From: Thuidium tamariscinum
Taxonomy: Eukaryota > Streptophyta > Bryopsida > Hypnales > Thuidiaceae
DNA length: 64,000 nt
Direction of reading: 5' to 3'
NCBI GenBank assembly: GCA_947034885.2
Contig: OX344753.2
Location: forward strand, 10,230,001 to 10,294,000
Shown here: positions 1-64,000 of the stretch, one piece after another
Position numbering within the stretch: position 1 is the stretch's first letter
How the letters are laid out: the number at the start of each line of letters is the position of its first letter
The notes under the pieces: generated by a model
What the model was told of the DNA's origin: nothing
Database searches by the model: none
What the model saw: only the letters and a program-made list of their open reading frames with translations
Made by a program: the position numbers and the translations under genes

Positions 1-63
1 ATCAGTCTTTATACAAGTGGGATGGTAGGAGAGAAAACAAACCATATGGGATACATATATTAG
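1..63 (+). pseudogene. Edge fragment of a decayed repeated reading frame
   Basis: The first 60 bases resemble 56842-56904 in both DNA and translation: both share a core of the form LYT..(M/V)VG(E/R)..(N/I)HMGY. Only this end lies in the window, so the rest of the copy is to the left. It is a second copy of the decayed frame described at 56416. The family is not recognised. Confidence 0.5.
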
Positions 64-1536
64 AATGAATAAGAGCTCAACTATTCATTATTAAGTTATG
101 ATTAGAAATAGTATTAAAAGTAGAATCATTTTTTTCAAAAAGACTTTGACTAAAAAAAAGAGGGAAATCATATAAAGCTTCATCTCTGAATTTTTTTGTC
201 ATTTTAAGTCTCCAAGAAAAAGTTGTAGATGAATTCCAAAGAAGATGTTTTAAATTGTCAAAAAATTATCCTTTCCAATTCTTCTTTGAAGTTTGTCTAT
301 GACTTTCAATTGGAGACTCAAAATGTCAAATATACTTTTGGGAATAAAACCTTATTTGATTTCTATCTTGTTTCTATCCAAAGCTTTTTGAAAAAAATTA
401 TTCTACTATGCCCAAATGAGGTCTAAAATTTACTTGGGGTATGTTTAATGGATTGTTGGATTCTAATTTTTCCACAATCAACACAATAAGGTCATCTTGT
501 ATTGATTTGGGCCACCTTTTCTTGTAATGATTGTGGATTTAGGTTAAAAAAAATTCCTTATCGACCCAATATATGTGCACCAAATATTCATTTTTTGAAA
601 TCTAATCCACTATATTTTTGTGTAGTTGAAGTAAATGAAAATAATTATATCCTATATTGATCAATGAAACAAAAATAATGTAATCTTTGACAATTTTTCT
701 TGAAAATCACCCTTGGCTCTTTGTGGTTAAAATACAATAGTTTTGACCTTAGAATTTTGGTGGACAATTATTCTAAAAACCTACAAGGATTGTCTTCAAC
801 AATCTAACTAACAAATCTTCTAGTTGGTTGTAATAAAATGTAATAAAGACAGAAAATTTAAACTTGAAATGGATAAAGGTGTTTAAAGATAGTTTTTGAC
901 TTGAAACTACCAACAAGCTTTTCAAGTTAAAATTTTACCTTTATTATAAAATGATTTTTGTCTCAAAATGTTTAGGCTACAATTGAAAATGATTTGCACG
1001 ACACACTAGCATGCTTTAGATGAAAAGGATGAAAGGTTTGTTTCATTTGTATTGGATTAGAAGCAATTATTTTTCATTCAAAAGCAATGTATATGAATTA
1101 GAGAGGCATGAAGTGATCTTTAATTCAAAGAGAGGATATGGGTTGTAAAGTGTTGATTTGTACTTGATACATTAACTTTAGTGGATTTGCATGTGTCATG
1201 TAGTTTTAAAAATTGTTGTGAAAAATTTGAAACTACTCAAATTCTAGATACTCTAAGATTTTTAAAATGACCAAAATTGAAATACACTGAGGACGTTGTA
1301 AAATTTTTATCTCCTTTTGAGTTCAAACTTTAAGAACTTACATCATTTTCATCATTTTCAAAAATGTGACCTATAAATCAAACTACAAAGGCTAAAGTTT
1401 GGAACAAAATACAAATTTGTTGTTAAATATAAATTTCATAGATTTTTTAAAATTTTCATTGAATTACACAATCATGAATCATCAAAAGTCAAAATTACAC
1501 ATATATTCAAATTGACCCTAGAACCATTGGTGCCTT
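64..1536. other. AT-rich intergenic DNA
   Basis: No credible gene is seen. The only open frame above 60 codons (229-426) lacks protein-like composition, and stops are frequent in all frames. The base composition matches the other deserts of the window. Confidence 0.6.
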
Positions 1537-1926
1537 GTGGAAGATGAATATGAAGCACTAATAGTTGGAGAAATTGGGGCAAGAACAATCCGAGATCACC
1601 AATATTTAATAAGTATGGAAAAAGGTTTTTTCAAAGTAGAAGGCTCCAACGTTTGCCCAAGTATGATAAATTGAAGTATTTGCTTGGCAATTCAAGATTT
1701 GTAGTCATTTCTATTGCAATGCAAGCCATTGGGTATATATGAGGTTGGTTTTTAGATGGCAAAGAATTTGAGAATATCTCCCCTTGAAATTATTGGACTA
1801 GTTCCCAACATCACCTTGTTTTGTTTTACAGCATTGGCAATCCTTGCCATAAGCCATTGGTTATTTATATGACTGGAGAAATGAACTTGGTGAATTTAAC
1901 AACAATGACTAAAAAAAGTTGAGAGT
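1537..1926 (+). pseudogene. Truncated dead copy of the membrane-protein gene at 4729-6075
   Basis: This stretch aligns with 5275-5720 of the intact gene, about residues 183-335. Matching landmarks in order include the run ending in GGGGCAAGAA.ACTCCGAGATCACC, the segment for LPKYNELKYL, the segment for AVQAIGYIY, the segment RISPLEVIG, and the segment for CNPCHRPLVIY. The copy lacks roughly 45 bases corresponding to residues 208-222. It has a TGA directly after the GYI codons and further frame breaks. The 5' part of the gene, including the signal peptide, is missing, and homology fades after about 1926. It lies 2.8 kb upstream of, and on the same strand as, the intact gene, so it looks like the remains of a tandem duplication. 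No function is expected. Confidence 0.85.
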
Positions 1927-2935
1927 CTATGATACAAGGAAAGTTTTACGACTTATCTTCTTTGGCATATTTGTGGTTTTAAGTACTTTTTTGATAAATA
2001 GTAGTGTCTTTATAGTGAAGACTACAAATGTAATGGTAGTAGTATACATAATAATGTTTTGATTAGGACTTTGAAATTTTTTAGCAATGGTATAAGGGCA
2101 AGTTCTAAATTCTAACCACAATGGGTTGTTTGACCTTAGTTGCACTTCTATCCTACCAAAGCAAGATTCTCTCCCATTCATCGACTATGAAATGGCTTGA
2201 GCATTGTTTATGGATTAAGTTAACTTGCTGTTGTTTGCCTTGTTGTTGTTTGCCTTGATAAATCAACAAAATGACAAACACAACAAACATGACATCTAAT
2301 AAGGTCAATTTCAAGGTTGACTTTCAAATAAAAGTATTCTCTATTTCCAATCTCAACAAATAATAGTTTCATTTTATTGAAGTGTGTCAATTTAATAAAC
2401 ACTTATTATATTCTAAATTTTGGTTTGTAATTAAAGTGAGATTTCAAATTGTCTTTGTTGTTAGGATAAGGCCTTGTTGAACAAAATCGTCATGTATACT
2501 TTACAAATGTCATATATGACATGTCGACGAAAGAAACCTGAGTTAATTCTTGAAGGACCATTTAGTGGTTGTAATAATCATGCATTTTGAGATCATGTGA
2601 CATCATCAACTTTGAATAAGCCAAATGTACTTATTGGAAGTGCAATTTTTTGTAAAAGATCTCCCCTTTCCACCACTATTAATGAGGATCAATAGTCACG
2701 CTTCTATCCTACAAGGAAAGATTCTTGGTCATTCATCGGCCACAAAACATCCCTCCGGTCCTAGGTCCAGTGGTCTTTGTCCCTGCCAGGCCACCTGTGG
2801 CTGGCAGGCTTGTATTTAATATTCTTTGGCAATGAATTCTCTTCATTTGTTTAAAAGAAGAAAGAAAAAAAAAGGGTTGTGATGAGGGCGGTCGTACGCG
2901 CATTCAAGCAGATTTTCCCCGAGGGTTTCGATGGT
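1927..2935. other. Intergenic DNA between the pseudogene and a MITE
   Basis: No gene is seen. Two segments, about 2100-2190 and 2660-2755, resemble each other: both carry a CTTCTATCCTAC..G.AAGATTCT core followed by CATTCATCG. This suggests an old local duplication. The short open frames here are not convincing. Confidence 0.5.
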
Positions 2936-3285
2936 AAGGTAGAAGCACCCATTATTTTCAGTGTATCGATAGTTTGACATTAGAGTTTCCTACAAAGTAT
3001 CTCCACTAGTACCTTGAAACTTTAGTTGTGGTTGCTGGGCTCTAATTATTTTAGATTTTGGTGTGAGAATCCAGGCAGATTTACTAGGAGTGCAGATTTA
3101 GGTGCTCTACTAAGTCCTACTTTGAAAATTCACAGAAATTAGATGCCTGGTCCAAAAATTCTAATTTTTTTTTTGAAAATTCATGATTTTCAGTTGCCAA
3201 TACTACAAAAATATTCTTTATAGGAAAAGGTGCCTCCAACTATGCTGAAACTGCTAACTTTGGCTGTAATGGGTGCTTCTACCTT
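2936..3285 (+). mobile_element. MITE-like element with AAGGTAGAAGCACCCATTA ends
   Basis: A 19-base perfect terminal inverted repeat, AAGGTAGAAGCACCCATTA, bounds 350 bp. The right half (about 3105-3285, including GCCTCCAACTATGCTGAA) recurs at 16600-16838 in the same orientation and at 24061-24412 in reverse. There is no coding capacity. The superfamily is not assigned because no clear target duplication was found. Confidence 0.7.
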
Positions 3286-3289
3286 ATTC

Positions 3290-4728
3290 TTTAACGCGCT
3301 CCATCTCCTCCTCCACACTCTGCCAAATGGTACAGTACAGTAAGTTAGCGGAGTTATGAAAAAAATGGTAGCGAAAGCTTCCACGACGGAGCTCTCCGTG
3401 TGGGGACATGGATCCCATCAACTGCATTGAAGCCCATCGTAGGCTCAACCGTGCTCTCTCTGCGGCGGGTGCAAGCGAACTTCAGTCTGTTTCGTGGGGT
3501 AGGGGATAGTTTCTTAACTTCAACTGGATGGTTCACACCCACCGGCCAGTTATTTGAAGAACGTACTGAGCGGTGGCGCCCATCTTCGAAGAAACCGGGA
3601 TTTTCCGTGGGTGCCTTGCAATCGATCAGGCGCGCGCAAGAATTGAGGGTTTTGTTTTGAAGCTCTGTTCGGCAACACGTACGTAGGTGACTACCGACAA
3701 TTGTACTCCACTCACCGGGCTGGTTCAGGTACGTACTCGATCGCTTGGAACTGATCGATTCGTCACTCTCGTGTTCATCAATCTCTGAGTATCTGTGAGC
3801 TGTGTTGCTTCATTGGGATGCTTCAAAGTCGTGACGAGTTTTGGTACGTAGAGCTTAGTTAGAGATCCGAAATCTAGATTTAGTACCTGATTAATCTATT
3901 AATTTGGATTTGGATTTGTGTTAAACTTCGTACCTGTGGACTCCTCGTACCAAAATTGAAGTTCAAGTTAGTTGGAATTTGTGCTCACGTGAAACTTTTA
4001 TCATCATTCACGTGCTTGCATCCTCTTTGATTTTTGGCTACTTTTGGTTGCACTATTGGATGTTATCTATGAGCAAGAATCAAGATGGTGTAGGCTGAGA
4101 TTGGGCTGGGTTCCTCCTGGAAGGAGCTGTGCTATTAATACTGATGTATCGACTAATCCAAATTGTTAGATAAAATTCATTGCCTAATTATTGGATCTGT
4201 TGATGATGGCCACATGCATTGCTTTGCAGCTGCTCACCATTCCATCCGGGCATTTGTCCAAATCGTCAAAAATGCCGAATTATTCTTTATTATGTAATCC
4301 TAGGCCAAGAAAAATCCCGGCACATCTCTAATAGCTGCTTCTTCTGGCCTTCAGGTCCCTTGGCGAAGAACTTTGGCGTAAGGAAGCAATTGGAGCTGCA
4401 GTATTGGACTTCTGGAGCATCGCAACGTTGATCTAATAAGGAGCTTAATTTCAGAAAGTACATCTCAATCTACAAGGAGAACTTGAAGGGTCCCTTTCCA
4501 ACCTTATTCTCCGTCGTCGTTGCTGCAACAGTGTTGTTAAACGCTGCTCAGCTGCTCATATCAGTGCTTCGACCCGATCGTGCTCAAGAATCTTCATCGG
4601 TATTATTTTATCTGTTTCTTCTACAAGTCACAGCATCTGTTCAAGGCGAGAGTCTGTGGAGATCGAAATTGTGGTGTTTTTCGGTGTTGCCCGGCCATTC
4701 CTTTATTGGGGTTGTTCAAGAGGAGAGA
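3290..4728 (+). promoter_or_regulatory. Probable promoter and intron-containing 5' leader of the membrane-protein gene
   Basis: Base composition changes abruptly from AT-rich to balanced at about 3290, as it does before the other genes here. A good donor (CAG|GTACGT at 3729) and a matching acceptor (TTTGCAG ending at 4229) suggest an intron in the leader. An alternative acceptor lies at about 4355. No in-frame ATG precedes 4729, and the open frame that extends upstream of it begins without an ATG. The exact transcription start is not visible. Confidence 0.5.
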
Positions 4729-6075
4729 ATGGCGGGAAGAAGGCGGTTGGCAAGGGACACTGTGACCTCAATGGGGTGGTGGGGTTTGGTGCTTCTTGCC
4801 ATTGCAGGATCATGTCGTTGTGGAGTGTGGGCCGCTGATTCTCCTGCCATGGAGCCTAGTGCCGCTCCCAGTGTGGTCCGTGGGGAGGAGGGAGGCTGCT
4901 ACCGTCCATTGTCGGATGTCATTTGGGGATTCCTGGTCACTCTGTTTGCCTTCGCCGTCTCCCTGTGGGGCTCCGTGAAATATAGAGGCATAGATCATAA
5001 AATATCAGCGATTCTTGTTGGTATCCTTGCTCCAATTGTGGACCTTCAATTCATTGTTCGGAGCTCAATGCGGTGTGTTTCAATATTGTGGAAGTGTCAC
5101 AAAATGGAGTACCCAGATTCGCGCATGATCAGTCCCTCTGGGCTCCAGTTTTTGTGCACATCCCTGTTGCCGTGGTCGAAGTCCCCGGTGAGAATCCTCG
5201 CTTCCTGTGATATTGTGGTGTACGTATCCAAGGAGTCGCCGTTGCTAGAAAAAGAATGGTTATGGAAGCAAAAGTGCGATGTGGAGGATGAATCGGAGGC
5301 CATGGTAGTTGGAGAGGATGGGGCAAGAAGACTCCGAGATCACCTATATGAAAGAAAGCAGCTAAGTGAAGCAGGACTTGGGTTGTTGGTATGGAAAGAG
5401 GTTTTCTTCAAAGCAGAAGACTCCAAGCGCTTGCCCAAGTACAATGAACTGAAGTATTTGCGTGCCAATTCGGGATTTGCAATCATTGCTATTGCGGTGC
5501 AAGCGATTGGGTACATATATGCGGTTGTTTTTCGGATGGCAAAGGATTTGAGAATATCTCCCCTGGAAGTTATTGGATTCGCTCTCAACATCATCTTGTT
5601 GATGAAAGTGTTTTTCTATAGCACTTGCAATCCTTGCCATAGGCCATTGGTCATTTACATGGATGGAGATTGGGAACATGAAACTGGTGAATTGAATGTC
5701 AGCGACTTTGAAAAGTTTAAACTTGATTATTCCAAGATACTTTTATGCATATATTTTAGTGCATGTTATACTGTTTTATTCACCTCTTCTTTACATTTTA
5801 TTGTCAGATTAGTATTATCAAAATTTGTGGGAGCAACTCCAAATGGAATGGTATCAATACTTTTAATTTTGTTTATACTAGGATATGTATTAATGCTAGG
5901 ACCAGGTGCCATCAATGGGAACATAGGAAATGGCCTTTGTATTTTGGGAGCTCTATTGACTATGATGCCTTATATTTGGGCTATAGTATGGACAGTGTTG
6001 CATTGGAAGACCAAGCACTTCAATATCCGTGCAGATCTGATCAATCTTTCTCAAATAATCCCTTTCATAGGTTAG
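4729..6075 (+). CDS. Uncharacterised secretory-pathway multi-pass membrane protein
   Basis: The gene encodes 448 residues in a single exon. The ATG at 4729 is chosen because it is the first in-frame ATG. It opens a typical signal sequence: a basic N-terminus (MAGRRR), a hydrophobic core at about 16-28, and a probable cleavage after VWA near residue 35. Hydrophobic segments follow at about 63-81, 92-110, 249-267, 279-298, 336-360, 373-393 and 402-426. A soluble loop of about 130 residues, rich in acidic and basic residues, lies between the second and third. A CNPCHRP motif at 300-306 follows the fourth. I do not recognise the family and propose no activity. A decayed partial copy lies upstream at 1537-1926. 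The conservation between the copies (for example RISPLEVIG and the CNPCH region) indicates that the frame is real. The downstream 3' region is AT-rich from about 6080. Confidence 0.85.
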   Translation: MAGRRRLARDTVTSMGWWGLVLLAIAGSCRCGVWAADSPAMEPSAAPSVVRGEEGGCYRPLSDVIWGFLVTLFAFAVSLWGSVKYRGIDHKISAILVGILAPIVDLQFIVRSSMRCVSILWKCHKMEYPDSRMISPSGLQFLCTSLLPWSKSPVRILASCDIVVYVSKESPLLEKEWLWKQKCDVEDESEAMVVGEDGARRLRDHLYERKQLSEAGLGLLVWKEVFFKAEDSKRLPKYNELKYLRANSGFAIIAIAVQAIGYIYAVVFRMAKDLRISPLEVIGFALNIILLMKVFFYSTCNPCHRPLVIYMDGDWEHETGELNVSDFEKFKLDYSKILLCIYFSACYTVLFTSSLHFIVRLVLSKFVGATPNGMVSILLILFILGYVLMLGPGAINGNIGNGLCILGALLTMMPYIWAIVWTVLHWKTKHFNIRADLINLSQIIPFIG

Positions 6076-8784
6076 GATTTGATGTAGTTGATCATCTTCC
6101 TTGTATAATAGATGGATTTGTTTTTGTAAAACCTATTTCTATGGTTTTGAATTAAACATAAATATTTTTCATTGAGGAGGTGATATTTATAAGGAGGTCA
6201 GTCATTTGCAAGAAACATTGTGTTGTGTATGGAGTGTTTCTAAATCTAGATTTTCAAATCCAAAATAGCAGAGATACTTTGTAATTGAACAATCTTAGTC
6301 ACTGATTGGAAATCTTAATCATTCATTTAGTCCAAAATAAATAGAAATTTGTAATGAAACATTAAAAATCGGTCATTTGTGAGGACTTAATGGTGATCAT
6401 ATTTCACCAAAAAATGAACTTAAAACCTTTTCCAATGTTTCACAGTGAAAAGGAGCCCTATTTACGTAAATGTTGAGGATATAAAATAATGTATCTTAAG
6501 ATGCCTAAATCTAGACATATGCCAACCTAGTGTGATAAAATAGATGAAAAATGTTTCAATTCCAAATCATTCAATTTGGATTCTCTAAATAATGAAAACT
6601 ACTAAATCTCAATGTGACAAATGATAAAAGTGACTTTCAAATATGAAAAAGATTTTTTTTATGTTTAGAAAAATAAGGGAAATAATTATCATCAAGTTAG
6701 ACATCTTCATAAGAAATTTCATGTATATTACATTTATGCTTAAAACGTAACAGCCGGTGATAACAATATTTCTAAAATTGTGGTAGAGAATAGGACCAAT
6801 ATTTCTTGCAATGACCTTGTATACTTTTTGAATGTTCATGAGAATTTCACAAGTTTTGAAAATCACTAATTATTCTTGGGTGGTAGTAAAAAATTAAGAT
6901 CAATACTATTTTGTGCTACATAATTACATTTATAGCCATAGTGTTGTCTTCCTCTATAACTTTTGAAGTATGAAACTAATGAACTTAAAATTTTTATTGG
7001 AGGTGGCTAATATGATTGTTATCATATACTTTATTTTTTAGGAATTTAAAGAAAATTGGTAATTAGAAGTGAATATTGCTAATTTGTCAAACTTTGAGAT
7101 GTAGTTGTTTTTTTGGTAGGAGAGAGTACCCAAATTTAATGATCTAAAGTTGAAATTTTTGCAATCTATTTCCACAATAAAGAGACATGTGATTTCTAAT
7201 GAACATTTTAAAATACACTATTCTAACATATTTGTATAAATAGGGCTTCCTTGCAAGTACACTTTTGAACATTAAAGATGGTTTTGACTTTATTTCTATA
7301 GTGAAATTTGACCACTATCAAGTCATTACGTATGGTTACTTTTAAGATTCTCTTATTCATTATGATTTTCTACCTAATATCAATTGATACCTTGTTGTAT
7401 CTATTTGTTTTGACAAGGTGTCTTTTTTCTTCCCACATTGAATTGTTTTACAATACTCACAAATAGTTCAAAGTAAGGTAAACTACCCCATTCTAGACAA
7501 AATAGGAATAAGTCCATTCAAGGTAGAATTATGATGGTCACATACATCTCTAAATTTGAACATACACCACCATTACAATTATGCTTACTATAGGCTAGCT
7601 TCCATTTTGCCCATAATAGGTGGTTTATCTTACTTGCACAAAGACATTTAATTATCCATTTCTTTTTTCAATAGTTGACATTGTTTCTTTGCAAAGTACT
7701 TATACTACTAAATTTTTAAATTTTCTATACATGAGAATATTTGCAAATTTTGAATTCATATTTGTAATCAATGTCTTTAAATTAGCTACACAAAATAGTG
7801 AAATTATGTAGCTGCATAGGGTGAGTTCAAGAAAGACCGGTCCTATTTCACGTCACGATCAAAGTGACAATGTTGTTTTTGGAAATAACTTCAAGTGATT
7901 TAATATTAAAAGGCCTACAATATCAAACCCTAAAAGAGTTGGCATCCATTAGGTAGATAATGAATGTTTTAAAGAGCTTACTATATTCACGAGCTACACA
8001 AAATAGATGAAGTACATGCAACCATGGCAAAATTAATTTTCTATCTATTCTTCAACAATCAACTAACAAACTCTTTAAGTCTTTTATGATTATTGAGCAA
8101 AATGGTTTTGAATAGATTCATTAAGGTATCAAATTTAAAAAAACTACAAAAATGAAGATGTGATGTCTAGATTCTTTTTAGGTCATTATTTGCTTTGCCT
8201 AAAAACTCTCTTATAATTTTTTTTATTTCTAAAAATCTAAGTTTTAAATAAATAAATAAATAGTCATAAAACCTAATCTAGTTCCACCCAAAAAATTGAA
8301 ACCCAAGGTCATTATATCACTAATAAAATCTCCTAAAAATTAAGCATTCAATTTTCTTAACAATAGATGAATGCAATTATATAATACATCCCAAATACAC
8401 AAAATTGCACTTTTTTTTCATTCATTACTTTTTTTCAAAATACTTTGATTAATTCTTCAAATTTTGTATGATAAAGATTTGAAGACTTTGCTTTCCAAAT
8501 ATTCTATCATTCTATATGTATTAGAGGGCTTCGCTTCAGAAATTAACTTTGATCACTTTAGAAAATGATTATTCATAAACAACTTGAATAAAAAGTTGAT
8601 GTAAAATCTTCAAAGGTCAATATTATAAGAACTTAACATTTTGAATTTTAATTCCTAAGTACCTATGCCTTGGCAAGTGTGTTTTTCTTATGGAAAAAAG
8701 AGCATTGGCTTCTAGTAATCTCCAATGAAGCAAATTTTTCTTTTTTCAAAATCCAACAGCATAGATGTTCTAAGAGCTTGTATA
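6076..8784. other. 3' flank and AT-rich gene desert
   Basis: The first 200-300 bases probably hold the 3' UTR of the membrane-protein gene. The rest is AT-rich, and I can see no gene, RNA or clear element in it. Confidence 0.5.
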
Positions 8785-10773
8785 GTAGTCTACAAACCAA
8801 TTTTGAATGCAAAATTGTAAAGGAGTTATCAGATTATAACAAGTGAAATGTGTGTTTTCTATTTTTAATATGTTGCTTCTCCCTACAATGTTTTAGAAAT
8901 TTGTATATTAAAGTTTTTTGGGATTAATGGTGACTTGAACAAATACAAATAGTGTTAGCACACTAAAATGTATTTTCAAAAAAACTCAATTTCACTTGAA
9001 AAGTTATCAAATTCATTATACAATCCACCTTGTAATTGTGGTAATATAACTAAAAATCGCAAAAAACTTCAAATCAACACTTGCATGCTAAAATTTCCAA
9101 TGGTGAAAATCATGGAAATACTTTACTCTTTCTATTGGGACCATTTTCAAAGCATTTGGATAAATACAATTCCTTAAATTTCAAATCAAATGAAATTGTG
9201 CACTAAAGTGGAAAATGAAATAAAATTGGCAAGCTTCATTCCCCACTAATGTTACATACATGCCTTAGAAGACCCCAAAATAATCAAATATTTACTTCTT
9301 TTTTGTGAAAAATGAAAGTTTTCAATAGTTAACACAAAAAATTGCCCCAAAAAATTTCAAAATGGTCAAAGGAATTTAACTACCTATTTAGATTTGAGAT
9401 GAAATTTTTTACCCTGTTTTTTACGCAACCGTATATGGTCGCTTAGGCACCTAGGGTTTAAAGAAAAAAATTGCACTTGTTCAATCTACCATCAATTTTA
9501 GGAGGAATTCCCAATTTTTGGATTTAAACTTTATTAATAAATATTGGTTTTTGAACTAATTGATCTGATTGTATATGTATGATCTATAAATCATATTTCA
9601 CAACTACTATACGAGAATTAATATTGATTTATTATTCTAAGTTACATTTTGTATTGACATCTTTACAGTTTTAGAAATTTGGACTACTACCAATCCTCAA
9701 AAGGTTAACTCCAAAATACTAGATATTCAAACTTTGAACAATAAATGCAACCATATTTTAGATAAACTCATAAAATTTTGAATTTTTCATACATCTAAAT
9801 CTTTTTAGATTATAATTGTGTTATTTTTTTTATATTTGTACAATATAGATTTTAAAAGTAATCATGTATTTTAACAAATTTTACCTACGTGTTACCTTTG
9901 ATTTTGACATATCGTAGATAAGAGAAATTAGATAAAAAAAGATATAGACATTAGGCCCTTACTTGGTCTAGAGAATACTATCACCAATCATAGTAGCTAA
10001 TACAAATGAAGAACCTATGCCGCATCAAAATTAAGCCAAATCCTATTAACTTGTTGACGTTGATGCTTAGCCACTTGTATTTTTTCTAAGCTAAACCCCT
10101 AATTGCCCAGTCGACCGTATATGGTCGATCTGAAATTTCAGGCCCATTTCTTTGCGGGCAATTAAATTCCTTTGACCATTTAAAACAAAATTGGGGCAGT
10201 TTTAAGGGTTAACTATTGAAAACTTTCATTTTTCATTTCAAAAAGTACATATTTGATTATTGAGAGATCTTCAAAGGCATACATGTACCATAAGCAAAGT
10301 ATAAAGCTTGCCAATTTTATTTCATTTCCTAGCTCTATGCAAAGTGTAGCAATTTCACTTGGTTTAAAATCTAAGAAATTGTACATATCCATTTGCTTTG
10401 AGGATGGTTCCAATGGAAAGAGTAAAATGTTTTCATGATATTCACCATTGAAAATTTAAACATACAACTATTGATTTGGAGCTATTTATAATGTCTATTT
10501 ATAAAAAATAATTGCATTTCAACAATTGCAATGTGGATTGTGTAATGAATTGAATTGCTTTTCATGTGAAATTAAGTTGTTTAGAAGTGCATTTTTGTAT
10601 ACTGACACTCTTTGTAGTTGTTCATGTCACATGTAATTTCCAAAATAATGTATATGCAAGTTTGGGAAACATTGTGGGAAAAGGCAACATACTAAATATA
10701 GAAAATGTACTCTTCTTATGTCATAATCTCACAACTCCTATACAATTTTTTGCCCAAACTTTGTGTACTCACT
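8785..10773. repeat. Large fold-back: two inverted arms of about 680 bp around a spacer of about 620 bp
   Basis: The left arm (about 8785-9462) and right arm (about 10085-10773) are inverted copies along their full length. Paired landmarks include CCGTATATGGTCG at 9429 and 10120, TTTGACCATTT against AAATGGTCAAAG, AACTATTGAAAACTTTCATTTTTCA at 10209 against its complement at about 9310, AAGCTTGCCAATTTTATTTCAT, and TGGATTGTGTAATGAATT. I judge identity at roughly 75-80 percent. The spacer (9475-9680) is itself repeated at 23760-23965. A transcript crossing the locus would form a very long hairpin. No coding capacity is seen. Confidence 0.8.
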
Positions 10774-11170
10774 TGAGTTATTCGTAAAGTATCCTAAACC
10801 GGGGTTTAAACCCATGAGTTTTGTGAAAAAGCCGGTTGAGTTTAAAAAGTCAAAACAAAAGTGGGTATGAAACTTATTTTTTCATCAAAATGGTGCCTAA
10901 AAAAGTTTGGTCCCCACTTTTGAAGTCTTGTGACATAGGTATCTTGCAAAAAAGTTTGATGCTTCAACTATAGTTGCCTTCTCAACTTCAAAAAAATTCA
11001 TGGCCAAAGTGGGGGGGACTTTACAAATAACTCAACTAATAAACAAACTCTTTAAACATCCATATGGTTAAATTTTGAAAAAAAATGATTTTGCTTCATT
11101 AGGGATGACTATAAGCCAATGCACTTTTTCAGTGTCAAAACACTCCCGGAAATGCTTGGGCATTTAAACA

Positions 11171-11974
11171 TTAACCCCTAAAAGACCAAACTATGCTTTT
11201 TGGCAACATAGTGATTTTAGGCAGTTCACTACATATGGAGTTTTTTTGTTTTTTTTTCTTTGAAATTTTTTCCAAACATGCGCCCAAGGTGTAGCTTTAA
11301 GGCCCAACAATTTTCATAAATTTTGACTACATGGTTAAAAAATTATTGCATGATATGGGATTTTCTTTGTTTGGCAGGTAGCTCGAGCAGATTAAAAAAA
11401 ATTCTTCAAAAATTAGTTTTTTTGAAAATAAAAATTTGAAATTGGTTCTTTAGATTTATATAGACATCAGAAGCTTTGACTCATGCCATTTGGATTAATG
11501 AAATGAAAGTTATGAGGAGTTTTAGTTTGTGGGTAGTTTGTAGAAAATTATAGATTATCTAGTCTAAAACAAACTTTGGAGTCCTTTATTTAATTCAATT
11601 TTTAATATTTTTGAAAAAAATTAAAAATATTGGGTGTAGATTTTTTATTACAACATTGAATTGAAGGATGAATTTAAAGAGTTACAATCATTTTGGACAT
11701 TTTTTCATACAAATGTGACCTTTTGAAGTGTAGCTGCCTAGATTTTTGGAGTGATAAAAAAAGGACTTTTGTAACTTCAAACACTAATATCTTGAAATCT
11801 ACATGGCAAAAAAATTTGAAATTTTTTCTACATGTTGTCAAACTAGTTCACTAAAAAATCCTACAATTGCATTATTTCAAAAATGTTTTTTTTCAAAAAT
11901 TTGGTAGTTGTACTAGAAATGACAGTTTTAGAGCTGTTTTAATGAAAATATAGTCAAAAACCTTTAGGGATTAA
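11171..11974. mobile_element. Probable TTAA-flanked element, diverged
   Basis: The left end reads TTAACCCCTAAAAGACC and the right end, reverse-complemented, TTAATCCCTAAAGG. The ends fit the TTAA-CCC group described elsewhere in the window, but the inner repeats are poorly matched. The interior is AT-rich and non-coding. The pairing of these two ends is an inference from their spacing and orientation. Confidence 0.4.
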
Positions 11975-12884
11975 AGCATCTACTTCACCCCTCCAGTTAT
12001 TCCAACCTCTTTAATTGAAATTTGTCCAATTTGGAAGGCATGGTCACTTGTATCGCCAACAATACAACTCACTAAATTTACTTTCAACCAATCACAAGTT
12101 CACATAACTTTCAAAAGTGACAAGTAAGATATCATTTATTACAATGACTTGCTACCGTACATGTAGGTCAGTTTCAGCATGAACATGTTGAAATATTTTA
12201 TTTTTAGCAATTCGACGGTTTGGCAAACAAATTAGAATTTTTAAATTTTCGGCAGTCTACAAGGATACTCCTAATTTTGGATTGATTCTATCCATTCATG
12301 CCTAAATGTGTTCCTTTTTCTAATTTTTCTCAAGAATAATTTTTTCAGATTTTCAGAAATAGTTGTAAATAATTTTCTAGATTTTGGCATCTTCCAAATT
12401 ATCCCGAGTTATTTACAAAACTGACCTATATCCCAATAGAATATATACTATGTGGAGGGGTTAGTGACCCCTTTCAAATATGGCTTACTTTAGGGGAGAA
12501 AGTGAAGATTAAACCTTACATAAGCTAAAACCTGATCGCTTACCATCCCAAAATTAGAGGAGAAGGGATACTTGGAGGATGCTCCGGCAGCATTGAAATC
12601 AGCCAGAGCTTTAGTTGAAATTAGCAACCCTATCCCCGAGTGTACGGTAATGACTCCAATGACGGACGTCAAAAAAAAAAAAAAAGGAGTTGAAAAGAAA
12701 AAGAAAAGAAGTTCATCAGTTTTTCTCTCTTCATTGCAGTAAAGGCTCTTCTTTATCTGTGTCCCCAAAAAAATCAGTTTATCAGCTCCTGTGCTTATTA
12801 GCTTGGCTTATAGCTTTCCCACTGAGGGGGCTTTTTTTTTAACAAATGCGGAGACCCCACTGCATTAAAAAAAACCAAGATACA
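11975..12884. other. AT-rich intergenic DNA
   Basis: No gene is seen. A minus-strand open frame at 12490-12768 is driven by a poly-A/poly-T tract and is not credible. Confidence 0.5.
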
Positions 12885-13220
12885 CATAACATTCAGTAGC
12901 TGATAGAAGGACTGCCTTTCCCTTTGTGAAGTCCCCATCACCTAATTTCATCAGACATTTCTTGAAGTTTGTAACTTTAGTTACTGAACGGTGTGGAATA
13001 TTTCACACCATTTCATCCACTGGGAGGCAGTGTGACAGATTGCTCTTGAATGTTAAGTTAATGTTTTCTTATTCTTAGTTCTTTGTCCAGCCGCTTGGCT
13101 TGGCTAGTTTTGCATAACATTCAGTAGCAGCTTGTCACACTGCCTCCTAGCGGATGAAATTAGGTGATGGGGACTTCACAAAGGGAAAGGCAGTCCCTCT
13201 ATGGGCTACTGAATGTTATG
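12885..13220. mobile_element. MITE with long inverted ends (CATAACATTCAGTAGC)
   Basis: About 68 bases at each end are inverted copies: CATAACATTCAGTAGC, then a purine-rich block, then CTGCCTTTCCCTTTGTGAAG and CATCACCTAATTTCATC. An inner pair (GAGGCAGTGTGACA and its complement) lets the stem continue. A copy of the terminal 16-mer also occurs inside, at about 13113. The related element at 22304-22472 shares both the ends and a GTGGAATATT.CAC palindrome. It is non-coding. Confidence 0.85.
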
Positions 13221-13545
13221 AAGTTAAGACCTTTGCTACTCCAATAAATTTGGTCACCATGAACAGAGGGGGCTTCGAACGTTCCCAAAATATCTACCAA
13301 GAACCTCTCTCCATTTGATTTCCAAAAAATGTAGAAAAATGAAAAGCCCGAACCTCTCTGTCTGTCAGTCAGTCAGCTGGCTTGCATTGACTATTATCAA
13401 GGCTTGCCCCACTGGCAGATTCTATTTGCTTTCCAAATAATGCGAACTCCGCACTCCGGATAGGATTCGACCAAATTAGCCAAAGTGGGGGACCGATTTC
13501 AAAACCTGGACTCCGTCACTCATCAGGCATTTGCTCAATAAGTTA

Positions 13546-14228
13546 TAAATCCTCCATCCGAAGTGGGCCCAAGTGAGCAGGTGGATTTTCTACCTCGGGG
13601 GAAAACGCAGGCAGGATTTTTTTGGAATTTGTTGCAAATATTTTCCAGTTTTTACACAAATAATTCTGAAGTAATTCAGATTTGCAAATCGGAGACTTGT
13701 CACGTAACTGCGAAACCTGATTCAAAATAAATGAGTAAAAAACAAATCTTAGCCTGCTTCAATGTAATCCACAATTCATTTTCTCACAATCAACTATCCA
13801 TTTCAGAGCCTCCTAATGGATAGGTGTAAAAACATGCACAATTTATGAACCCTCTCCTATACAGAACGTTAAATCATTCCATCAAAAGTGGGCCCAGCGG
13901 GATAAATCTCATTTTACTAGGGGTTGGCAAGGGTTTGGGGTTTATATTTGTGTTGGGTTTTTGTGGTAAGTTCAGTGTCCCCCAAACTAATTTGGGGTCT
14001 CTGATTCTGAATCTGAATTCTGGATTTGAAAAAAATTAAAAAAAATTCAGCATTTTCCCTGGGGTAAATCCAGCCTGCGGGGCCCACCTTCGATGGTATG
14101 ATTTAACACTGTGCCTCTCCTACCCCCTACCCACGGCTTGGAATAAGTTAGGGGGCTTTTTTTTAAAACTTTTACCCCGGAGAACCCAAAATTTACCGTG
14201 TTGGGCCCACCTCGGATGGCAGGATTTA
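13546..14228. mobile_element. MITE of the GTGGGCCC family, interrupted by a second copy
   Basis: The left end (TAAATCCTCCATCCGAAGTG then GGCCC) is inverted at the right end (GGGCCCACCTCGGATGGCAG then GATTTA). The homology extends about 40 bases inward. The element at 13869-14106 has the same kind of ends and lies inside, so this is a nested insertion of one family into itself or a close relative. Confidence 0.7.
13869..14106. mobile_element. MITE of the GTGGGCCC family, nested copy
   Basis: Imperfect terminal inverted repeats of about 50 bases begin TTAAATCATTCCATC on the left and end GATGGTATGATTTAA on the right. Both ends carry a GGGCCCA.C block. The outer four bases at each end are TTAA, so a TTAA target duplication is possible. 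The interior is AT-rich and non-coding. Confidence 0.75.
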
Positions 14229-14789
14229 GCGAGCGTCCTGCAATAAGTTACGGTCAAACTGAACAGTCGGTTGCCGTAGGCTGTACTGCGAACTTCAAAA
14301 CACTCGAAACATCTGACCACGGCCGACCCAACTTTTGCACGGAACTTGGGGAAGTGAGGGAGTGAATAAGTTTCTTCTTCCAAGTTTCAAATTTCAAGTT
14401 TCAAGGAAAAAGTCAGTGTGATATTTTACACCTGTGGGTCGGTCTGGGATTACACCCAAGTGTACTGTGCTGTACACCAGTGTTCATTGGAAGTTCCAGC
14501 CCCTTTTTTTTTTACTTTTTGAGAAAGTGACAAGATGGCGATCACTTCAAATTTGGTGAAGCATTGTATTGCTACATTCATCCATCTTTTGGACTTAGAA
14601 ACACTTTTCTGTCATATTCATACACTTTTTCATTCAAATTTGGCAACTTCATCCATATTTTAAAGAGAACTAGAAAATTTATGGAAAAAAAAAGAAATTT
14701 ATTTTGAAATGGTGTAATTTGGCCATACGGTGCTGGAAAAAAAAGACTGATTGGAACCCAATTGGAGACTCCATGGAATTGTTCATGTC
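14229..14789. other. Intergenic DNA between elements
   Basis: No gene is seen. A short AAGTTTCAA direct repeat lies near 14380-14405. An open frame on the minus strand (14120-14383) crosses the end of a MITE and is not credible. Confidence 0.45.
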
Positions 14790-15434
14790 TTAACCCCTAA
14801 ATGCCCAAGGCCTGTTTTGAGTGTCTTGGAATTTGCTCTAAATTGAACAAAATGCCAACATTTTGATAAGTTGTATCAATTTTTTTTGAATTGTAACCGT
14901 ACAAATTCAAACTAGACATGTTAGAGATCTCATGGGAAAAGAAAACACAACAATATCACTTACGGAGTGAAAGATTATTGAATGCTTGACCGTGAGGGTG
15001 TTAAAACTGCAAAAATCTTTCAATCCTCTTTTCACAAGTCAAATCTAAAACAATGGTGACCAGAAAAATAAGAGGTTAAAGGGCCTAATATGTATAACCC
15101 CAATCAATTTATGGTTTCTTAAAAACTACTTTGTAATTTTTTTAAATGAATTTAGAATGTGATTTTTGATCCAAGATTTAGTGTATTTGAGGCTCATTTC
15201 CAAGAGCTCTTAACACTACGGGAAGTCAAGATTGCAATGGGTACCCTTGCACAAAAACTTGTATCGAAAAATCACTATCACTCATTTTCCAGATCGGATT
15301 TTTGACACTAAAACTAAACTTCCAAAAGAACTTTCCAAAAATAGAACTACTAAAATAGCAACTTAATTAGGTTTTATTTAACTTGAAAGTTTGGCAAACA
15401 CCAAATTCTGGTGCCTTGGGCAGTTAGGGATTAA
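14790..15434 (-). mobile_element. TTAA-flanked element, family 1 (copy A)
   Basis: The ends are TTAACCCCTAAATGCCCAAG(G) on the left and (C)CTTGGGCAGTTAGGGATTAA on the right. The 645 bp body is an inverted copy of 17287-17938: it shares TTTTGAG.(G/T)(T/C)CTTGGAATTTGC, the CCAACATTTTG block and the TGATCC/GTGCAA.GGTACCC region. It has no open frame and is therefore non-autonomous. Diverged copies lie at 18785-20009 and 54187-55115. Confidence 0.85.
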
Positions 15435-15570
15435 GAACCCGATTTTAGAACCGTAAATGAACCCAAGTTCAGACCATTGTTGAAACCCCAATTTACACCT
15501 GGGTTTGAACCCAAGTTTAGACTTTAGACTTGTATTTGAACCCAATTTTAGACCTCAGTTTTAAATGAGT
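15435..15570 (+). repeat. Degenerate tandem repeat of a GAACCCAAGTTTAGACC unit
   Basis: About five units of 23-31 bp follow one another directly after copy A. Each starts with GAACCC or GAAACCCC and is followed by (A/G)(A/T)TTTA(G/C)A. No coding sense is seen. Confidence 0.7.
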
Positions 15571-16599
15571 AAGTGAAGTCATCAAGGCTTCTTTGCCAAG
15601 CTGAACATCGTAGGAAAATTATGTGGTGGTAAAGGACGGTTGGCCGTTGTGCAGTCCTCTACCAACGAATATTCTTGTTCCACAAAGGCTTTGCAGATTC
15701 TGTTATTTTGTTCCACAGGTGAATAACGGATATGTAGAATTGTTCGCGAGCAAAGTTGTTACCCCAACTTTGATCTTCTGTTCCAAAAGCTATCAATCCC
15801 ACCATTGAAGCTACCAACTATATCGATGAGTGAAAGCTGGTAAATGCATTCAGAGGATTTCAATTCTACACACCTCACTACATCAGAGAAGGGTGTCACA
15901 ACTCCTTCACACTAATCGTCTCCCACTTGGGCCCTATTTTTCCTTGTTCTTCTCTGAAATCTGGTTGCTAGAAGAAGCTGTGACTACCCCTAGTAAGGAC
16001 AAGTTAAAATTTCCATCATGTAAATAAAAAGTTGCAAAGACATCTAACACCAAAATCAGAGTGTGTTTTACAACAATTTTGAAGTTGGTTGGGTCAAAGT
16101 ACAAAAGACATGAAACTTCCCATTGAATTTATTGAATTTCAAGTTGTTTTTGTGCAAATCTACACTCCAAAAGGGTGTAGGATTGTTGGTTGAGTAGGAA
16201 GCCTTCCTTCCCTACAAAAACCTATCTTTATTTATGTATGGCACGTTGTATCCATTACAACTTCCTATCTATTGATCTTTCCTAGATTGTAACATCCACT
16301 GGATTTGCACTTAAGAATTGTATGAATACTTTTGATATCAATTGGTTCATGAGCAAAATAGTTTCTTGCATTCTATAAGCCTCACAAACAAAGAGACCCA
16401 AGTGGTTCTTTCTTTTTGCTGATCTTCTTTGGAATTATTTGACACTAAAAGCAAAATACCTATTCCCGTACCTGTTCCTTGCAATGGACAGTAGATTCAC
16501 CTAAATGTGTTAGTAGAGTTCCCTTAATGTGTTTGCCACATGTGTGATTGTAATTTGCTAAAACAATTGAAGAACACATAGGAAAATCTGGTTGGCTAA
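15571..16599. other. Intergenic DNA of more balanced composition
   Basis: Part of this stretch (about 15600-16020) has higher GC and short open frames, but no frame stays open or resembles a protein I know. It could be an old gene remnant or a transcribed non-coding stretch. Nothing more can be supported. Confidence 0.35.
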
Positions 16600-16838
16600 G
16601 TGCTGATTTTTGCAGGGTTCAGTTTTGGGGGCACCTATAGGACGGTTCCACAGGTCTAGGGAGCCAACACTTTGAAAATTTGTAGAAATTACATACTATA
16701 TCCGAAAAATCTATTTTATGTTTTGAATATCCATGATTTTCACTCGCTAATACTAGAAAAATATCATTTTTAGAAAATACTGCCTCCAACTATGCTGAAT
16801 TCCTTATTTGGACGGTTTTGGGTGTTTCTACTGTAACC
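16600..16838 (+). repeat. Partial copy of the element at 2936-3285
   Basis: It shares, in order, CTTTGAAAATT.(A/G)(C/T)AGAAATTA, a (C/T)CATGATTTTCA core, ACTA(C/G)AAAAATAT and TGCCTCCAACTATGCTGAA with 3120-3285, and ends with GGGTGTTTCTAC near 16831. The left terminal repeat could not be placed. Confidence 0.6.
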
Positions 16839-17286
16839 ATGGTTCCATCATTCCCATTAAAACCGTGAGCATCAAATTTGGCAAGCATTGTTTCAAAAAC
16901 AAATAAAAAGTGGCAAGCAGCTCCAGCCTGCTCCAAATATCTTACTCACTCATACAGATCAGATCAGTACTTGGGTAGGGTACAATTGGCACAAATTTAA
17001 TATTATGCGCTCCATTACAGCACTGAAAAGTCTAAAAGCATCCCAAAGTGTGCACCATGAGATTCTGAAATCCAGACAGAATCTCAAACTTACTTGTTCA
17101 AAATTGGCATGTGATAAAATATTGGGCCACCTGAAGTAAGTTAACTTATTGAGAACTGGAAAGCTGACAACCTGGCCACTCCCTCCAGTTTCAAACCACC
17201 CACACTAATCAAAATGATCTTAATCGAGAATCCCAATTATCCAAACAGTGTGCTTAATATCAAGATGATTGCCCATTTCCAATCAC
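16839..17286. other. Intergenic DNA
   Basis: No gene is seen. The open frame at 16888-17139 is short, has no recognisable composition and ends next to an element. Confidence 0.4.
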
Positions 17287-17938
17287 TTAACCCCTAAATG
17301 CCCAAGGCACCCAAATTTTGTGTTTGCAAAACTTTGAAATTAAATAAAACCTAACTAAGTTGCTATTTTGAGAAGATTATATTTCCTAAAAAGTTCTTTT
17401 TGAAGTCTAGTTTCACGGTCAAAAATCTGATTCGGAAAATGATTGATTATGACTTTTCTATTCAAGATTTTGTGCAAGGGTACCCATTGCAATTTTGCCT
17501 TTCCGTAGCGTTGAGAGCTCTTGAAAATGAGCCTCAAATACACTAGACCTTAGAGAAAAATTCACATTCGAAATTCATTTACAAAAATTGTAGAGTAGAT
17601 TTCAAGAAGCCATAAATTGATTGGGGTTATGGATGTGGGGCCCTTTAACCTCGTATTTTTTTGGTCACCAACTTTTCAAATTTGACTTGCGAAAAGAAAA
17701 TAGAAAGACTTCACATTACTTTTGTTGTTTAACACCCTCATGGTCAAGCATTATAATCTTTCACTCTATAAGTGAAATTGTTGTATTTTATTTTCCTATG
17801 CGATTGCTAACATATCTAGTTTGAATTTGTACTAAAACAATTCAAAACAATTAATACTACATCAAAATGTTGGCATTTTGTCCAATTTAGGGCAAATTCC
17901 AAGAAGCTCAAAACAAGCCTTGGGCATTTAGGGGTTAA
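17287..17938 (+). mobile_element. TTAA-flanked element, family 1 (copy B, best preserved ends)
   Basis: The two ends are exact inverted copies: TTAACCCCTAAATGCCCAAG(G) and (C)CTTGGGCATTTAGGGGTTAA. The 652 bp interior matches copy A in reverse, and matches the diverged copies at 18785 and 54187 in the same orientation. No frame encodes a transposase. The short open frames at 17355-17543 and 17621-17824 do not persist in the other copies. Confidence 0.9.
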
Positions 17939-18784
17939 GCAATGCTACATGGGGAAAGTTCAAGAAAAAAAATTGTAAAGAGAAATAGGATTCAGATGAA
18001 TTTCATAATTTTCAAAAAGAATTCCCCCAAAAAACAAAATTACCATAAATTTATTTTGCAAAGATTCAATATGCCATATTCTTGATATGTAGGCAAACCT
18101 TCTTTCAACAATAGCTTGGTGACAAAATAGATGTAAGGCTTTCAATATACATGTTGTGATCATTGTATACTTTTAATGTAGACCTCCGAGTCATTGTTGT
18201 TGCTCCCACATATCCTACAATATGTAAGTTGTCACCTACACCTTAAGTGATTGCAAATTGAGTAGTCTGAGCTACAAGAATGGGATTGTAATTAAAAATG
18301 GGTCATTTCCTTTGAACCCTTCTTAGATTATTCTACAAGAGTATATAAAGCTTCTAATCTGAAAGTGACAATTTGGATAGTCTACAACTTTAAAAGCTTG
18401 AATAGAATGACACCAAAAAATTTGATGAAATTATTGTCAACAAAGTCAAGAAAAATGAAAATTCAATTGGTTTCATAAATTTTTTACACTTTAGTAGAGT
18501 TATATATATAATACAAATGAAATGGACTTTCATTCTAAAGGATTTTTTAAAAATTTAAAGTTGAGGATTTAAGATAGCTAATATATGTAAGACCAAATTC
18601 ACCCTAAATGGACACCCTTTGAATATGAAATGTTTTGATTCTTATTGGTGGCTTTAAAAAACTTCTTCATCTTTCATTAGTTACTTTTAAATGCTAGTGT
18701 TCTTTTAGTCATAGAGGTGTTCATTCAAAGCCATGTCATTTTACATGTTGAAGAATGGAAATGTTGCAATTAAAAGCTTCTATT
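17939..18784. other. AT-rich intergenic DNA
   Basis: No gene, RNA or element is evident. Confidence 0.5.
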
Positions 18785-20009
18785 TTAACTTCTAAATGCA
18801 CAAAGGATGATATTGGGTTGTCAACTAGGCTTTGAGGTTAAATAAAATCTTACTAAAACTTTTTTTGGGGTATTTTTTTAATTGAATATATTTCAAAGTC
18901 TATTTTTTTGAGCATCAAAAATCCTTTTTGGGAAATTTTATATATGCTTTTCCTATTAAAGATGATGTGCAAAGGTATCCATTGCAAATTAATCTTGATT
19001 TTTTGTGTCAAAGACTTTTGGAGGTGAGCTCCAAAAACACTTGGGAGAAAATCACATTGGAAGTTCACTAAAAAGAACATTGTAGGTTAGATTTTCAAAA
19101 GCCATCAATCAATTTTAGTCATATATGTTATATCCTCAAGCTTCATATATTTTATTTCATACACTCAATTTTAGGTTTGAATGTAAAATAAGGATTGAAT
19201 GAATTTAAATCACTTCTATAGTTTTACCTCTTTAAGGACCAAGGGTAATTTAGATTTCAAAAATTGTAAAAATTTATTATAAAATACAACTTTGAAGATT
19301 AATTTAATGATGGCTCTAAATAATAGTTATTAAATGTGATCCATAGATTATAGTTTTATGATTAGATCAACTAATATATAAAGCAATATTTTTGAAGAAA
19401 TTTGAATTCAAAAATTGAAAATTCCCTCTAAAACAAATTGTAGATTGAATATTTGTGATTTTCACAAGAGTATAATCCTTGAAGTTCAAAATATTGAGTT
19501 CTAATCATAATGATTTTTGAAAGAGTTTTATCCAAATTTCTATTCAATTTGTCTTACAAGGATCATTTTTGAACCCAAAAGGTTATTTTCTAGATCGAAC
19601 CTACCATTCAAAACCTGTTGAATAATAGAAAACTTGTAAAGTAAAATCTTTATAATCTATACTGCATATAAATGTTAAGGTACTAGTAGGAAAATCTTCA
19701 ATTAAGTTTATGGTTGGAAAAATGCATCTTGGTATGTTTGGGACTTGTTTGCATTTATCCATTGTTCAAAATTGGAACACTTGGTTCTTTAGGGATTAAC
19801 ACCTGCTTGGTCAAACATTCTTTGTTTTTCACTCCTCAAGTGGTATTGTTGTATTTTTTTCCATTTGATCTATATAGTATGTCTGGCTTAAATTCATAAG
19901 GTTACAATTTTTAGAAAATTGATAAAACTTATCAAAACTTGGACTTGTTGTTTTGTTTTGAGCAAACTCCAAGAAGCTCATAAAAAGGCTTTATACATTT
20001 AAGAATTAA
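18785..20009 (+). mobile_element. Decayed family 1 TTAA element split by a nested insertion
   Basis: 18785-19130 matches the first half of copy B. Landmarks are the (C/A)TTTGA(A/G)(A/G)TTAAATAAAA.C(C/T)TA block, the GA(T/A)TTTGTGCAA-like block and the TAGA(T/G)TT..AA.AAGCCAT block. About 19800-20009 matches the second half (CTTGGTCAAACATT, TTGTTGTATTTT, CTCCAAGAAGCTCA). The roughly 650 bases between them are absent from copies A and B and contain the element at 19207. Confidence 0.75.
19207..19799 (+). mobile_element. Probable decayed copy of the 45484-46065 element, nested
   Basis: The left edge reads TTTACCTCTTTAAGGACCAAGG, close to TTAACCCTTTAAGGACTATGG at 45484. The right edge reads GGTTCTTTAGGGATTAA, close to the TCCTTAAAGGGTTAA end of that element. 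The lengths agree (about 593 and 582 bp). It sits inside the split element at 18785-20009, so insertion of one TTAA element into another is the simplest reading. Confidence 0.5.
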
Positions 20010-20704
20010 AACTCTTTGAGGATGTGAAGCAAGCTCAAGGGAATCCTAATTTAGGCCTAATTTATGCCAAGAATGAAGAAGCCAACCAAAAAATTCAAAA
20101 GGCTTCTTCTCTAAGTTTCCTTCAATTTGCATTGAGAAATCCTTTTATGAAGGTCATGACTTTAGGATTGGTGTAAACCACCTAAAGAGGGCATGCAATA
20201 GTAAAAACAAACAAACAAATGACAATATGAAAACATCACTTTTCGTCAAGGATCCTATAGTTCTCATCGCACTCACTTTATTAAAATGTTTCTTGATACA
20301 ATTTCACAAAACTCTAAATTTGATCACTTTTGCACTTCTCGACACCATGAGACCTTCATAGAACCCCTTGCCCACCTCTCATTTGTATAGTACAAAAACA
20401 ACAATGCTAATATGTGAGTATGAAAATTTGAGCATGTGAAACTTAAGTACATATACAAATAGATATCCTACAACTCTTGAAGGTGCTTTTAACATAAACA
20501 CCTATAATATAGGTATTTGCAATATAATTGCATTATAATTACAAAAAGTTTTTATAACATAGACACTTATCCCATAGGTGTATAGCCTTCTAAGTTTATG
20601 GGCTCACATTCTTAAGCTCACATAATAGCACCCCTCAATGCAAACCTCATCTTCCAAAAGTTACCAGTAACCCCTTGATTCTAACCAATCAAAACCTCAA
20701 AAAA
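20010..20704. other. AT-rich intergenic DNA
   Basis: No gene is seen. Short similar runs around 20490-20580 (TAACATA.ACACCTAT) form a small local duplication. Confidence 0.4.
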
Positions 20705-21062
20705 AATTAGAAGAGATTTGAGGGGTCAAAAAGACTACAAATTCCCGTAGTCTAAGAACGTAGGAAAGTTCAGAATTGTAGGAACTTGATGTGGCCGGGG
20801 CAATGCCATATCATTTAATTTATTTTTTTGAAAATAAAATAAAATTTTGGACTTCTTTTTACATTTCAACACCCATTTTTAATTTTAATTTCTTAAATGC
20901 CAGCTTAACCCCTCACCGCCCAAGGGGACGAAATGTGTCCCCTTTTCAGTGTATTTCAAGATACCTGGGGCGGTGAGGGGTTAATAGAAGCTGACTGTTT
21001 TGGGAGTTGTTTCGGGAACAATCCTGAAACAGCCCTTTGAAAGCCTTAGATTTGACCTAATG
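20705..21062 (+). mobile_element. CATTAGAAG-type MITE, carrying a nested TTAA element
   Basis: It aligns with 25337-25599, 48544-48808 and the reverse of 49465-49742. Shared blocks are the diverged ATTAGAAGAGATTTGAGG start, an internal TTCCCG/GGGAAC-type palindrome region, TGTGGCC....(A/T)GCCA, a long AT tract, and GGGAACAATC..GAAACAGCCCTTTGAAAGCC followed by an inverted start. The 80 bp at 20905-20984 are absent from the other copies. Confidence 0.75.
20905..20984. mobile_element. 80-bp TTAA-flanked element nested in a MITE
   Basis: The ends are 17-base perfect inverted repeats, TTAACCCCTCACCGCCC. The element interrupts the 20705-21062 MITE between TGCCAGC and TAGAAGCTGACTGTT. The uninterrupted relatives read TGCC(G/A).CCTGACA..GGCCA.CAGTT there. 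It is the smallest member of the TTAA-CCC group and the best evidence that these elements move and target TTAA. Confidence 0.85.
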
Positions 21063-22303
21063 TTTGGCTTCATCATACCAATTCAACATCAAAACACGGG
21101 TTGCCCCAATTATGATTCCCATGATTGACTGATTTCAATCCCCTCAAAATACTGCCGAAAATTGGCAAATTGAACACAAGTGGATTTCATTGATTGTCCA
21201 CCAATGACTATGTCTTGTGACTGATAGAGTAGGTAACTCATTTTTTTTATTTATAATTTTTTTCCTCTCGAAACACATGTAGGTAAGTTATTGGATACAT
21301 TGGGAGTGCCAACAACTGATGAAACTTTCTGCACTTGCCATGGAAAAATGGGTCATGGAAAATTGGGTCATGGCAAGCCCCCAATGCAGAAAGTGCCACA
21401 AAATAATCAATGAAGATGAAGGAAATCCTCCCTGGTGGGAAGGCACCGCATGCTCTTTCTGCCCTTTTTTCTGTTGCTTTTTCATTGAAAGTTCAATATG
21501 TGCAACCTCCCCACATCCAACAAGGACTCAGAATTTGTCCTCAGCTATCCTCTAACTTATCTACCCACCAGCAATGTAAGGGAGGAGGTCCATAAAGTGC
21601 CGGCCCATCTAAAAGCTGAAACTGAATTTTGGGGAGTGAAACTTCTTGAATTAGTTTTCAGTAAATTTTTCTTGAAAGACAAGGGGAATTCACATCTAAG
21701 GCAAGTTATTTCATATTTTTTGGATCTTTATGGAATTAGTTATGAAATTTTAAAGTCGAAATGGCATAGGGCCTTGAAACCACCCACCTCAATGTACATT
21801 GCTTGTACATTCTTGTAAAAATGAAAAAAGCAGCATGTACAAACAATGCACGTTTGAGAAAGTGAGCGTTTTTCAAGCTTGAGTGGTTTTTGAGCTTCCT
21901 CCCTCATCATAACTTGATAACTTAAAAAAGGTGTCTATGTCCAAAAAAAATTCATACTAACTGCCAACATCACTCTCTATGCAATACATCTCCAAAATCT
22001 AAGAAAAAAATTAATCAATAGAATTGATTAGAAAGTGTGTGCAATGTTACAATGAGGGAGCAAGAATTGGAGTTTGAGAATAAACACAAGACGAAATTCC
22101 TCGTTGCTAGAGTATATATTGGAGTTTATTTAACATCAACACCACTCCTATAACACCTTCTTCAACGGTAAAGTATTGAATAGGGACATACGCTAGGAGA
22201 TGCAGTAGTTAACCAGGCTTTATGCATCATTTAACCTTCAAGGCCTAGCAACTTTGTTACAATGGACATTTTCAATGAGTCGCACACTTTGATATATTTC
22301 TTT
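21063..22303. other. Intergenic DNA with a short GC-richer island
   Basis: 21290-21600 is GC-richer. It contains an imperfect inverted repeat (ACTTTCTGCACTTGCCATG against CATGGCAAG...TGCAGAAAGTG) and a short frame with two CxxC pairs, but there is no start context, splice support or family match. The segment 21575-21830 is repeated at 30865-31130. The rest is AT-rich and empty. Confidence 0.4.
21575..21830 (+). repeat. Dispersed repeat, copy also at 30865-31130
   Basis: Both copies begin TAAGGGAGGAGG(T/C)(C/T)CATAAAG(T/C)G. They continue with similar spacing through GCTGA, TTTTCTTGAAAGACAAGG or its counterpart, and a GAATTAGT..(A/T)GA block. The boundaries are approximate and no coding sense is seen. 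Confidence 0.45.
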
Positions 22304-22472
22304 CAATAACATTCAACAACCATCTTGGCATTGCCTTTACTTTGAGAAGAGGATGTGGAATATTCCACATCCAACAATTTGCATTTGTAGCTAATTTGAT
22401 TGGAAGGAGTAGAGCATTATTGGATGTAAAATATTCCACGCCATCACTGTGAAGCTACTGAATGTTATATTG
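22304..22472. mobile_element. Small MITE related to 12885-13220
   Basis: The ends CAATAACATTCA and TGAATGTTATATTG are inverted copies. The interior contains a perfect 22-base palindrome centred on TGGAATATTCCA, whose diverged counterpart is in the larger element at about 12990. Confidence 0.65.
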
Positions 22473-24060
22473 CACGTGGGTATGTTTGAAAATTTCAATT
22501 TTAAGTGTACAAAAGTAACAACTACTTTGCATAGAATGCACAAAATTAATTTTAGAAACATTAATTGTTGGATTTTTAGATTATAACAATTTGATATGAT
22601 TAACTTTATAAGCAACAAATATAACTTTGGGAGAAGGAAAGTGATAAGAAGATGAATAATGCTTCTTTATACCTCCAATTTTTTTAAGCTGAATTTTATA
22701 GCAAATGTAGTATTTTCTATTTTTAAAACAAAAAAAACTTTCAAAGAATGTATCCTTTTTTAGACAAAAGGTGTAAAAATCCAAAACTCATGGAATTCAA
22801 TCCTTCAAAATTTATGAAAATTATTGTATACATCAATTTTGAAATTTAACAATTGGTATTTCTAACATATTATTTGGAACACCTTTAAAAATCTTGGAAT
22901 CACTCTAATTCTTTTGTGTTCTCATTCAAGTACACAAAATTGAATGTTGTGTTTTTAAAATTGCTAAAAATCACAAATTCAGAAATAAGAATTCTCCAAA
23001 TGCAATTATTTTTTGGAGATTAAAAAACAAAAATGTTCAAAATAATGTATCAACAATTCAAAGGATATAGGTAGGTTTGGCCTCCAAAAATTTACTTTTT
23101 CAATTCAAAAATGGTTCTTCAAAAGTAATTTGAATAAAAGAATAAAAGTGAAAATCTTCAATAATTAGTGTGATTAGACCTTAACATTTCAAACTTAAAG
23201 AAAATAAAATTCTAGTAGAAATTACTCCTTCTATTCCATTAATAACCTTCAAAAATCTTTCTTTTGAAGGATTAATTGTATTTTTAATCATAGATCCACC
23301 AATACATAAATCTGAAAATGTGTAACCTATCTCTTAGATCTATGCAAAATCTTGAATTTAGGCGCTACCATTTAGGCATCCAAAATCCATGTAGAAAGTA
23401 AGATATTTGAGCCTATGTTGTCTATGTTGTTAGCTCTATTACTTTAGATGATTTTAAAGGTTGTTGCAACAATGAGATTCTACATGTATATTGTCCACCC
23501 TAGATATCCACAATATAGAAACTTGCCCCACTTAATGATTAAAGTTCTATAGCATTGAAGTGGTTACTAAATGCATCGTCAATACCACTATCTAACGAAG
23601 CAATCACTACAAGGTGCCTCATATGGGCAAGGCCAAGCTAACAAGGCAAAAAGAATGCTTCTAGATTGTTTAACTAGCCTCCTCAAGGTCATTTGATTCA
23701 ATAAACATTTACTATATGGTCAAATCCAAAATGAGTGTTTTTTAATGGGAAAAAGGGGTACAAATCAATATTCAATCTACAATTGATTTTAGAAGGAATA
23801 TCAATTTTTAACTTCAAATTTTATTGAAAAAATATTGGTTAGTATACTAGTTGATTAAACTATATAAATATGATGTATGACTCTTATTTTCCAACTATTG
23901 TTTGATTTTCATCATTATATTGTTCTTCTAAATTGTATTTTAAGTATTATACACCTTTCACAATTTGGAAATCTAAACTTCTCCTTAGTCTTTATAGGGT
24001 TTGTAGAACCAACAACAAACTTTTCCATGTTCAATGGAAGCATCTAAAATCATCCAAATA
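22473..24060. other. AT-rich intergenic DNA
   Basis: No gene is seen. 23760-23965 is a diverged copy of the spacer of the fold-back at 9475-9680 (CAATCTAC.AT(C/T)(A/G)ATTTTAG(G/A)AGGAAT, then TATTGGTT). Otherwise nothing stands out. Confidence 0.5.
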
Positions 24061-24412
24061 AGGAATTCAATATAGTTGGAGGCAATTTTTTCTTAAAATA
24101 ATATTTTTCTAGCATTAGCGACTCATGAAAATCATGAATATTAAAAAAAAAATTTGGATGTCATATGTAATTTCTATCATTTTTCAAAGTGTTGGGTCCT
24201 TAGACCATTGAAACTGTTTAATAGATGCCCCCCAATTATAATACTGCTAAAATCAATAGTGAGCCAATCAAAATTTGGTATGTGTCCTTTAATTGCATTA
24301 GCGAATTATAGTCAAACATTTGGCAAACACATTCATTGCAATCGAGGGACGATTTTGGATGAATCTAGGGTCCACTACAAGGTATATGTATGGTATTGGG
24401 TGTTTCTCCCTT
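24061..24412 (-). repeat. Reverse copy of the element at 2936-3285
   Basis: Read on the minus strand it starts AAGGGAGAAACACCCAATA, like the AAGGTAGAAGCACCCATTA end at 2936. It ends in the AAAATATT....TTGCCTCCAACTATA block. The length of 352 bp equals that of the first copy. The open frame 24154-24438 crosses it and is not a gene. Confidence 0.65.
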
Positions 24413-25336
24413 TTGTAAATGAAAAAAAAAATTGTTAATCTTGAAAGGTCCATGGGAAACTATACATATGGTCTTATATTTTACTCCTAGAATATGAGTT
24501 GTGTACCAAATATGGCAAGACATCTACAATTAGATTAACAATTCAACAAATTGGCATCTATCATTTGGATGTTATTTTGACATTAAATCTAACCTTTATT
24601 ATGCTAAAGTGCAACACCATACATTTAGAACTTGTGACCATTTCTATCCCTTTTGAAATGCAATTCAAGGAAATGTGATAATGATTCAAATTGGAAGTGC
24701 CATTTGATTGAGTTCAACATGAATGTAAAATCTTGTCACTACAATATATGTCAATCTATGCCCCCCCCCTTGGTAGTAGCACAATCAAATGCGAAATAGA
24801 TGAGACAAATCATCCGCTTGTTCATCCATCCATTTTATATTCATATTCTTTCATCCATTATCCATAATATTACCTAAAATTAATAAACACCATAAAAAAT
24901 TCAAGGACATTAAAAGGGATTTGAAGGCAACGGAAGCCCATTTCAAAGATGTTCTCCAATCCGTTTCCTATGTTGTCCAGAAATTGCACATCAACCCTGT
25001 TGGCTAAGTTTTTTGGATTTTTGAAAAAAAATTTGAAGTTTTTTTCAAAAATTCTAAAGAGTGTTAAGAAACCTAAAATTGAATTTTAAACAATCAAATT
25101 ATCATTTTTTAAAATTTAAATTTTTTTGACATGGCATTTTTTTGGCTACGTCAAATTGTTGATATACCACATTCCCAGCACATTCCCACAATTTTGGAAC
25201 TCAAAATAACTTGTGTGCTTCCAATGCCCTCAAATCTCTTCTAATGACTTTATATTCACTAAGATATTTTGGATGCTCTTATCCATTTTTTTTTACTTTT
25301 ATCTAGTACAAAATAACCAATAGGAAAACCAATAGA
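24413..25336. other. AT-rich intergenic DNA
   Basis: No gene, RNA or element is evident. Confidence 0.45.
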
Positions 25337-25599
25337 CATTAGAGGAAATCTGAGGGCATTAGAAGATTGCAGGTTCCCGGACTGCGGGAACTGAAATCCG
25401 ACATGGTCGAGAGAGTGCCACGTAATAAATTTTTTTTTGAATTTTTTTTGGGCTTTTTTTCATATTTCAGGACCCCCAATTTTTAAAATTTTTAAAATTT
25501 TTTGGGTAAATGCCGCCCTGACAATGGCCAACAGTTAGGGAACAATTTCGGAGAATAGCCCCAAAACGGCCCTTTGGAGGCTTTAGATTTCCTCTACTG
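25337..25599 (+). mobile_element. CATTAGAAG-type MITE (intact copy)
   Basis: 263 bp with ends CATTAGAGGAAATC and GATTTCCTCTACTG (inverted). Inside are a TTCCCGGACTGCGGGAA palindrome, a GTGCCACGTAAT motif, an AT tract and GGGAACAATTTCGGAGAA..GCCCC.AAACGG. It is about 80 percent or more similar to the reverse of 49465-49742. Confidence 0.85.
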
Positions 25600-26363
25600 A
25601 TTTTAGTCCCAAAACCTCAATTCCTACATCTTCTATGTCTAACAATATAAACTACTCCAAAAACCAAAAACTATTGAAATTCTCACTTAAATTGTACTCT
25701 GACTGTTTATAAGAATCAATTGTTGATTTTAGAAGCACCTTTTGCCAATACTTTGAAAATTCATGGTTTATTTGTATGGTGTCTAAATAATACATTCTAT
25801 GAAAATCTTCAATCCCTTTTTGTTGCAATGGAATTTGTCCATGTGTTTCAAAAAAAAAATCTTCAATCCTTTTTGGACTACTAATATAAAAGAACCTTAC
25901 AAAATCATTTTTCAATTAATAATGAAATCACATTGAATTGTTTAATTCTATTGGTTCTAAGTGTACTTAAATAGTAAAGCCATCCATTTTCAATCACTGT
26001 CTTGTAACCAACTTGTATAGACTGACTTATTTCCAACCCATGTTTGAATGGTTTTGTTTTTTTCCATTTCTAGATTTAAACTAATAACTTTATGACATAT
26101 GTCCTAAAATAGTCAATAAGAAAGTAGAAAGTATTGAGTGAGAAAGTGATTTTTGAAGGATCAGAATTGAAAGAGTTTAGAAATTGTGTATGTGTTTGGA
26201 GCACTTTTTGCCTTTCAAAATACATACTAAATTTAGTTCAAGGAATAAAATGATCAAAGCTCTTGCAATTCCTGTCATTTTTATCATTGCAGATTCCAAA
26301 ATATTTGCTTTGAGTTGCACTAGACCAAATCATGTCTAGGATTGTTTAGTTGATTGGTTTTGG
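25600..26363. other. AT-rich intergenic DNA upstream of the F-box gene
   Basis: No gene is seen. A minus-strand open frame at 25652-25915 is AT-driven and has no family resemblance. Confidence 0.45.
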
Positions 26364-27572
26364 GTGGCTTCCCCTTACGGGTCACCTTACTCTCCTTGCA
26401 ACCCCTATCTCCGCCAAGTGACGTGGACCGAATCAGAGAAAATTGCACTGTACTGTACAGTGTACACCAGACCACCTCAAGAACCTGAGCTTAAAGTCTC
26501 CCCCTCACGGCCTCACATACACCGCCCCTTCAACCGGGCCCCTCAAACCGCCCTTTACAAAAGAGTTGAGCCTCTATCCACCCAAACCTCCAGAACCGTC
26601 TTCTCCCTTCCAGAACCGACCTCCGTCCTCCCCAGCACCTCCACCACTTGCTTCCCCCCCCCTCCCTCTCGCCTCGCTTGTCCCGTTGCAGGTGCACCAG
26701 CTCCAACAATCCCAAACTCGCACACCAACAGCGACCTCCAGCCCTCCCCATAAGCCTCGACACTCCTCTCTCTGTATCCCCAATGCTAAACGCCTTCCCT
26801 TGGGCTTGGCCGGGAGGAGGGCGGGCAAGCTTAGTTGCTGGTCCGATTGAGAAGGATTGGTGCTTGGAAGGGAGTGTGAGGATTTCGAACACGGGACGGG
26901 CGGAGTTCGACTTCCGAGGTTGGCTGACTAGGGTTTGGTGAGTAGGGTTGGGTAGGGTAGGGTATGGGCGGGGTGTTTGTTCGTTCGTTGGTTGTCGATA
27001 TATCGTGTGCGTGAGAAGGAGGCAGTGGCGAGTGATTAGTGGCTAGAGGAGTGGCTTTTGGAGGCAAGGTTTGGGAGGAGTTTTGTGGTGTTGATACGGT
27101 TGGATCGCGACGGGAAGTATGATCGGCGTATTTTGGTGAAAGAAGTGGCGGTTTCGGAGTATTGTGGTGGGAGTTTGGTGTGTGTGTGTCGGGAGACTTT
27201 TTTGTTTGTGAGTGTTGGTGGAAGGAGTTGTATTGGAAAGGGGAGAGGTGCGTGGAGACGGCGTGGAGGTGGTGTGGAGAATGGTATGTACGTGGACGGT
27301 GGTAGTGTAGTGGAGGGTAACCTAATGTACTAGGATTGGATGCAAAGAAGCAGGTGGATAAGGAGGACGTTTCTTTGGATGTACGAAGAAAGAGGACGAT
27401 TGTTTTCTTTTGGTTTATTTTGAGGCGAGGATTCGTTAGGATTCGTTGTGTTTCGTTGTGGTGTGAAGCGGAAGTGATTTTGCAGTTGAAAGGGAGGCTG
27501 CACGTTGGAAATTGGTTACTGTTGAGTTCTTAATCGAAGTCGGCTGAAGGGGGTTAAGGTTTCGGTTCATAA
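26364..27572 (+). promoter_or_regulatory. Promoter and long 5' leader of the F-box gene, with a strand-composition switch
   Basis: Composition becomes GC-rich at about 26380. 26460-26760 is C-rich on the plus strand and purine-poor, as in many plant leaders. From about 26800 to 27560 the same strand becomes G-rich, with repeated GTAGGGT/TGGGTAGGG and GTGTGTG runs. Open frames of 60-135 codons occur on both strands here, but they reflect this composition and have no family resemblance. A TTGCAG|GTGC site at about 26692 could be a leader splice acceptor. Confidence 0.5.
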
Positions 27573-28727
27573 ATGCATATAGAGCAGTTGTTAGCGAAGG
27601 AGCACGGCAGAAACTGCCGGAGAATCTCTCTCTCAATGCCGATGCCTGCGACGGACCACTTTGATAGACTGCCTGACTCGTTGCTCCTGGTGATCTTTAA
27701 CAAGCTCGCGGATATCAAGGCCCTAGGGAGGTGCTGCGCGGTGTCGAAGAGGTTTCACTCGTTGGCTCCCTTGGTGGACAACGTGGTCGTCAAGGTTGAT
27801 TGTGTGATATCGGGCGAGGACAATGGTTTGAACGCTAGGGGCAGAGGAATTATCAGTCACTTCGTACGGTTTGTCGTGGGAACCTTGGTGAAACCTCTCC
27901 AGGCTTTGCAGCACCTTTTGGGACCGAAGAAGACTATTCTCGCCGAAGTATCGCATCATTCTCCCGGGGAGGTTTTGAAGAACTTTAAGGAGATTCAGAA
28001 TTTGAGGATCGAGTTACCGGGAGGAGAGCTTGGGATTGAGGACGGTGTGTTGTTGAAATGGAGAGCTGAGTTCGGAAGCACTCTGGAGAGTTGTGTGATA
28101 CTCGGAGCTGCATCGCTTGTGAAGGTGGAAAAAGAGAAAAAAATAGTTAAACTAGAGGGAGTCCGTCCGTGGTTCTTAAACGGCAGGGAAGAAGGAACAC
28201 CGCAAGTGGTGACTGACGAGACCAGCGAAACCCCAATCGCTCCTCTGGATGAAAGTGGAACTATTCCCGAATCTTTTTACACTGATGGAGGGCTCAAGTT
28301 AAGGGTTGTTTGGACTATTAGTTCACTGATTGCTGCATCAGCGAGGCATTACCTTCTCCAGCAAATAATTTCGGATCATCCCACGCTGGAAAGCCTTGTA
28401 CTTACGGATGCAGATGGACAGGGGATGCTATGTATGAACAGAGAGCAATTGAAAGAATTTCGTGACACGCCACTGTCAGCTTCTCCGTCATCCAATAGGA
28501 CACAGGTGCCTGCTTTGAACATGAAACTTTGGTATGCACCGTACCTAGAACTTCCGGGAGGAACTGGATTGAAAGGAGCGACACTCGTGGCTATCAGGCC
28601 TAGCGAGAACTTGGTTCGCAAGGAGACCGAGAGCTGTGTATCGGGAGCGTTTGATGAACCGTTCAAGACTGCCACGAATCTGCTGGTGAAGCGACGAACT
28701 TACCTTCTGGAGATGAATTCATTCTGA
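27573..28727 (+). CDS. F-box protein of the At5g46170/At4g18380 clade
   Basis: A single-exon gene of 384 residues. The F-box lies at about 29-69 (DHFDRLPDSLLLVIFNK... then LGRC..VSKRFHSL...VDNVVV). In this family that domain binds the SKP1-like subunit of an SCF ubiquitin ligase. The remainder matches the plant clade typified by At5g46170 from memory of the family: FVVGTLVKPLQAL, HHSPGEVLKNFKEI, a GVLLKWRAEFGSTLE block, SGTIPESFYTDGGLKLRVVW, TISSLIAASARHYLLQ, an ESLVLTDADGQGMLCM block, PALNMKLWYAPYLELPGGT and the C-terminus RRTYLLEMNSF. There is no LRR or kelch domain, so the substrate-binding part is the clade's own C-terminal region and the substrate is unknown. The family has about 10 residues before the F-box, so ATG codons at 27636 or 27642 are plausible alternatives to the 27573 start. 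No introns interrupt the frame. Confidence 0.95.
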   Translation: MHIEQLLAKEHGRNCRRISLSMPMPATDHFDRLPDSLLLVIFNKLADIKALGRCCAVSKRFHSLAPLVDNVVVKVDCVISGEDNGLNARGRGIISHFVRFVVGTLVKPLQALQHLLGPKKTILAEVSHHSPGEVLKNFKEIQNLRIELPGGELGIEDGVLLKWRAEFGSTLESCVILGAASLVKVEKEKKIVKLEGVRPWFLNGREEGTPQVVTDETSETPIAPLDESGTIPESFYTDGGLKLRVVWTISSLIAASARHYLLQQIISDHPTLESLVLTDADGQGMLCMNREQLKEFRDTPLSASPSSNRTQVPALNMKLWYAPYLELPGGTGLKGATLVAIRPSENLVRKETESCVSGAFDEPFKTATNLLVKRRTYLLEMNSF

Positions 28728-30864
28728 CGCGCATTTCATTGTATACTAGTATGTATTGAATGGTCGCTACGGAATCGCCGCACTCATGGGTGTCAATCAT
28801 ATCGATCGAATATACCTTTCACATGCGACAATATCTCTTATAATGGCGAAGTCACTGCCCGTGTGATCAATGGGGGAAGCCTACTCTCCTGCGTTTGAAG
28901 CAGCTGCGGAGCGGAAGGATTAAAATGGATGAATTGGTTTTCATTCCTCCTGTACAAATTGCTGCAACGCGCGTGCCCTACACACCCTTGCTTTCCTGTT
29001 GTACAAATTACTGCAGTGTGCGTGTCCACTTAAATCTGTGCCTCATTTGGACCTAGCTGATGACGAGAGCAGTCATCTGAATGGAGTGGAGTTACCTGGT
29101 TGTATTCTCGGTCCGTTAAGGCGCTCGAGTTTTGACATCTATCGGTGGGTTATTTGAAGAGGTGCTACTACTAAGGAGGAAGCTATGACAGTGGCGAGGA
29201 AAGAAGAGAAACAATCGATGCGTGCTGCTCAGATGGAAGAAGGTGGATACACCTTGGGGCTTGCTAAGAAATTGATCAATGCAATTCTCCATCAGTGTTC
29301 GAGACGGCACGGATGCCTGCAAGTTCGATTTTTGTCGATCTATCATGGCTCCTCTGTCCCTTCACACAAGGCGGGGCCATACTAATAGGTTCCAGAACGG
29401 CCTGCAGTCAGGCCAGGTTAACGTTTAGTACTGATAAATGCACATTCATCTCGATACCTTGGAGCTAGGATGATTACAGTGTAGAAATTCTTCCACGTCT
29501 CGGTCGTTCTTCTTCCCTGCCCTAGCTTTCTGTGCCCTAAATTGTAATGTAACCTGGGATTATGTGCAGGACCTTCTGCCACGTATCAGGCTTAAAAGTT
29601 TTTGAGCGCTAGGTCTACTGTAACATATTTTTTGGTCATAAGTTTTTGGCTGACCAAGCTCAAGTTGTATACACTATTTCTTTCGTTGTCTGCTTCATTC
29701 TCAGTGTCAAACTGGCCTCTGAAATTGTTGTGCAGTGTTTATGTCATTTTTGCTCCCTTGTGGTGTCGTGTTGCTTGTGTTGTGTAAAATAACGAACTTT
29801 TAGCTGCTATGGAGCGTTCAGGTGTTGTTACTCCAGGTTTTCACTGTTGCCCTTGATTGGCATTTCATTTGTTCTCGAAGTTATGAACTCCGTGCAGAAT
29901 TTGAATGTGTTGCCTTTCACAGCTTCAATCTACCTTGTCACGCGGTGGTGTGACCAGAGGTACACCGTTTTAAATGCTGTAAATTGCATTCAACACTGTC
30001 AGGCTGTAGCTTACAGTAGTGCTCCTCTCAGAGCAACATAGATTTTCAGAGGTGGTTCAAGAGCATCTATTTCACGTCTCTTTCACTTAACGTGTGATTC
30101 CAACGGCTTTTTCCATCTACTGTTCAGGAATATCTTGTTACATCCCCGTGTGCAGGAAGACATTGATTGTCATCTCTTGGTAGCCTCTCTTACTATTAAT
30201 AATCATCTATCTGGGGTCAATTTTTTTTGCTCGACTCTTACGGTTTGTGGTTATGACTTGTGAGCTGTGATCTGATGTCTGATCCTTCGGATGTGAACTG
30301 AGCAGACCTTTTAGATTATTGCAGGTGAGGACCTTGTTTCTTTGTGCGGACCACGCTAGCTGGTATCAAGTGCAGTCGGTGCGAGAACACGATAAGGTAT
30401 GCAACCCAACCGTAGCTTGCCTGATGTGGACTGTCAAGATTGGGACCACGATTTACTTTTCCGGTTGCGAGGAGTGATGATCAATGTATTGGCCATGAGT
30501 GATCATCAATGTGTTTTTCACTCGAGTACTTCTTGAAGCAGGTAGCGCATGATATGTGTTGAAGATCTTTCTCTCTTCGAGGGCGTGCATTCGCTCAATA
30601 CGATTACTGAATTTCAGTTGTCTTCTCTGAACGCGGTGGTCTGATACCTTCTTAGATTAGCTGCCACCCGTTTGGAGCATTTCTCATTTCTTTGTCTCAT
30701 TGAGATCTGATGTACTGTAGTGGGAATGAGAAGTCGTCAAGGGCGTGTTCATTGTCCATGCTTAGCTACTGGCTCGAATTTTAGGTGCAGTTGGGAAGAC
30801 TGTACAGAACAGAGATGCCATCTTTACGAGACGAATGAATTCTGAAGTGTCCGAGGATTTGACG
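28728..30864 (+). other. 3' region of the F-box gene, balanced composition
   Basis: Composition stays balanced for about 2 kb after the stop, unlike the AT-rich deserts. This suggests a long, possibly spliced 3' UTR or a separate non-coding transcript. No frame longer than about 75 codons is convincing. I see no tRNA or known small RNA. Confidence 0.4.
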
Positions 30865-31130
30865 TAAGGGAGGAGGCTCATAAAGCGACCCTTTAAGGGC
30901 TGATTGCTATTTGTGATGGTCCAAACATTCAGGGAAGAATTTCACATAATTTTTACATAAAGACAGGGAGTTGGAGAACCAAATGGAAGAAGTGCCATAA
31001 TTTTCTAAGCTTTTTTGAATTAGTAAAGAGTTTTCAAAGATATCAGCGATAGGTACCTATTTCAGATCCTAGGGATCACCAAATCCACATTGGGAGACAC
31101 CAAGAAAAGATAAGGCCAGTTTCAATATTA
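30865..31130 (+). repeat. Dispersed repeat, copy also at 21575-21830
   Basis: It begins TAAGGGAGGAGGCTCATAAAG. This copy is more diverged in its second half than in its first. It is non-coding and its limits are approximate. Confidence 0.4.
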
Positions 31131-31231
31131 GCACTATGAGATGCTTTAACGAACATGCAAGGTTCCAAAACGCAACCAGGAGGAAACTTTAACTACACAT
31201 GGGAGAAGAATGTCTCATAAGGTGGGAACAC

Positions 31232-31308
31232 CATTCCCGTCCATATGTAGTAGGGGTGCACATTTTTCAAAGAAAAATGTGTCCCCCTGCTACACATGGA
31301 TGGGAATG
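31232..31308. repeat. Short hairpin (36-base arms, 5-base loop)
   Basis: The arms CATTCCCGTCCATATGTAG... and ...CTACACATGGATGGGAATG pair along 36 bases with about five mismatches, closing on a tiny loop between the TTTTT and AAAAA runs. In RNA several of the mismatches become G-U pairs. It resembles a very small MITE or a hairpin precursor. There is no evidence of expression. Confidence 0.7.
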
Positions 31309-32615
31309 GATACATAGATGGGAGTGGGGGTTTTGTCCTTAGTTCTGTAAAAGTTTGACAAAGTCGACTCTCTTTGTTTTTTTACAATAAAATTGACACA
31401 TGTAGATGAAGTTCAAAATAAACTCAATTTGCCTCTTATTATGTCTTATGTTGAAGTGAAAATGAATATAGAAGAACTTTTAAATTGCTTTGACAATATC
31501 TACAATTGATTTAGTGACCGTTACATGCTGATTTAACAAACATGTACAATCTCTTATGCAACCTCCTACAGGGACGGTTTGAAGAAATGGGTCGCAATTA
31601 TAGCCAACTACTATAACCCTTTGAGTTTTTCAGAAGGTAGGAACACCTATAATCACCCCTTGTAGCAATGAACAAGTTCTTTAATGTTAACTGCTAAATG
31701 ATGCGTAGGCCATATTGTGGTCGATGAACAAGACAAAATCTTGCTGTATAGGACATAAATACAATTATTCATCCTCGGAATTAGGGGTGGAAAGGGAAGT
31801 TCTCTGGTGTTTTGACTTCCAAGGAGGACTGTAGAATTTTTTGGAATCAATGATTCCCATAGTATCAAAATTCATGATTTCCATGGCCACCAGCTTGTCG
31901 TTTAAAGGTTAAGTTGGTCAAAGTTTTACTATTCTTGTTACCAATTGAGAAGATTACAAAACATCCAAAGAAAGTTGTACATTTTAACTTCCTTTACCCT
32001 TAAACAAGATTGTCAATATTTATTGTCTGATGGTTGATAGAGAATCTTTCTATATAAGACAAAAGTGTAAGACAAAAGTGTAATGTTCATAGGAATGTGA
32101 CCTCTTGGGTTTTAATAAATCAATTATTAACATGGTACCTAAAGGTATAATTTCCACAATTACCTCCTTGACCTTTAAGGATTGAGATAGAGGTATTTAA
32201 AATATATAACTTAAGTACTTTAGCATATAGAAAGATGTAAGGATTAAAGTAGAGGTATGTAAAACAAATAAGTTAAACATTTTAGCCTATAGGAAGATAT
32301 AAAGAATTTGTTGAAAAATTGAGGTCCATATGCGCGAAAACAAAGATAAGAAAGAGTGAAAAAAGACTAAGAGTTTTTTTTCCCTCAAGAATGAATATTT
32401 TATACAATATGAATGTCTTATAGTTAGCTTTGTCACTTTTTCCTAATTAAGGAAGAAAAGAGATGAGTGATTGAGAAGGTAAAAATAAATAATATTTTCT
32501 AATGAATAGTGCATCCAACTATTGTCTACAATAGGTCACTTTAGAAAAACATTATATAAGGTTTTTTGGAATAGGTGCCTTTACTTTACTATGACACTTT
32601 ACTTGAAAAACATTC
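31309..32615. other. AT-rich intergenic DNA
   Basis: No gene is seen. Near 32190-32300 two diverged copies of an AAGGATT(G/A)A(G/A)(A/G)TAGAGGTAT..AAA run lie about 65 bases apart. Confidence 0.4.
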
Positions 32616-32799
32616 ATGGTCAATTTCGTTAAAATGGCGGTATTTTGAGTGCCATTTTCACATATTCTGTGTGCCATTTTGACAAATTTCAAGTGCCATT
32701 TTGACATAGAGTCTTAGTGGCAGAGGAAGAAAATGTGCTATTTTAACGAAATGTCATGCCATTTTATTGGAGTACTGCCGTTTTAACGAAATTGACCAT
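32616..32799. mobile_element. MITE with ATGGTCAATTTCGTTAAAA ends
   Basis: 184 bp bounded by inverted repeats of about 27 bases (ATGGTCAATTTCGTTAAAA then (T/C)GGC(G/A)GTA) with two mismatches. Inside, about 32655-32710, a GTGCCATTTT(C/G)ACA unit is repeated three times at about 22-base spacing. There is no coding capacity and the superfamily is not assigned. Confidence 0.85.
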
Positions 32800-34389
32800 A
32801 TTTATAGTAAAGGTCAAATAGTTTGAATGTAAAACAAGTCTAGTTTAGACAATAATTTTGTATCTAGTAGTCAAGATATCTCCAATTGTTAATGAAGAAA
32901 GGGTTTAAATAAATAAGTCTCAATATAGTGACCTCAAAACAACTTTAAAAAGATATTTTGGTGGTGTACATCCTCTTTTTTGATTGAATTTAATAGATTT
33001 AGATATGTGGATGGTGATTTTATTTTTATTTTTATTTTTAGATTAATGAAATTAGATTTTTGATATGATATAATAATATTATGAAATTCTCCTAACTACA
33101 ATAATATTATGTTCTTCCCAAATGACAAGTGGAATTATAAGTAGTTTGTAGAGAGTCCATTTTCAACAATTGATTATAGAAGTGAAACCTTTCCATTAAA
33201 GACTTACACTTGCACAAGCCTTGCTAGCTTCATACATTTTAATTTGGGTATTGAGTTCAGAAGATATAATCTTTCATAGTTTAGGATAGCTTATAAAATT
33301 GCACTCTTGATCAACTATGAGTGAACAATGGAGAAGGGGCAAAATGGATCTTTTTGTATTAGAGAGTGGTCGGGGTTTGGAAGATTTTGCGTATCTGCGA
33401 GATCTACAACGAGTAGTAGGGCGAGTTGGTATGCAGAATCTTCCAAACCTTGACCGCTCTTTTGCGTTAAGAGAAGGAGAGGGTTGTATTCAGAATCGGC
33501 GAAGCTAGCGTATTGTGCGGGAAAATCAATAGGTCTTTTGGATTGCCGATTTTGCAAATTAATCAAATTCATAAAGTGTGGAATACACCCCCCTTCTTCT
33601 CAACAGAAACATGGTTAGTTGAATGCTAGTTAAGGGGTTGATATTGGTGGTTGGATTGGTCAATGTTCATTGCAAGCACTAACTCAAAGGGAATTGGAGT
33701 TGGGTGTCTTGTATCTAATCTATACATCAAGTACTAGTTTCGGTTTCGACACCAATAGATGATGTATCACTCTATAAATATGAGTTTTTTTTTCCCTATT
33801 TTGAGTTGTAGAATTAATCTATATATTCAACATTGCCATATTTGTAATGAAATGAAAAATTGAAGTCACTATAAAAGAAGAAAATTCATTTAGTAGTAGT
33901 TGAAGTTTTTATATATTTTGTTGAATTAAAAATTCAACCTTGTACAATGAAAAAAAAACCCATATCAAATAATGATATAAGTTGATCTTATTGTATCCTA
34001 TGAAGTTGAGAAGACTTTGTTTTAACTTCAACCTTAAATTCTTGCAAATTTTATTATCAAGGCTAAATAAAAATATTATCACACATTCTTGTCTTAGTCT
34101 TGCGTGTCATACAATGATGGAATTGAAAGATTTAATTTCCCCATGACTTTCTCCATTTGCTTAAAAATTTAATTCTAAAAAACATTTCATGAAAATGTTG
34201 CCATTATACCTTCAAAGTTGGTTTCCTCTTCATTCTTCCCCTCTTTGTAGATTTCTCAACACATGACAATGTACGCACTTGTGTCTTTTCCAAATGATAA
34301 CCTAATAAATGACATAAGTATCATGATTGAGGGAAGTTAGGCCACCTCATCTTTTGAAGAAAATAATGTCACGCGGGGCATATTCCATT
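32800..34389. other. AT-rich intergenic DNA with one hairpin
   Basis: No gene is seen. The only structure is the hairpin at 33361-33462. The short open frames at 33315-33572 on both strands are products of its palindromic sequence. Confidence 0.45.
33361..33462. repeat. Inverted repeat with GGTTTGGAAGATT arms
   Basis: The arms are about 34 bases (33361-33394 and 33429-33462) with the common core GGTTTGGAAGATT.TGC and its complement, around a loop of about 34 bases. It is GC-richer than its surroundings. The superfamily is unknown. Confidence 0.65.
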
Positions 34390-36900
34390 GCTAAGAAAAT
34401 CCCAGTTCTTTACCTGAAAACCCGAGTGAGAAATGCATTATTTTTGGGTGCAATTTGACTGGTGATGAATGACTTGGGGAACTCACCGGAACATGGGAAC
34501 CTTCACTTGGACTCGGTCCTTCTGTTCGCGACGCGTTTTCGAACCGCGACGGCGACCGACGGCGACGGCTACCGGGAATTCTGCAAAGTAGCCTGCGGCT
34601 GAGATTTGCCTGAGTCGCCGTCGGAAACCGTCGGAAACCGTCGGAAGCACCGAAGCAGTCTGTCACACGGCATCTGGAGAGTATCTCATGACAGTCAGAT
34701 TATCTCCCCGTGTGTGGACATTCAACAGAGCGTGTAGACTGGAGCTGGCACTCCGTTCCTTCGCCATTGCTCTTGCGGAATTGCACGGGAGCTTCGACGA
34801 GCCTTCTTCTCTGCGCAGAGCGTTCTGTCAGCTTTCTCATGAGCCTCACTGCTGTCGCAATTTTATATCATCCTTCAAACGAGAGATAAAACTCGATTAA
34901 AGATATCTCGACTTCGAACGACCGTGTTCTTTCTCCGGGGTTTCACTTTGCATTCACTGCGAAGTTGAAGCTGCCGTGTTCTGCTGGTTAGGTTTCAGGA
35001 GCGGTGTTGGACTTGAGTCTGCTTGGAGGAATCCAGGTACGTGAAATTTTATCGTTTCTTGGTTTATTCACCTTTTGTGCGTCGTTCTCGCGGAAATCGT
35101 CGGTCGTGTTGGTTCATCCTTTTCGGGGATCACTGAGTAACGGATGTTTTTTTTCAAGTTAGGGGGCTTGCAGATCTCGAGACCTGTTTTTGTGGACTCA
35201 TTAGATGCAGAAATGCGGTGAAGTCGCCTGTGTGTATTCTTCCTTGATAGCTGCTCTTTTTCGCTTGGTTTAAGTGTCCAGATCCGGATTTTAAAATTGA
35301 TCAAAGAGGATTAGTCACGGTTACTTCGCGCAGCGAGATGCATTTCTCAGTCGGCGAGGGGTGATGCGCTTTCCAGTCAGTATCCGACATAAATTGGTTC
35401 AGCAATATAGATTGTTGTATTTGTTTGTGTTAAGGCGCACCATTGTTGATCAATTGGAGATGCATCTGTCCTGTAATTTTTTTTGTGCATTGAACTTGGT
35501 ATTGGTTACCCCGTTATGGACGAGCGTCCCTATGTGGAAATCGAACCGAATCTTCACTCCCCTAATTCTATCCAAGTGGTAATCACCTCGTCCCTAAGGG
35601 TTTAAGTAGTTCCTTCTCTCTCAATGTGCTTCAAAACATATTTTGTCATCATCTCTTTGGTAGGGTAGATACATTGGTAGTTCGCACATTACATGGCCTA
35701 TGGTACTGTCGTGGAAGAAACCTTTCTTTCTGTGATGTACTAAATATCTTTGTTCGAATTTATCTATAGTTTGAGGGATGATATAAATTGCCGTTGGCTG
35801 ATCTCTCACCTCTGTGATAGTCTTGATCATGTCTTTTCTAGAACTTAAAAGTTTGGTTTTCATTTAATTTCCTGTTTCCGTGGCACAATGCAAAGGGTTT
35901 TACGAAAGTAGCTTTTATTGTAGCATAATGTTTTATTATCTGTGCTCGAAATGACTTTAGCTCACTGTAGGTGATTTGGACTGGTTTTTAAGAACGTCAG
36001 AGAAGGTTTTTGAGTTTCTGATTGGATAATTCCTTAATTAGGAAATGCCGCGAATCTTCAGTTTTGATTCCCATCATGCCAACCTATGTTTTAGTGGCGA
36101 TTTTTTTGTTTCTTTCGCCAGACTATAAATTATAAAACAATGTTTTTTAAGAAGCTTATGTTATTAAGTTTCAGCTCATATGCCGTTTGTTACATGAATT
36201 CCGCATACCTGATCGCATTTGTAGGGCATAGGAAGGTGTGGTGAGTTAATTGCGGAGTGGATCTAGAAGGAATCCTGAATTAATGTTAAGAAATTAGCAT
36301 GGGAATCATCTTTTCTGGTCCGCCACCCCCACAATTGATCGAATCTCTATGGCAATTTACGACACATGCTACCCTGTCATGATTGAATCCTACCCCATGT
36401 TTTCTTGTGTATTCATCACAGAACCATGGTTGCTCTACCCATGCCTCACTCTTGCCTTGTTGGCTTTGGCAGAAATTGTTGAACTTTCTTTGTAAAGTGA
36501 ATATTGTACTTGAATTTTTGTACTTATGCAACCATCGGCCAGGAGGTGGTCTTAGTCTTCTGATGGTTCTTTAAAGCATCAGCTTTTGTACTCTATTGGT
36601 AGCTTGAGGAGTCGTTCGGTTGTTCTGTTCACTGGAATTTCTCTGTGACTACTAGGACAGCTTCTGAGTCGACTTCCAAAATTTCTTGGACTTTGCAGAG
36701 TGCCGAATGGATGCTTTTATTGAAATAAGATCTTGGGGCGCTTGAAAAGAGAATTTGGAGGAACTTGATGTGCAGGGACGATATTCAGATGCACTGACTG
36801 CTGGTAATCTAGTGACGTGCATTTTGAAGGCACTGCATTTTTTTTCCCGTATTCGTTTCTGCTATCAGATTCCAGTCGGAAGTTGGCAACAACTGTTAAG
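34390..36900 (+). promoter_or_regulatory. Promoter, 5' leader and leader intron of the coiled-coil membrane-protein gene
   Basis: A GC-rich block at 34470-34680 has GACGGCGAC runs and three consecutive copies of GTCGGAA(A/G)(C/-)C near 34618-34646. A transcribed leader seems to follow, with a strong donor (CCAG|GTACGTG) at 35037 and likely acceptors at 36697 (TTTGCAG) or 36868 (CTATCAG). An open frame at 34688-34900 begins with an ATG in the presumed leader and could act as an upstream ORF. It has no family resemblance. Confidence 0.45.
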
Positions 36901-37758
36901 ATGGTGAACGAGAGTCTTCCATCCCCAGGATATCGAAGGAACTCCCTCCCACTGTCCCCAGCTCCTTTTAGGAGAAGCTTATCATCTCCTGACATTTCAT
37001 GGCGTTCTCTTGCCCACCGCCACAAGTTCCTCCTATACGCACTTGGGCTCCTGACATTACTTTGTACGGTTTACCTTTACTTCGCAATTGCCTGGGGGGC
37101 AACTGATTTATGTTCTGGTTTGGGAGGAGCTCAGCGTGCACTTTGCCAACGAGAAAATAACTTAAAAGCTGACACGTTGAAGGCACATCACCGTCGGCTC
37201 CTCTTTGTGGAGGATTCTGGTACGTATTTCTCCTAATGGGACGTTGATTTCTATTTTGTGTCCATTATTCCTAACTTTGTGTTACCTGACGTTTTCAACC
37301 TGTTGATTCTCAACTTCTTTAGAAAAGTGTGACGCCAAATTTCTAATCATGAAGAATTTTAATAAAAGATTCGCTGCTCTAAATCATACGGAGTAGTTGT
37401 TTTGCGACTGGTTCTTGCAATGTATTTGAGAGCTTACGATGTGTGTCTCGACTGATGTGGTGGTTTTACAGATTCGCCCCCAAAGAAGGTTCCGTCTGGG
37501 GGAAGGTTGAAGGAGTTTGAGGCCTTCTTTTCGTCCGACAGTGAGGAGGGTCAGAATGAGATTGAAATCACACGCCTCAAAGGGACAATCATAGGCCTTC
37601 AGAAGTCTATCCGAGCCCTCCGAAGAGTTAACACACGCCTCCGAAAGACGGTCACAACCCTCCGACAGGAACATCACACGCCTTCGGAAGACAAGCACAC
37701 ACCTCTGACGGCCATTCCTGTGCCTCCGAAAGCCCCCCGTTTGAGGGGTGACATTTGA
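36901..37758 (+). CDS. Single-pass membrane protein with C-terminal coiled coil (unrecognised family)
   Basis: Two exons, 36901-37219 and 37472-37758, join in phase across a GTACGT...TTTTACAG intron and encode 201 residues. The N-terminus is cytosolic-like, rich in Ser, Pro and Arg (repeated SLP, SPxxxRRSL and SSPD patterns; possible phosphosites). A membrane segment at about 43-65 follows HRHK, so the expected topology is type II (signal anchor). The lumenal or outer part has two cysteines (71, 82), a DSDSP linker, an acidic stretch (SSDSEEG) and a leucine heptad region at about 137-172 predicted to form a coiled coil. A Pro-rich tail follows. The second exon is built on a 21-bp repeat (see the repeat feature). 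I do not recognise the family. Its overall design resembles small Golgi or secretory-pathway tethering proteins, but that is only an analogy. Confidence 0.75.
37574..37742 (+). repeat. 21-bp coding minisatellite with an internal one-base phase shift
   Basis: Eight units start at 37574, 37595, 37616, 37637, 37658, 37680, 37701 and 37722, with a consensus near GCCTCCGAAAGACAATCACA(C). Spacing is exactly 21 bases except between units five and six, where it is 22. Units one to five place CTC/CTT (Leu) in frame every seven residues. Units six to eight place CCT (Pro) in frame every seven residues. Confidence 0.85.
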
Positions 37759-38518
37759 TGAAGTACCTTTGCCCAGATTACTTGCGACCAGCTACCTGTG
37801 CGTAGGTGTTGTGATGAGGTCAGACTTCCAGCCATTTGTGAAAGTTGGACATCATGGCACTGCAAAAGAGATGCACGATTTTTTTGCTCCAACTTCGGAT
37901 AGATAGGGAACTGAGAATTACTCGGGGGGCGATGGTTACGCATTTTCCACCTGTATCTGCACAGCAGGTTCTGTCAAGGAAGATATACTTGGAGGGTCTG
38001 ATCTAGCAAAGAAGTGATCATTTTCACTTCTGTTTGCTTAGACTATGTCACAGAGGATGCGTTTCGAAAGTCTGCTCTCCCGATCTACCGGTAAATCTAT
38101 GACGCTCGACCTGTTTAGACGTTGAAGGCCTGATTAGCTTCACTTTTGCAGTTGGCTTCTGTAATCACCAAAATGTACAATCTGGATTTTTTCTTCTAAA
38201 ATTCTCGAATTCGAACTGAAGTGACCAACTGTGCTCTTAGCCCCGCAGATTACTTATGGATTCACTTCAATGCAAAAATAAACTGTCCATCCAGCTGTTC
38301 TCTTTCGTCTGTGTGCAGCGACATGTAAACAGCGAAATGACGATATGGACTAAAATCACTAAATATTTCTCTTGAGCCAGCCTCTCTCAGGAAGTTAGTA
38401 TTGGACATGAAGGTATATCTGCAAGATTTGGTTGATCTAGGGGGCTTGAAACGAGAATGTGGGTGGTAATCCTTTTTCATCTATCATTCTACTTTGTGTA
38501 AATGCGACATTTCGTAAA
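37759..38518 (+). other. Probable 3' UTR of the coiled-coil gene
   Basis: Composition is balanced until about 38480, then becomes AT-rich. No other gene is seen. A minus-strand open frame at 38262-38480 has no support. Confidence 0.4.
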
Positions 38519-39246
38519 TTAACCCCTAATAGGACGGACCTATAAGCACTAGTTTCAATCCTCATTTCCCATCACTCAGTTTGTTGCCATTTCGGGACTA
38601 GATATGTATGAAAAATTTTATATTTATTTTTCAGAGTTGAAATTACATTGCTTTTGAACTTCACATAATATTTAGATTTTTTTTTTTTGAGGAAAACTGA
38701 TTTTTATGAGAATTTTGGAAGAGAAAGCGAAGAAAAATCACATCAAGTAGAAAATTATTTCAAAAAATCTGAAATTTCACCATATGAGTAAATTACAGTC
38801 ACAAACATCATGGTGTACACTTAATTTCCATGTCATTCTCTAATTAGAGTACAATGGACATTGAAAATACATCCAAAGTTCAAATTGCAAAAAAAATTCA
38901 ATATTATGAATTTTTTCAAAATTCCAATTGGAGTAGAAACTAGAGTAGATGACCTACATTTTGTTAGATGGGCTCAAGCTCAAAAAATATCATTTTTATG
39001 GAGAAATTTCAGATTTAGAGCAAGGAGCAACAACTTCCCAGAGTACACTAATATAGCAAATTTTGCCATCCATTTTTTTACTTACTACTCATTCATGTGA
39101 AGACTAAGACTAGTAAGACTACAAACTCAATTAGGTACTTTTCACTAAGCAAAAAATGGATGAAAAAATACTTTCTATCTCTTTTTAGGTCATTGTTTGG
39201 TCATCCAAATGCCACAAATTGGCGTTGTAAGCATTAAAAGGGTTAA
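38519..39246. mobile_element. Possible TTAA-flanked element
   Basis: The left end TTAACCCCTAATAGG and the right end TTAAAAGGGTTAA (inverted: TTAACCCTTTTAA) fit the TTAA-CCC group, but the inner repeats match only weakly. The 728 bp interior is AT-rich. The open frame 38861-39100 inside it is not recognisable. Confidence 0.4.
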
Positions 39247-39284
39247 ATGTTGGATTCATTATTGCGTATGTTAGGATCAAGGAG

Positions 39285-39440
39285 GATTGACCCCCTTATT
39301 GTCCCATCTATTACCATTGGAAAAAACACTACATTTTTTTATTTGACACATATAATAAAATTTGAAAATTCTAAATTCATATTTGCATTTAGAGGCCCCA
39401 AACTAGCTAGTGAAGGTAAATGCGTATTAAATTTATATGA
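39285..39440 (+). repeat. Diverged copy of the repeat at 40041-40170
   Basis: Both share ATTGACCCCCTTATTG(T/C)CCC, then AAATTCT(A/G)AATTCATAT and ATTAGAGGCCC or its near equivalent, in the same order and orientation, about 755 bases apart. Confidence 0.6.
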
Positions 39441-40022
39441 TATTCAATAGGGTATAATTTTTACATGTACACAATTATAGCATGAGAACTTAGGCTAAAG
39501 AGGTTAGTATTAGTTTTTGATGCACAGAAGTCCAATACTTTGAAAGTTCATAACTTATTTATACAATGTCCAAATAATTCATTCTAAAGTGCATCAGAAT
39601 CCTCTTTCACTTTCAATGATATAAAATAAAAATAACTTTTATTTATTCATAGTAGTACATATGCTTCATTGCTATTAGTGTCGATTCTAAAGGCACTCAA
39701 CTTATTTTATGCTAAGATTTGTATCAAGGACTATTTTTTGGCTTTTTGGTGCCCTAATGCACGAGAAAAAAACTATAAGCTGAAAATTGGCAACAAAATT
39801 GTGAAGTCTTTTGTCCAAAAACTTTGAACTACAAAAAATTCTTAGATGAAATCGCTAAATTGTGCCATATGAAAACAAAATTATAGACATGTGATATGTA
39901 TGAATGTGATATTTTCTATCCAACATGTGGATGCATGTTGAAATTTGGAGCACGACTATAACACACACTTTGGCACTTCATAAAAAAATGAAAAAAAAGC
40001 CCTGCTGGTGGCCGGTACGGCA

Positions 40023-40252
40023 ACCCCAAAGGGCCAAGGTAAATTGACCCCCTTATTGCCCCGCCGGGACAAACCCTAGAATTTTTTATTTTTTGCAAAT
40101 TCTGAATTCATATATGGAATTAGAGGCCCTCAATTATCTGGGAGGCATGAGGAAAATCCGAAATATACAGCACAAAATAGGGGGCAATTTAGTCAACCTG
40201 CCGTTGACTGGGGCAATAAGGTGTCAGTTCTCCCTGTCCACCCCAAAGGGCC
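40023..40252. mobile_element. Inverted-repeat element just upstream of the DUF1295 gene
   Basis: A 13-base perfect direct repeat, ACCCCAAAGGGCC, lies at 40023-40035 and 40240-40252. Between the two copies, the left (ATTGACCCCCTTATTGCCCC) and right (GGGGCAATAAGGTGTCAGTT) ends are imperfect inverted copies. This looks like a small transposon flanked by a duplication, although 13 bases is long for most plant DNA transposons. It lies within about 50-230 bases of the presumed transcription start of the gene. Confidence 0.6.
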
Positions 40253-40479
40253 TCCGAAGCAGCCCCTGAAAAGCAATCGCAGGATATTTACTGGACTGTA
40301 GTGACGACCACTCACAGTATTCATCCCTTCATCTTTTCATCCCCTCATCTTTTCATCGATCTGGTTACGTTTGGGAGCTTCGTCCTCACCACGCACAGGA
40401 GGAGAGTGTTTCAATTCCTCAAGTGTTCAGCGTTGCTCCGCAGTTGTGGACATTGCGCTTGTAACTTGCAGCAGACATC
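40253..40479 (+). promoter_or_regulatory. Probable core promoter and 5' UTR of the DUF1295 gene
   Basis: This short balanced segment precedes the ATG at 40480. It contains a tandem CATC(C/T).(C/T)TCATCTTTTCATC duplication at 40322-40356. No TATA box is obvious. Confidence 0.35.
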
Positions 40480-43400
40480 ATGGCAGTGGAGGGCGATGTC
40501 AGCTACCTTGGCACAACTGCCCTCATCACGGTAATTTTTCCGTACTCCTCGTTTCTTTTTTTTCGCTACTGCCGAGTTTTTGAGCTTATGTTTCTGTTTT
40601 TTTCTTCTTTTATCCCGTTCTTTAGGATTTTGATCAAATCTTGTTTCCTTTCGCTTGTGAAGAGTTCAGGAAATCTTGAAACAGTAATACGAAACTTCAA
40701 GTGGTGAGGAATTGCTGTTGTGACTAACAAATCGCTTTGGTAGTAACATAATGGCCGAGTAGAGTGAGACACAAGATCAATGGCGTGAGAAATTTGAAGT
40801 AGCATTCATTGTGCTGAGCCTGGAATAATTGTACTTTCAAAGTTTTTCGTTTTGCCGAGTTTTGGAACTTCTTGCTTCTGTGTTTCGTGATTGTTTTTCT
40901 TGGTCTTCTGTTTCCGTTCTTAGGTGTTGAATCGAGTCGTGTTTTCTCTCGCACATGAGAGCTCAGGCAATTGTGAACAGTAGTACGGAACCCCGATGTT
41001 TAGAAAGTGCGTCGGCGATGGAGTGGCCAGAAAATCTTGTCAGAGTAGCATGATGGCGAGAGTCCGAGACACTACAGTAATGAACTCGGTGGCTAGAGAA
41101 TTTTGAAATAGGATGCATTGTGTATCATGTGGATTACCTCTTTCCTGGAATTTAGTTGTTAGAAGGAGAATTGGAAATATTTAATGTAGGTGGAGTTTGC
41201 CTTCCGCTTCTTGCTATGTTACTCCTGCTAGGGTCTGATAGGTGAGCTTTCGTTCTCTTTATATTTTTTAGAATCTGAAATTGTCGTTCTCGTATGTCTA
41301 AATTTGAGAAGTTCAGTGTTCATAATGCGCAGCATTGTGTGATGGGATTGATTCAACGTTTTCTTGAAATCTAGCATTGCTGCCCTCGGGCATGGCTTAT
41401 CCGATTCAAGCTTAAAATTGTACTCTGAAGTACAGGGCAGGGTTCCAGTTTGTCTAGACGGCCTGTCTGCTTCTTCAAAAATAAATGATTCATGTTATAG
41501 CCAACCTTGCCTATTATATCGGTCAATAATGGAACTAAGTACTGTTCTCACGTACATGCTACTTTAGAAAATCACAAGTCACGAAAATGTTCGGATTTTT
41601 TAGATGAGGAGCAGATTGATCAATTGATTGCCACCTACGTTGAGTCATATATAGAAAGGAAAATAAGTTACAGGGAGAGATTGGTATGCCTATTGTTCAT
41701 CTTCATTTTGCTCTTTGGTTTGTATGCTAATATACTTCATACTGCCAGTCTCCTACTATACCCAGGAAACAGAGATTGTTGAATATTGTACTTGATGATC
41801 ACCCGTTCTCAATTATTTTCGTACTTGGCGGGTTGAATCGAAGGTGTTCACTTCTGTGGATGGCGGATTTTGCAGGCAGTGTTTCAATTTTCATTTTTCA
41901 TCGTCGCAGCGACTTTGAAAATTGATAAGGTGACAGATTTTGCAGGTAGGACTTTCCTGGGCTCTCTTAACTAGATTATGTCGATTTTTGTCCTTTTCTC
42001 AAAGTTTACAATGGTTAGTAACCTACAAGCGATTGTATGCAGTACAGATTACTTCTAAGTGGTCTTTTTATCCGACTCAGGCATAGGGCTCTTTAAGTAA
42101 ATAACTGAGTCTATGCTAACAGTCATTAGTGCTCTGTGTGGATCAGGTGTCTCCAATTTTGTTATACTTGCTGTGACAACCTTCTTGCTCAGTGGCACGT
42201 ACAATCTTCGCCCGGTTAGTCGAGAACTTTCTAACAAGCCTTCCTGGTTTATTTGGTTTCGGGCGTGTTTATATTGCATTGTGAATTTTCTCTTGAGAAA
42301 TTGTGTTACGACTTCATCATGGAAAATATTTTTCAAGAGGAAGTGCAGTATAATGACATAGTGGGGTATCTTGGGTGCGGGTTTACAGATTGTGCTGACG
42401 TCTATGGTCGTAGCGTGGGGCCTTCGATTGTCAATCTTTCTTCTTTTGCGGTACGGAAGTTTCTCTCGGTTCTAACTTGAATTCTTACCTTATTTCGTAT
42501 TTTGGTAATCTTTACTTGCTGTAGAGACTAATGTTTCCTTGTAGAACGTAGCCGGATTGGGAACGTCGTAAGGGTTAATGCCATTTTCGTTCGTTCACGG
42601 TGGTTTGAGACAGCATTTTGTTGAGAGCATCGCACCAATATGTGCCATACTCGAGGACATTCTCAGTTCCACAAATATCTCTGTTTGACTGCCTTTGTTT
42701 TGTGTGCTATTCTTGATTTTCGTACGTGAAAATTTCGACAAGGAGTCCAATTTACTTGAAGGGCGTTCATCTTGGGGTTTCATATGATCTTCCATCGACG
42801 GAGCCGTAATTTGTTCCTCATGTTAGAGAATGCACAATAACTCAGTTGAAAGGGAGTTGTATCTTATCTTACTGTTTGACCTTGGAGGCAGGATACTAGA
42901 ATGGGGCGAGGATAAGCGCATGGATGACAAGCGAGGCAATGTTGCTAGATTTGCTGTATTTTGGATTCTCCAGGTATCTCACTTACATGAGACCCTTCCA
43001 AGTTGATATTATCACTCTTCAGAACCTGCAGTAGCTCAATTGTACCGTAGGCCCCTATCTACCTGCTCTGTCATGTCTGGCTCTCCAGACTAGTACTAAG
43101 AGTTGTGGACTGTGTCCGATGACAGGGCATTTGGGTGTGGACTGTGTCTCTCCCAGTTACTATTGTGAACGGAATAGTAACTCGAAATCCTGGAATCCAA
43201 ATTGCCGATGTGTTGGGTTGGGTTATGTGGGGTATTGGTGTGATCATTGAAGCAGTCGCTGATCAGCAGAAACTCCAATTAAAAAGACATCCAGAATCGC
43301 AACGTAGATGGTGCGACGTTGGGGTGTGGAAGTGGTCTCGGCACCCGAACTACTTTGGAGAGGTACAACTGATACACGCAGGTGTTGTGGTGTGAATTGA

Positions 43401-44474
43401 AATTGCGTGATATTTAGTTTTTCCCGTGATGGTTTGCAATTGAGTATATTATGGTTGGCCATTGCCCATCAAATCGAGACATCATTTTGTCTCTCTGATG
43501 CTGCAGAAGTTAACTCTAGTTTTATTTTGAGACAGATCTTTTTGTGGTGTGGGATCTTCGTGGCTTCTACGCCCTTGCTGAAAGGTGGTCAATGGGGAGC
43601 TGTAGCCAGTCCAATTTTGATCACCCTTCTCCTCCTTTTTCTCAGCGGTATTCCTATACTCGAGGTTTGCACACCTTACTTATTTGTGCAACTTTTATTA
43701 GTTCTGCAGTCTTCAGAGTCTGTGATATAAGTCGCAAAAAAACCAAAAAAAACTCCTCTACCGCAGAGTACATTGAAAGGCACATGTAGGTTGCATATAT
43801 CTTGAACTTTAAAAATTTGCATCTTAATGCATTTTTATTATCCAAGTTGGGTTCGATTTAGGGTTCATTCGCTCATCCATATATCTAGCAACACTGAAGA
43901 TTGGTGCAACTCTTTTATTAGTTTTGGTTTTGGTGCGACTACATTACATGGTTGTCATACATTTAAGAACGATCAACTTGATAGTGGAAGAGCAAAATAC
44001 TGCACATTCTCTCCTTTAACATTTGCAACTTGATTCTGTAAAGAAGTAAGCAAGCTGAAATTCTATCTTTGCTTTGGAGCAGGCATCAGCTGATAAGAAG
44101 CATGGAGGCAATCCAGCATACCGGGCCTACAAAAACAGAACGAGGTAATTGGAGTCCCTGGAATTGCTTGCCTAGGTTGTGCACCTTTGGTTTACTGAAA
44201 CCGACGTCGAATTTCTTCCTCGTAAGCATCGTGAGAATGCATAGGTTTGGAATTGCTTCAGTGCCAGATATTTGTTATTCCTCTACCTCAAGTATGTTAC
44301 ACTTCCTTATGAATTAACCGCCAGTATGCTCCATCTTGTGACAGCCCACTCATTCCGCTGCCGCCTGCTCTTTATGGGAGTCTTCCGAAGTGGTTCAAGA
44401 CCGCGTTTCTCTTTGAATTCCCTTTGTACAGTAAGAAACTGGCTGCAGGTGAGGAGTCGCAACCTCTGAACTGA
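40480..44474 (+). CDS. DUF1295 (steroid 5-alpha-reductase-like) multi-pass membrane protein
   Basis: Nine exons give one continuous frame of 296 residues: 40480-40530, 41876-41945, 42147-42214, 42389-42450, 42892-42973, 43126-43362, 43536-43664, 44083-44144 and 44345-44474. All introns are GT-AG and all junction phases fit. The protein follows the plant DUF1295 proteins (such as Arabidopsis At1g73650) as I remember them: KVTDFAG at 35-41, WGLRL, ILEWGEDKR....RGN, WVWTVSLP, a DQQKL block, WCDVGVWKWSRHPNYFGE ending at residue 190, FLSGIPILEASADKKHG, YKNRTSPLIP and a K(W/T)FK...FEFPLYS C-terminus. Related reductases and isoprenylcysteine methyltransferases use the (S)RHPNYxGE region to bind cofactor. 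The substrate in plants is not established. At least five hydrophobic segments are evident, and an endomembrane or plastid-envelope location is likely but not shown. In the third exon an upstream acceptor (ending 42122) would also keep the frame and add eight residues. I prefer 42147 because it restores the conserved FAG. Confidence 0.93.
40558..41122 (+). repeat. Tandem duplication of about 270-290 bp inside intron 1 of the DUF1295 gene
   Basis: 40558-40812 and 40850-41122 are diverged direct copies. They share TGCCGAGTTTT.GA(G/A)CTT, the CC.GTTCTTAGG.(A/G)TT block, CAGTA(A/G)TACG(A/G)AAC, a TAGCATGATGGC or TAACATAATGGC block, GAGAC.C(A/T) and GCATTCATTGTG or GATGCATTGTG. There is no coding sense in either copy. 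Confidence 0.75.
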
Positions 44475-45483
44475 ATTACCTAGTTCCTGAACTTATTTAG
44501 TGAGTGCATAGATTTCTTCCACTTTCTTTAGGCCAGGCTTGCCTCCTTACTGGTGTTGCATGTTGCTATATGGTGTCCTCTGACTGCCATTAGTGACCTG
44601 CCAGCTTCATTCTCTTAGACAGCCTTCGATAATCAAGCATGATGTATGGCTGTGAAGCACTTCCGAGCTGATCATTTGGCTTCTGAGCATCATGGTTCTT
44701 ATTACTATTGCTGACTCTGACCTTAAATGAGTAATTTTCTTTGGTGAATTATGACAGATTAGGAGATCAGAGCACACATGGAACTCGTCATGGGAGTTAT
44801 ATATTATGTGACAAGAGTCTTTTAAACTTGCTGAAGAAGTTTGCATTTCATTCATGTCATGAGATCTCTGCGCTGTTTGGCATCAGTATCCAATTTTGTT
44901 TTTCCCTGCACATACTGCACTGCCTGCATGAGGCTATTCGACGTCCTTTATTGTATGGCCCGACCGCTCTTTGCAACCAATTCTCTAATTTCCTGTGCCC
45001 ATAAACACTTCGAAATTGTGTATTTTTGAACCTTCAATTGGAATGGTTTGAAGCTGGCCTTGTGCACACCTTACTCTTGAGGGCTTTTTCAATGGTATTG
45101 AGGGTGTAACTTGTCGCCTTGGTGGTTGCCAAGATCCCAACATTTGTCACAAACAAATGAACAAATGAACATTTGTCTCAAAAGTGTAGACTAATAAACC
45201 TTGTGTTGTTGCCACAATCACCAGCACAAATGTTGCCGCGTTACAAAAACATTTTATTAAAAACTTCAATATAAATGTTTACAAACATATGTTTTTAATA
45301 TTATAGATGCTTCAATTCAATTCCCAAATTTTGTATATTATTGAAATGCCACAAATGATTCTATTCATAAAAGGCTACATTGATATCTAAAATAAGGGCT
45401 ATGTGTACCTTTGAATTAGGGGTTTATTCTCCTAAGAAACTTTGTAAGGGACAACATTTCCTTGTCTTTTATATTGACATTTA
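44475..45483 (+). other. 3' region of the DUF1295 gene
   Basis: Balanced composition to about 45020 suggests a 3' UTR, possibly spliced. AT-rich DNA follows. 45050-45160 resembles 54520-54660 (CCTTGTGC.AC...GAGGGCTTTTT.(A/G)ATGGTAT). No gene is seen. Confidence 0.4.
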
Positions 45484-46065
45484 TTAACCCTTTAAGGACT
45501 ATGGTTGATTTGGAGGGTGGCCGCAATTTCTTTACACAATTCTTGAAAAATCCCATTTTGTGATCATTCTATGAATGTAATTCTAAATCAAATTGTATGA
45601 ATTGGTTTTATAGGACAAATCCTTGAATCAAACAAAAAATGGAAGCGATCCAATGGTTCACATCTTTGTAATTAATTTTCAAAGATTAATGTGTTGCAAA
45701 TAGCCTCTGGCAATGGTGCTAAATAGGGTTTGCCACAATTGGGCATAAATTTCATTAAATGCTCTCAAAATTGATCCTAAACCTTCCAATTAGTTCTCTT
45801 ATAGATATAAGTAGTCATCTTTTACATTCATTATATATTTTTTTGCAATATTTCATATATGAAGGGCTAAGCAATTTAAGTCCGGACAAGCGTAGCTAAT
45901 GCATTTTTGCACACATTTCCTTGAAAATGGCTTTGTTAGAAGCATACAAAGACACTCTAATTGCATTGTTTTCTAAGTTTTTAGAAATGAAATGTCCTAT
46001 AATTAATAATAGACAAAAGTGCAAAAATCAACCCAGAAGTGGTCGACCAGTCCTTAAAGGGTTAA
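45484..46065. mobile_element. TTAA-flanked element, family 2
   Basis: 582 bp with 17-base perfect inverted ends, TTAACCCTTTAAGGACT and AGTCCTTAAAGGGTTAA. A further weak match (GGTTGA against GGTCGACC) follows inward. The interior is non-coding. A decayed relative is nested at 19207-19799. Confidence 0.85.
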
Positions 46066-48543
46066 GCCTTTGTTGCCTAGATCAATTGTAGGTGAAGAAG
46101 ATGACCTTGAAATATCCAAAGAATAGAGGTGTGAAAGTGACATAGTTCTCTTTTGTAATGATGTATTGTGTATAGCCATAAGATTTGCAAGAAGTCTTTC
46201 AACATTATGATTTAAAGTCATTGACTACAAAATTCACTCTAATTGAAAGATAATCAAGGCTCACTAGAGAATATACAATTGTAAGAGAACCCCTACTTTT
46301 ATTTAAAAAATCTAACACCAACAAGAGTAAAAACTCTATTGACCCTATTGGATAAGTTTAAAGGAAAGAACAAAATTCTTCTAATTATAAATGCTATTAT
46401 CTTGAAATTTTTATTTTCAAAGCCCTTAAAAATATTTTTCACTTATTCCAAACAATTGTCTTCAACTTTTCATTGTTTGAATTTTAAATAAAAAATGTTG
46501 TCATTGTAGAAGAAATCAACAAAAAAAATGACTACATTACTAGTGTATTTGAACTCCTCATATCACAAGGTGATTTAGAGCATGGTAGGCTCTTTATTTT
46601 CTTTTAAAAATTTGCATGCATGTACCTAATTAAGAAGATATGGTTTAAAGCAAAAAATTTATTGCAAGAGGGGCTAAGGTCTATTGACTTTGTTTTAGAG
46701 GAATAAATAATTTTTTATGCGATAGTCAACTAAACTTTTGATTGTATGGTCAAAGTCCAAAAAAAAAATTATTCAATTTTGATAAATGTACTAAAATTTG
46801 TCAAACTTGTCTTTTAGAGGTAGAAATGCACTTTTTGTAGGATACTTGCATTTTCTACTACAAATTTGGAAAGATAGAACTTTATGTTTAGAAAAGTCTA
46901 GTCTTTGAAGTTAAAATTCAAGATCATACACTTGAAGGGGATTTTCACCCTAAAATTTGGAAAAACATACTATAGCATTTTTAGCTAGGAGAAAGTCCCT
47001 ATTCCTACAAACTTTTATGCAATAATATTTTTTGACCAACTACTCAACTTGTAGGACTTCATTTGAAGTTGCTCTATAGGTTTCTAACAATGAATTGTTC
47101 TTTACCCCTAAAGTTCGAATACCCTTTCTTTATCAAAAGTCACTCAAATTTCCACTTCTATTGTGAAGAGTAAAGAACTTTACAAATTATTTTCTTTAGT
47201 ATATCTAATTATAGAATCTTGCACTAGACTAGCATATACATGTATGCAAGAAATTTTTAAAACTTTTATAAGATAGATTGCAAGATATTTGCCTTTAAAG
47301 TACAAAAAGTGGTATTTTGATAGATTACTTGACTAGATTATTTGACTTTGAATCTCCATACCTTAAAATTTTTTCTATAAGAATCTTGATTTTAATATTT
47401 TTAATATTGAATATTTGAATTGAAAATCTTAAAATTTTTATTCTTTTGAAAATTCATTATATTCAATTTTTTTAAAATTATAAGTAGAAGAAGTACAAGA
47501 TTGTAGGAAGAACTAAGTTGTTAATAGTTCCTTGAAGGAATTGAATTACTCTAATTTCAATAGTAAGATTTTTGTAGCTAGCATGGTTAACTTTGTTGGA
47601 CTTTATGTTTTGAAAAAAAGGTAAAACTTGACTTGAAAAATGAAAGAACTAAGTTATTTTTTCAAAAGATTTTTGTGATTACTTGCAAACAAGAAGTTCC
47701 ATAACTTTCACATCACTAATCCAAATTGAATGAGTTAAACCTTTCCACGTAGACAAAAATATAATCTATGAGATTAATTTTTTTATTTTAATTCAAGGCT
47801 TTGTAGCCTTATTTTGTTGCCGAGTCCCCTTCATTTTGAGCTTATTATAGTATAACTTATGCTTCGACCTAACTATTGAAAGAATAAGATTTTCTATCTA
47901 ATGAAAAAGTACTAGAAAATCACACACAAAATTGAAGGTACACAACCCAAAATCCATTTTGTTTCTCAAAGGGTTAATGGGACTTGAGGACTCAAGAACT
48001 TGAAGAAGGAAGACCATAGGTAAATAATTTTATGTATTTGCATTATTGAACTAAATGAATCTATGGTTGCATTTACTAAAAATAAATCATGAATAAATTA
48101 ACATTATAGCTTTGCTTTGAAAAAGACTATTTTATAGCATTTTTGGTACAATATTTTAGGGCCAAAACTCACATTGGGAAATGTCTTCAACTTTGCACAT
48201 GGTGCATTGTAGATGTAAAGTAATTAAGCCTTTAATGATTGATTATGAATTATTTAGAAGAAAATTTAAAGATACACCTATAGAATTCTTTGGAGTTTCT
48301 TCAAATCTTTAATTTTTGAAAATTCACAAAAGAAACTAAAAAAAATTCTAAAAAACTATTATACAATACTATATTACTATTAGTATTTTATTTCCTAAAA
48401 TTTATGGATTTTCTCAATTGAGTACAATTAAAAAGAGATCTCTTCTTATATTTTTATTTTATCTATTCAAATGATACAAAATAGTGAAACTAGCTTGCCG
48501 TACACTAATTTCTTGACATTCAACATTGTATAAATGTTTTTAG
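46066..48543. other. AT-rich gene desert
   Basis: No gene, RNA or convincing element is seen. A lone GGGTTAA at 47971 resembles the right end of the TTAA-CCC group, but no left partner was found. Confidence 0.5.
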
Positions 48544-48808
48544 GCATAAGAGGATTTTCAGCTAGTGTAGAAGACTGTGAGTTCCTGGATTGTGAGAACT
48601 TGCTAAAAGCTGCCACAGAGGCGATCTGATGTGGCCAAGAGATTGCCACATCAAATATTAATATTTAATTAATTAATTTTTTTAAATTCAAATTTTTTTT
48701 CAAATTTTTCAAATTTTCAAATTTTTAATTATTATTTAATCTGACTAATTCATAGACTAGGGAACAGGGTTGAAATGGTCTTTCAAAGTCCTGAAAAATC
48801 CTCTTATG
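48544..48808 (+). mobile_element. CATTAGAAG-type MITE, diverged copy with its own matched ends
   Basis: The ends CATAAGAGGATTTTCAG and CTGAAAAATCCTCTTATG are inverted copies differing by one base. The interior follows 25337-25599 (TTCCTGGATTGTGAGAAC, TGTGGCCAAGAG..TGCCAC, AT tract, AGGGAACA). Both ends share bases that differ from the other copies, so the two termini changed together, which suggests a separate subfamily. Confidence 0.75.
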
Positions 48809-49219
48809 GTATCATATAAGAATGCACTACTTTTGAATTAGGTATTCTTATAATTGGGACTCATGATTCTCTATGAAAATAAATGAAAAGATCTCTATAA
48901 ATAATTGCTGACTTTGATGGCATGTAAAGTAATTTTTTTGATGTAATGCAATCTAATTTCACTATTTTGTACTAGAGAATGAGTAGCTCATGGAGTAGCT
49001 TTTGCCTTGATTTGTCATGCAAGTAGATGCAAGATGAGCCAAGTAAGGCGAGACCTATAGTTGCGTGCATGATAGAATGTGCAAGGAGTCTCCACTCTCA
49101 AGTGTTAGAAGCATGCCTCACCACCTCCAAAATAGGCAGAACAATTAATAGAGTCGGCAAACTCAACACAATTGGCCTCTCACCACTTTGTCAAGTCACC
49201 ACAAATTTTACACCCTAAC
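48809..49219. other. Intergenic DNA between elements
   Basis: No gene is seen. The open frame 49027-49218 has a plausible length but no recognisable domain, and it ends against an element. Confidence 0.4.
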
Positions 49220-49448
49220 TTAACCCTGAAGCACTCCGATGTCCATATTCTGAACGATGAACAGAGGGCTTCAAGGCACTATTTCATCCAATTAACTTCT
49301 TGTTTATCAAATGTAACACTTGAATCTAGAAAAGACAACCTTCCTCCATGACCAAATTCATTAAATTCTCGTAAATGATATATTTGTACAAAGCTATAAG
49401 CAAAAATGTGCAAAAGTTCAAAAAAGGATTGAGACACTTCAGGGTTAA
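49220..49448. mobile_element. TTAA-flanked element, family 3
   Basis: 229 bp with perfect 12-base ends, TTAACCCTGAAG and CTTCAGGGTTAA. A weaker inner match (CACTCCGAT against TGTCTCAAT) follows. The interior is non-coding. Confidence 0.75.
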
Positions 49449-49464
49449 AAAAGGAAATGCCAAA

Positions 49465-49742
49465 CATTAGAAGAAATCTTAGGCCTCCAAAGAGCCGTTT
49501 CGGGGCTGTTCTCCGAAATTGTTCCCTAACTGCTGGCCGCTGTCAGGGCGGTATTTATCCAAAAAAAATAAATAAATTGGGGTCCTGAAATATGAAAAAA
49601 ATCCCAAAAAAAAAATTCAAAAAAAAAATTAAATTACGTGGCACTCTCTCGACCACGTCGGATTTCAGTTCACGCAGTAGAAATTGCGTTCCCGCAATCC
49701 GGGAACCCATAGTCTTCTAATGCCTTCGGATTTCTTCTAATG
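49465..49742 (-). mobile_element. CATTAGAAG-type MITE, reverse copy
   Basis: 278 bp with exact inverted ends CATTAGAAGAAATC and GATTTCTTCTAATG. On the minus strand it follows 25337-25599 block by block. It has a small insertion near the TTCCCG palindrome (an extra GCAATTTCTACTGCG-like stretch that itself forms an inverted pair). It lies 16 bases after the 49220-49448 element. Confidence 0.85.
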
Positions 49743-51390
49743 TAAGAATTTGTTCCTACTATGCCTTAGAGGGACAATCTTATAAGTAGTAAAGTCAATA
49801 GAGCATTACAATCTACCAAGCCTACATTGACACATTGTAGGTGATGTGGCATGGACTTATGAGCAATGTTACAACCACTAATTTTTATAAAAGTAGTGTC
49901 TAGGTAATAGTGAACAAGTGCTCATTAAATCTTTTAAAATGAATATTTGAGGAAATTTTGGGCACTCTTTTCAAAATAAACTCTCAATGGTCTATTGACT
50001 TGTAAGAGTGGTGGTTTTAGAGTCTTAAGTGAATAGGCCGTCTGAGCTAGGACCTCATTAATACACCTTTGCATAAAACCTCAATCAAATTTCACGGGCG
50101 CTTAAGCCCTTAGCTTTATCCAAATAGAAATTCAATTGTTCAAAAGCTCCATTTTTTGTTATACAAATCAAGCATTGGTGAAAATTTCCATTTCATGTAA
50201 TTCAAGAAAAAAAAATCTAATTTATACCAAATGGCATCCACATTTTGAAGGCTTCTATTCATGTTGGGTAAGATACAATAAAAATATGTCTTAGGTGGTA
50301 AGAGCAAAGAAGAGAAAGAAGAGACTCCACCCCTAATACTAACATATCAAATATAAATGCCCAATCTCTTATGCGCTAAAAAGTGGCAGATATGTTATAT
50401 AACAACCCCACACCATGAACAGTCCCAACATTGTTAATTAACCCCCTTCTCATTCTAATTCCATTCATGTATAAAATAAGTTTGCTATATTTTAGCTAGG
50501 TGCTTGAGGAACTATGGTAGGTGCTAAAGTAAAAGCATCTAAATGGGACATTTATCCTAGATCTCTTGATCTTGAGGGTGCATATATGTAGAAGAAAATG
50601 ATGTGCATTTGTTAGGAAATGGTTTAGGAGACCAAGAAAATTAGTTTCATATTTTGTAGAACTTGTATGAATATAATATGAATTTTTGAAAACAATTGTG
50701 TAGATGCACCTATTGTGGACACTAAATTAATATCAAAGTAGCCACAAAAACAACCAAAAGCCACATACTCTAACTTTGGATCGTATATCAGTGAATGGCC
50801 ACTTTTTGGAAGATTGACAACTTCTTGGGTCCTCACTTGTCTACTTTAGAACACCACATGTATTCTTTGGGTACACTTGCATTTAGATTTAGATTCTTTT
50901 CTAAGTGTTCGTAAACAACCAGTGACCCAGTGTTCCATTTGGGGGGGCTTCTAAGGTAGACTAGCCTAATTCCATCTACAAACCATTTTTGTCACCCTAT
51001 ATTTGGCTCCATTTCCACCCATCCCACCATCCAAATCTGTCTGGAAATGAGCCAATTCTATTTAGAAATCTAACAAAATCAATGCATTTATGTCATTTAG
51101 GATAATGTGACAATAGCTAATTAGTGAATACCTAGATGTTTATAGGGAAATAAGAAGGTGGTTGTGGGTTTTTATTAGGGCGTTTATGACCCTATTCATG
51201 GGTGCTTTTGTAATTTAAGCCTGAACACTTCAAAAATTCACAGAAATTACAATTTTAATTAGAAAATTATAATTCCACTTGGGTTTAATTCATGAAACAT
51301 GCACACACATCTGGATATTGTATGTATCCCTTGGAATTGACCCCAAGATAGTCAGATTGCAAATCATGGTGGTAATAGGTTGGTCTACCT
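49743..51390. other. AT-rich intergenic DNA
   Basis: No gene is seen. Composition begins to rise after about 51400, at the cytochrome b5 promoter. Confidence 0.5.
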
Positions 51391-51926
51391 TGCCTTAGAT
51401 AAGGCTAGGTGGGAACTGGCCTGCTTTTAACGTGTATTTAGTTGACACACGCCGTTTGTCGCCAACTTTTGACGTGAGCATCTTCCCGCAACCTTCCGGC
51501 TTCAGTTCGTCCCTTGCGTCCTTTTTCGTCGAGTGACACAGGCAGGCACGCAGCGCATCTTTACCAAGTCGCCTTTGACCACTACTCTTCATCCTCATTC
51601 ATCCAATGCGAACAGAATTCATCCTTCCGAAATCTACTACCTCTCCACTCTCCACGATAAGTACATCCTAAGAATCTAGACAAGTCCTTGAATGACCCCC
51701 TAGAATCTATTTCATTCGGAAGATGTAGCCATCAGAATGACAATCTGAAAGGCGGAGAAAGACGTATAAGAACCTGCTGAACCACTCACGCACACATTGT
51801 TGCTTGTGCCGCTCTCCATCAATCGCTCGCACACGCGCAGCGAGCGACCTCGCGGGATCGGAATTGCCCTTGCAACTTCTTCTTTTCCGCTTTTGCGAAA
51901 TTCGGTGGAGACAAGAGGCGTTCGCT
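51391..51926 (+). promoter_or_regulatory. Probable promoter and 5' UTR of the cytochrome b5 gene
   Basis: The composition is balanced to GC-rich. A pyrimidine-rich stretch (CTTCTTCTTTTCCGCTTTT) ends about 30 bases before the ATG, as in many plant leaders. No TATA box is certain. Open frames on both strands here are not credible. Confidence 0.45.
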
Positions 51927-53635
51927 ATGGAGACGAAGGTGTTCTCATTGGAAGAGGTTTCGGCACACAACCACGCCAGGGATTGCTGGCTGGTCATCGG
52001 CGGAAAGGTGACCTTGTTGTCATGGTTTTACTGCTAATCGGAGCAAGTAGTAATAGCCGAAGAGACTTCGGTGCTGGTCCTGGGTTTAGGGTTTTCTTGG
52101 GATTCCGATTTAGTCTTTTTTTTTGTCGATTTACGATGTCTTGATCGGGAAGAAAGTTGTGTTCTTGATTCTTGGATTTGGTTTTGAAATATCAGCTGTA
52201 ATGCATTTATTTACTTCCTCTGTCCTGAATTAAGCGTCCCAATTGAACCTCATGTTTTTTTAAGTTGTTTTTGAGGTTGGAGACTTTTTTCTGTCCGATT
52301 TTATTTAGTTTGTAATGAACACATGTAATGTTCCTCATTGATTCTGGTGGTATGAAATCTGAACCTTTCTGAATCTATGCTTCTCACAATATGGTCAATG
52401 AAATACGTATCAATTGTTTTCAGCGGACACTTATTTCGGGACGGAGGGAGTATTTTTTTTGTTTCTTAGTTCTCTAGAATAATTCTGGCGGATTGCGTTC
52501 CCTGCTTGGAACAAGGTTCAACCCTCAGTTGAATCGTCTTTTGTCACTCGGGCAATTGATAATTAGTGCTTATGCATTTTTCGTGGTTGCAGGTTTATGA
52601 TGTAACCAAGTTTCTTGAAGATCACCCTGGAGGTGACGAGGTTCTGCTCTCCGCTACTGGTATGGTGGACAGTGCATGCGCTTGTTTGGCAATCACATTC
52701 TGTTTGTGAAGCAAGTGTCTTTTGTGAGTCGCTTGAAGTAGATTGTGAAAATCAGTTGATATAAAGAATCTGTATGGAACATGTTTGCAAGTACTGATGA
52801 GCAATTAAGATAGGGAACCTTTGCGCGTGGTCCTGAGTGATTTTTCTTATTGAATCGAAGTTTGTAATGTGATTCTTTGCCGTTATTTTCGATAGGATTT
52901 CTTTGCGTTATTTTGAATATCAAATGATCAAGTTATGAAGTTTTTCTGTATTGTTTGGGTATTGAATAACTAAGTTATGAAGGTTTTTTCTCATTGGCTG
53001 AATAAATCTGGGGATAGACTGTGAGTCTTCATCTATTTTGCATTGTCCTATCCATTAGACTCTCAACATGAACTGCCTCTGTCTCAAAATAAATCCGTGG
53101 TACTCCGACTAGTTTCCCACTAGAGACCTGAAATTTAATTTTAGACAGAGTAGTACTTGTTAGTAACATTTATTTTACTTATGGCCTATTCATGACAAAA
53201 GGTCTCCCATGAGAAGTGCACTCTGCCTTTGGAATGGTGGTGAACTTCTGACCACATTTGTTTTGGGGAATGAGTGAAGTGCACACAATTCTATGAAGTA
53301 TGATGCTGTATGGGATTTTTATGATGATGTGGATCAAACCTAATAATACTTTCGTCCGATGGATTTCAGGGAAGGATGCCACTGATGACTTCGAGGATGT
53401 AGGCCACAGCACTAGTGCAAGAGCCATGATGGACGAATACTTCGTCGGTGAAATAGACCCTTCCTCATTTCCTTCCAAGCCCACCTTCACACCCGCCAAA
53501 CAAGCTACTTACAATCCTGATAAGAGTTCTGAATTTCTCATCAGGATATTGCAGTTCGTTGTCCCTCTTGCTATTCTTGCATTGGCTGTGGCAGTGCGGT
53601 TTTTAACCAAGAGTGAAGACGTTAAGAACAAGTGA
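51927..53635 (+). CDS. Cytochrome b5, ER tail-anchored type
   Basis: Three exons, 51927-52007, 52593-52659 and 53370-53635, join in frame across GT-AG introns to encode 137 residues, the usual length of plant microsomal cytochrome b5. The haem-binding core runs from about 5 to 78: [38 protein letters not shown], then DATDDFEDVGHSTSARAMM. The two axial haem ligands are His38 (in HPGG) and His62 (in VGHS). A Pro/Thr linker at 80-100 leads to a hydrophobic tail anchor at 105-125 and a charged C-terminus (TKSEDVKNK), which supports the ER membrane rather than the plastid or mitochondria. Such proteins pass electrons from NADH-cytochrome b5 reductase or cytochrome P450 reductase to desaturases, hydroxylases and P450s. 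Intron positions after GGK and within the glycine of ATG-K are clean. Both introns carry MITE-like insertions. Confidence 0.96.
52214..52450. mobile_element. Stowaway-type MITE in intron 1 of cytochrome b5
   Basis: The right end GGGACGGAGGGAG is the inverse of the plant Stowaway terminus CTCCCTCCGTCCC. The left end CTTCCTCTGTCC plus TGAATTAAGCGTCC is its diverged partner of ...CGAAATAAGTGTCC. A TA lies directly outside each end (52212-52213 and 52451-52452), the expected target duplication of Tc1/mariner-type elements. It is 237 bp and non-coding. Confidence 0.85.
53073..53154. mobile_element. Possible short Stowaway-like remnant in intron 2 of cytochrome b5
   Basis: The left end CTGCCTCTGTCTCAAAATAA and the right end TTAATTTTAGACAGAGTAGTA are imperfect inverted copies of the same general type as the intron 1 element. 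It is only 82 bp, so it is probably an internally deleted copy. Confidence 0.5.
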
Positions 53636-54186
53636 AAGGTATGCTCCTTCTCTTGTCCAGGACATGGTTGCTGACCGTGGATTCCTCTGGTGCTTGGGAT
53701 TACGGTAGGTATTAGGTAGAGGTATAGCACTTCATAATAGGGCTGGGGTACTGATTCATGGCACATAGAAAGATGGATGTGACTTCCATACTTTCCTCCA
53801 TTTGTAGTACAATAATCACTCTATTCAAGATATTTTGGCAGCCCATCGTTACAGATAGTTCGGAATATTTGTGTGTATTATGGACTCTGTTAATTTCTGA
53901 ATACGAGTGCGATGCCTAGCACTGATTATGACCCTGCATTGATATACCCTTCTACTGAACTTTTACCAAGTGTTGGGACAGTTCTTGAATTTGTGAGCAA
54001 ATTATCAACTGGCTTCTGGTGTTTTAACCCTGGAAGGATGCTACCCTATTACGAAGGTAGTCAGTCAAATATGATCGCATTCCTAAATGCATTCTTTGTT
54101 TCTACTTTCTTGTGAAAGTCACTCTTTCGTCAGACATTTGTAGTCTTGGGTGTCCTCGTTTTGGTTACCTGTTTGCAACCTTGTTG
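53636..54186 (+). other. Probable 3' UTR of cytochrome b5
   Basis: Composition stays balanced to about 54180. The open frame 53912-54115 has no family resemblance and is probably UTR sequence. Confidence 0.4.
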
Positions 54187-55115
54187 TAAACCCCTAAATG
54201 CTCAAGGCACCATATTTTGGTGTCAACTAAACTTTGAAGTTGTATAAAATCTTCAATATTATTTAGTTGAATACCTTAATAAGGTCTATGTGAAGCTTCA
54301 AAAATCTGATTCAAAAATCTGACCTAAAATCTGAAAAAATTGTTCTAGACTTTTCTATTGTAGATTTTGTGCAAGCATATCCACTGCAAATCTGGAGTTT
54401 TTGGTGTTATAGGCTCATGGGATCTTGAGGGAAAATCACATTGTAAATTCATTTAAAGAAATTGTAGAGTAAATTTTTGAGAAGTTGTAAATCAATTGTA
54501 GTAATGTACAAGTGTGCCTTGTGCCACTGCCACAGTCAAATCTAATTTTTGAAGGCATGAAATTCAATAACTCTCACACCATAGGTTCAAACACCATGAA
54601 ACAAAGTCTATGCATCCTTCCTTGCTAAGGGCTTTTTGATGGTATCAAGATCATGACCAAAATATAAGTAAAAGTAATTTTTTAATTTTTTAGAACCAAA
54701 AATACTCAAAAATCCATAACTTTCTTGCCAATAAGTCGGAATGCCATGAAACCAAGCCCATGCACCCCTCTTGGCTGAGAGCTTTCCAATAGTACCAAGT
54801 ATGCAATTAGGGGATACACAAGTCGAGAGATCTCAATTTGACAAACAAAACAAACTACCTATCTTAAGGTATAGATGTTATCGTATGTCCTTTAGCCTAG
54901 TATTTTCTTCATGACTTCAATGTTAGATTTGACTTGTAAAAAGAGGATTAAAACACTTCAAATCACTTTTTGAAGTTTTAACAATGTCTTGATCAAACAT
55001 TATAACCTTTCAATCTTTAAGTGATGTATTATTGTGTTTTCTTTTTTTATGTAACCTATAACATGCCTAGTATGAATTCATATGATTATAATTCTAAGTA
55101 AATTGGTAAAACTAA
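54187..55115 (+). mobile_element. Diverged family 1 TTAA element with an internal insertion
   Basis: It starts TAAACCCCTAAATGCTCAAGG and follows copy B through TTTTGTGCAAGCATATCCACTGCAA and the TTGTAGAGTAAATTT block to about 54510. It resumes near 54880 (TTCAA.GTTAGATTTGACTTG, TTGATCAAACATTATAACCTTTCA). About 360 bases in between are extra. They contain two similar units with a CATG.AAC.AAG.C.ATGCA.CC core and GGCTTTTTGATGGTAT or GAGCTTTCCAATAGTAC. The right terminus is not preserved. Confidence 0.7.
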
Positions 55116-56415
55116 TTAGATTTTCATTTGCTTATGAAGTCAGCCAAATATAATTGAAGATAAAGCATTTGTTAATTATTTATATGTCATTGTTACTAAT
55201 TGGTGAAGGAAAAACAAATGAAGTTTGCAACATGGTTTAACTCTGTAAGGATTGAGGCACATGTCAAGCAAAAATTGTCAAAAGAAGTAACACTTTCAGG
55301 GCCATGAGAAAAAAATTAAAAAATTAAAAAAAATCAATCTTACAAATTTATACTAGAATACTGTGGAAATGTACAAAACAAAATTTAGAAACTTTAATTA
55401 TAGAGATTGAAAGATTATAACACTTGAAGTTAGAAGAAATAGCTTTTTTCCAAACCTTGCCTAATGGGGTCAACAAACTTTAACTCTTGGAGTGAGATTT
55501 TTGCACTACACCAATACATTGTTTTTTTTTGGATAGTTGCATCCTATATCATGCTAGTTATATACTTTACTAAAGTCAGATTTTAGAAGTAAAAAGTATT
55601 TTGTATATATTGACCAAACTATCCAAAAATTTGAGAGCAATATAACTTTTGATTTGGGCCTTTGATTTGGAAAAGAACTACATTCCTATAAAGGAGGTAC
55701 AAGTTCACACCTTTTATCAAAACTTCTTGAACATCTACCAAAAATTAACTTTATACACAACTACATAAGATTTCTTATATACATTACATTCTCACTAGGT
55801 CCTTTAGGCTCAATGAAGGAGTTTATAGTTCATAGAGTTTTGTTGACTGTAACTTAGCCAAATTTGATAATTGACTTTAAACTACAATAGAAATTCAACT
55901 TATTTTTGTTTTGTGACTTGCCATACTTGGTATGATAAACTTGAACTTGAACTCATCATGATATGATAGAAAGGTATTGTTGTCAGTTTTCCAATGGCTT
56001 ACTAATTTGCATAAAATTGTTCATGGTAGGATTCTGCTTACAAATTGAGATATTACATTCTAAATATTAACACGATTTAGATTATTTAGGATACAAGATA
56101 ATATTCCTTTAAATGTTTCTCCATTATTCATACAATAATATACAATGTGTGAAGGAATTATTTAAACCATTTGTATTGATAGAAAAATTACTAATTCTAA
56201 TAATTGTCTTGGACCAATTGTCTTGTGTTGAGTTCCTTGGCACATGAAAGTCTATAGATGTTGAAACTACTTAATAAAAAAGTAAGATTATTTTTGACAT
56301 CATAGAATTTTTTTGATAAATTGGAGTTTGTACTAAAATTTAACATTAATCAATTGAGTTTTTGAACTAGCTATCTAAGGAATTGGAATTTTTTTTAAAT
56401 ATTAAATAGAAATAA
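55116..56415. other. AT-rich intergenic DNA
   Basis: No gene, RNA or clear element is seen. Confidence 0.45.
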
Positions 56416-56904
56416 TTGAGTGGATATAATATTTTCTTCCCTAAAAATCTCTATAAGAAACTTATGTTTTTGGTGTTATTTCCAAAAAATGTATCTTTTT
56501 TTCTAAGACATCACACATTGAGTGGTGAATGGCCAAATGAAAGTGAATTTGATGTGATGTTGCAGACAACATTTGTAGTTAAGTTGAAGAACAAGTAGAT
56601 GTTATCACAAATGAACATGTTCTCAATAATGTTTGAAAAAAAAAGTTCATGTTTTTTTGTGACGTCCCAAGAAACATAGACTACCAAGTTAACAAGTAGA
56701 TCCATTTTGACTATGGATAAATTAGTAAAAATTACCATTGTAAAATGTTGACTGTATGTGAAAATTTAGAAAAAGTTAGTCATATGGCATGCTTTGCAAA
56801 AAAAATAAAAAATGGATGGATGTGCACCATAGATGAAAAAGATGGTCTTTATACAAGAAGGGTGGTAGGAAGGGAAACAATCCATATGGGATATGTAAAC
56901 CAAG
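56416..56904 (+). pseudogene. Decayed reading frame, repeated at the left edge of the window
   Basis: One frame stays protein-like for about 160 codons, broken only by in-frame stops (the first at 56596, others near 56695 and 56716) and with no frame shift needed. Segments such as EWPNESEFDVMLQTTF, HCKMLTVCENLEKVSHMACF and KNGWMCTIDEKDGLYTRRVV read as ordinary protein with well-spaced Cys residues. The end of the frame (GLYTRRVVGRETIHMGY) recurs at bases 1-63. A sequence that is both coding-like and repeated suggests a remnant of a transposable element or of a dispersed gene family. I cannot name the family. Confidence 0.5.
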
Positions 56905-58913
56905 AATTGTATCAATGAAAAATGTTTGAAACCACATAATCCAGATGCCTCAAACAACATCTACATGTTTGAAATAACATCTAGACGTTTAGAACAATGT
57001 TGATACATACAATGGGCAAGTTGCCATACCATGAACAAAGAATGGATATAAATATGACCACTCTACCCTTCATTTTCACTAACTTTCAATGAAGTAATGC
57101 CTTCATTTGCCATTAAAAATTCTCGTAATGGTAGATGGTAAGTTTTCTTCAATTTTTGTTGAATTCTAGAAGTTTCTTTGTTTATTTTGTTTTATTTTTT
57201 AATTTATTTTAAATATTTAATTTTTGTTTGATCTTGCCTTATGGAGTTATAGGTAAGATATGCACTAATTGATGTTTTAAGAAATGTCTAATTTGACATT
57301 TCCAAAAGCAACATCAAAATTTTCAAACGACACAAAAGTGTGTTGATAAGACATGCCATGTTAGCATAATTTGAGGATCTACACCAATTTTTTCTTAGAT
57401 CTACATTACAAACCCTGTCAAGATGGTGTTGTATAAAAAAATGTCGAGCGTGACTCCACCCAATTCAAACGAGCTTATCAAAGGCTCAACATTCATCCAA
57501 GTGTAGCCCTTTGCAAAGTTTGCAAGCCCCCGTTTTATTAGACATGACAAAAAAATAAGCTAAAGTTAGGCATGTTCTTTTAGATTTTAGAATTTTTTGT
57601 TTGTTTGTTTGTGAAAATATTTTTTAGGTGAAATCAATATTGATCCCATTCCTATCAAAGAAAATAGAGACTTGTGGTTTTTCACATGTTAAAAAAAATG
57701 TGGATTTCTTATAGTAAATGTTGCAATGTATATTAATCAAAGGATTAATTAACTATGCTAATGCTTTGACATTTTTGATTCTACATGTCACACTCAAGTG
57801 TCACATGTTTGTCGTCAGATATTGTATTTTTTGTAATAATCAATTGTAGACAAATTTTATCTATTGTTTGTTTGGAATTTAGTCTATGTGGTTATTATGT
57901 ATGGTTGAAATGTTGTTGAGACATTTAATGGAGTGGTGGGATAATTTTAGTCTTGTTATTGATAATAAATAACATTAATAAGACAAGTAAAAAAATTTAG
58001 ATTTGTACATATAAATATAATATATACTTCTACATATTTAAAGTATTCGAATATTATATTATATTCATACCTCAACTATATTTACATTTTTTAAAAGAAT
58101 ATTTTTCTACAAACTATTTAGAATATATTAATATTTCATTTACTATTAGAGTATTACAATAAAAAAATGATATGTATATGACCTTTCAATTCTATACAAT
58201 GATATCAGGTTCCTTGTTACAATCTTAGATGGATAAATGCATTGATAGATGATAAGAATGATGATTGGATGATGAATTTTGTCATGATCTTGATGGATTA
58301 ATTCATTTATGAATGATCATGAACTAATTCATGATAGAATGTGTACTAGTGGATAAGCAAAGATTGTTCGGAGATAGATATCTCCAAATGAGGGATTTGT
58401 GTACTAAAGTTAGAGACAACTCTAGTTGGAGGACAAAGGCAATGAAGTGCCTAAAGATAAATGGATGCAAACGATGGACCTAAGTGGTACAACTTCACTT
58501 GGATGACTAGTGCACTAGGTGTGTTGGAACTCGGAGTTAGAATGATAACTCCGAGTAAGAGATGATGATTTAGAATATGATTGGAGAAGGAAACTAGGAC
58601 TTTTACTTTAGTGCATGGTTCAAGATAAAACCTAGGATAGAAAGTCAAAGTCAAAGATAAAAGAGAACTTTTAGTCTATTTTGACGTTATTATTTATATA
58701 AAATACAATTTTTTTAAATTAAAAAAATCCATTTGCAACAACTCTATTAATGTTTATACTCCAACTCATTCTACAAAAATCTTGAAAGGAAGTTACAAGG
58801 CTTTAAAAAAGCTACAATTATATTTTTAAGACTAATAGTCTTTAGTCTTCATTATATAAGGAAGCTTAGGGGTGAAGAGACTCTCTCTTTTTGAAGATTG
58901 ATCTCTCTCTATG
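56905..58913. other. AT-rich intergenic DNA
   Basis: No gene is seen. 56950-57000 has three near-repeats of an ACATCTA(C/G)A(T/C)GTTT(G/A)(A/G)AA unit. 58215-58330 is a loose GATGATAAGAATGATGA-type simple sequence. Confidence 0.45.
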
Positions 58914-59048
58914 TACTACAAGAAAATGGGGGTATAAATGACTTCTCCATAATGACTACACCAACAACAATGATTGCAAAACAGTCCTTTTATAGTCATT
59001 TTGCAGTCATTGTGAACAAGTCATTTATACCCCCATTTTCTTGTAGTG
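58914..59048. mobile_element. CACTA-type MITE with perfect ends and an ATG target duplication
   Basis: 135 bp. The right end reads AAAATGACTACAAGAAAA-type sequence in reverse, i.e. TTTTCTTGTAGTG, the inverse of CACTACAAGAAAA, the known terminus of plant CACTA (En/Spm) elements. The left end is TACTACAAGAAAATGGGGGT, differing only in the first base. The inverted ends match for about 30 bases (to AAATGACTT). ATG lies immediately outside both ends (58911-58913 and 59049-59051), the 3-bp duplication expected for CACTA elements. The high end-to-end match suggests recent insertion. Confidence 0.92.
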
Positions 59049-61499
59049 ATGATCTCTATGGTTAGGTGGTTTGAACTCTTGTGAAATGATTTGTCTATTA
59101 AGTATATTTTACATTTGCATTTGGAGTCCATTGTGATTTAATGTTATAAACTATTGGAGGGTTGTAACAAATGAGCAATTTTTTTGATCTATTGTACATT
59201 CATTCTTATTGATTCAATACCATGAATTGTAAGAAACATGCACTAAATTTCTATGGTAGAAAATTGTGTATCTTACAATGTGTGTGTTTGCATATACTTA
59301 TTTGAATTGTTTTGAAATATTTTGCCCTTTGGCATTAGATTATAACATATACTAAACTATGTACTAATAGCTAAATATAGTTTTAATGTTCAACAATTAA
59401 AATCCTAACTGAAATCTAAAATATATGTACAATGAGCTGAAATTTTATTGGATTAAATGTGATTATGTAGAATGTGTAATAAATTTTTTTTTCTTGATAA
59501 TAATATATATATTTTCATGAAACTTTAAAGAAATATAAGAACTTATTATAAAAATGTGCCTAATACATAGATAAATTATTCAAGATAATTTTAATCATAA
59601 TTAATTATTATATATTTTTTAATTTTAAGATATTCCTTATAAATAGGTTTTAATTTGTTTCTTTAATATTGCTTGCTTGCAGTAACAAATCATTTTGAAT
59701 ACGTTTAGTTTAAAATTTGCAAACAAATAACATAGCATATTAGCATTACTAATACAATGAGGTTTATCTTTAGTATTCTATTTTTAATTATTTTATTTTA
59801 AAATACAATATACAGTAGTGCTTGTCTACATCAATTTTTATAAATTTCATAGTCAAATTCTCAATGTAACCATTGGTAAATAATCAACCATTAGAAATAT
59901 ATAAGAAAAAAATAGAAGTCTTTTATCTCATAAAATTGATAAGAGTTATAGAACAAGTGATGCAATTAAAAGAAGAGATGATGCCAATGATAGAATGGAT
60001 AATACAAGTGGTAAAATAGATCATGGAGGTATTATAGCAAATGATGCAAGTATTAAAATAAATGATGCAACAAATGATGGAGGTAGAATGGAAGACTAAT
60101 ATAGCAAATTTCATAAAATTGGCCGTATTTCAAATGCCATTTTTAGACTAAGTGGTCTGAACTGAAAAATTGACATCTAGAACTAGTATAGATTTTCAAA
60201 CATCTAGGACATATCTTGATTTTCAAAATCAAAGACAAATTTAGATTTCAGACCACACAGTCTAAAACATCTTGGATGAGTATAAATTTTAGACATTTAC
60301 AACATATAGAGATTTCAAAAATCTATGGTAGATTTAGATTTCAAACCATAGATTTTAACAAAATTTGCCATCACTATAATATTTCAATTTGTCTTATCAC
60401 TATCTAGGAAATGGTATTAGTATTTTAGTGGCTTTTTCCATTTTGACTACTTCCTATTTCAACAACATCCATTTTCAAGGAGTTGGTCAATTTCTACTAT
60501 GTTCAAGAATTCCATCAATGATACTCTTACAAGTATTCCTATACCTCTTGCTAATTCCCCTTCTTCTCTTTCAAACAATGACAAAGACAATAATTGTAGA
60601 TAAGCTTGTTTATGTTTCACTAATAAAGAGTCATTTTATAGTTGTTCATATTCAATAGTTCATACCAACAACTATACTTCTACTAATTCTTCTATTATAG
60701 ATAACTTTACTTCTCCAACCCAATCCCCTTGTAGTGATTCTCAAACTCAATCTTTAAATGATTCTTTTCCTCCACCTATTCCTCTAGTTTTACAATAATA
60801 TTCCTCATCAAAATAATTCTTGATAATTTATTTATTTTTTAATTAATTTCCTTTCCAATTAGTTTCCTAAGATATTAATAGAATAGGAAGGTTAATAATT
60901 TTTTTTGAAAGAGCATGGGAAAATTGAACTATGCATGTATATGAAAATATGAATCTTTTTATTCACTAATTTGTATTATGATTCCATCATTAATTTAAAA
61001 AATACTAATTTAGTAGTACAAAGTTAGATTTATTGCAAATTACTTTTCAAAGTAATGTTATATTGAAATAAATATTTTTATTTGCAATCTAGTGAAAAAA
61101 AATCCCATCAAATTAAGGTTCTGAGGGTTCAAGCTTTGCTTCAATATTATATCTATGGTAATGTATTTTCAACTTATAAACAACACATCACATATTTTTT
61201 GCACTATTTCAATAGTAAAAGAATATTATGACTTTGTTAATCTTTCAATGTAAGCATTGTGTAGTTTAAAAGCTTTTAGTATACTTGCATTAATCAAATT
61301 TTAAAGATTTATGGCCAATATATTTCAATCAATTATTATATGAAGGAAAATAGATAAAAGATTAAAATCTTTTAAAATTCAAGAACTCTAATTTAATATG
61401 ATTTATTGACATTGAAGACTAGATGTTCAATTATAGATGATATAGATTAAAAAAATTTAAAATTTGACCTCACATTCATTGATTTTGTCTATTAAAAGA
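59049..61499. other. AT-rich intergenic DNA with degenerate simple repeats
   Basis: No gene is seen. 60180-60360 has recurring AGATTT(C/T)(C/A)A(A/G)AC-type runs. A Ser/Thr/Pro-rich frame with one in-frame stop runs from about 60500 to 60800 and could be a decayed coding remnant, but I cannot support a family. Confidence 0.4.
59945..60095 (+). repeat. Degenerate tandem repeat of a (A)AATGATGCAA/GGTA(G)AAT unit
   Basis: About eight loosely spaced copies of AA(G/A)TGATG(C/G)(A/C)A alternate with (G/T)(G/A)TA(A/G)AAT(A/G)GA in a purine-rich stretch. No coding sense is expected. Confidence 0.5.
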
Positions 61500-61842
61500 T
61501 TAATCCCTAAAAGACATTTTGTGCCCTTCAAGCCTTTTATACAAAGGATAATAGGAATTATAAAACTATTGTAGATGTCTTTTCAAAAATTGTGGAATCT
61601 TTCTCCTCCCCACAAACATCAAATACAATTTTCCTTTTGTGAGGATATGATAGTGTTATTGGTTGTAGGTTTACACAAAATAAGTTTGTTGAAGGTGCTT
61701 GAACTAATACCTTTGAAGAGAAAGTGGATTTGTTATCAAATGTGGTTTTTTCACTAATTTGATTCTCCTATTTGCCCAATCTGAAATGACTGGCAAATCT
61801 CTCAAGTTGCCTCCACAAATGAAAATGTCCTTTCAGGATTAA
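61500..61842. mobile_element. Probable TTAA-flanked element
   Basis: The left end TTAATCCCTAAAAGACATTT and the inverted right end TTAATCCTGAAAGGACATTT are similar along 20 bases. It is 343 bp and non-coding. It differs from the main group by T for C in the first position after TTAA. Confidence 0.6.
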
Positions 61843-63820
61843 ACATCAACAAGGTAATGAACAAAAATTTTCAAAATCAAGTTAGCATTTTTTTTTCATT
61901 CTAACAACTCCTTTGGCACTTTTTGTCTTCAATATCCTTACCGAATTAAGTTAATTGATACGCGGACACTTGAGAGTCAACTACATTATGTAGGTTAGAC
62001 CTTATCGAGGGCTTCGTCTATGAAGGCTTGCAAGCTTTGAGATTTGAAACACTTTGGAAATAATATGACATTGGGCCTGTTGCTAAGCCTAAAAAGCTTA
62101 TAATGTCGCTGAAACTTCAAAAGCCAATCTCTGTGAAGCAAAGTGCCATTGCTTCAAAGCCATATCAAGGAAGAAACACTTCACAGATCTGCATACATGA
62201 CCGAACAGCATATGGAAGTACTCAAGCATGATCAATTTCTGCCGAAGTTTGGTAACTTTGTGAAGATTCTCCGGAAACCAAAATTCAAGTCCTTCCCAGC
62301 TGATATTTGGATGTAAGAAAACCGAATTGAGTTTCAAGCAAAGCAACTGTAGGCCGAACAACAGCGCCCTCTGAGAATACACCATAGGGCAAATTTATAT
62401 AAATAAGTTCCTCAGTCGACAAAAGAATCCTTTACATTGTATTTCACGTAACAGGTATCTAGATCTTGAATTGTTCGCAAACTATTCCACTGGGCAGCCT
62501 TGACACACAAGATCTTCGGTCAAGCAAATGCACTTACACTCAATATTTTTATCGTCGTTCTTTGAAAAGGTGAAATGTGCAGGTTCAGAATGCCGACCGT
62601 GCAAATTACTGGACACGCCTTGCGACGAGCAAGTGTAAGCTCCCAGAGAGTGAGCGTACGAATTCAACTTCGTTGATGCAGCACACATTCTTCAACGGTG
62701 CAACCTTTGGGGACCTGCAAACGCAAAAGATATGGTAAGCATGTCCTGCGTTAGCCAATCAAAGAAAAAGCAACACAGAGATGGTCGAAAAACAGCAATA
62801 GGATCAAAACTGAAATGAAGTCCAAAATTATTATGATTTTCCAAAAAACTAAGACGTACATTTCAATCTTATCCTTAGAAACCCATGTAGTTATAGATCG
62901 CAAATATTTCTCGCAGTGCAAAAAATCCTTAATTTTTCTCTAAAGGGTTAAAGTGCCTTCATACACCTCATCTCACATCTACTGTTGCTTTCACTCAATC
63001 CTGAACTCCAACAAACTCGGATTCAGTGCTTCTCAGGACTGTTAATTGTATACTCAAATTTTTAAACGATAGAAAAGTAGAAATCAAGGCAGATAAATCT
63101 TGGTAAAATAAGCACACTGATATGAACTACACCATCTTAAACCAGAAACAAGACAAAAAAACAATAAGCCATACCTAGAAATCACCGTGTCGTATCGCCT
63201 CAACTCTGATGCAAAATGAAGAGAAGAGCATTGAAGCCGTCCAGGTTGGGGAAAATCGTTTCAAGCTAACAATTTAGTTGAAAAATCGTCGGTACACTCC
63301 CCCAAGGTACCTTGACAGAGATTCCATGTCCTCTAAACATTTCTCACAGAGTCACATACTCACAAAGACTCACAAAATGTGGAAATTGGCTACCGCATAG
63401 AAATTCTTGCAAATCTCAAAAACTGCAGTGCTGATCGTTTCGCAATTATCACTATCTGAAACCTAGAGACTCCAGAATGAAGTGAATTCTAAAGGTCAAT
63501 CGATAGTCGATTGCATGGACTCCGTAAGAAGTGCAAACGGAATTCACATACATTACAGCCCTGCCACAGAAAATTGGTTTCAAAGTGCCTGTGAGAGTAA
63601 ATTGGAACTGGAGAGGCGCGAAAAGTTGAAGATATCTCCAGAGAGCTGAAAAATCTATCACACATCACGATTGCTGTCATATCTCACCACGTTCCCGTTG
63701 GACAAAATCATGTGTTCTTGGTTCAGTCCCGCCTCAATTGAAGGTCTTCTTGCCGGCTAATGCAAATGCAGCAACAGGAGAAGAGGAAGAGAGAGACAGA
63801 GATAGAGGGGCAGAAGACCC
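61843..63820 (-). other. Transcribed-looking, balanced-composition region
   Basis: Composition is clearly higher in GC than in the deserts from about 61950. On the minus strand there are splice-like signals, such as a TTTTGCGTTTGCAG site at about 62714, and open frames at 62482-62688 and 62098-62385. None has a recognisable domain. The simplest reading is the 3' UTR or last introns of the minus-strand gene entering at 64000. A separate non-coding RNA, or the leader of a plus-strand gene starting near 63845, are alternatives. Confidence 0.35.
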
Positions 63821-64000
63821 TCAGGTTAGGGTTTCGGGTTTTAGAATGTTGTTGCCTGTAGTACGCTTTTTCACATTTCTCGACTGGTAAGTTTTCACAA
63901 CAGTCGTTTCAACGGAAACAGTCCTTTTTCTACGATAGGTTTTCAAGTCTGCAACAGGGGCAACTTCAGACTCAGTAGCCTGCTCCTCATGGTTCGCAGT
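63821..64000 (-). CDS. C-terminal part of a minus-strand gene running off the right edge
   Basis: The minus strand is open from the window edge for 59 codons to a TGA at 63821-63823. The residues look like protein: an acidic start (HEEQATESEV) and then a strongly basic part with a recurring KTY pattern (DLKTYRRKRTVSVE and VVKTYQSRNVKKRT). No domain is recognised. A possible splice acceptor (CCCCTGTTGCAG) lies within it near 63949, so the exon may begin there. The chance that a frame this long stays open randomly is not negligible, and an AAACCCTAA box on this strand at about 63826 is more usual near promoters. The call is therefore tentative. Confidence 0.4.
   Translation of the reverse strand, partial: TANHEEQATESEVAPVADLKTYRRKRTVSVETTVVKTYQSRNVKKRTTGNNILKPETLT

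Follow-up and report, generated by a model that had tools for sequence, protein, structure and literature searches.

Within the window, a 64,000-nucleotide stretch of the Thuidium tamariscinum genome, a series of elements end in TTAA and a C-rich inverted repeat. The question is what kind of transposase moved them. It is very probable that they are non-autonomous MITEs of the piggyBac superfamily in a moss. This reading, which the first-pass annotation had proposed from the TTAA target and the CCC ends, is supported by related empty sites with a single TTAA and by DDE_Tnp_1_7 elements of the same genome with TTAACCC...GGGTTAA ends.

The elements are collected in Table 1. Eleven starts had been listed by the first-pass annotation. 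Exact TTAA opens nine of them, and ten have a right end with exact TTAA (11974, 15434, 17938, 20009, 19799, 20984, 39246, 46065, 49448 and 61842). Two starts had to be revised: position 19207 is not an element end, the true end of B1 being TTAC at 19224, and position 54187, where A4 begins, reads TAAACCCC, one change from TTAA, with no TTAA found when its right end was sought. The inner repeat is weak in 18785–20009 and 38519–39246, and the assignment of these elements rests on homology and TTAAYCC ends. Not on that list, but of the same kind, are the elements at 8648–9461, 10092–11174 and, probably, 31687–31912. The element bodies had been described as unrelated. They do differ among families, but A1, A2, A3 and the copy at 54187 belong by homology to one family.

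Table 1. Elements and host gene in the window (positions in the window; a dot marks no strand)
Feature	Position	Strand	Ends and remarks
B2, degraded family-B element broken up by E1	8325..9708	.	B1 homology; left boundary approximate
B2 right end	9708		TTAACCTTTTGAGG
E1, 814 bp, nested inside B2	8648..9461	.	TTAA at both ends
E2, inverted relative of E1	10092..11174	.	left TTAA changed to TAAA; TTAA 11171-11174 common to F
F, 804 bp	11171..11974	.	ends CCCCTAAAAGACC / TCCCTAAAGG; relatives in adjacent 200 kb
A1, 645 bp	14790..15434	-	90% to family A consensus
A2, 652 bp	17287..17938	+	terminal repeat CCCCTAAATGCCCAAGGC
A3, divided by nested B1	18785..20009	+	weak inner repeat
B1, nested in A3	19224..19799	.	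left TTAA mutated to TTAC
C, 80 bp, carries palindrome	20905..20984	.	ends CCCCTCACCGCCC
Host F-box gene, by which the genome was placed among mosses	27573..28727	+	
M, probable element	31687..31912	.	related to 230-bp family N2
G, 728 bp	38519..39246	.	weak inner repeat
H, 582 bp	45484..46065	.	ends CCCTTTAAGGACT
D, 229 bp	49220..49448	.	second copy in adjacent 200 kb, 89%, end-to-end alignment
A4, degraded family-A copy, right end gone	54187..55116	+	homology to family A
K, 343 bp	61500..61842	.	exact TTAA right end

The terminal rule of TTAA with a C-rich repeat was borne out by counting. The pattern TTAAYCCYTWAA, which was derived from the same data in which it was counted, has exactly 10 occurrences in the window, whereas 30 Markov-1 sequences average 0.37. 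Among inverted repeats with [CT]CC ends, 391 pairs match at 10 or more of 12 bases in 264 kb (the window and the next 200 kb). TTAA/TTAA is their commonest flank pair, with 8 of the 391, whereas about 0.02 would be expected from TTAA frequency. Generic TTAA-bounded inverted repeats, counted with a filter that removed low-complexity and AT-rich ends and missed A2 and C, showed no clear excess (9.9e-4 per pair, versus 1.5e-3 for AGCT and 9.3e-4 for CATG). Since TTAA does not stand clearly above other palindromic tetramers in this count, the signal is the C-rich end together with TTAA and not TTAA alone. A scan of IMG/VR for two exact end motifs gave no match.

We compared two of the genome's transposases with the 264 kb by tblastn. 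There was no match at 1e-3 and the F-box control was recovered, in agreement with the earlier statement that the window holds no transposase. Across the genome, 657 first-look transposase candidates were obtained, and all 116 of those scored were above the cut-off for PF13843 (DDE_Tnp_1_7), with 0 of 14 control genomes giving such a match. PB1 is an element of 5,096 bp with an open frame of 1,023 aa and starts TTAACCCCTAAACGCCGG. It is present in 11 near-identical full-length copies, which have 11 different flank pairs and TTAA on both sides in every case; the 713-bp left part is given as 100% identical in all of them (9 at 1287 bits, 2 at 1282). Another 25 matches to the PB1 left end were found, of which 8 sit 2.4–2.8 kb upstream of a PF13843 match among the 116 scored of 657 candidates and 17 have none of these beside them. 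PB2 has an open frame of 885 aa and the end TTAACCCCTAAACGCCCGAGG, with 17 exact genome matches including its own (reversed control, 0). Measured against the same 116 matches, 7 of the 17 PB2-type ends lie 1.3–1.8 kb downstream, 2 more about 5.1 kb downstream, and 8 have none. Both elements are TTAA-flanked and begin TTAACCC. The genome has DDE_Tnp_1_7 elements, apparently intact, whose own ends are TTAACCC...GGGTTAA, which is what the check suggested earlier was meant to look for.

In an alignment of six proteins, D676, D781 and D897 of PB1 are invariant. We take them to be the catalytic DDD triad from their sequence context (TVDE, DNFFTS, GVDxADQ). A Cys/His-rich tail is seen in the transposase sequences, and Pfam gives PB1 no C-terminal zinc-finger model. 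The best solved-structure match of PB1 is piggyBat of Myotis lucifugus (9c0f; E 3.4e-27), although the similarity is remote and the host different, and moth piggyBac matches at 1.1e-22.

Family A, the commonest family, has a terminal inverted repeat of 18 bp, CCCCTAAATGCCCAAGGC; the ends of other families begin CCCC, CCCT or TCCC. The family A end TTAACCCCTAAATGCCCAAGG has 781 exact matches in the genome (control, 0). Among the 39 family A copies scoring best of 5045 first-look candidates, 6 of which lie within shared flanks, an unaltered TTAA stands at the left end in 32, at the right end in 34 and at both ends in 29, and the flanks outside TTAA are unremarkable. The elements in general are bounded by TTAA or, in older copies, by one-base variants of it. 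A long open frame is absent from the family A consensus, and no transposase-bearing element with exactly its end was found in the genome. Between two facing family-A ends 2.9 kb apart (C1:28648277-28651170), 1.1 kb was read and contained no transposase. The ends of family A and PB2 have 15 of 17 inner bases in common, both differences being CpG transitions. The autonomous PB1 has a left end similar to a G-family copy of the adjacent 200 kb. By these end comparisons, the PB2 lineage appears to be the best fit to family A, and PB1 partly fits family G. The earlier idea of a single mobilising transposase is too simple, as the transposase-bearing elements read belong to two or more lineages that differ in their inner ends; different MITE families are probably served by several lineages.

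The duplicated target was assessed from empty sites. With joined-flank queries, a related empty site was found for 10 of 60 insertions, with exactly one TTAA in 5 and an altered tetramer in 5. The N2 empty site, in L020, is 98.8% identical over 85 bp and has an exact single TTAA. Of 45 distinct family A places unfilled by B1, 38 have one TTAA at the B1 target. The related empty site of E1, located in B1, is TCAA, and the empty sites for C are only 68–70% similar. Because five related empty sites carry exactly one TTAA, the duplicated target, as far as sequence can tell, is TTAA, which is inseparable from a TA duplication that always chooses TTAA.

These results bear on the alternatives. PIF/Harbinger (Tourist-like) MITEs, which duplicate TTA or TAA, are common in plants, and both trinucleotides are contained in TTAA. 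Yet the outer bases are kept on both sides, the empty sites have one TTAA, and the pattern of a 3-bp duplication was not found; moreover, DDE_Tnp_1_7 elements with like ends exist. This origin is very unlikely. MITEs of Kolobok or Sola3 would likewise use TTAA, as Sola3 does. Kolobok, according to an excerpt of PMC9587614, is present in some algae and duplicates TTAA, but its termini are 5'-RR...YY-3', whereas the elements here start with CC. The genome's piggyBac elements have like ends, and the Kolobok or Sola3 explanation is highly improbable. A Tc1/mariner origin, with TA duplication and strong TTAA preference, gains from the ambiguity of the duplication mentioned above and from the Tc1-like elements with expressed transposases known in Physcomitrella (PpTc1/2; excerpt of PMC4054914). 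The CAGT...ACTG ends of those moss elements (PMC4054914) are absent here, and the outer T and A are conserved, unlike the expectation for plain TA targeting; we attach next to no probability to it. TTAA might instead belong to a longer inverted repeat, as its outer part, and be no target duplication. This would suit a TTAA conserved about as well as the inner repeat, but with one TTAA at empty sites and two at filled ones, and with the neighbours E2 and F having only one between them, it is hardly credible. Neither TTA or TAA duplications, nor a longer unrelated repeat, nor ends off TTAA, named beforehand as evidence against piggyBac, were seen.

PiggyBac has been described chiefly in animals and serves as a standard gene tool that targets TTAA; a Physcomitrella paper reportedly mentions it in gene targeting. 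Excerpts of plant papers give 1,230 PiggyBac elements in a fern repeat table (PMC6890710) and one in a feather grass repeat list (PMC8319324), and a review on plants has PiggyBac as one of the plant superfamilies (PMC10794571). An excerpt of a Physcomitrium transposon paper treats DNA transposons (PMC7466625), and in that of a moss genome paper only the word 'piggybacking' matched (PMC10619864). Among the listed matches of a limited search of open-access literature, no report of a natural piggyBac in a moss was found. The kind is known, and a rich, recently active land-plant piggyBac system was not found reported in that search. The closest MITE counterpart is in the coral Acropora, whose genome has piggyBac elements and several CMITE families with CC[C/T]T ends and TTAA duplications (excerpt of PMC2872659). 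The same source gives 12–19 bp terminal inverted repeats starting CC[C/T]T as the mark of piggyBac, and the family A repeat agrees with this. The host there is an animal, and the ends of coral family I are identical to those of one autonomous element, unlike family A.

We infer that the MITEs are mobilised by a piggyBac transposase from a PB1- or PB2-like element, which would bind the MITE end repeat, while its cysteine-rich tail would bind a palindrome centred 25 bp from one end. The MITE would be excised via TTAA hairpins and then inserted at a new TTAA. DNA of whatever sequence between two compatible ends would be movable, which would explain common ends with differing bodies. Chances are even that a plant-resident piggyBac lineage is active in this moss now or was very recently, with near-identical 5.1-kb transposase-bearing copies coexisting with many MITE families and one end code (TTAA, C-rich repeat, one-end bp-25 palindrome) common with moth piggyBac. 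With its numerous, apparently intact copies, a near-identical burst among them, and its plentiful MITEs, such a moss would make the superfamily a living system in land plants as well. A moss piggyBac could yield a plant-adapted footprint-free transposase, and the moss ends would be a natural means of comparison for a problem still unsolved, the need of piggyBac ends for asymmetry.

The ends of Trichoplusia ni piggyBac start with CCC. Its cysteine-rich domain has a palindromic site at bp 17–33 with a groove change centred near bp 25 (6x67/6x68; excerpt of PMC7351741), and the moss elements resemble it in the TTAA target, the catalytic DDD domain and perhaps, at one end, the palindrome. They differ in their land-plant host, in their longer transposase frames (1,023 and 885 aa, versus 594 aa in the moth) and in the second end, where a common displaced palindrome, as in moth piggyBac, was looked for and not found. 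Searching the ends blindly, over their full length, for palindromes gave a result close to the null (4 of 35 at the 95% level). A position-specific test made post hoc was positive: of 18 families, 13 have the palindrome centred at bp 25 at a single end, 0 at both ends and 5 at neither. Its follow-up, a generic palindrome test of 23 fresh ends, was negative, with 3 versus 30 of 253 controls (P 0.54). A narrower motif, phased CCA-N5-TGG, likewise tested post hoc, gave a positive result, in 8 of 78 cases versus 21 of 5111.

The window (C5:10230001-10294000 in a genome searched over 363 Mb and 19 contigs) is moss nuclear DNA, since its F-box gene closely matches a Physcomitrium patens protein (89% identity over 89% of the length; the top match among proteins without an organism name is 98%). 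The TTAA-bounded elements listed here by the first-pass annotation are real: exact TTAA stands at 9 of the 11 starts, and the right end lies at an exact TTAA for 10 of the 11. Two of the starts did not hold as listed, and further elements were added (see the table). The end pattern TTAAYCCYTWAA, derived from the same data in which it was counted, occurs exactly 10 times in the window versus 0.37 expected. Among 391 C-ended inverted-repeat pairs in 264 kb (the window plus the next 200 kb), TTAA/TTAA is the commonest flank pair (8; about 0.02 expected); in a generic scan, TTAA was not clearly in excess. Relatives of 13 seed elements make up 10.7% of the 264 kb and 14.3% of the window, and several families (A, D, N3) have extra copies aligning end to end within the 264 kb. 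The 21-base end of family A has 781 exact occurrences in the genome, and its reversed control has none.

Features of the window and of other stretches of the genome
Feature	Position	Observation
Window element	18785 (start)	inner repeat weak
Window element	38519 (start)	inner repeat weak
Window element, listed start 19207	19224-19799	left end TTAC
Window element (family A)	54187 (start)	TTAA mutated to TAAA; no right end
Added element	8648-9461	nested in older element
Added element	10092-11174	last TTAA common to element starting 11171
Near-perfect inverted repeat	12885-13220	68-nt arms, 96% complementary; outside TTAA class
Nested arms within it	13003-13167	additional
Compact inverted repeats	58915-59047; 31231-31309	without TTAACCC ends
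Dispersed repeat	25336-25602 / 49462-49743	80% identity; adjoins element D
Portion of that repeat	21010-21068	beside element C
Repeat	1530-1948 / 5274-5745	72% identity; second copy inside the next frame
Long frame	4432-6075	membrane-protein-like; no Pfam match
F-box gene	27573-28727	
Open frame	L056:6325-7071	hAT-like by eye
95-bp inverted-repeat elements	C5:10386230-10386324; C5:10399368-10399462	adjacent 200 kb; adjoining TTAA
174-178-bp inverted-repeat pairs		adjacent 200 kb; begin TGTGACAAG

The same annotation had proposed TTAA-flanked piggyBac-like MITEs, with PIF/Harbinger as the main alternative. We collected 39 family A copies, namely all long genome matches apart from the window's own and an excluded 37-base match; they are the top scorers among 5,045 first-look candidates. 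Exact TTAA stands at 32 left ends, 34 right ends and, by hand count, both ends of 29 copies. The 39 are not independent events, since some share flanks (L009, L010, L011, L015; L021, L022). The outer flanking bases look unremarkable. The flanks of 60 insertions were then joined around a single TTAA and searched against the fetched DNA, and a junction-spanning empty site was found for 10. Exact TTAA appears in at least one match for five (B1, N2 and the A copies L033, L046 and L047). The other five have only a changed tetramer: TCAA for E1, TTTA/TTCA for N1, CTAA for A_L037, TCAA/TCTA for A_114949, and CTGA/GTGA for C at 68-70% identity. Element B1 is nested in A3, and unfilled A places at its site carry exact TTAA in 38 of 45 distinct cases and a one-base variant in 7. 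The duplicated target is therefore TTAA or, formally, TA within an obligatory TTAA.

The 264 kb that include the window contain no match to the PB1 or PB2 protein. A genome profile search with PF13843 (DDE_Tnp_1_7) yielded 657 first-look candidates, of which 116 were scored; every one of these exceeded the cut-off (E 5.7e-80 to 1.4e-70), and many rows are free of stops. A transposase whose own element ends in TTAA was found in PB1 (from fetched stretch L068; 5,096 bp; ends TTAACCCCTAAACGCCGG and TTAACCCTGAAACGCCGG), which has a 1,023-aa open frame containing the PF13843 domain. Its 11 full-length copies have the initial 713 bp in common at a printed identity of 100%, two scoring 5 bits lower there. 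They occupy 11 different sites with TTAA on either side of each. Segmental duplication does not account for them because the flanks differ. PB2, read from a single copy, is 6,320 bp long with an 885-aa open frame and ends TTAACCCCTAAGCGCTC and TTAACCCCTAAACGCCCGAGG. The PDB structures that PB1 matches are piggyBat and moth piggyBac, and three aspartates that fit the catalytic triad do not vary in an alignment of 6 proteins.

Of 17 inner bases, 15 are identical between the family A end and the PB2 right end. The two mismatches are CpG transitions, and deamination could explain them. Exact PB2 ends number 17 in the genome, PB2's own included. Seven lie in the right orientation 1.3-1.8 kb beyond a listed PF13843 match and two at about 5.1 kb; eight have no listed match nearby. 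Weaker matches to the PB1 left end are followed at 2.4-2.8 kb by a listed PF13843 match in 8 of 25 cases and are not in 17. All 20 of the 25 that were fetched start with TTAA, as expected since the query itself starts there. In the adjacent 200 kb, a family G copy has one end that aligns with 45 bp of the PB1 left end at 80% identity (E 0.001). The window elements are piggyBac MITEs, a reading supported at the steps testable by sequence.

An end was scored as palindromic when 5 or more of 6 positions were complementary around a centre lying at bp 24-26 past TTAA. Exactly one end is palindromic by this score in 13 of 18 families (PB1 and PB2 included), both in none and neither in 5. The P value of 7.5e-6 (13 ends versus 3.2 of 36 expected) is too small, because the centre was picked from largely the same data and some families (A/N1, C/C2, E1/E2) are relatives of one another. 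According to PMC7351741, the palindrome bound by a cysteine-rich-domain dimer of moth piggyBac spans bp 17-33, with its centre near bp 25; in the structure a single end is bound in this way. The moss result predates this comparison, though the moth ends were already known. On 23 other ends the generic palindrome score was negative (3/23 versus 30/253 controls). Phased CCA-N5-TGG at bp 20-22 and 28-30 occurs in 8 of 78 TTAAYCCY ends versus 21 of 5,111 C-rich sites that lack TTAA (Fisher 6e-9), the motif having been picked after inspection of the ends and some of the eight having been used before. Its main peak is at the exact phase; a lesser peak, of 4, lies eight bases away. The palindrome is a good lead rather than proof.

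Protein searches returned 53 matches for PB1 and 71 for PB2, reaching proteins that share short words in a set from which unannotated moss transposons would be absent; none is a named plant protein. The named matches are animals, and the closest ones are metagenome or read-archive proteins without names (up to 68%). PB1 and PB2 group with unnamed proteins in a tree of 54 rows; their clade holds 15 of these and has support 100/100 (midpoint root, one fish row excluded). Among the matches listed in the open-access literature there was no published report of piggyBac in mosses. Elements of this kind have been described before; the novelty lies in the host and in the apparent recent activity. The 95-bp elements on contig C5 begin AATGTCACAAGG, their initial 16 bases pairing perfectly, and are therefore a second TTAA-flanked class without CCC.
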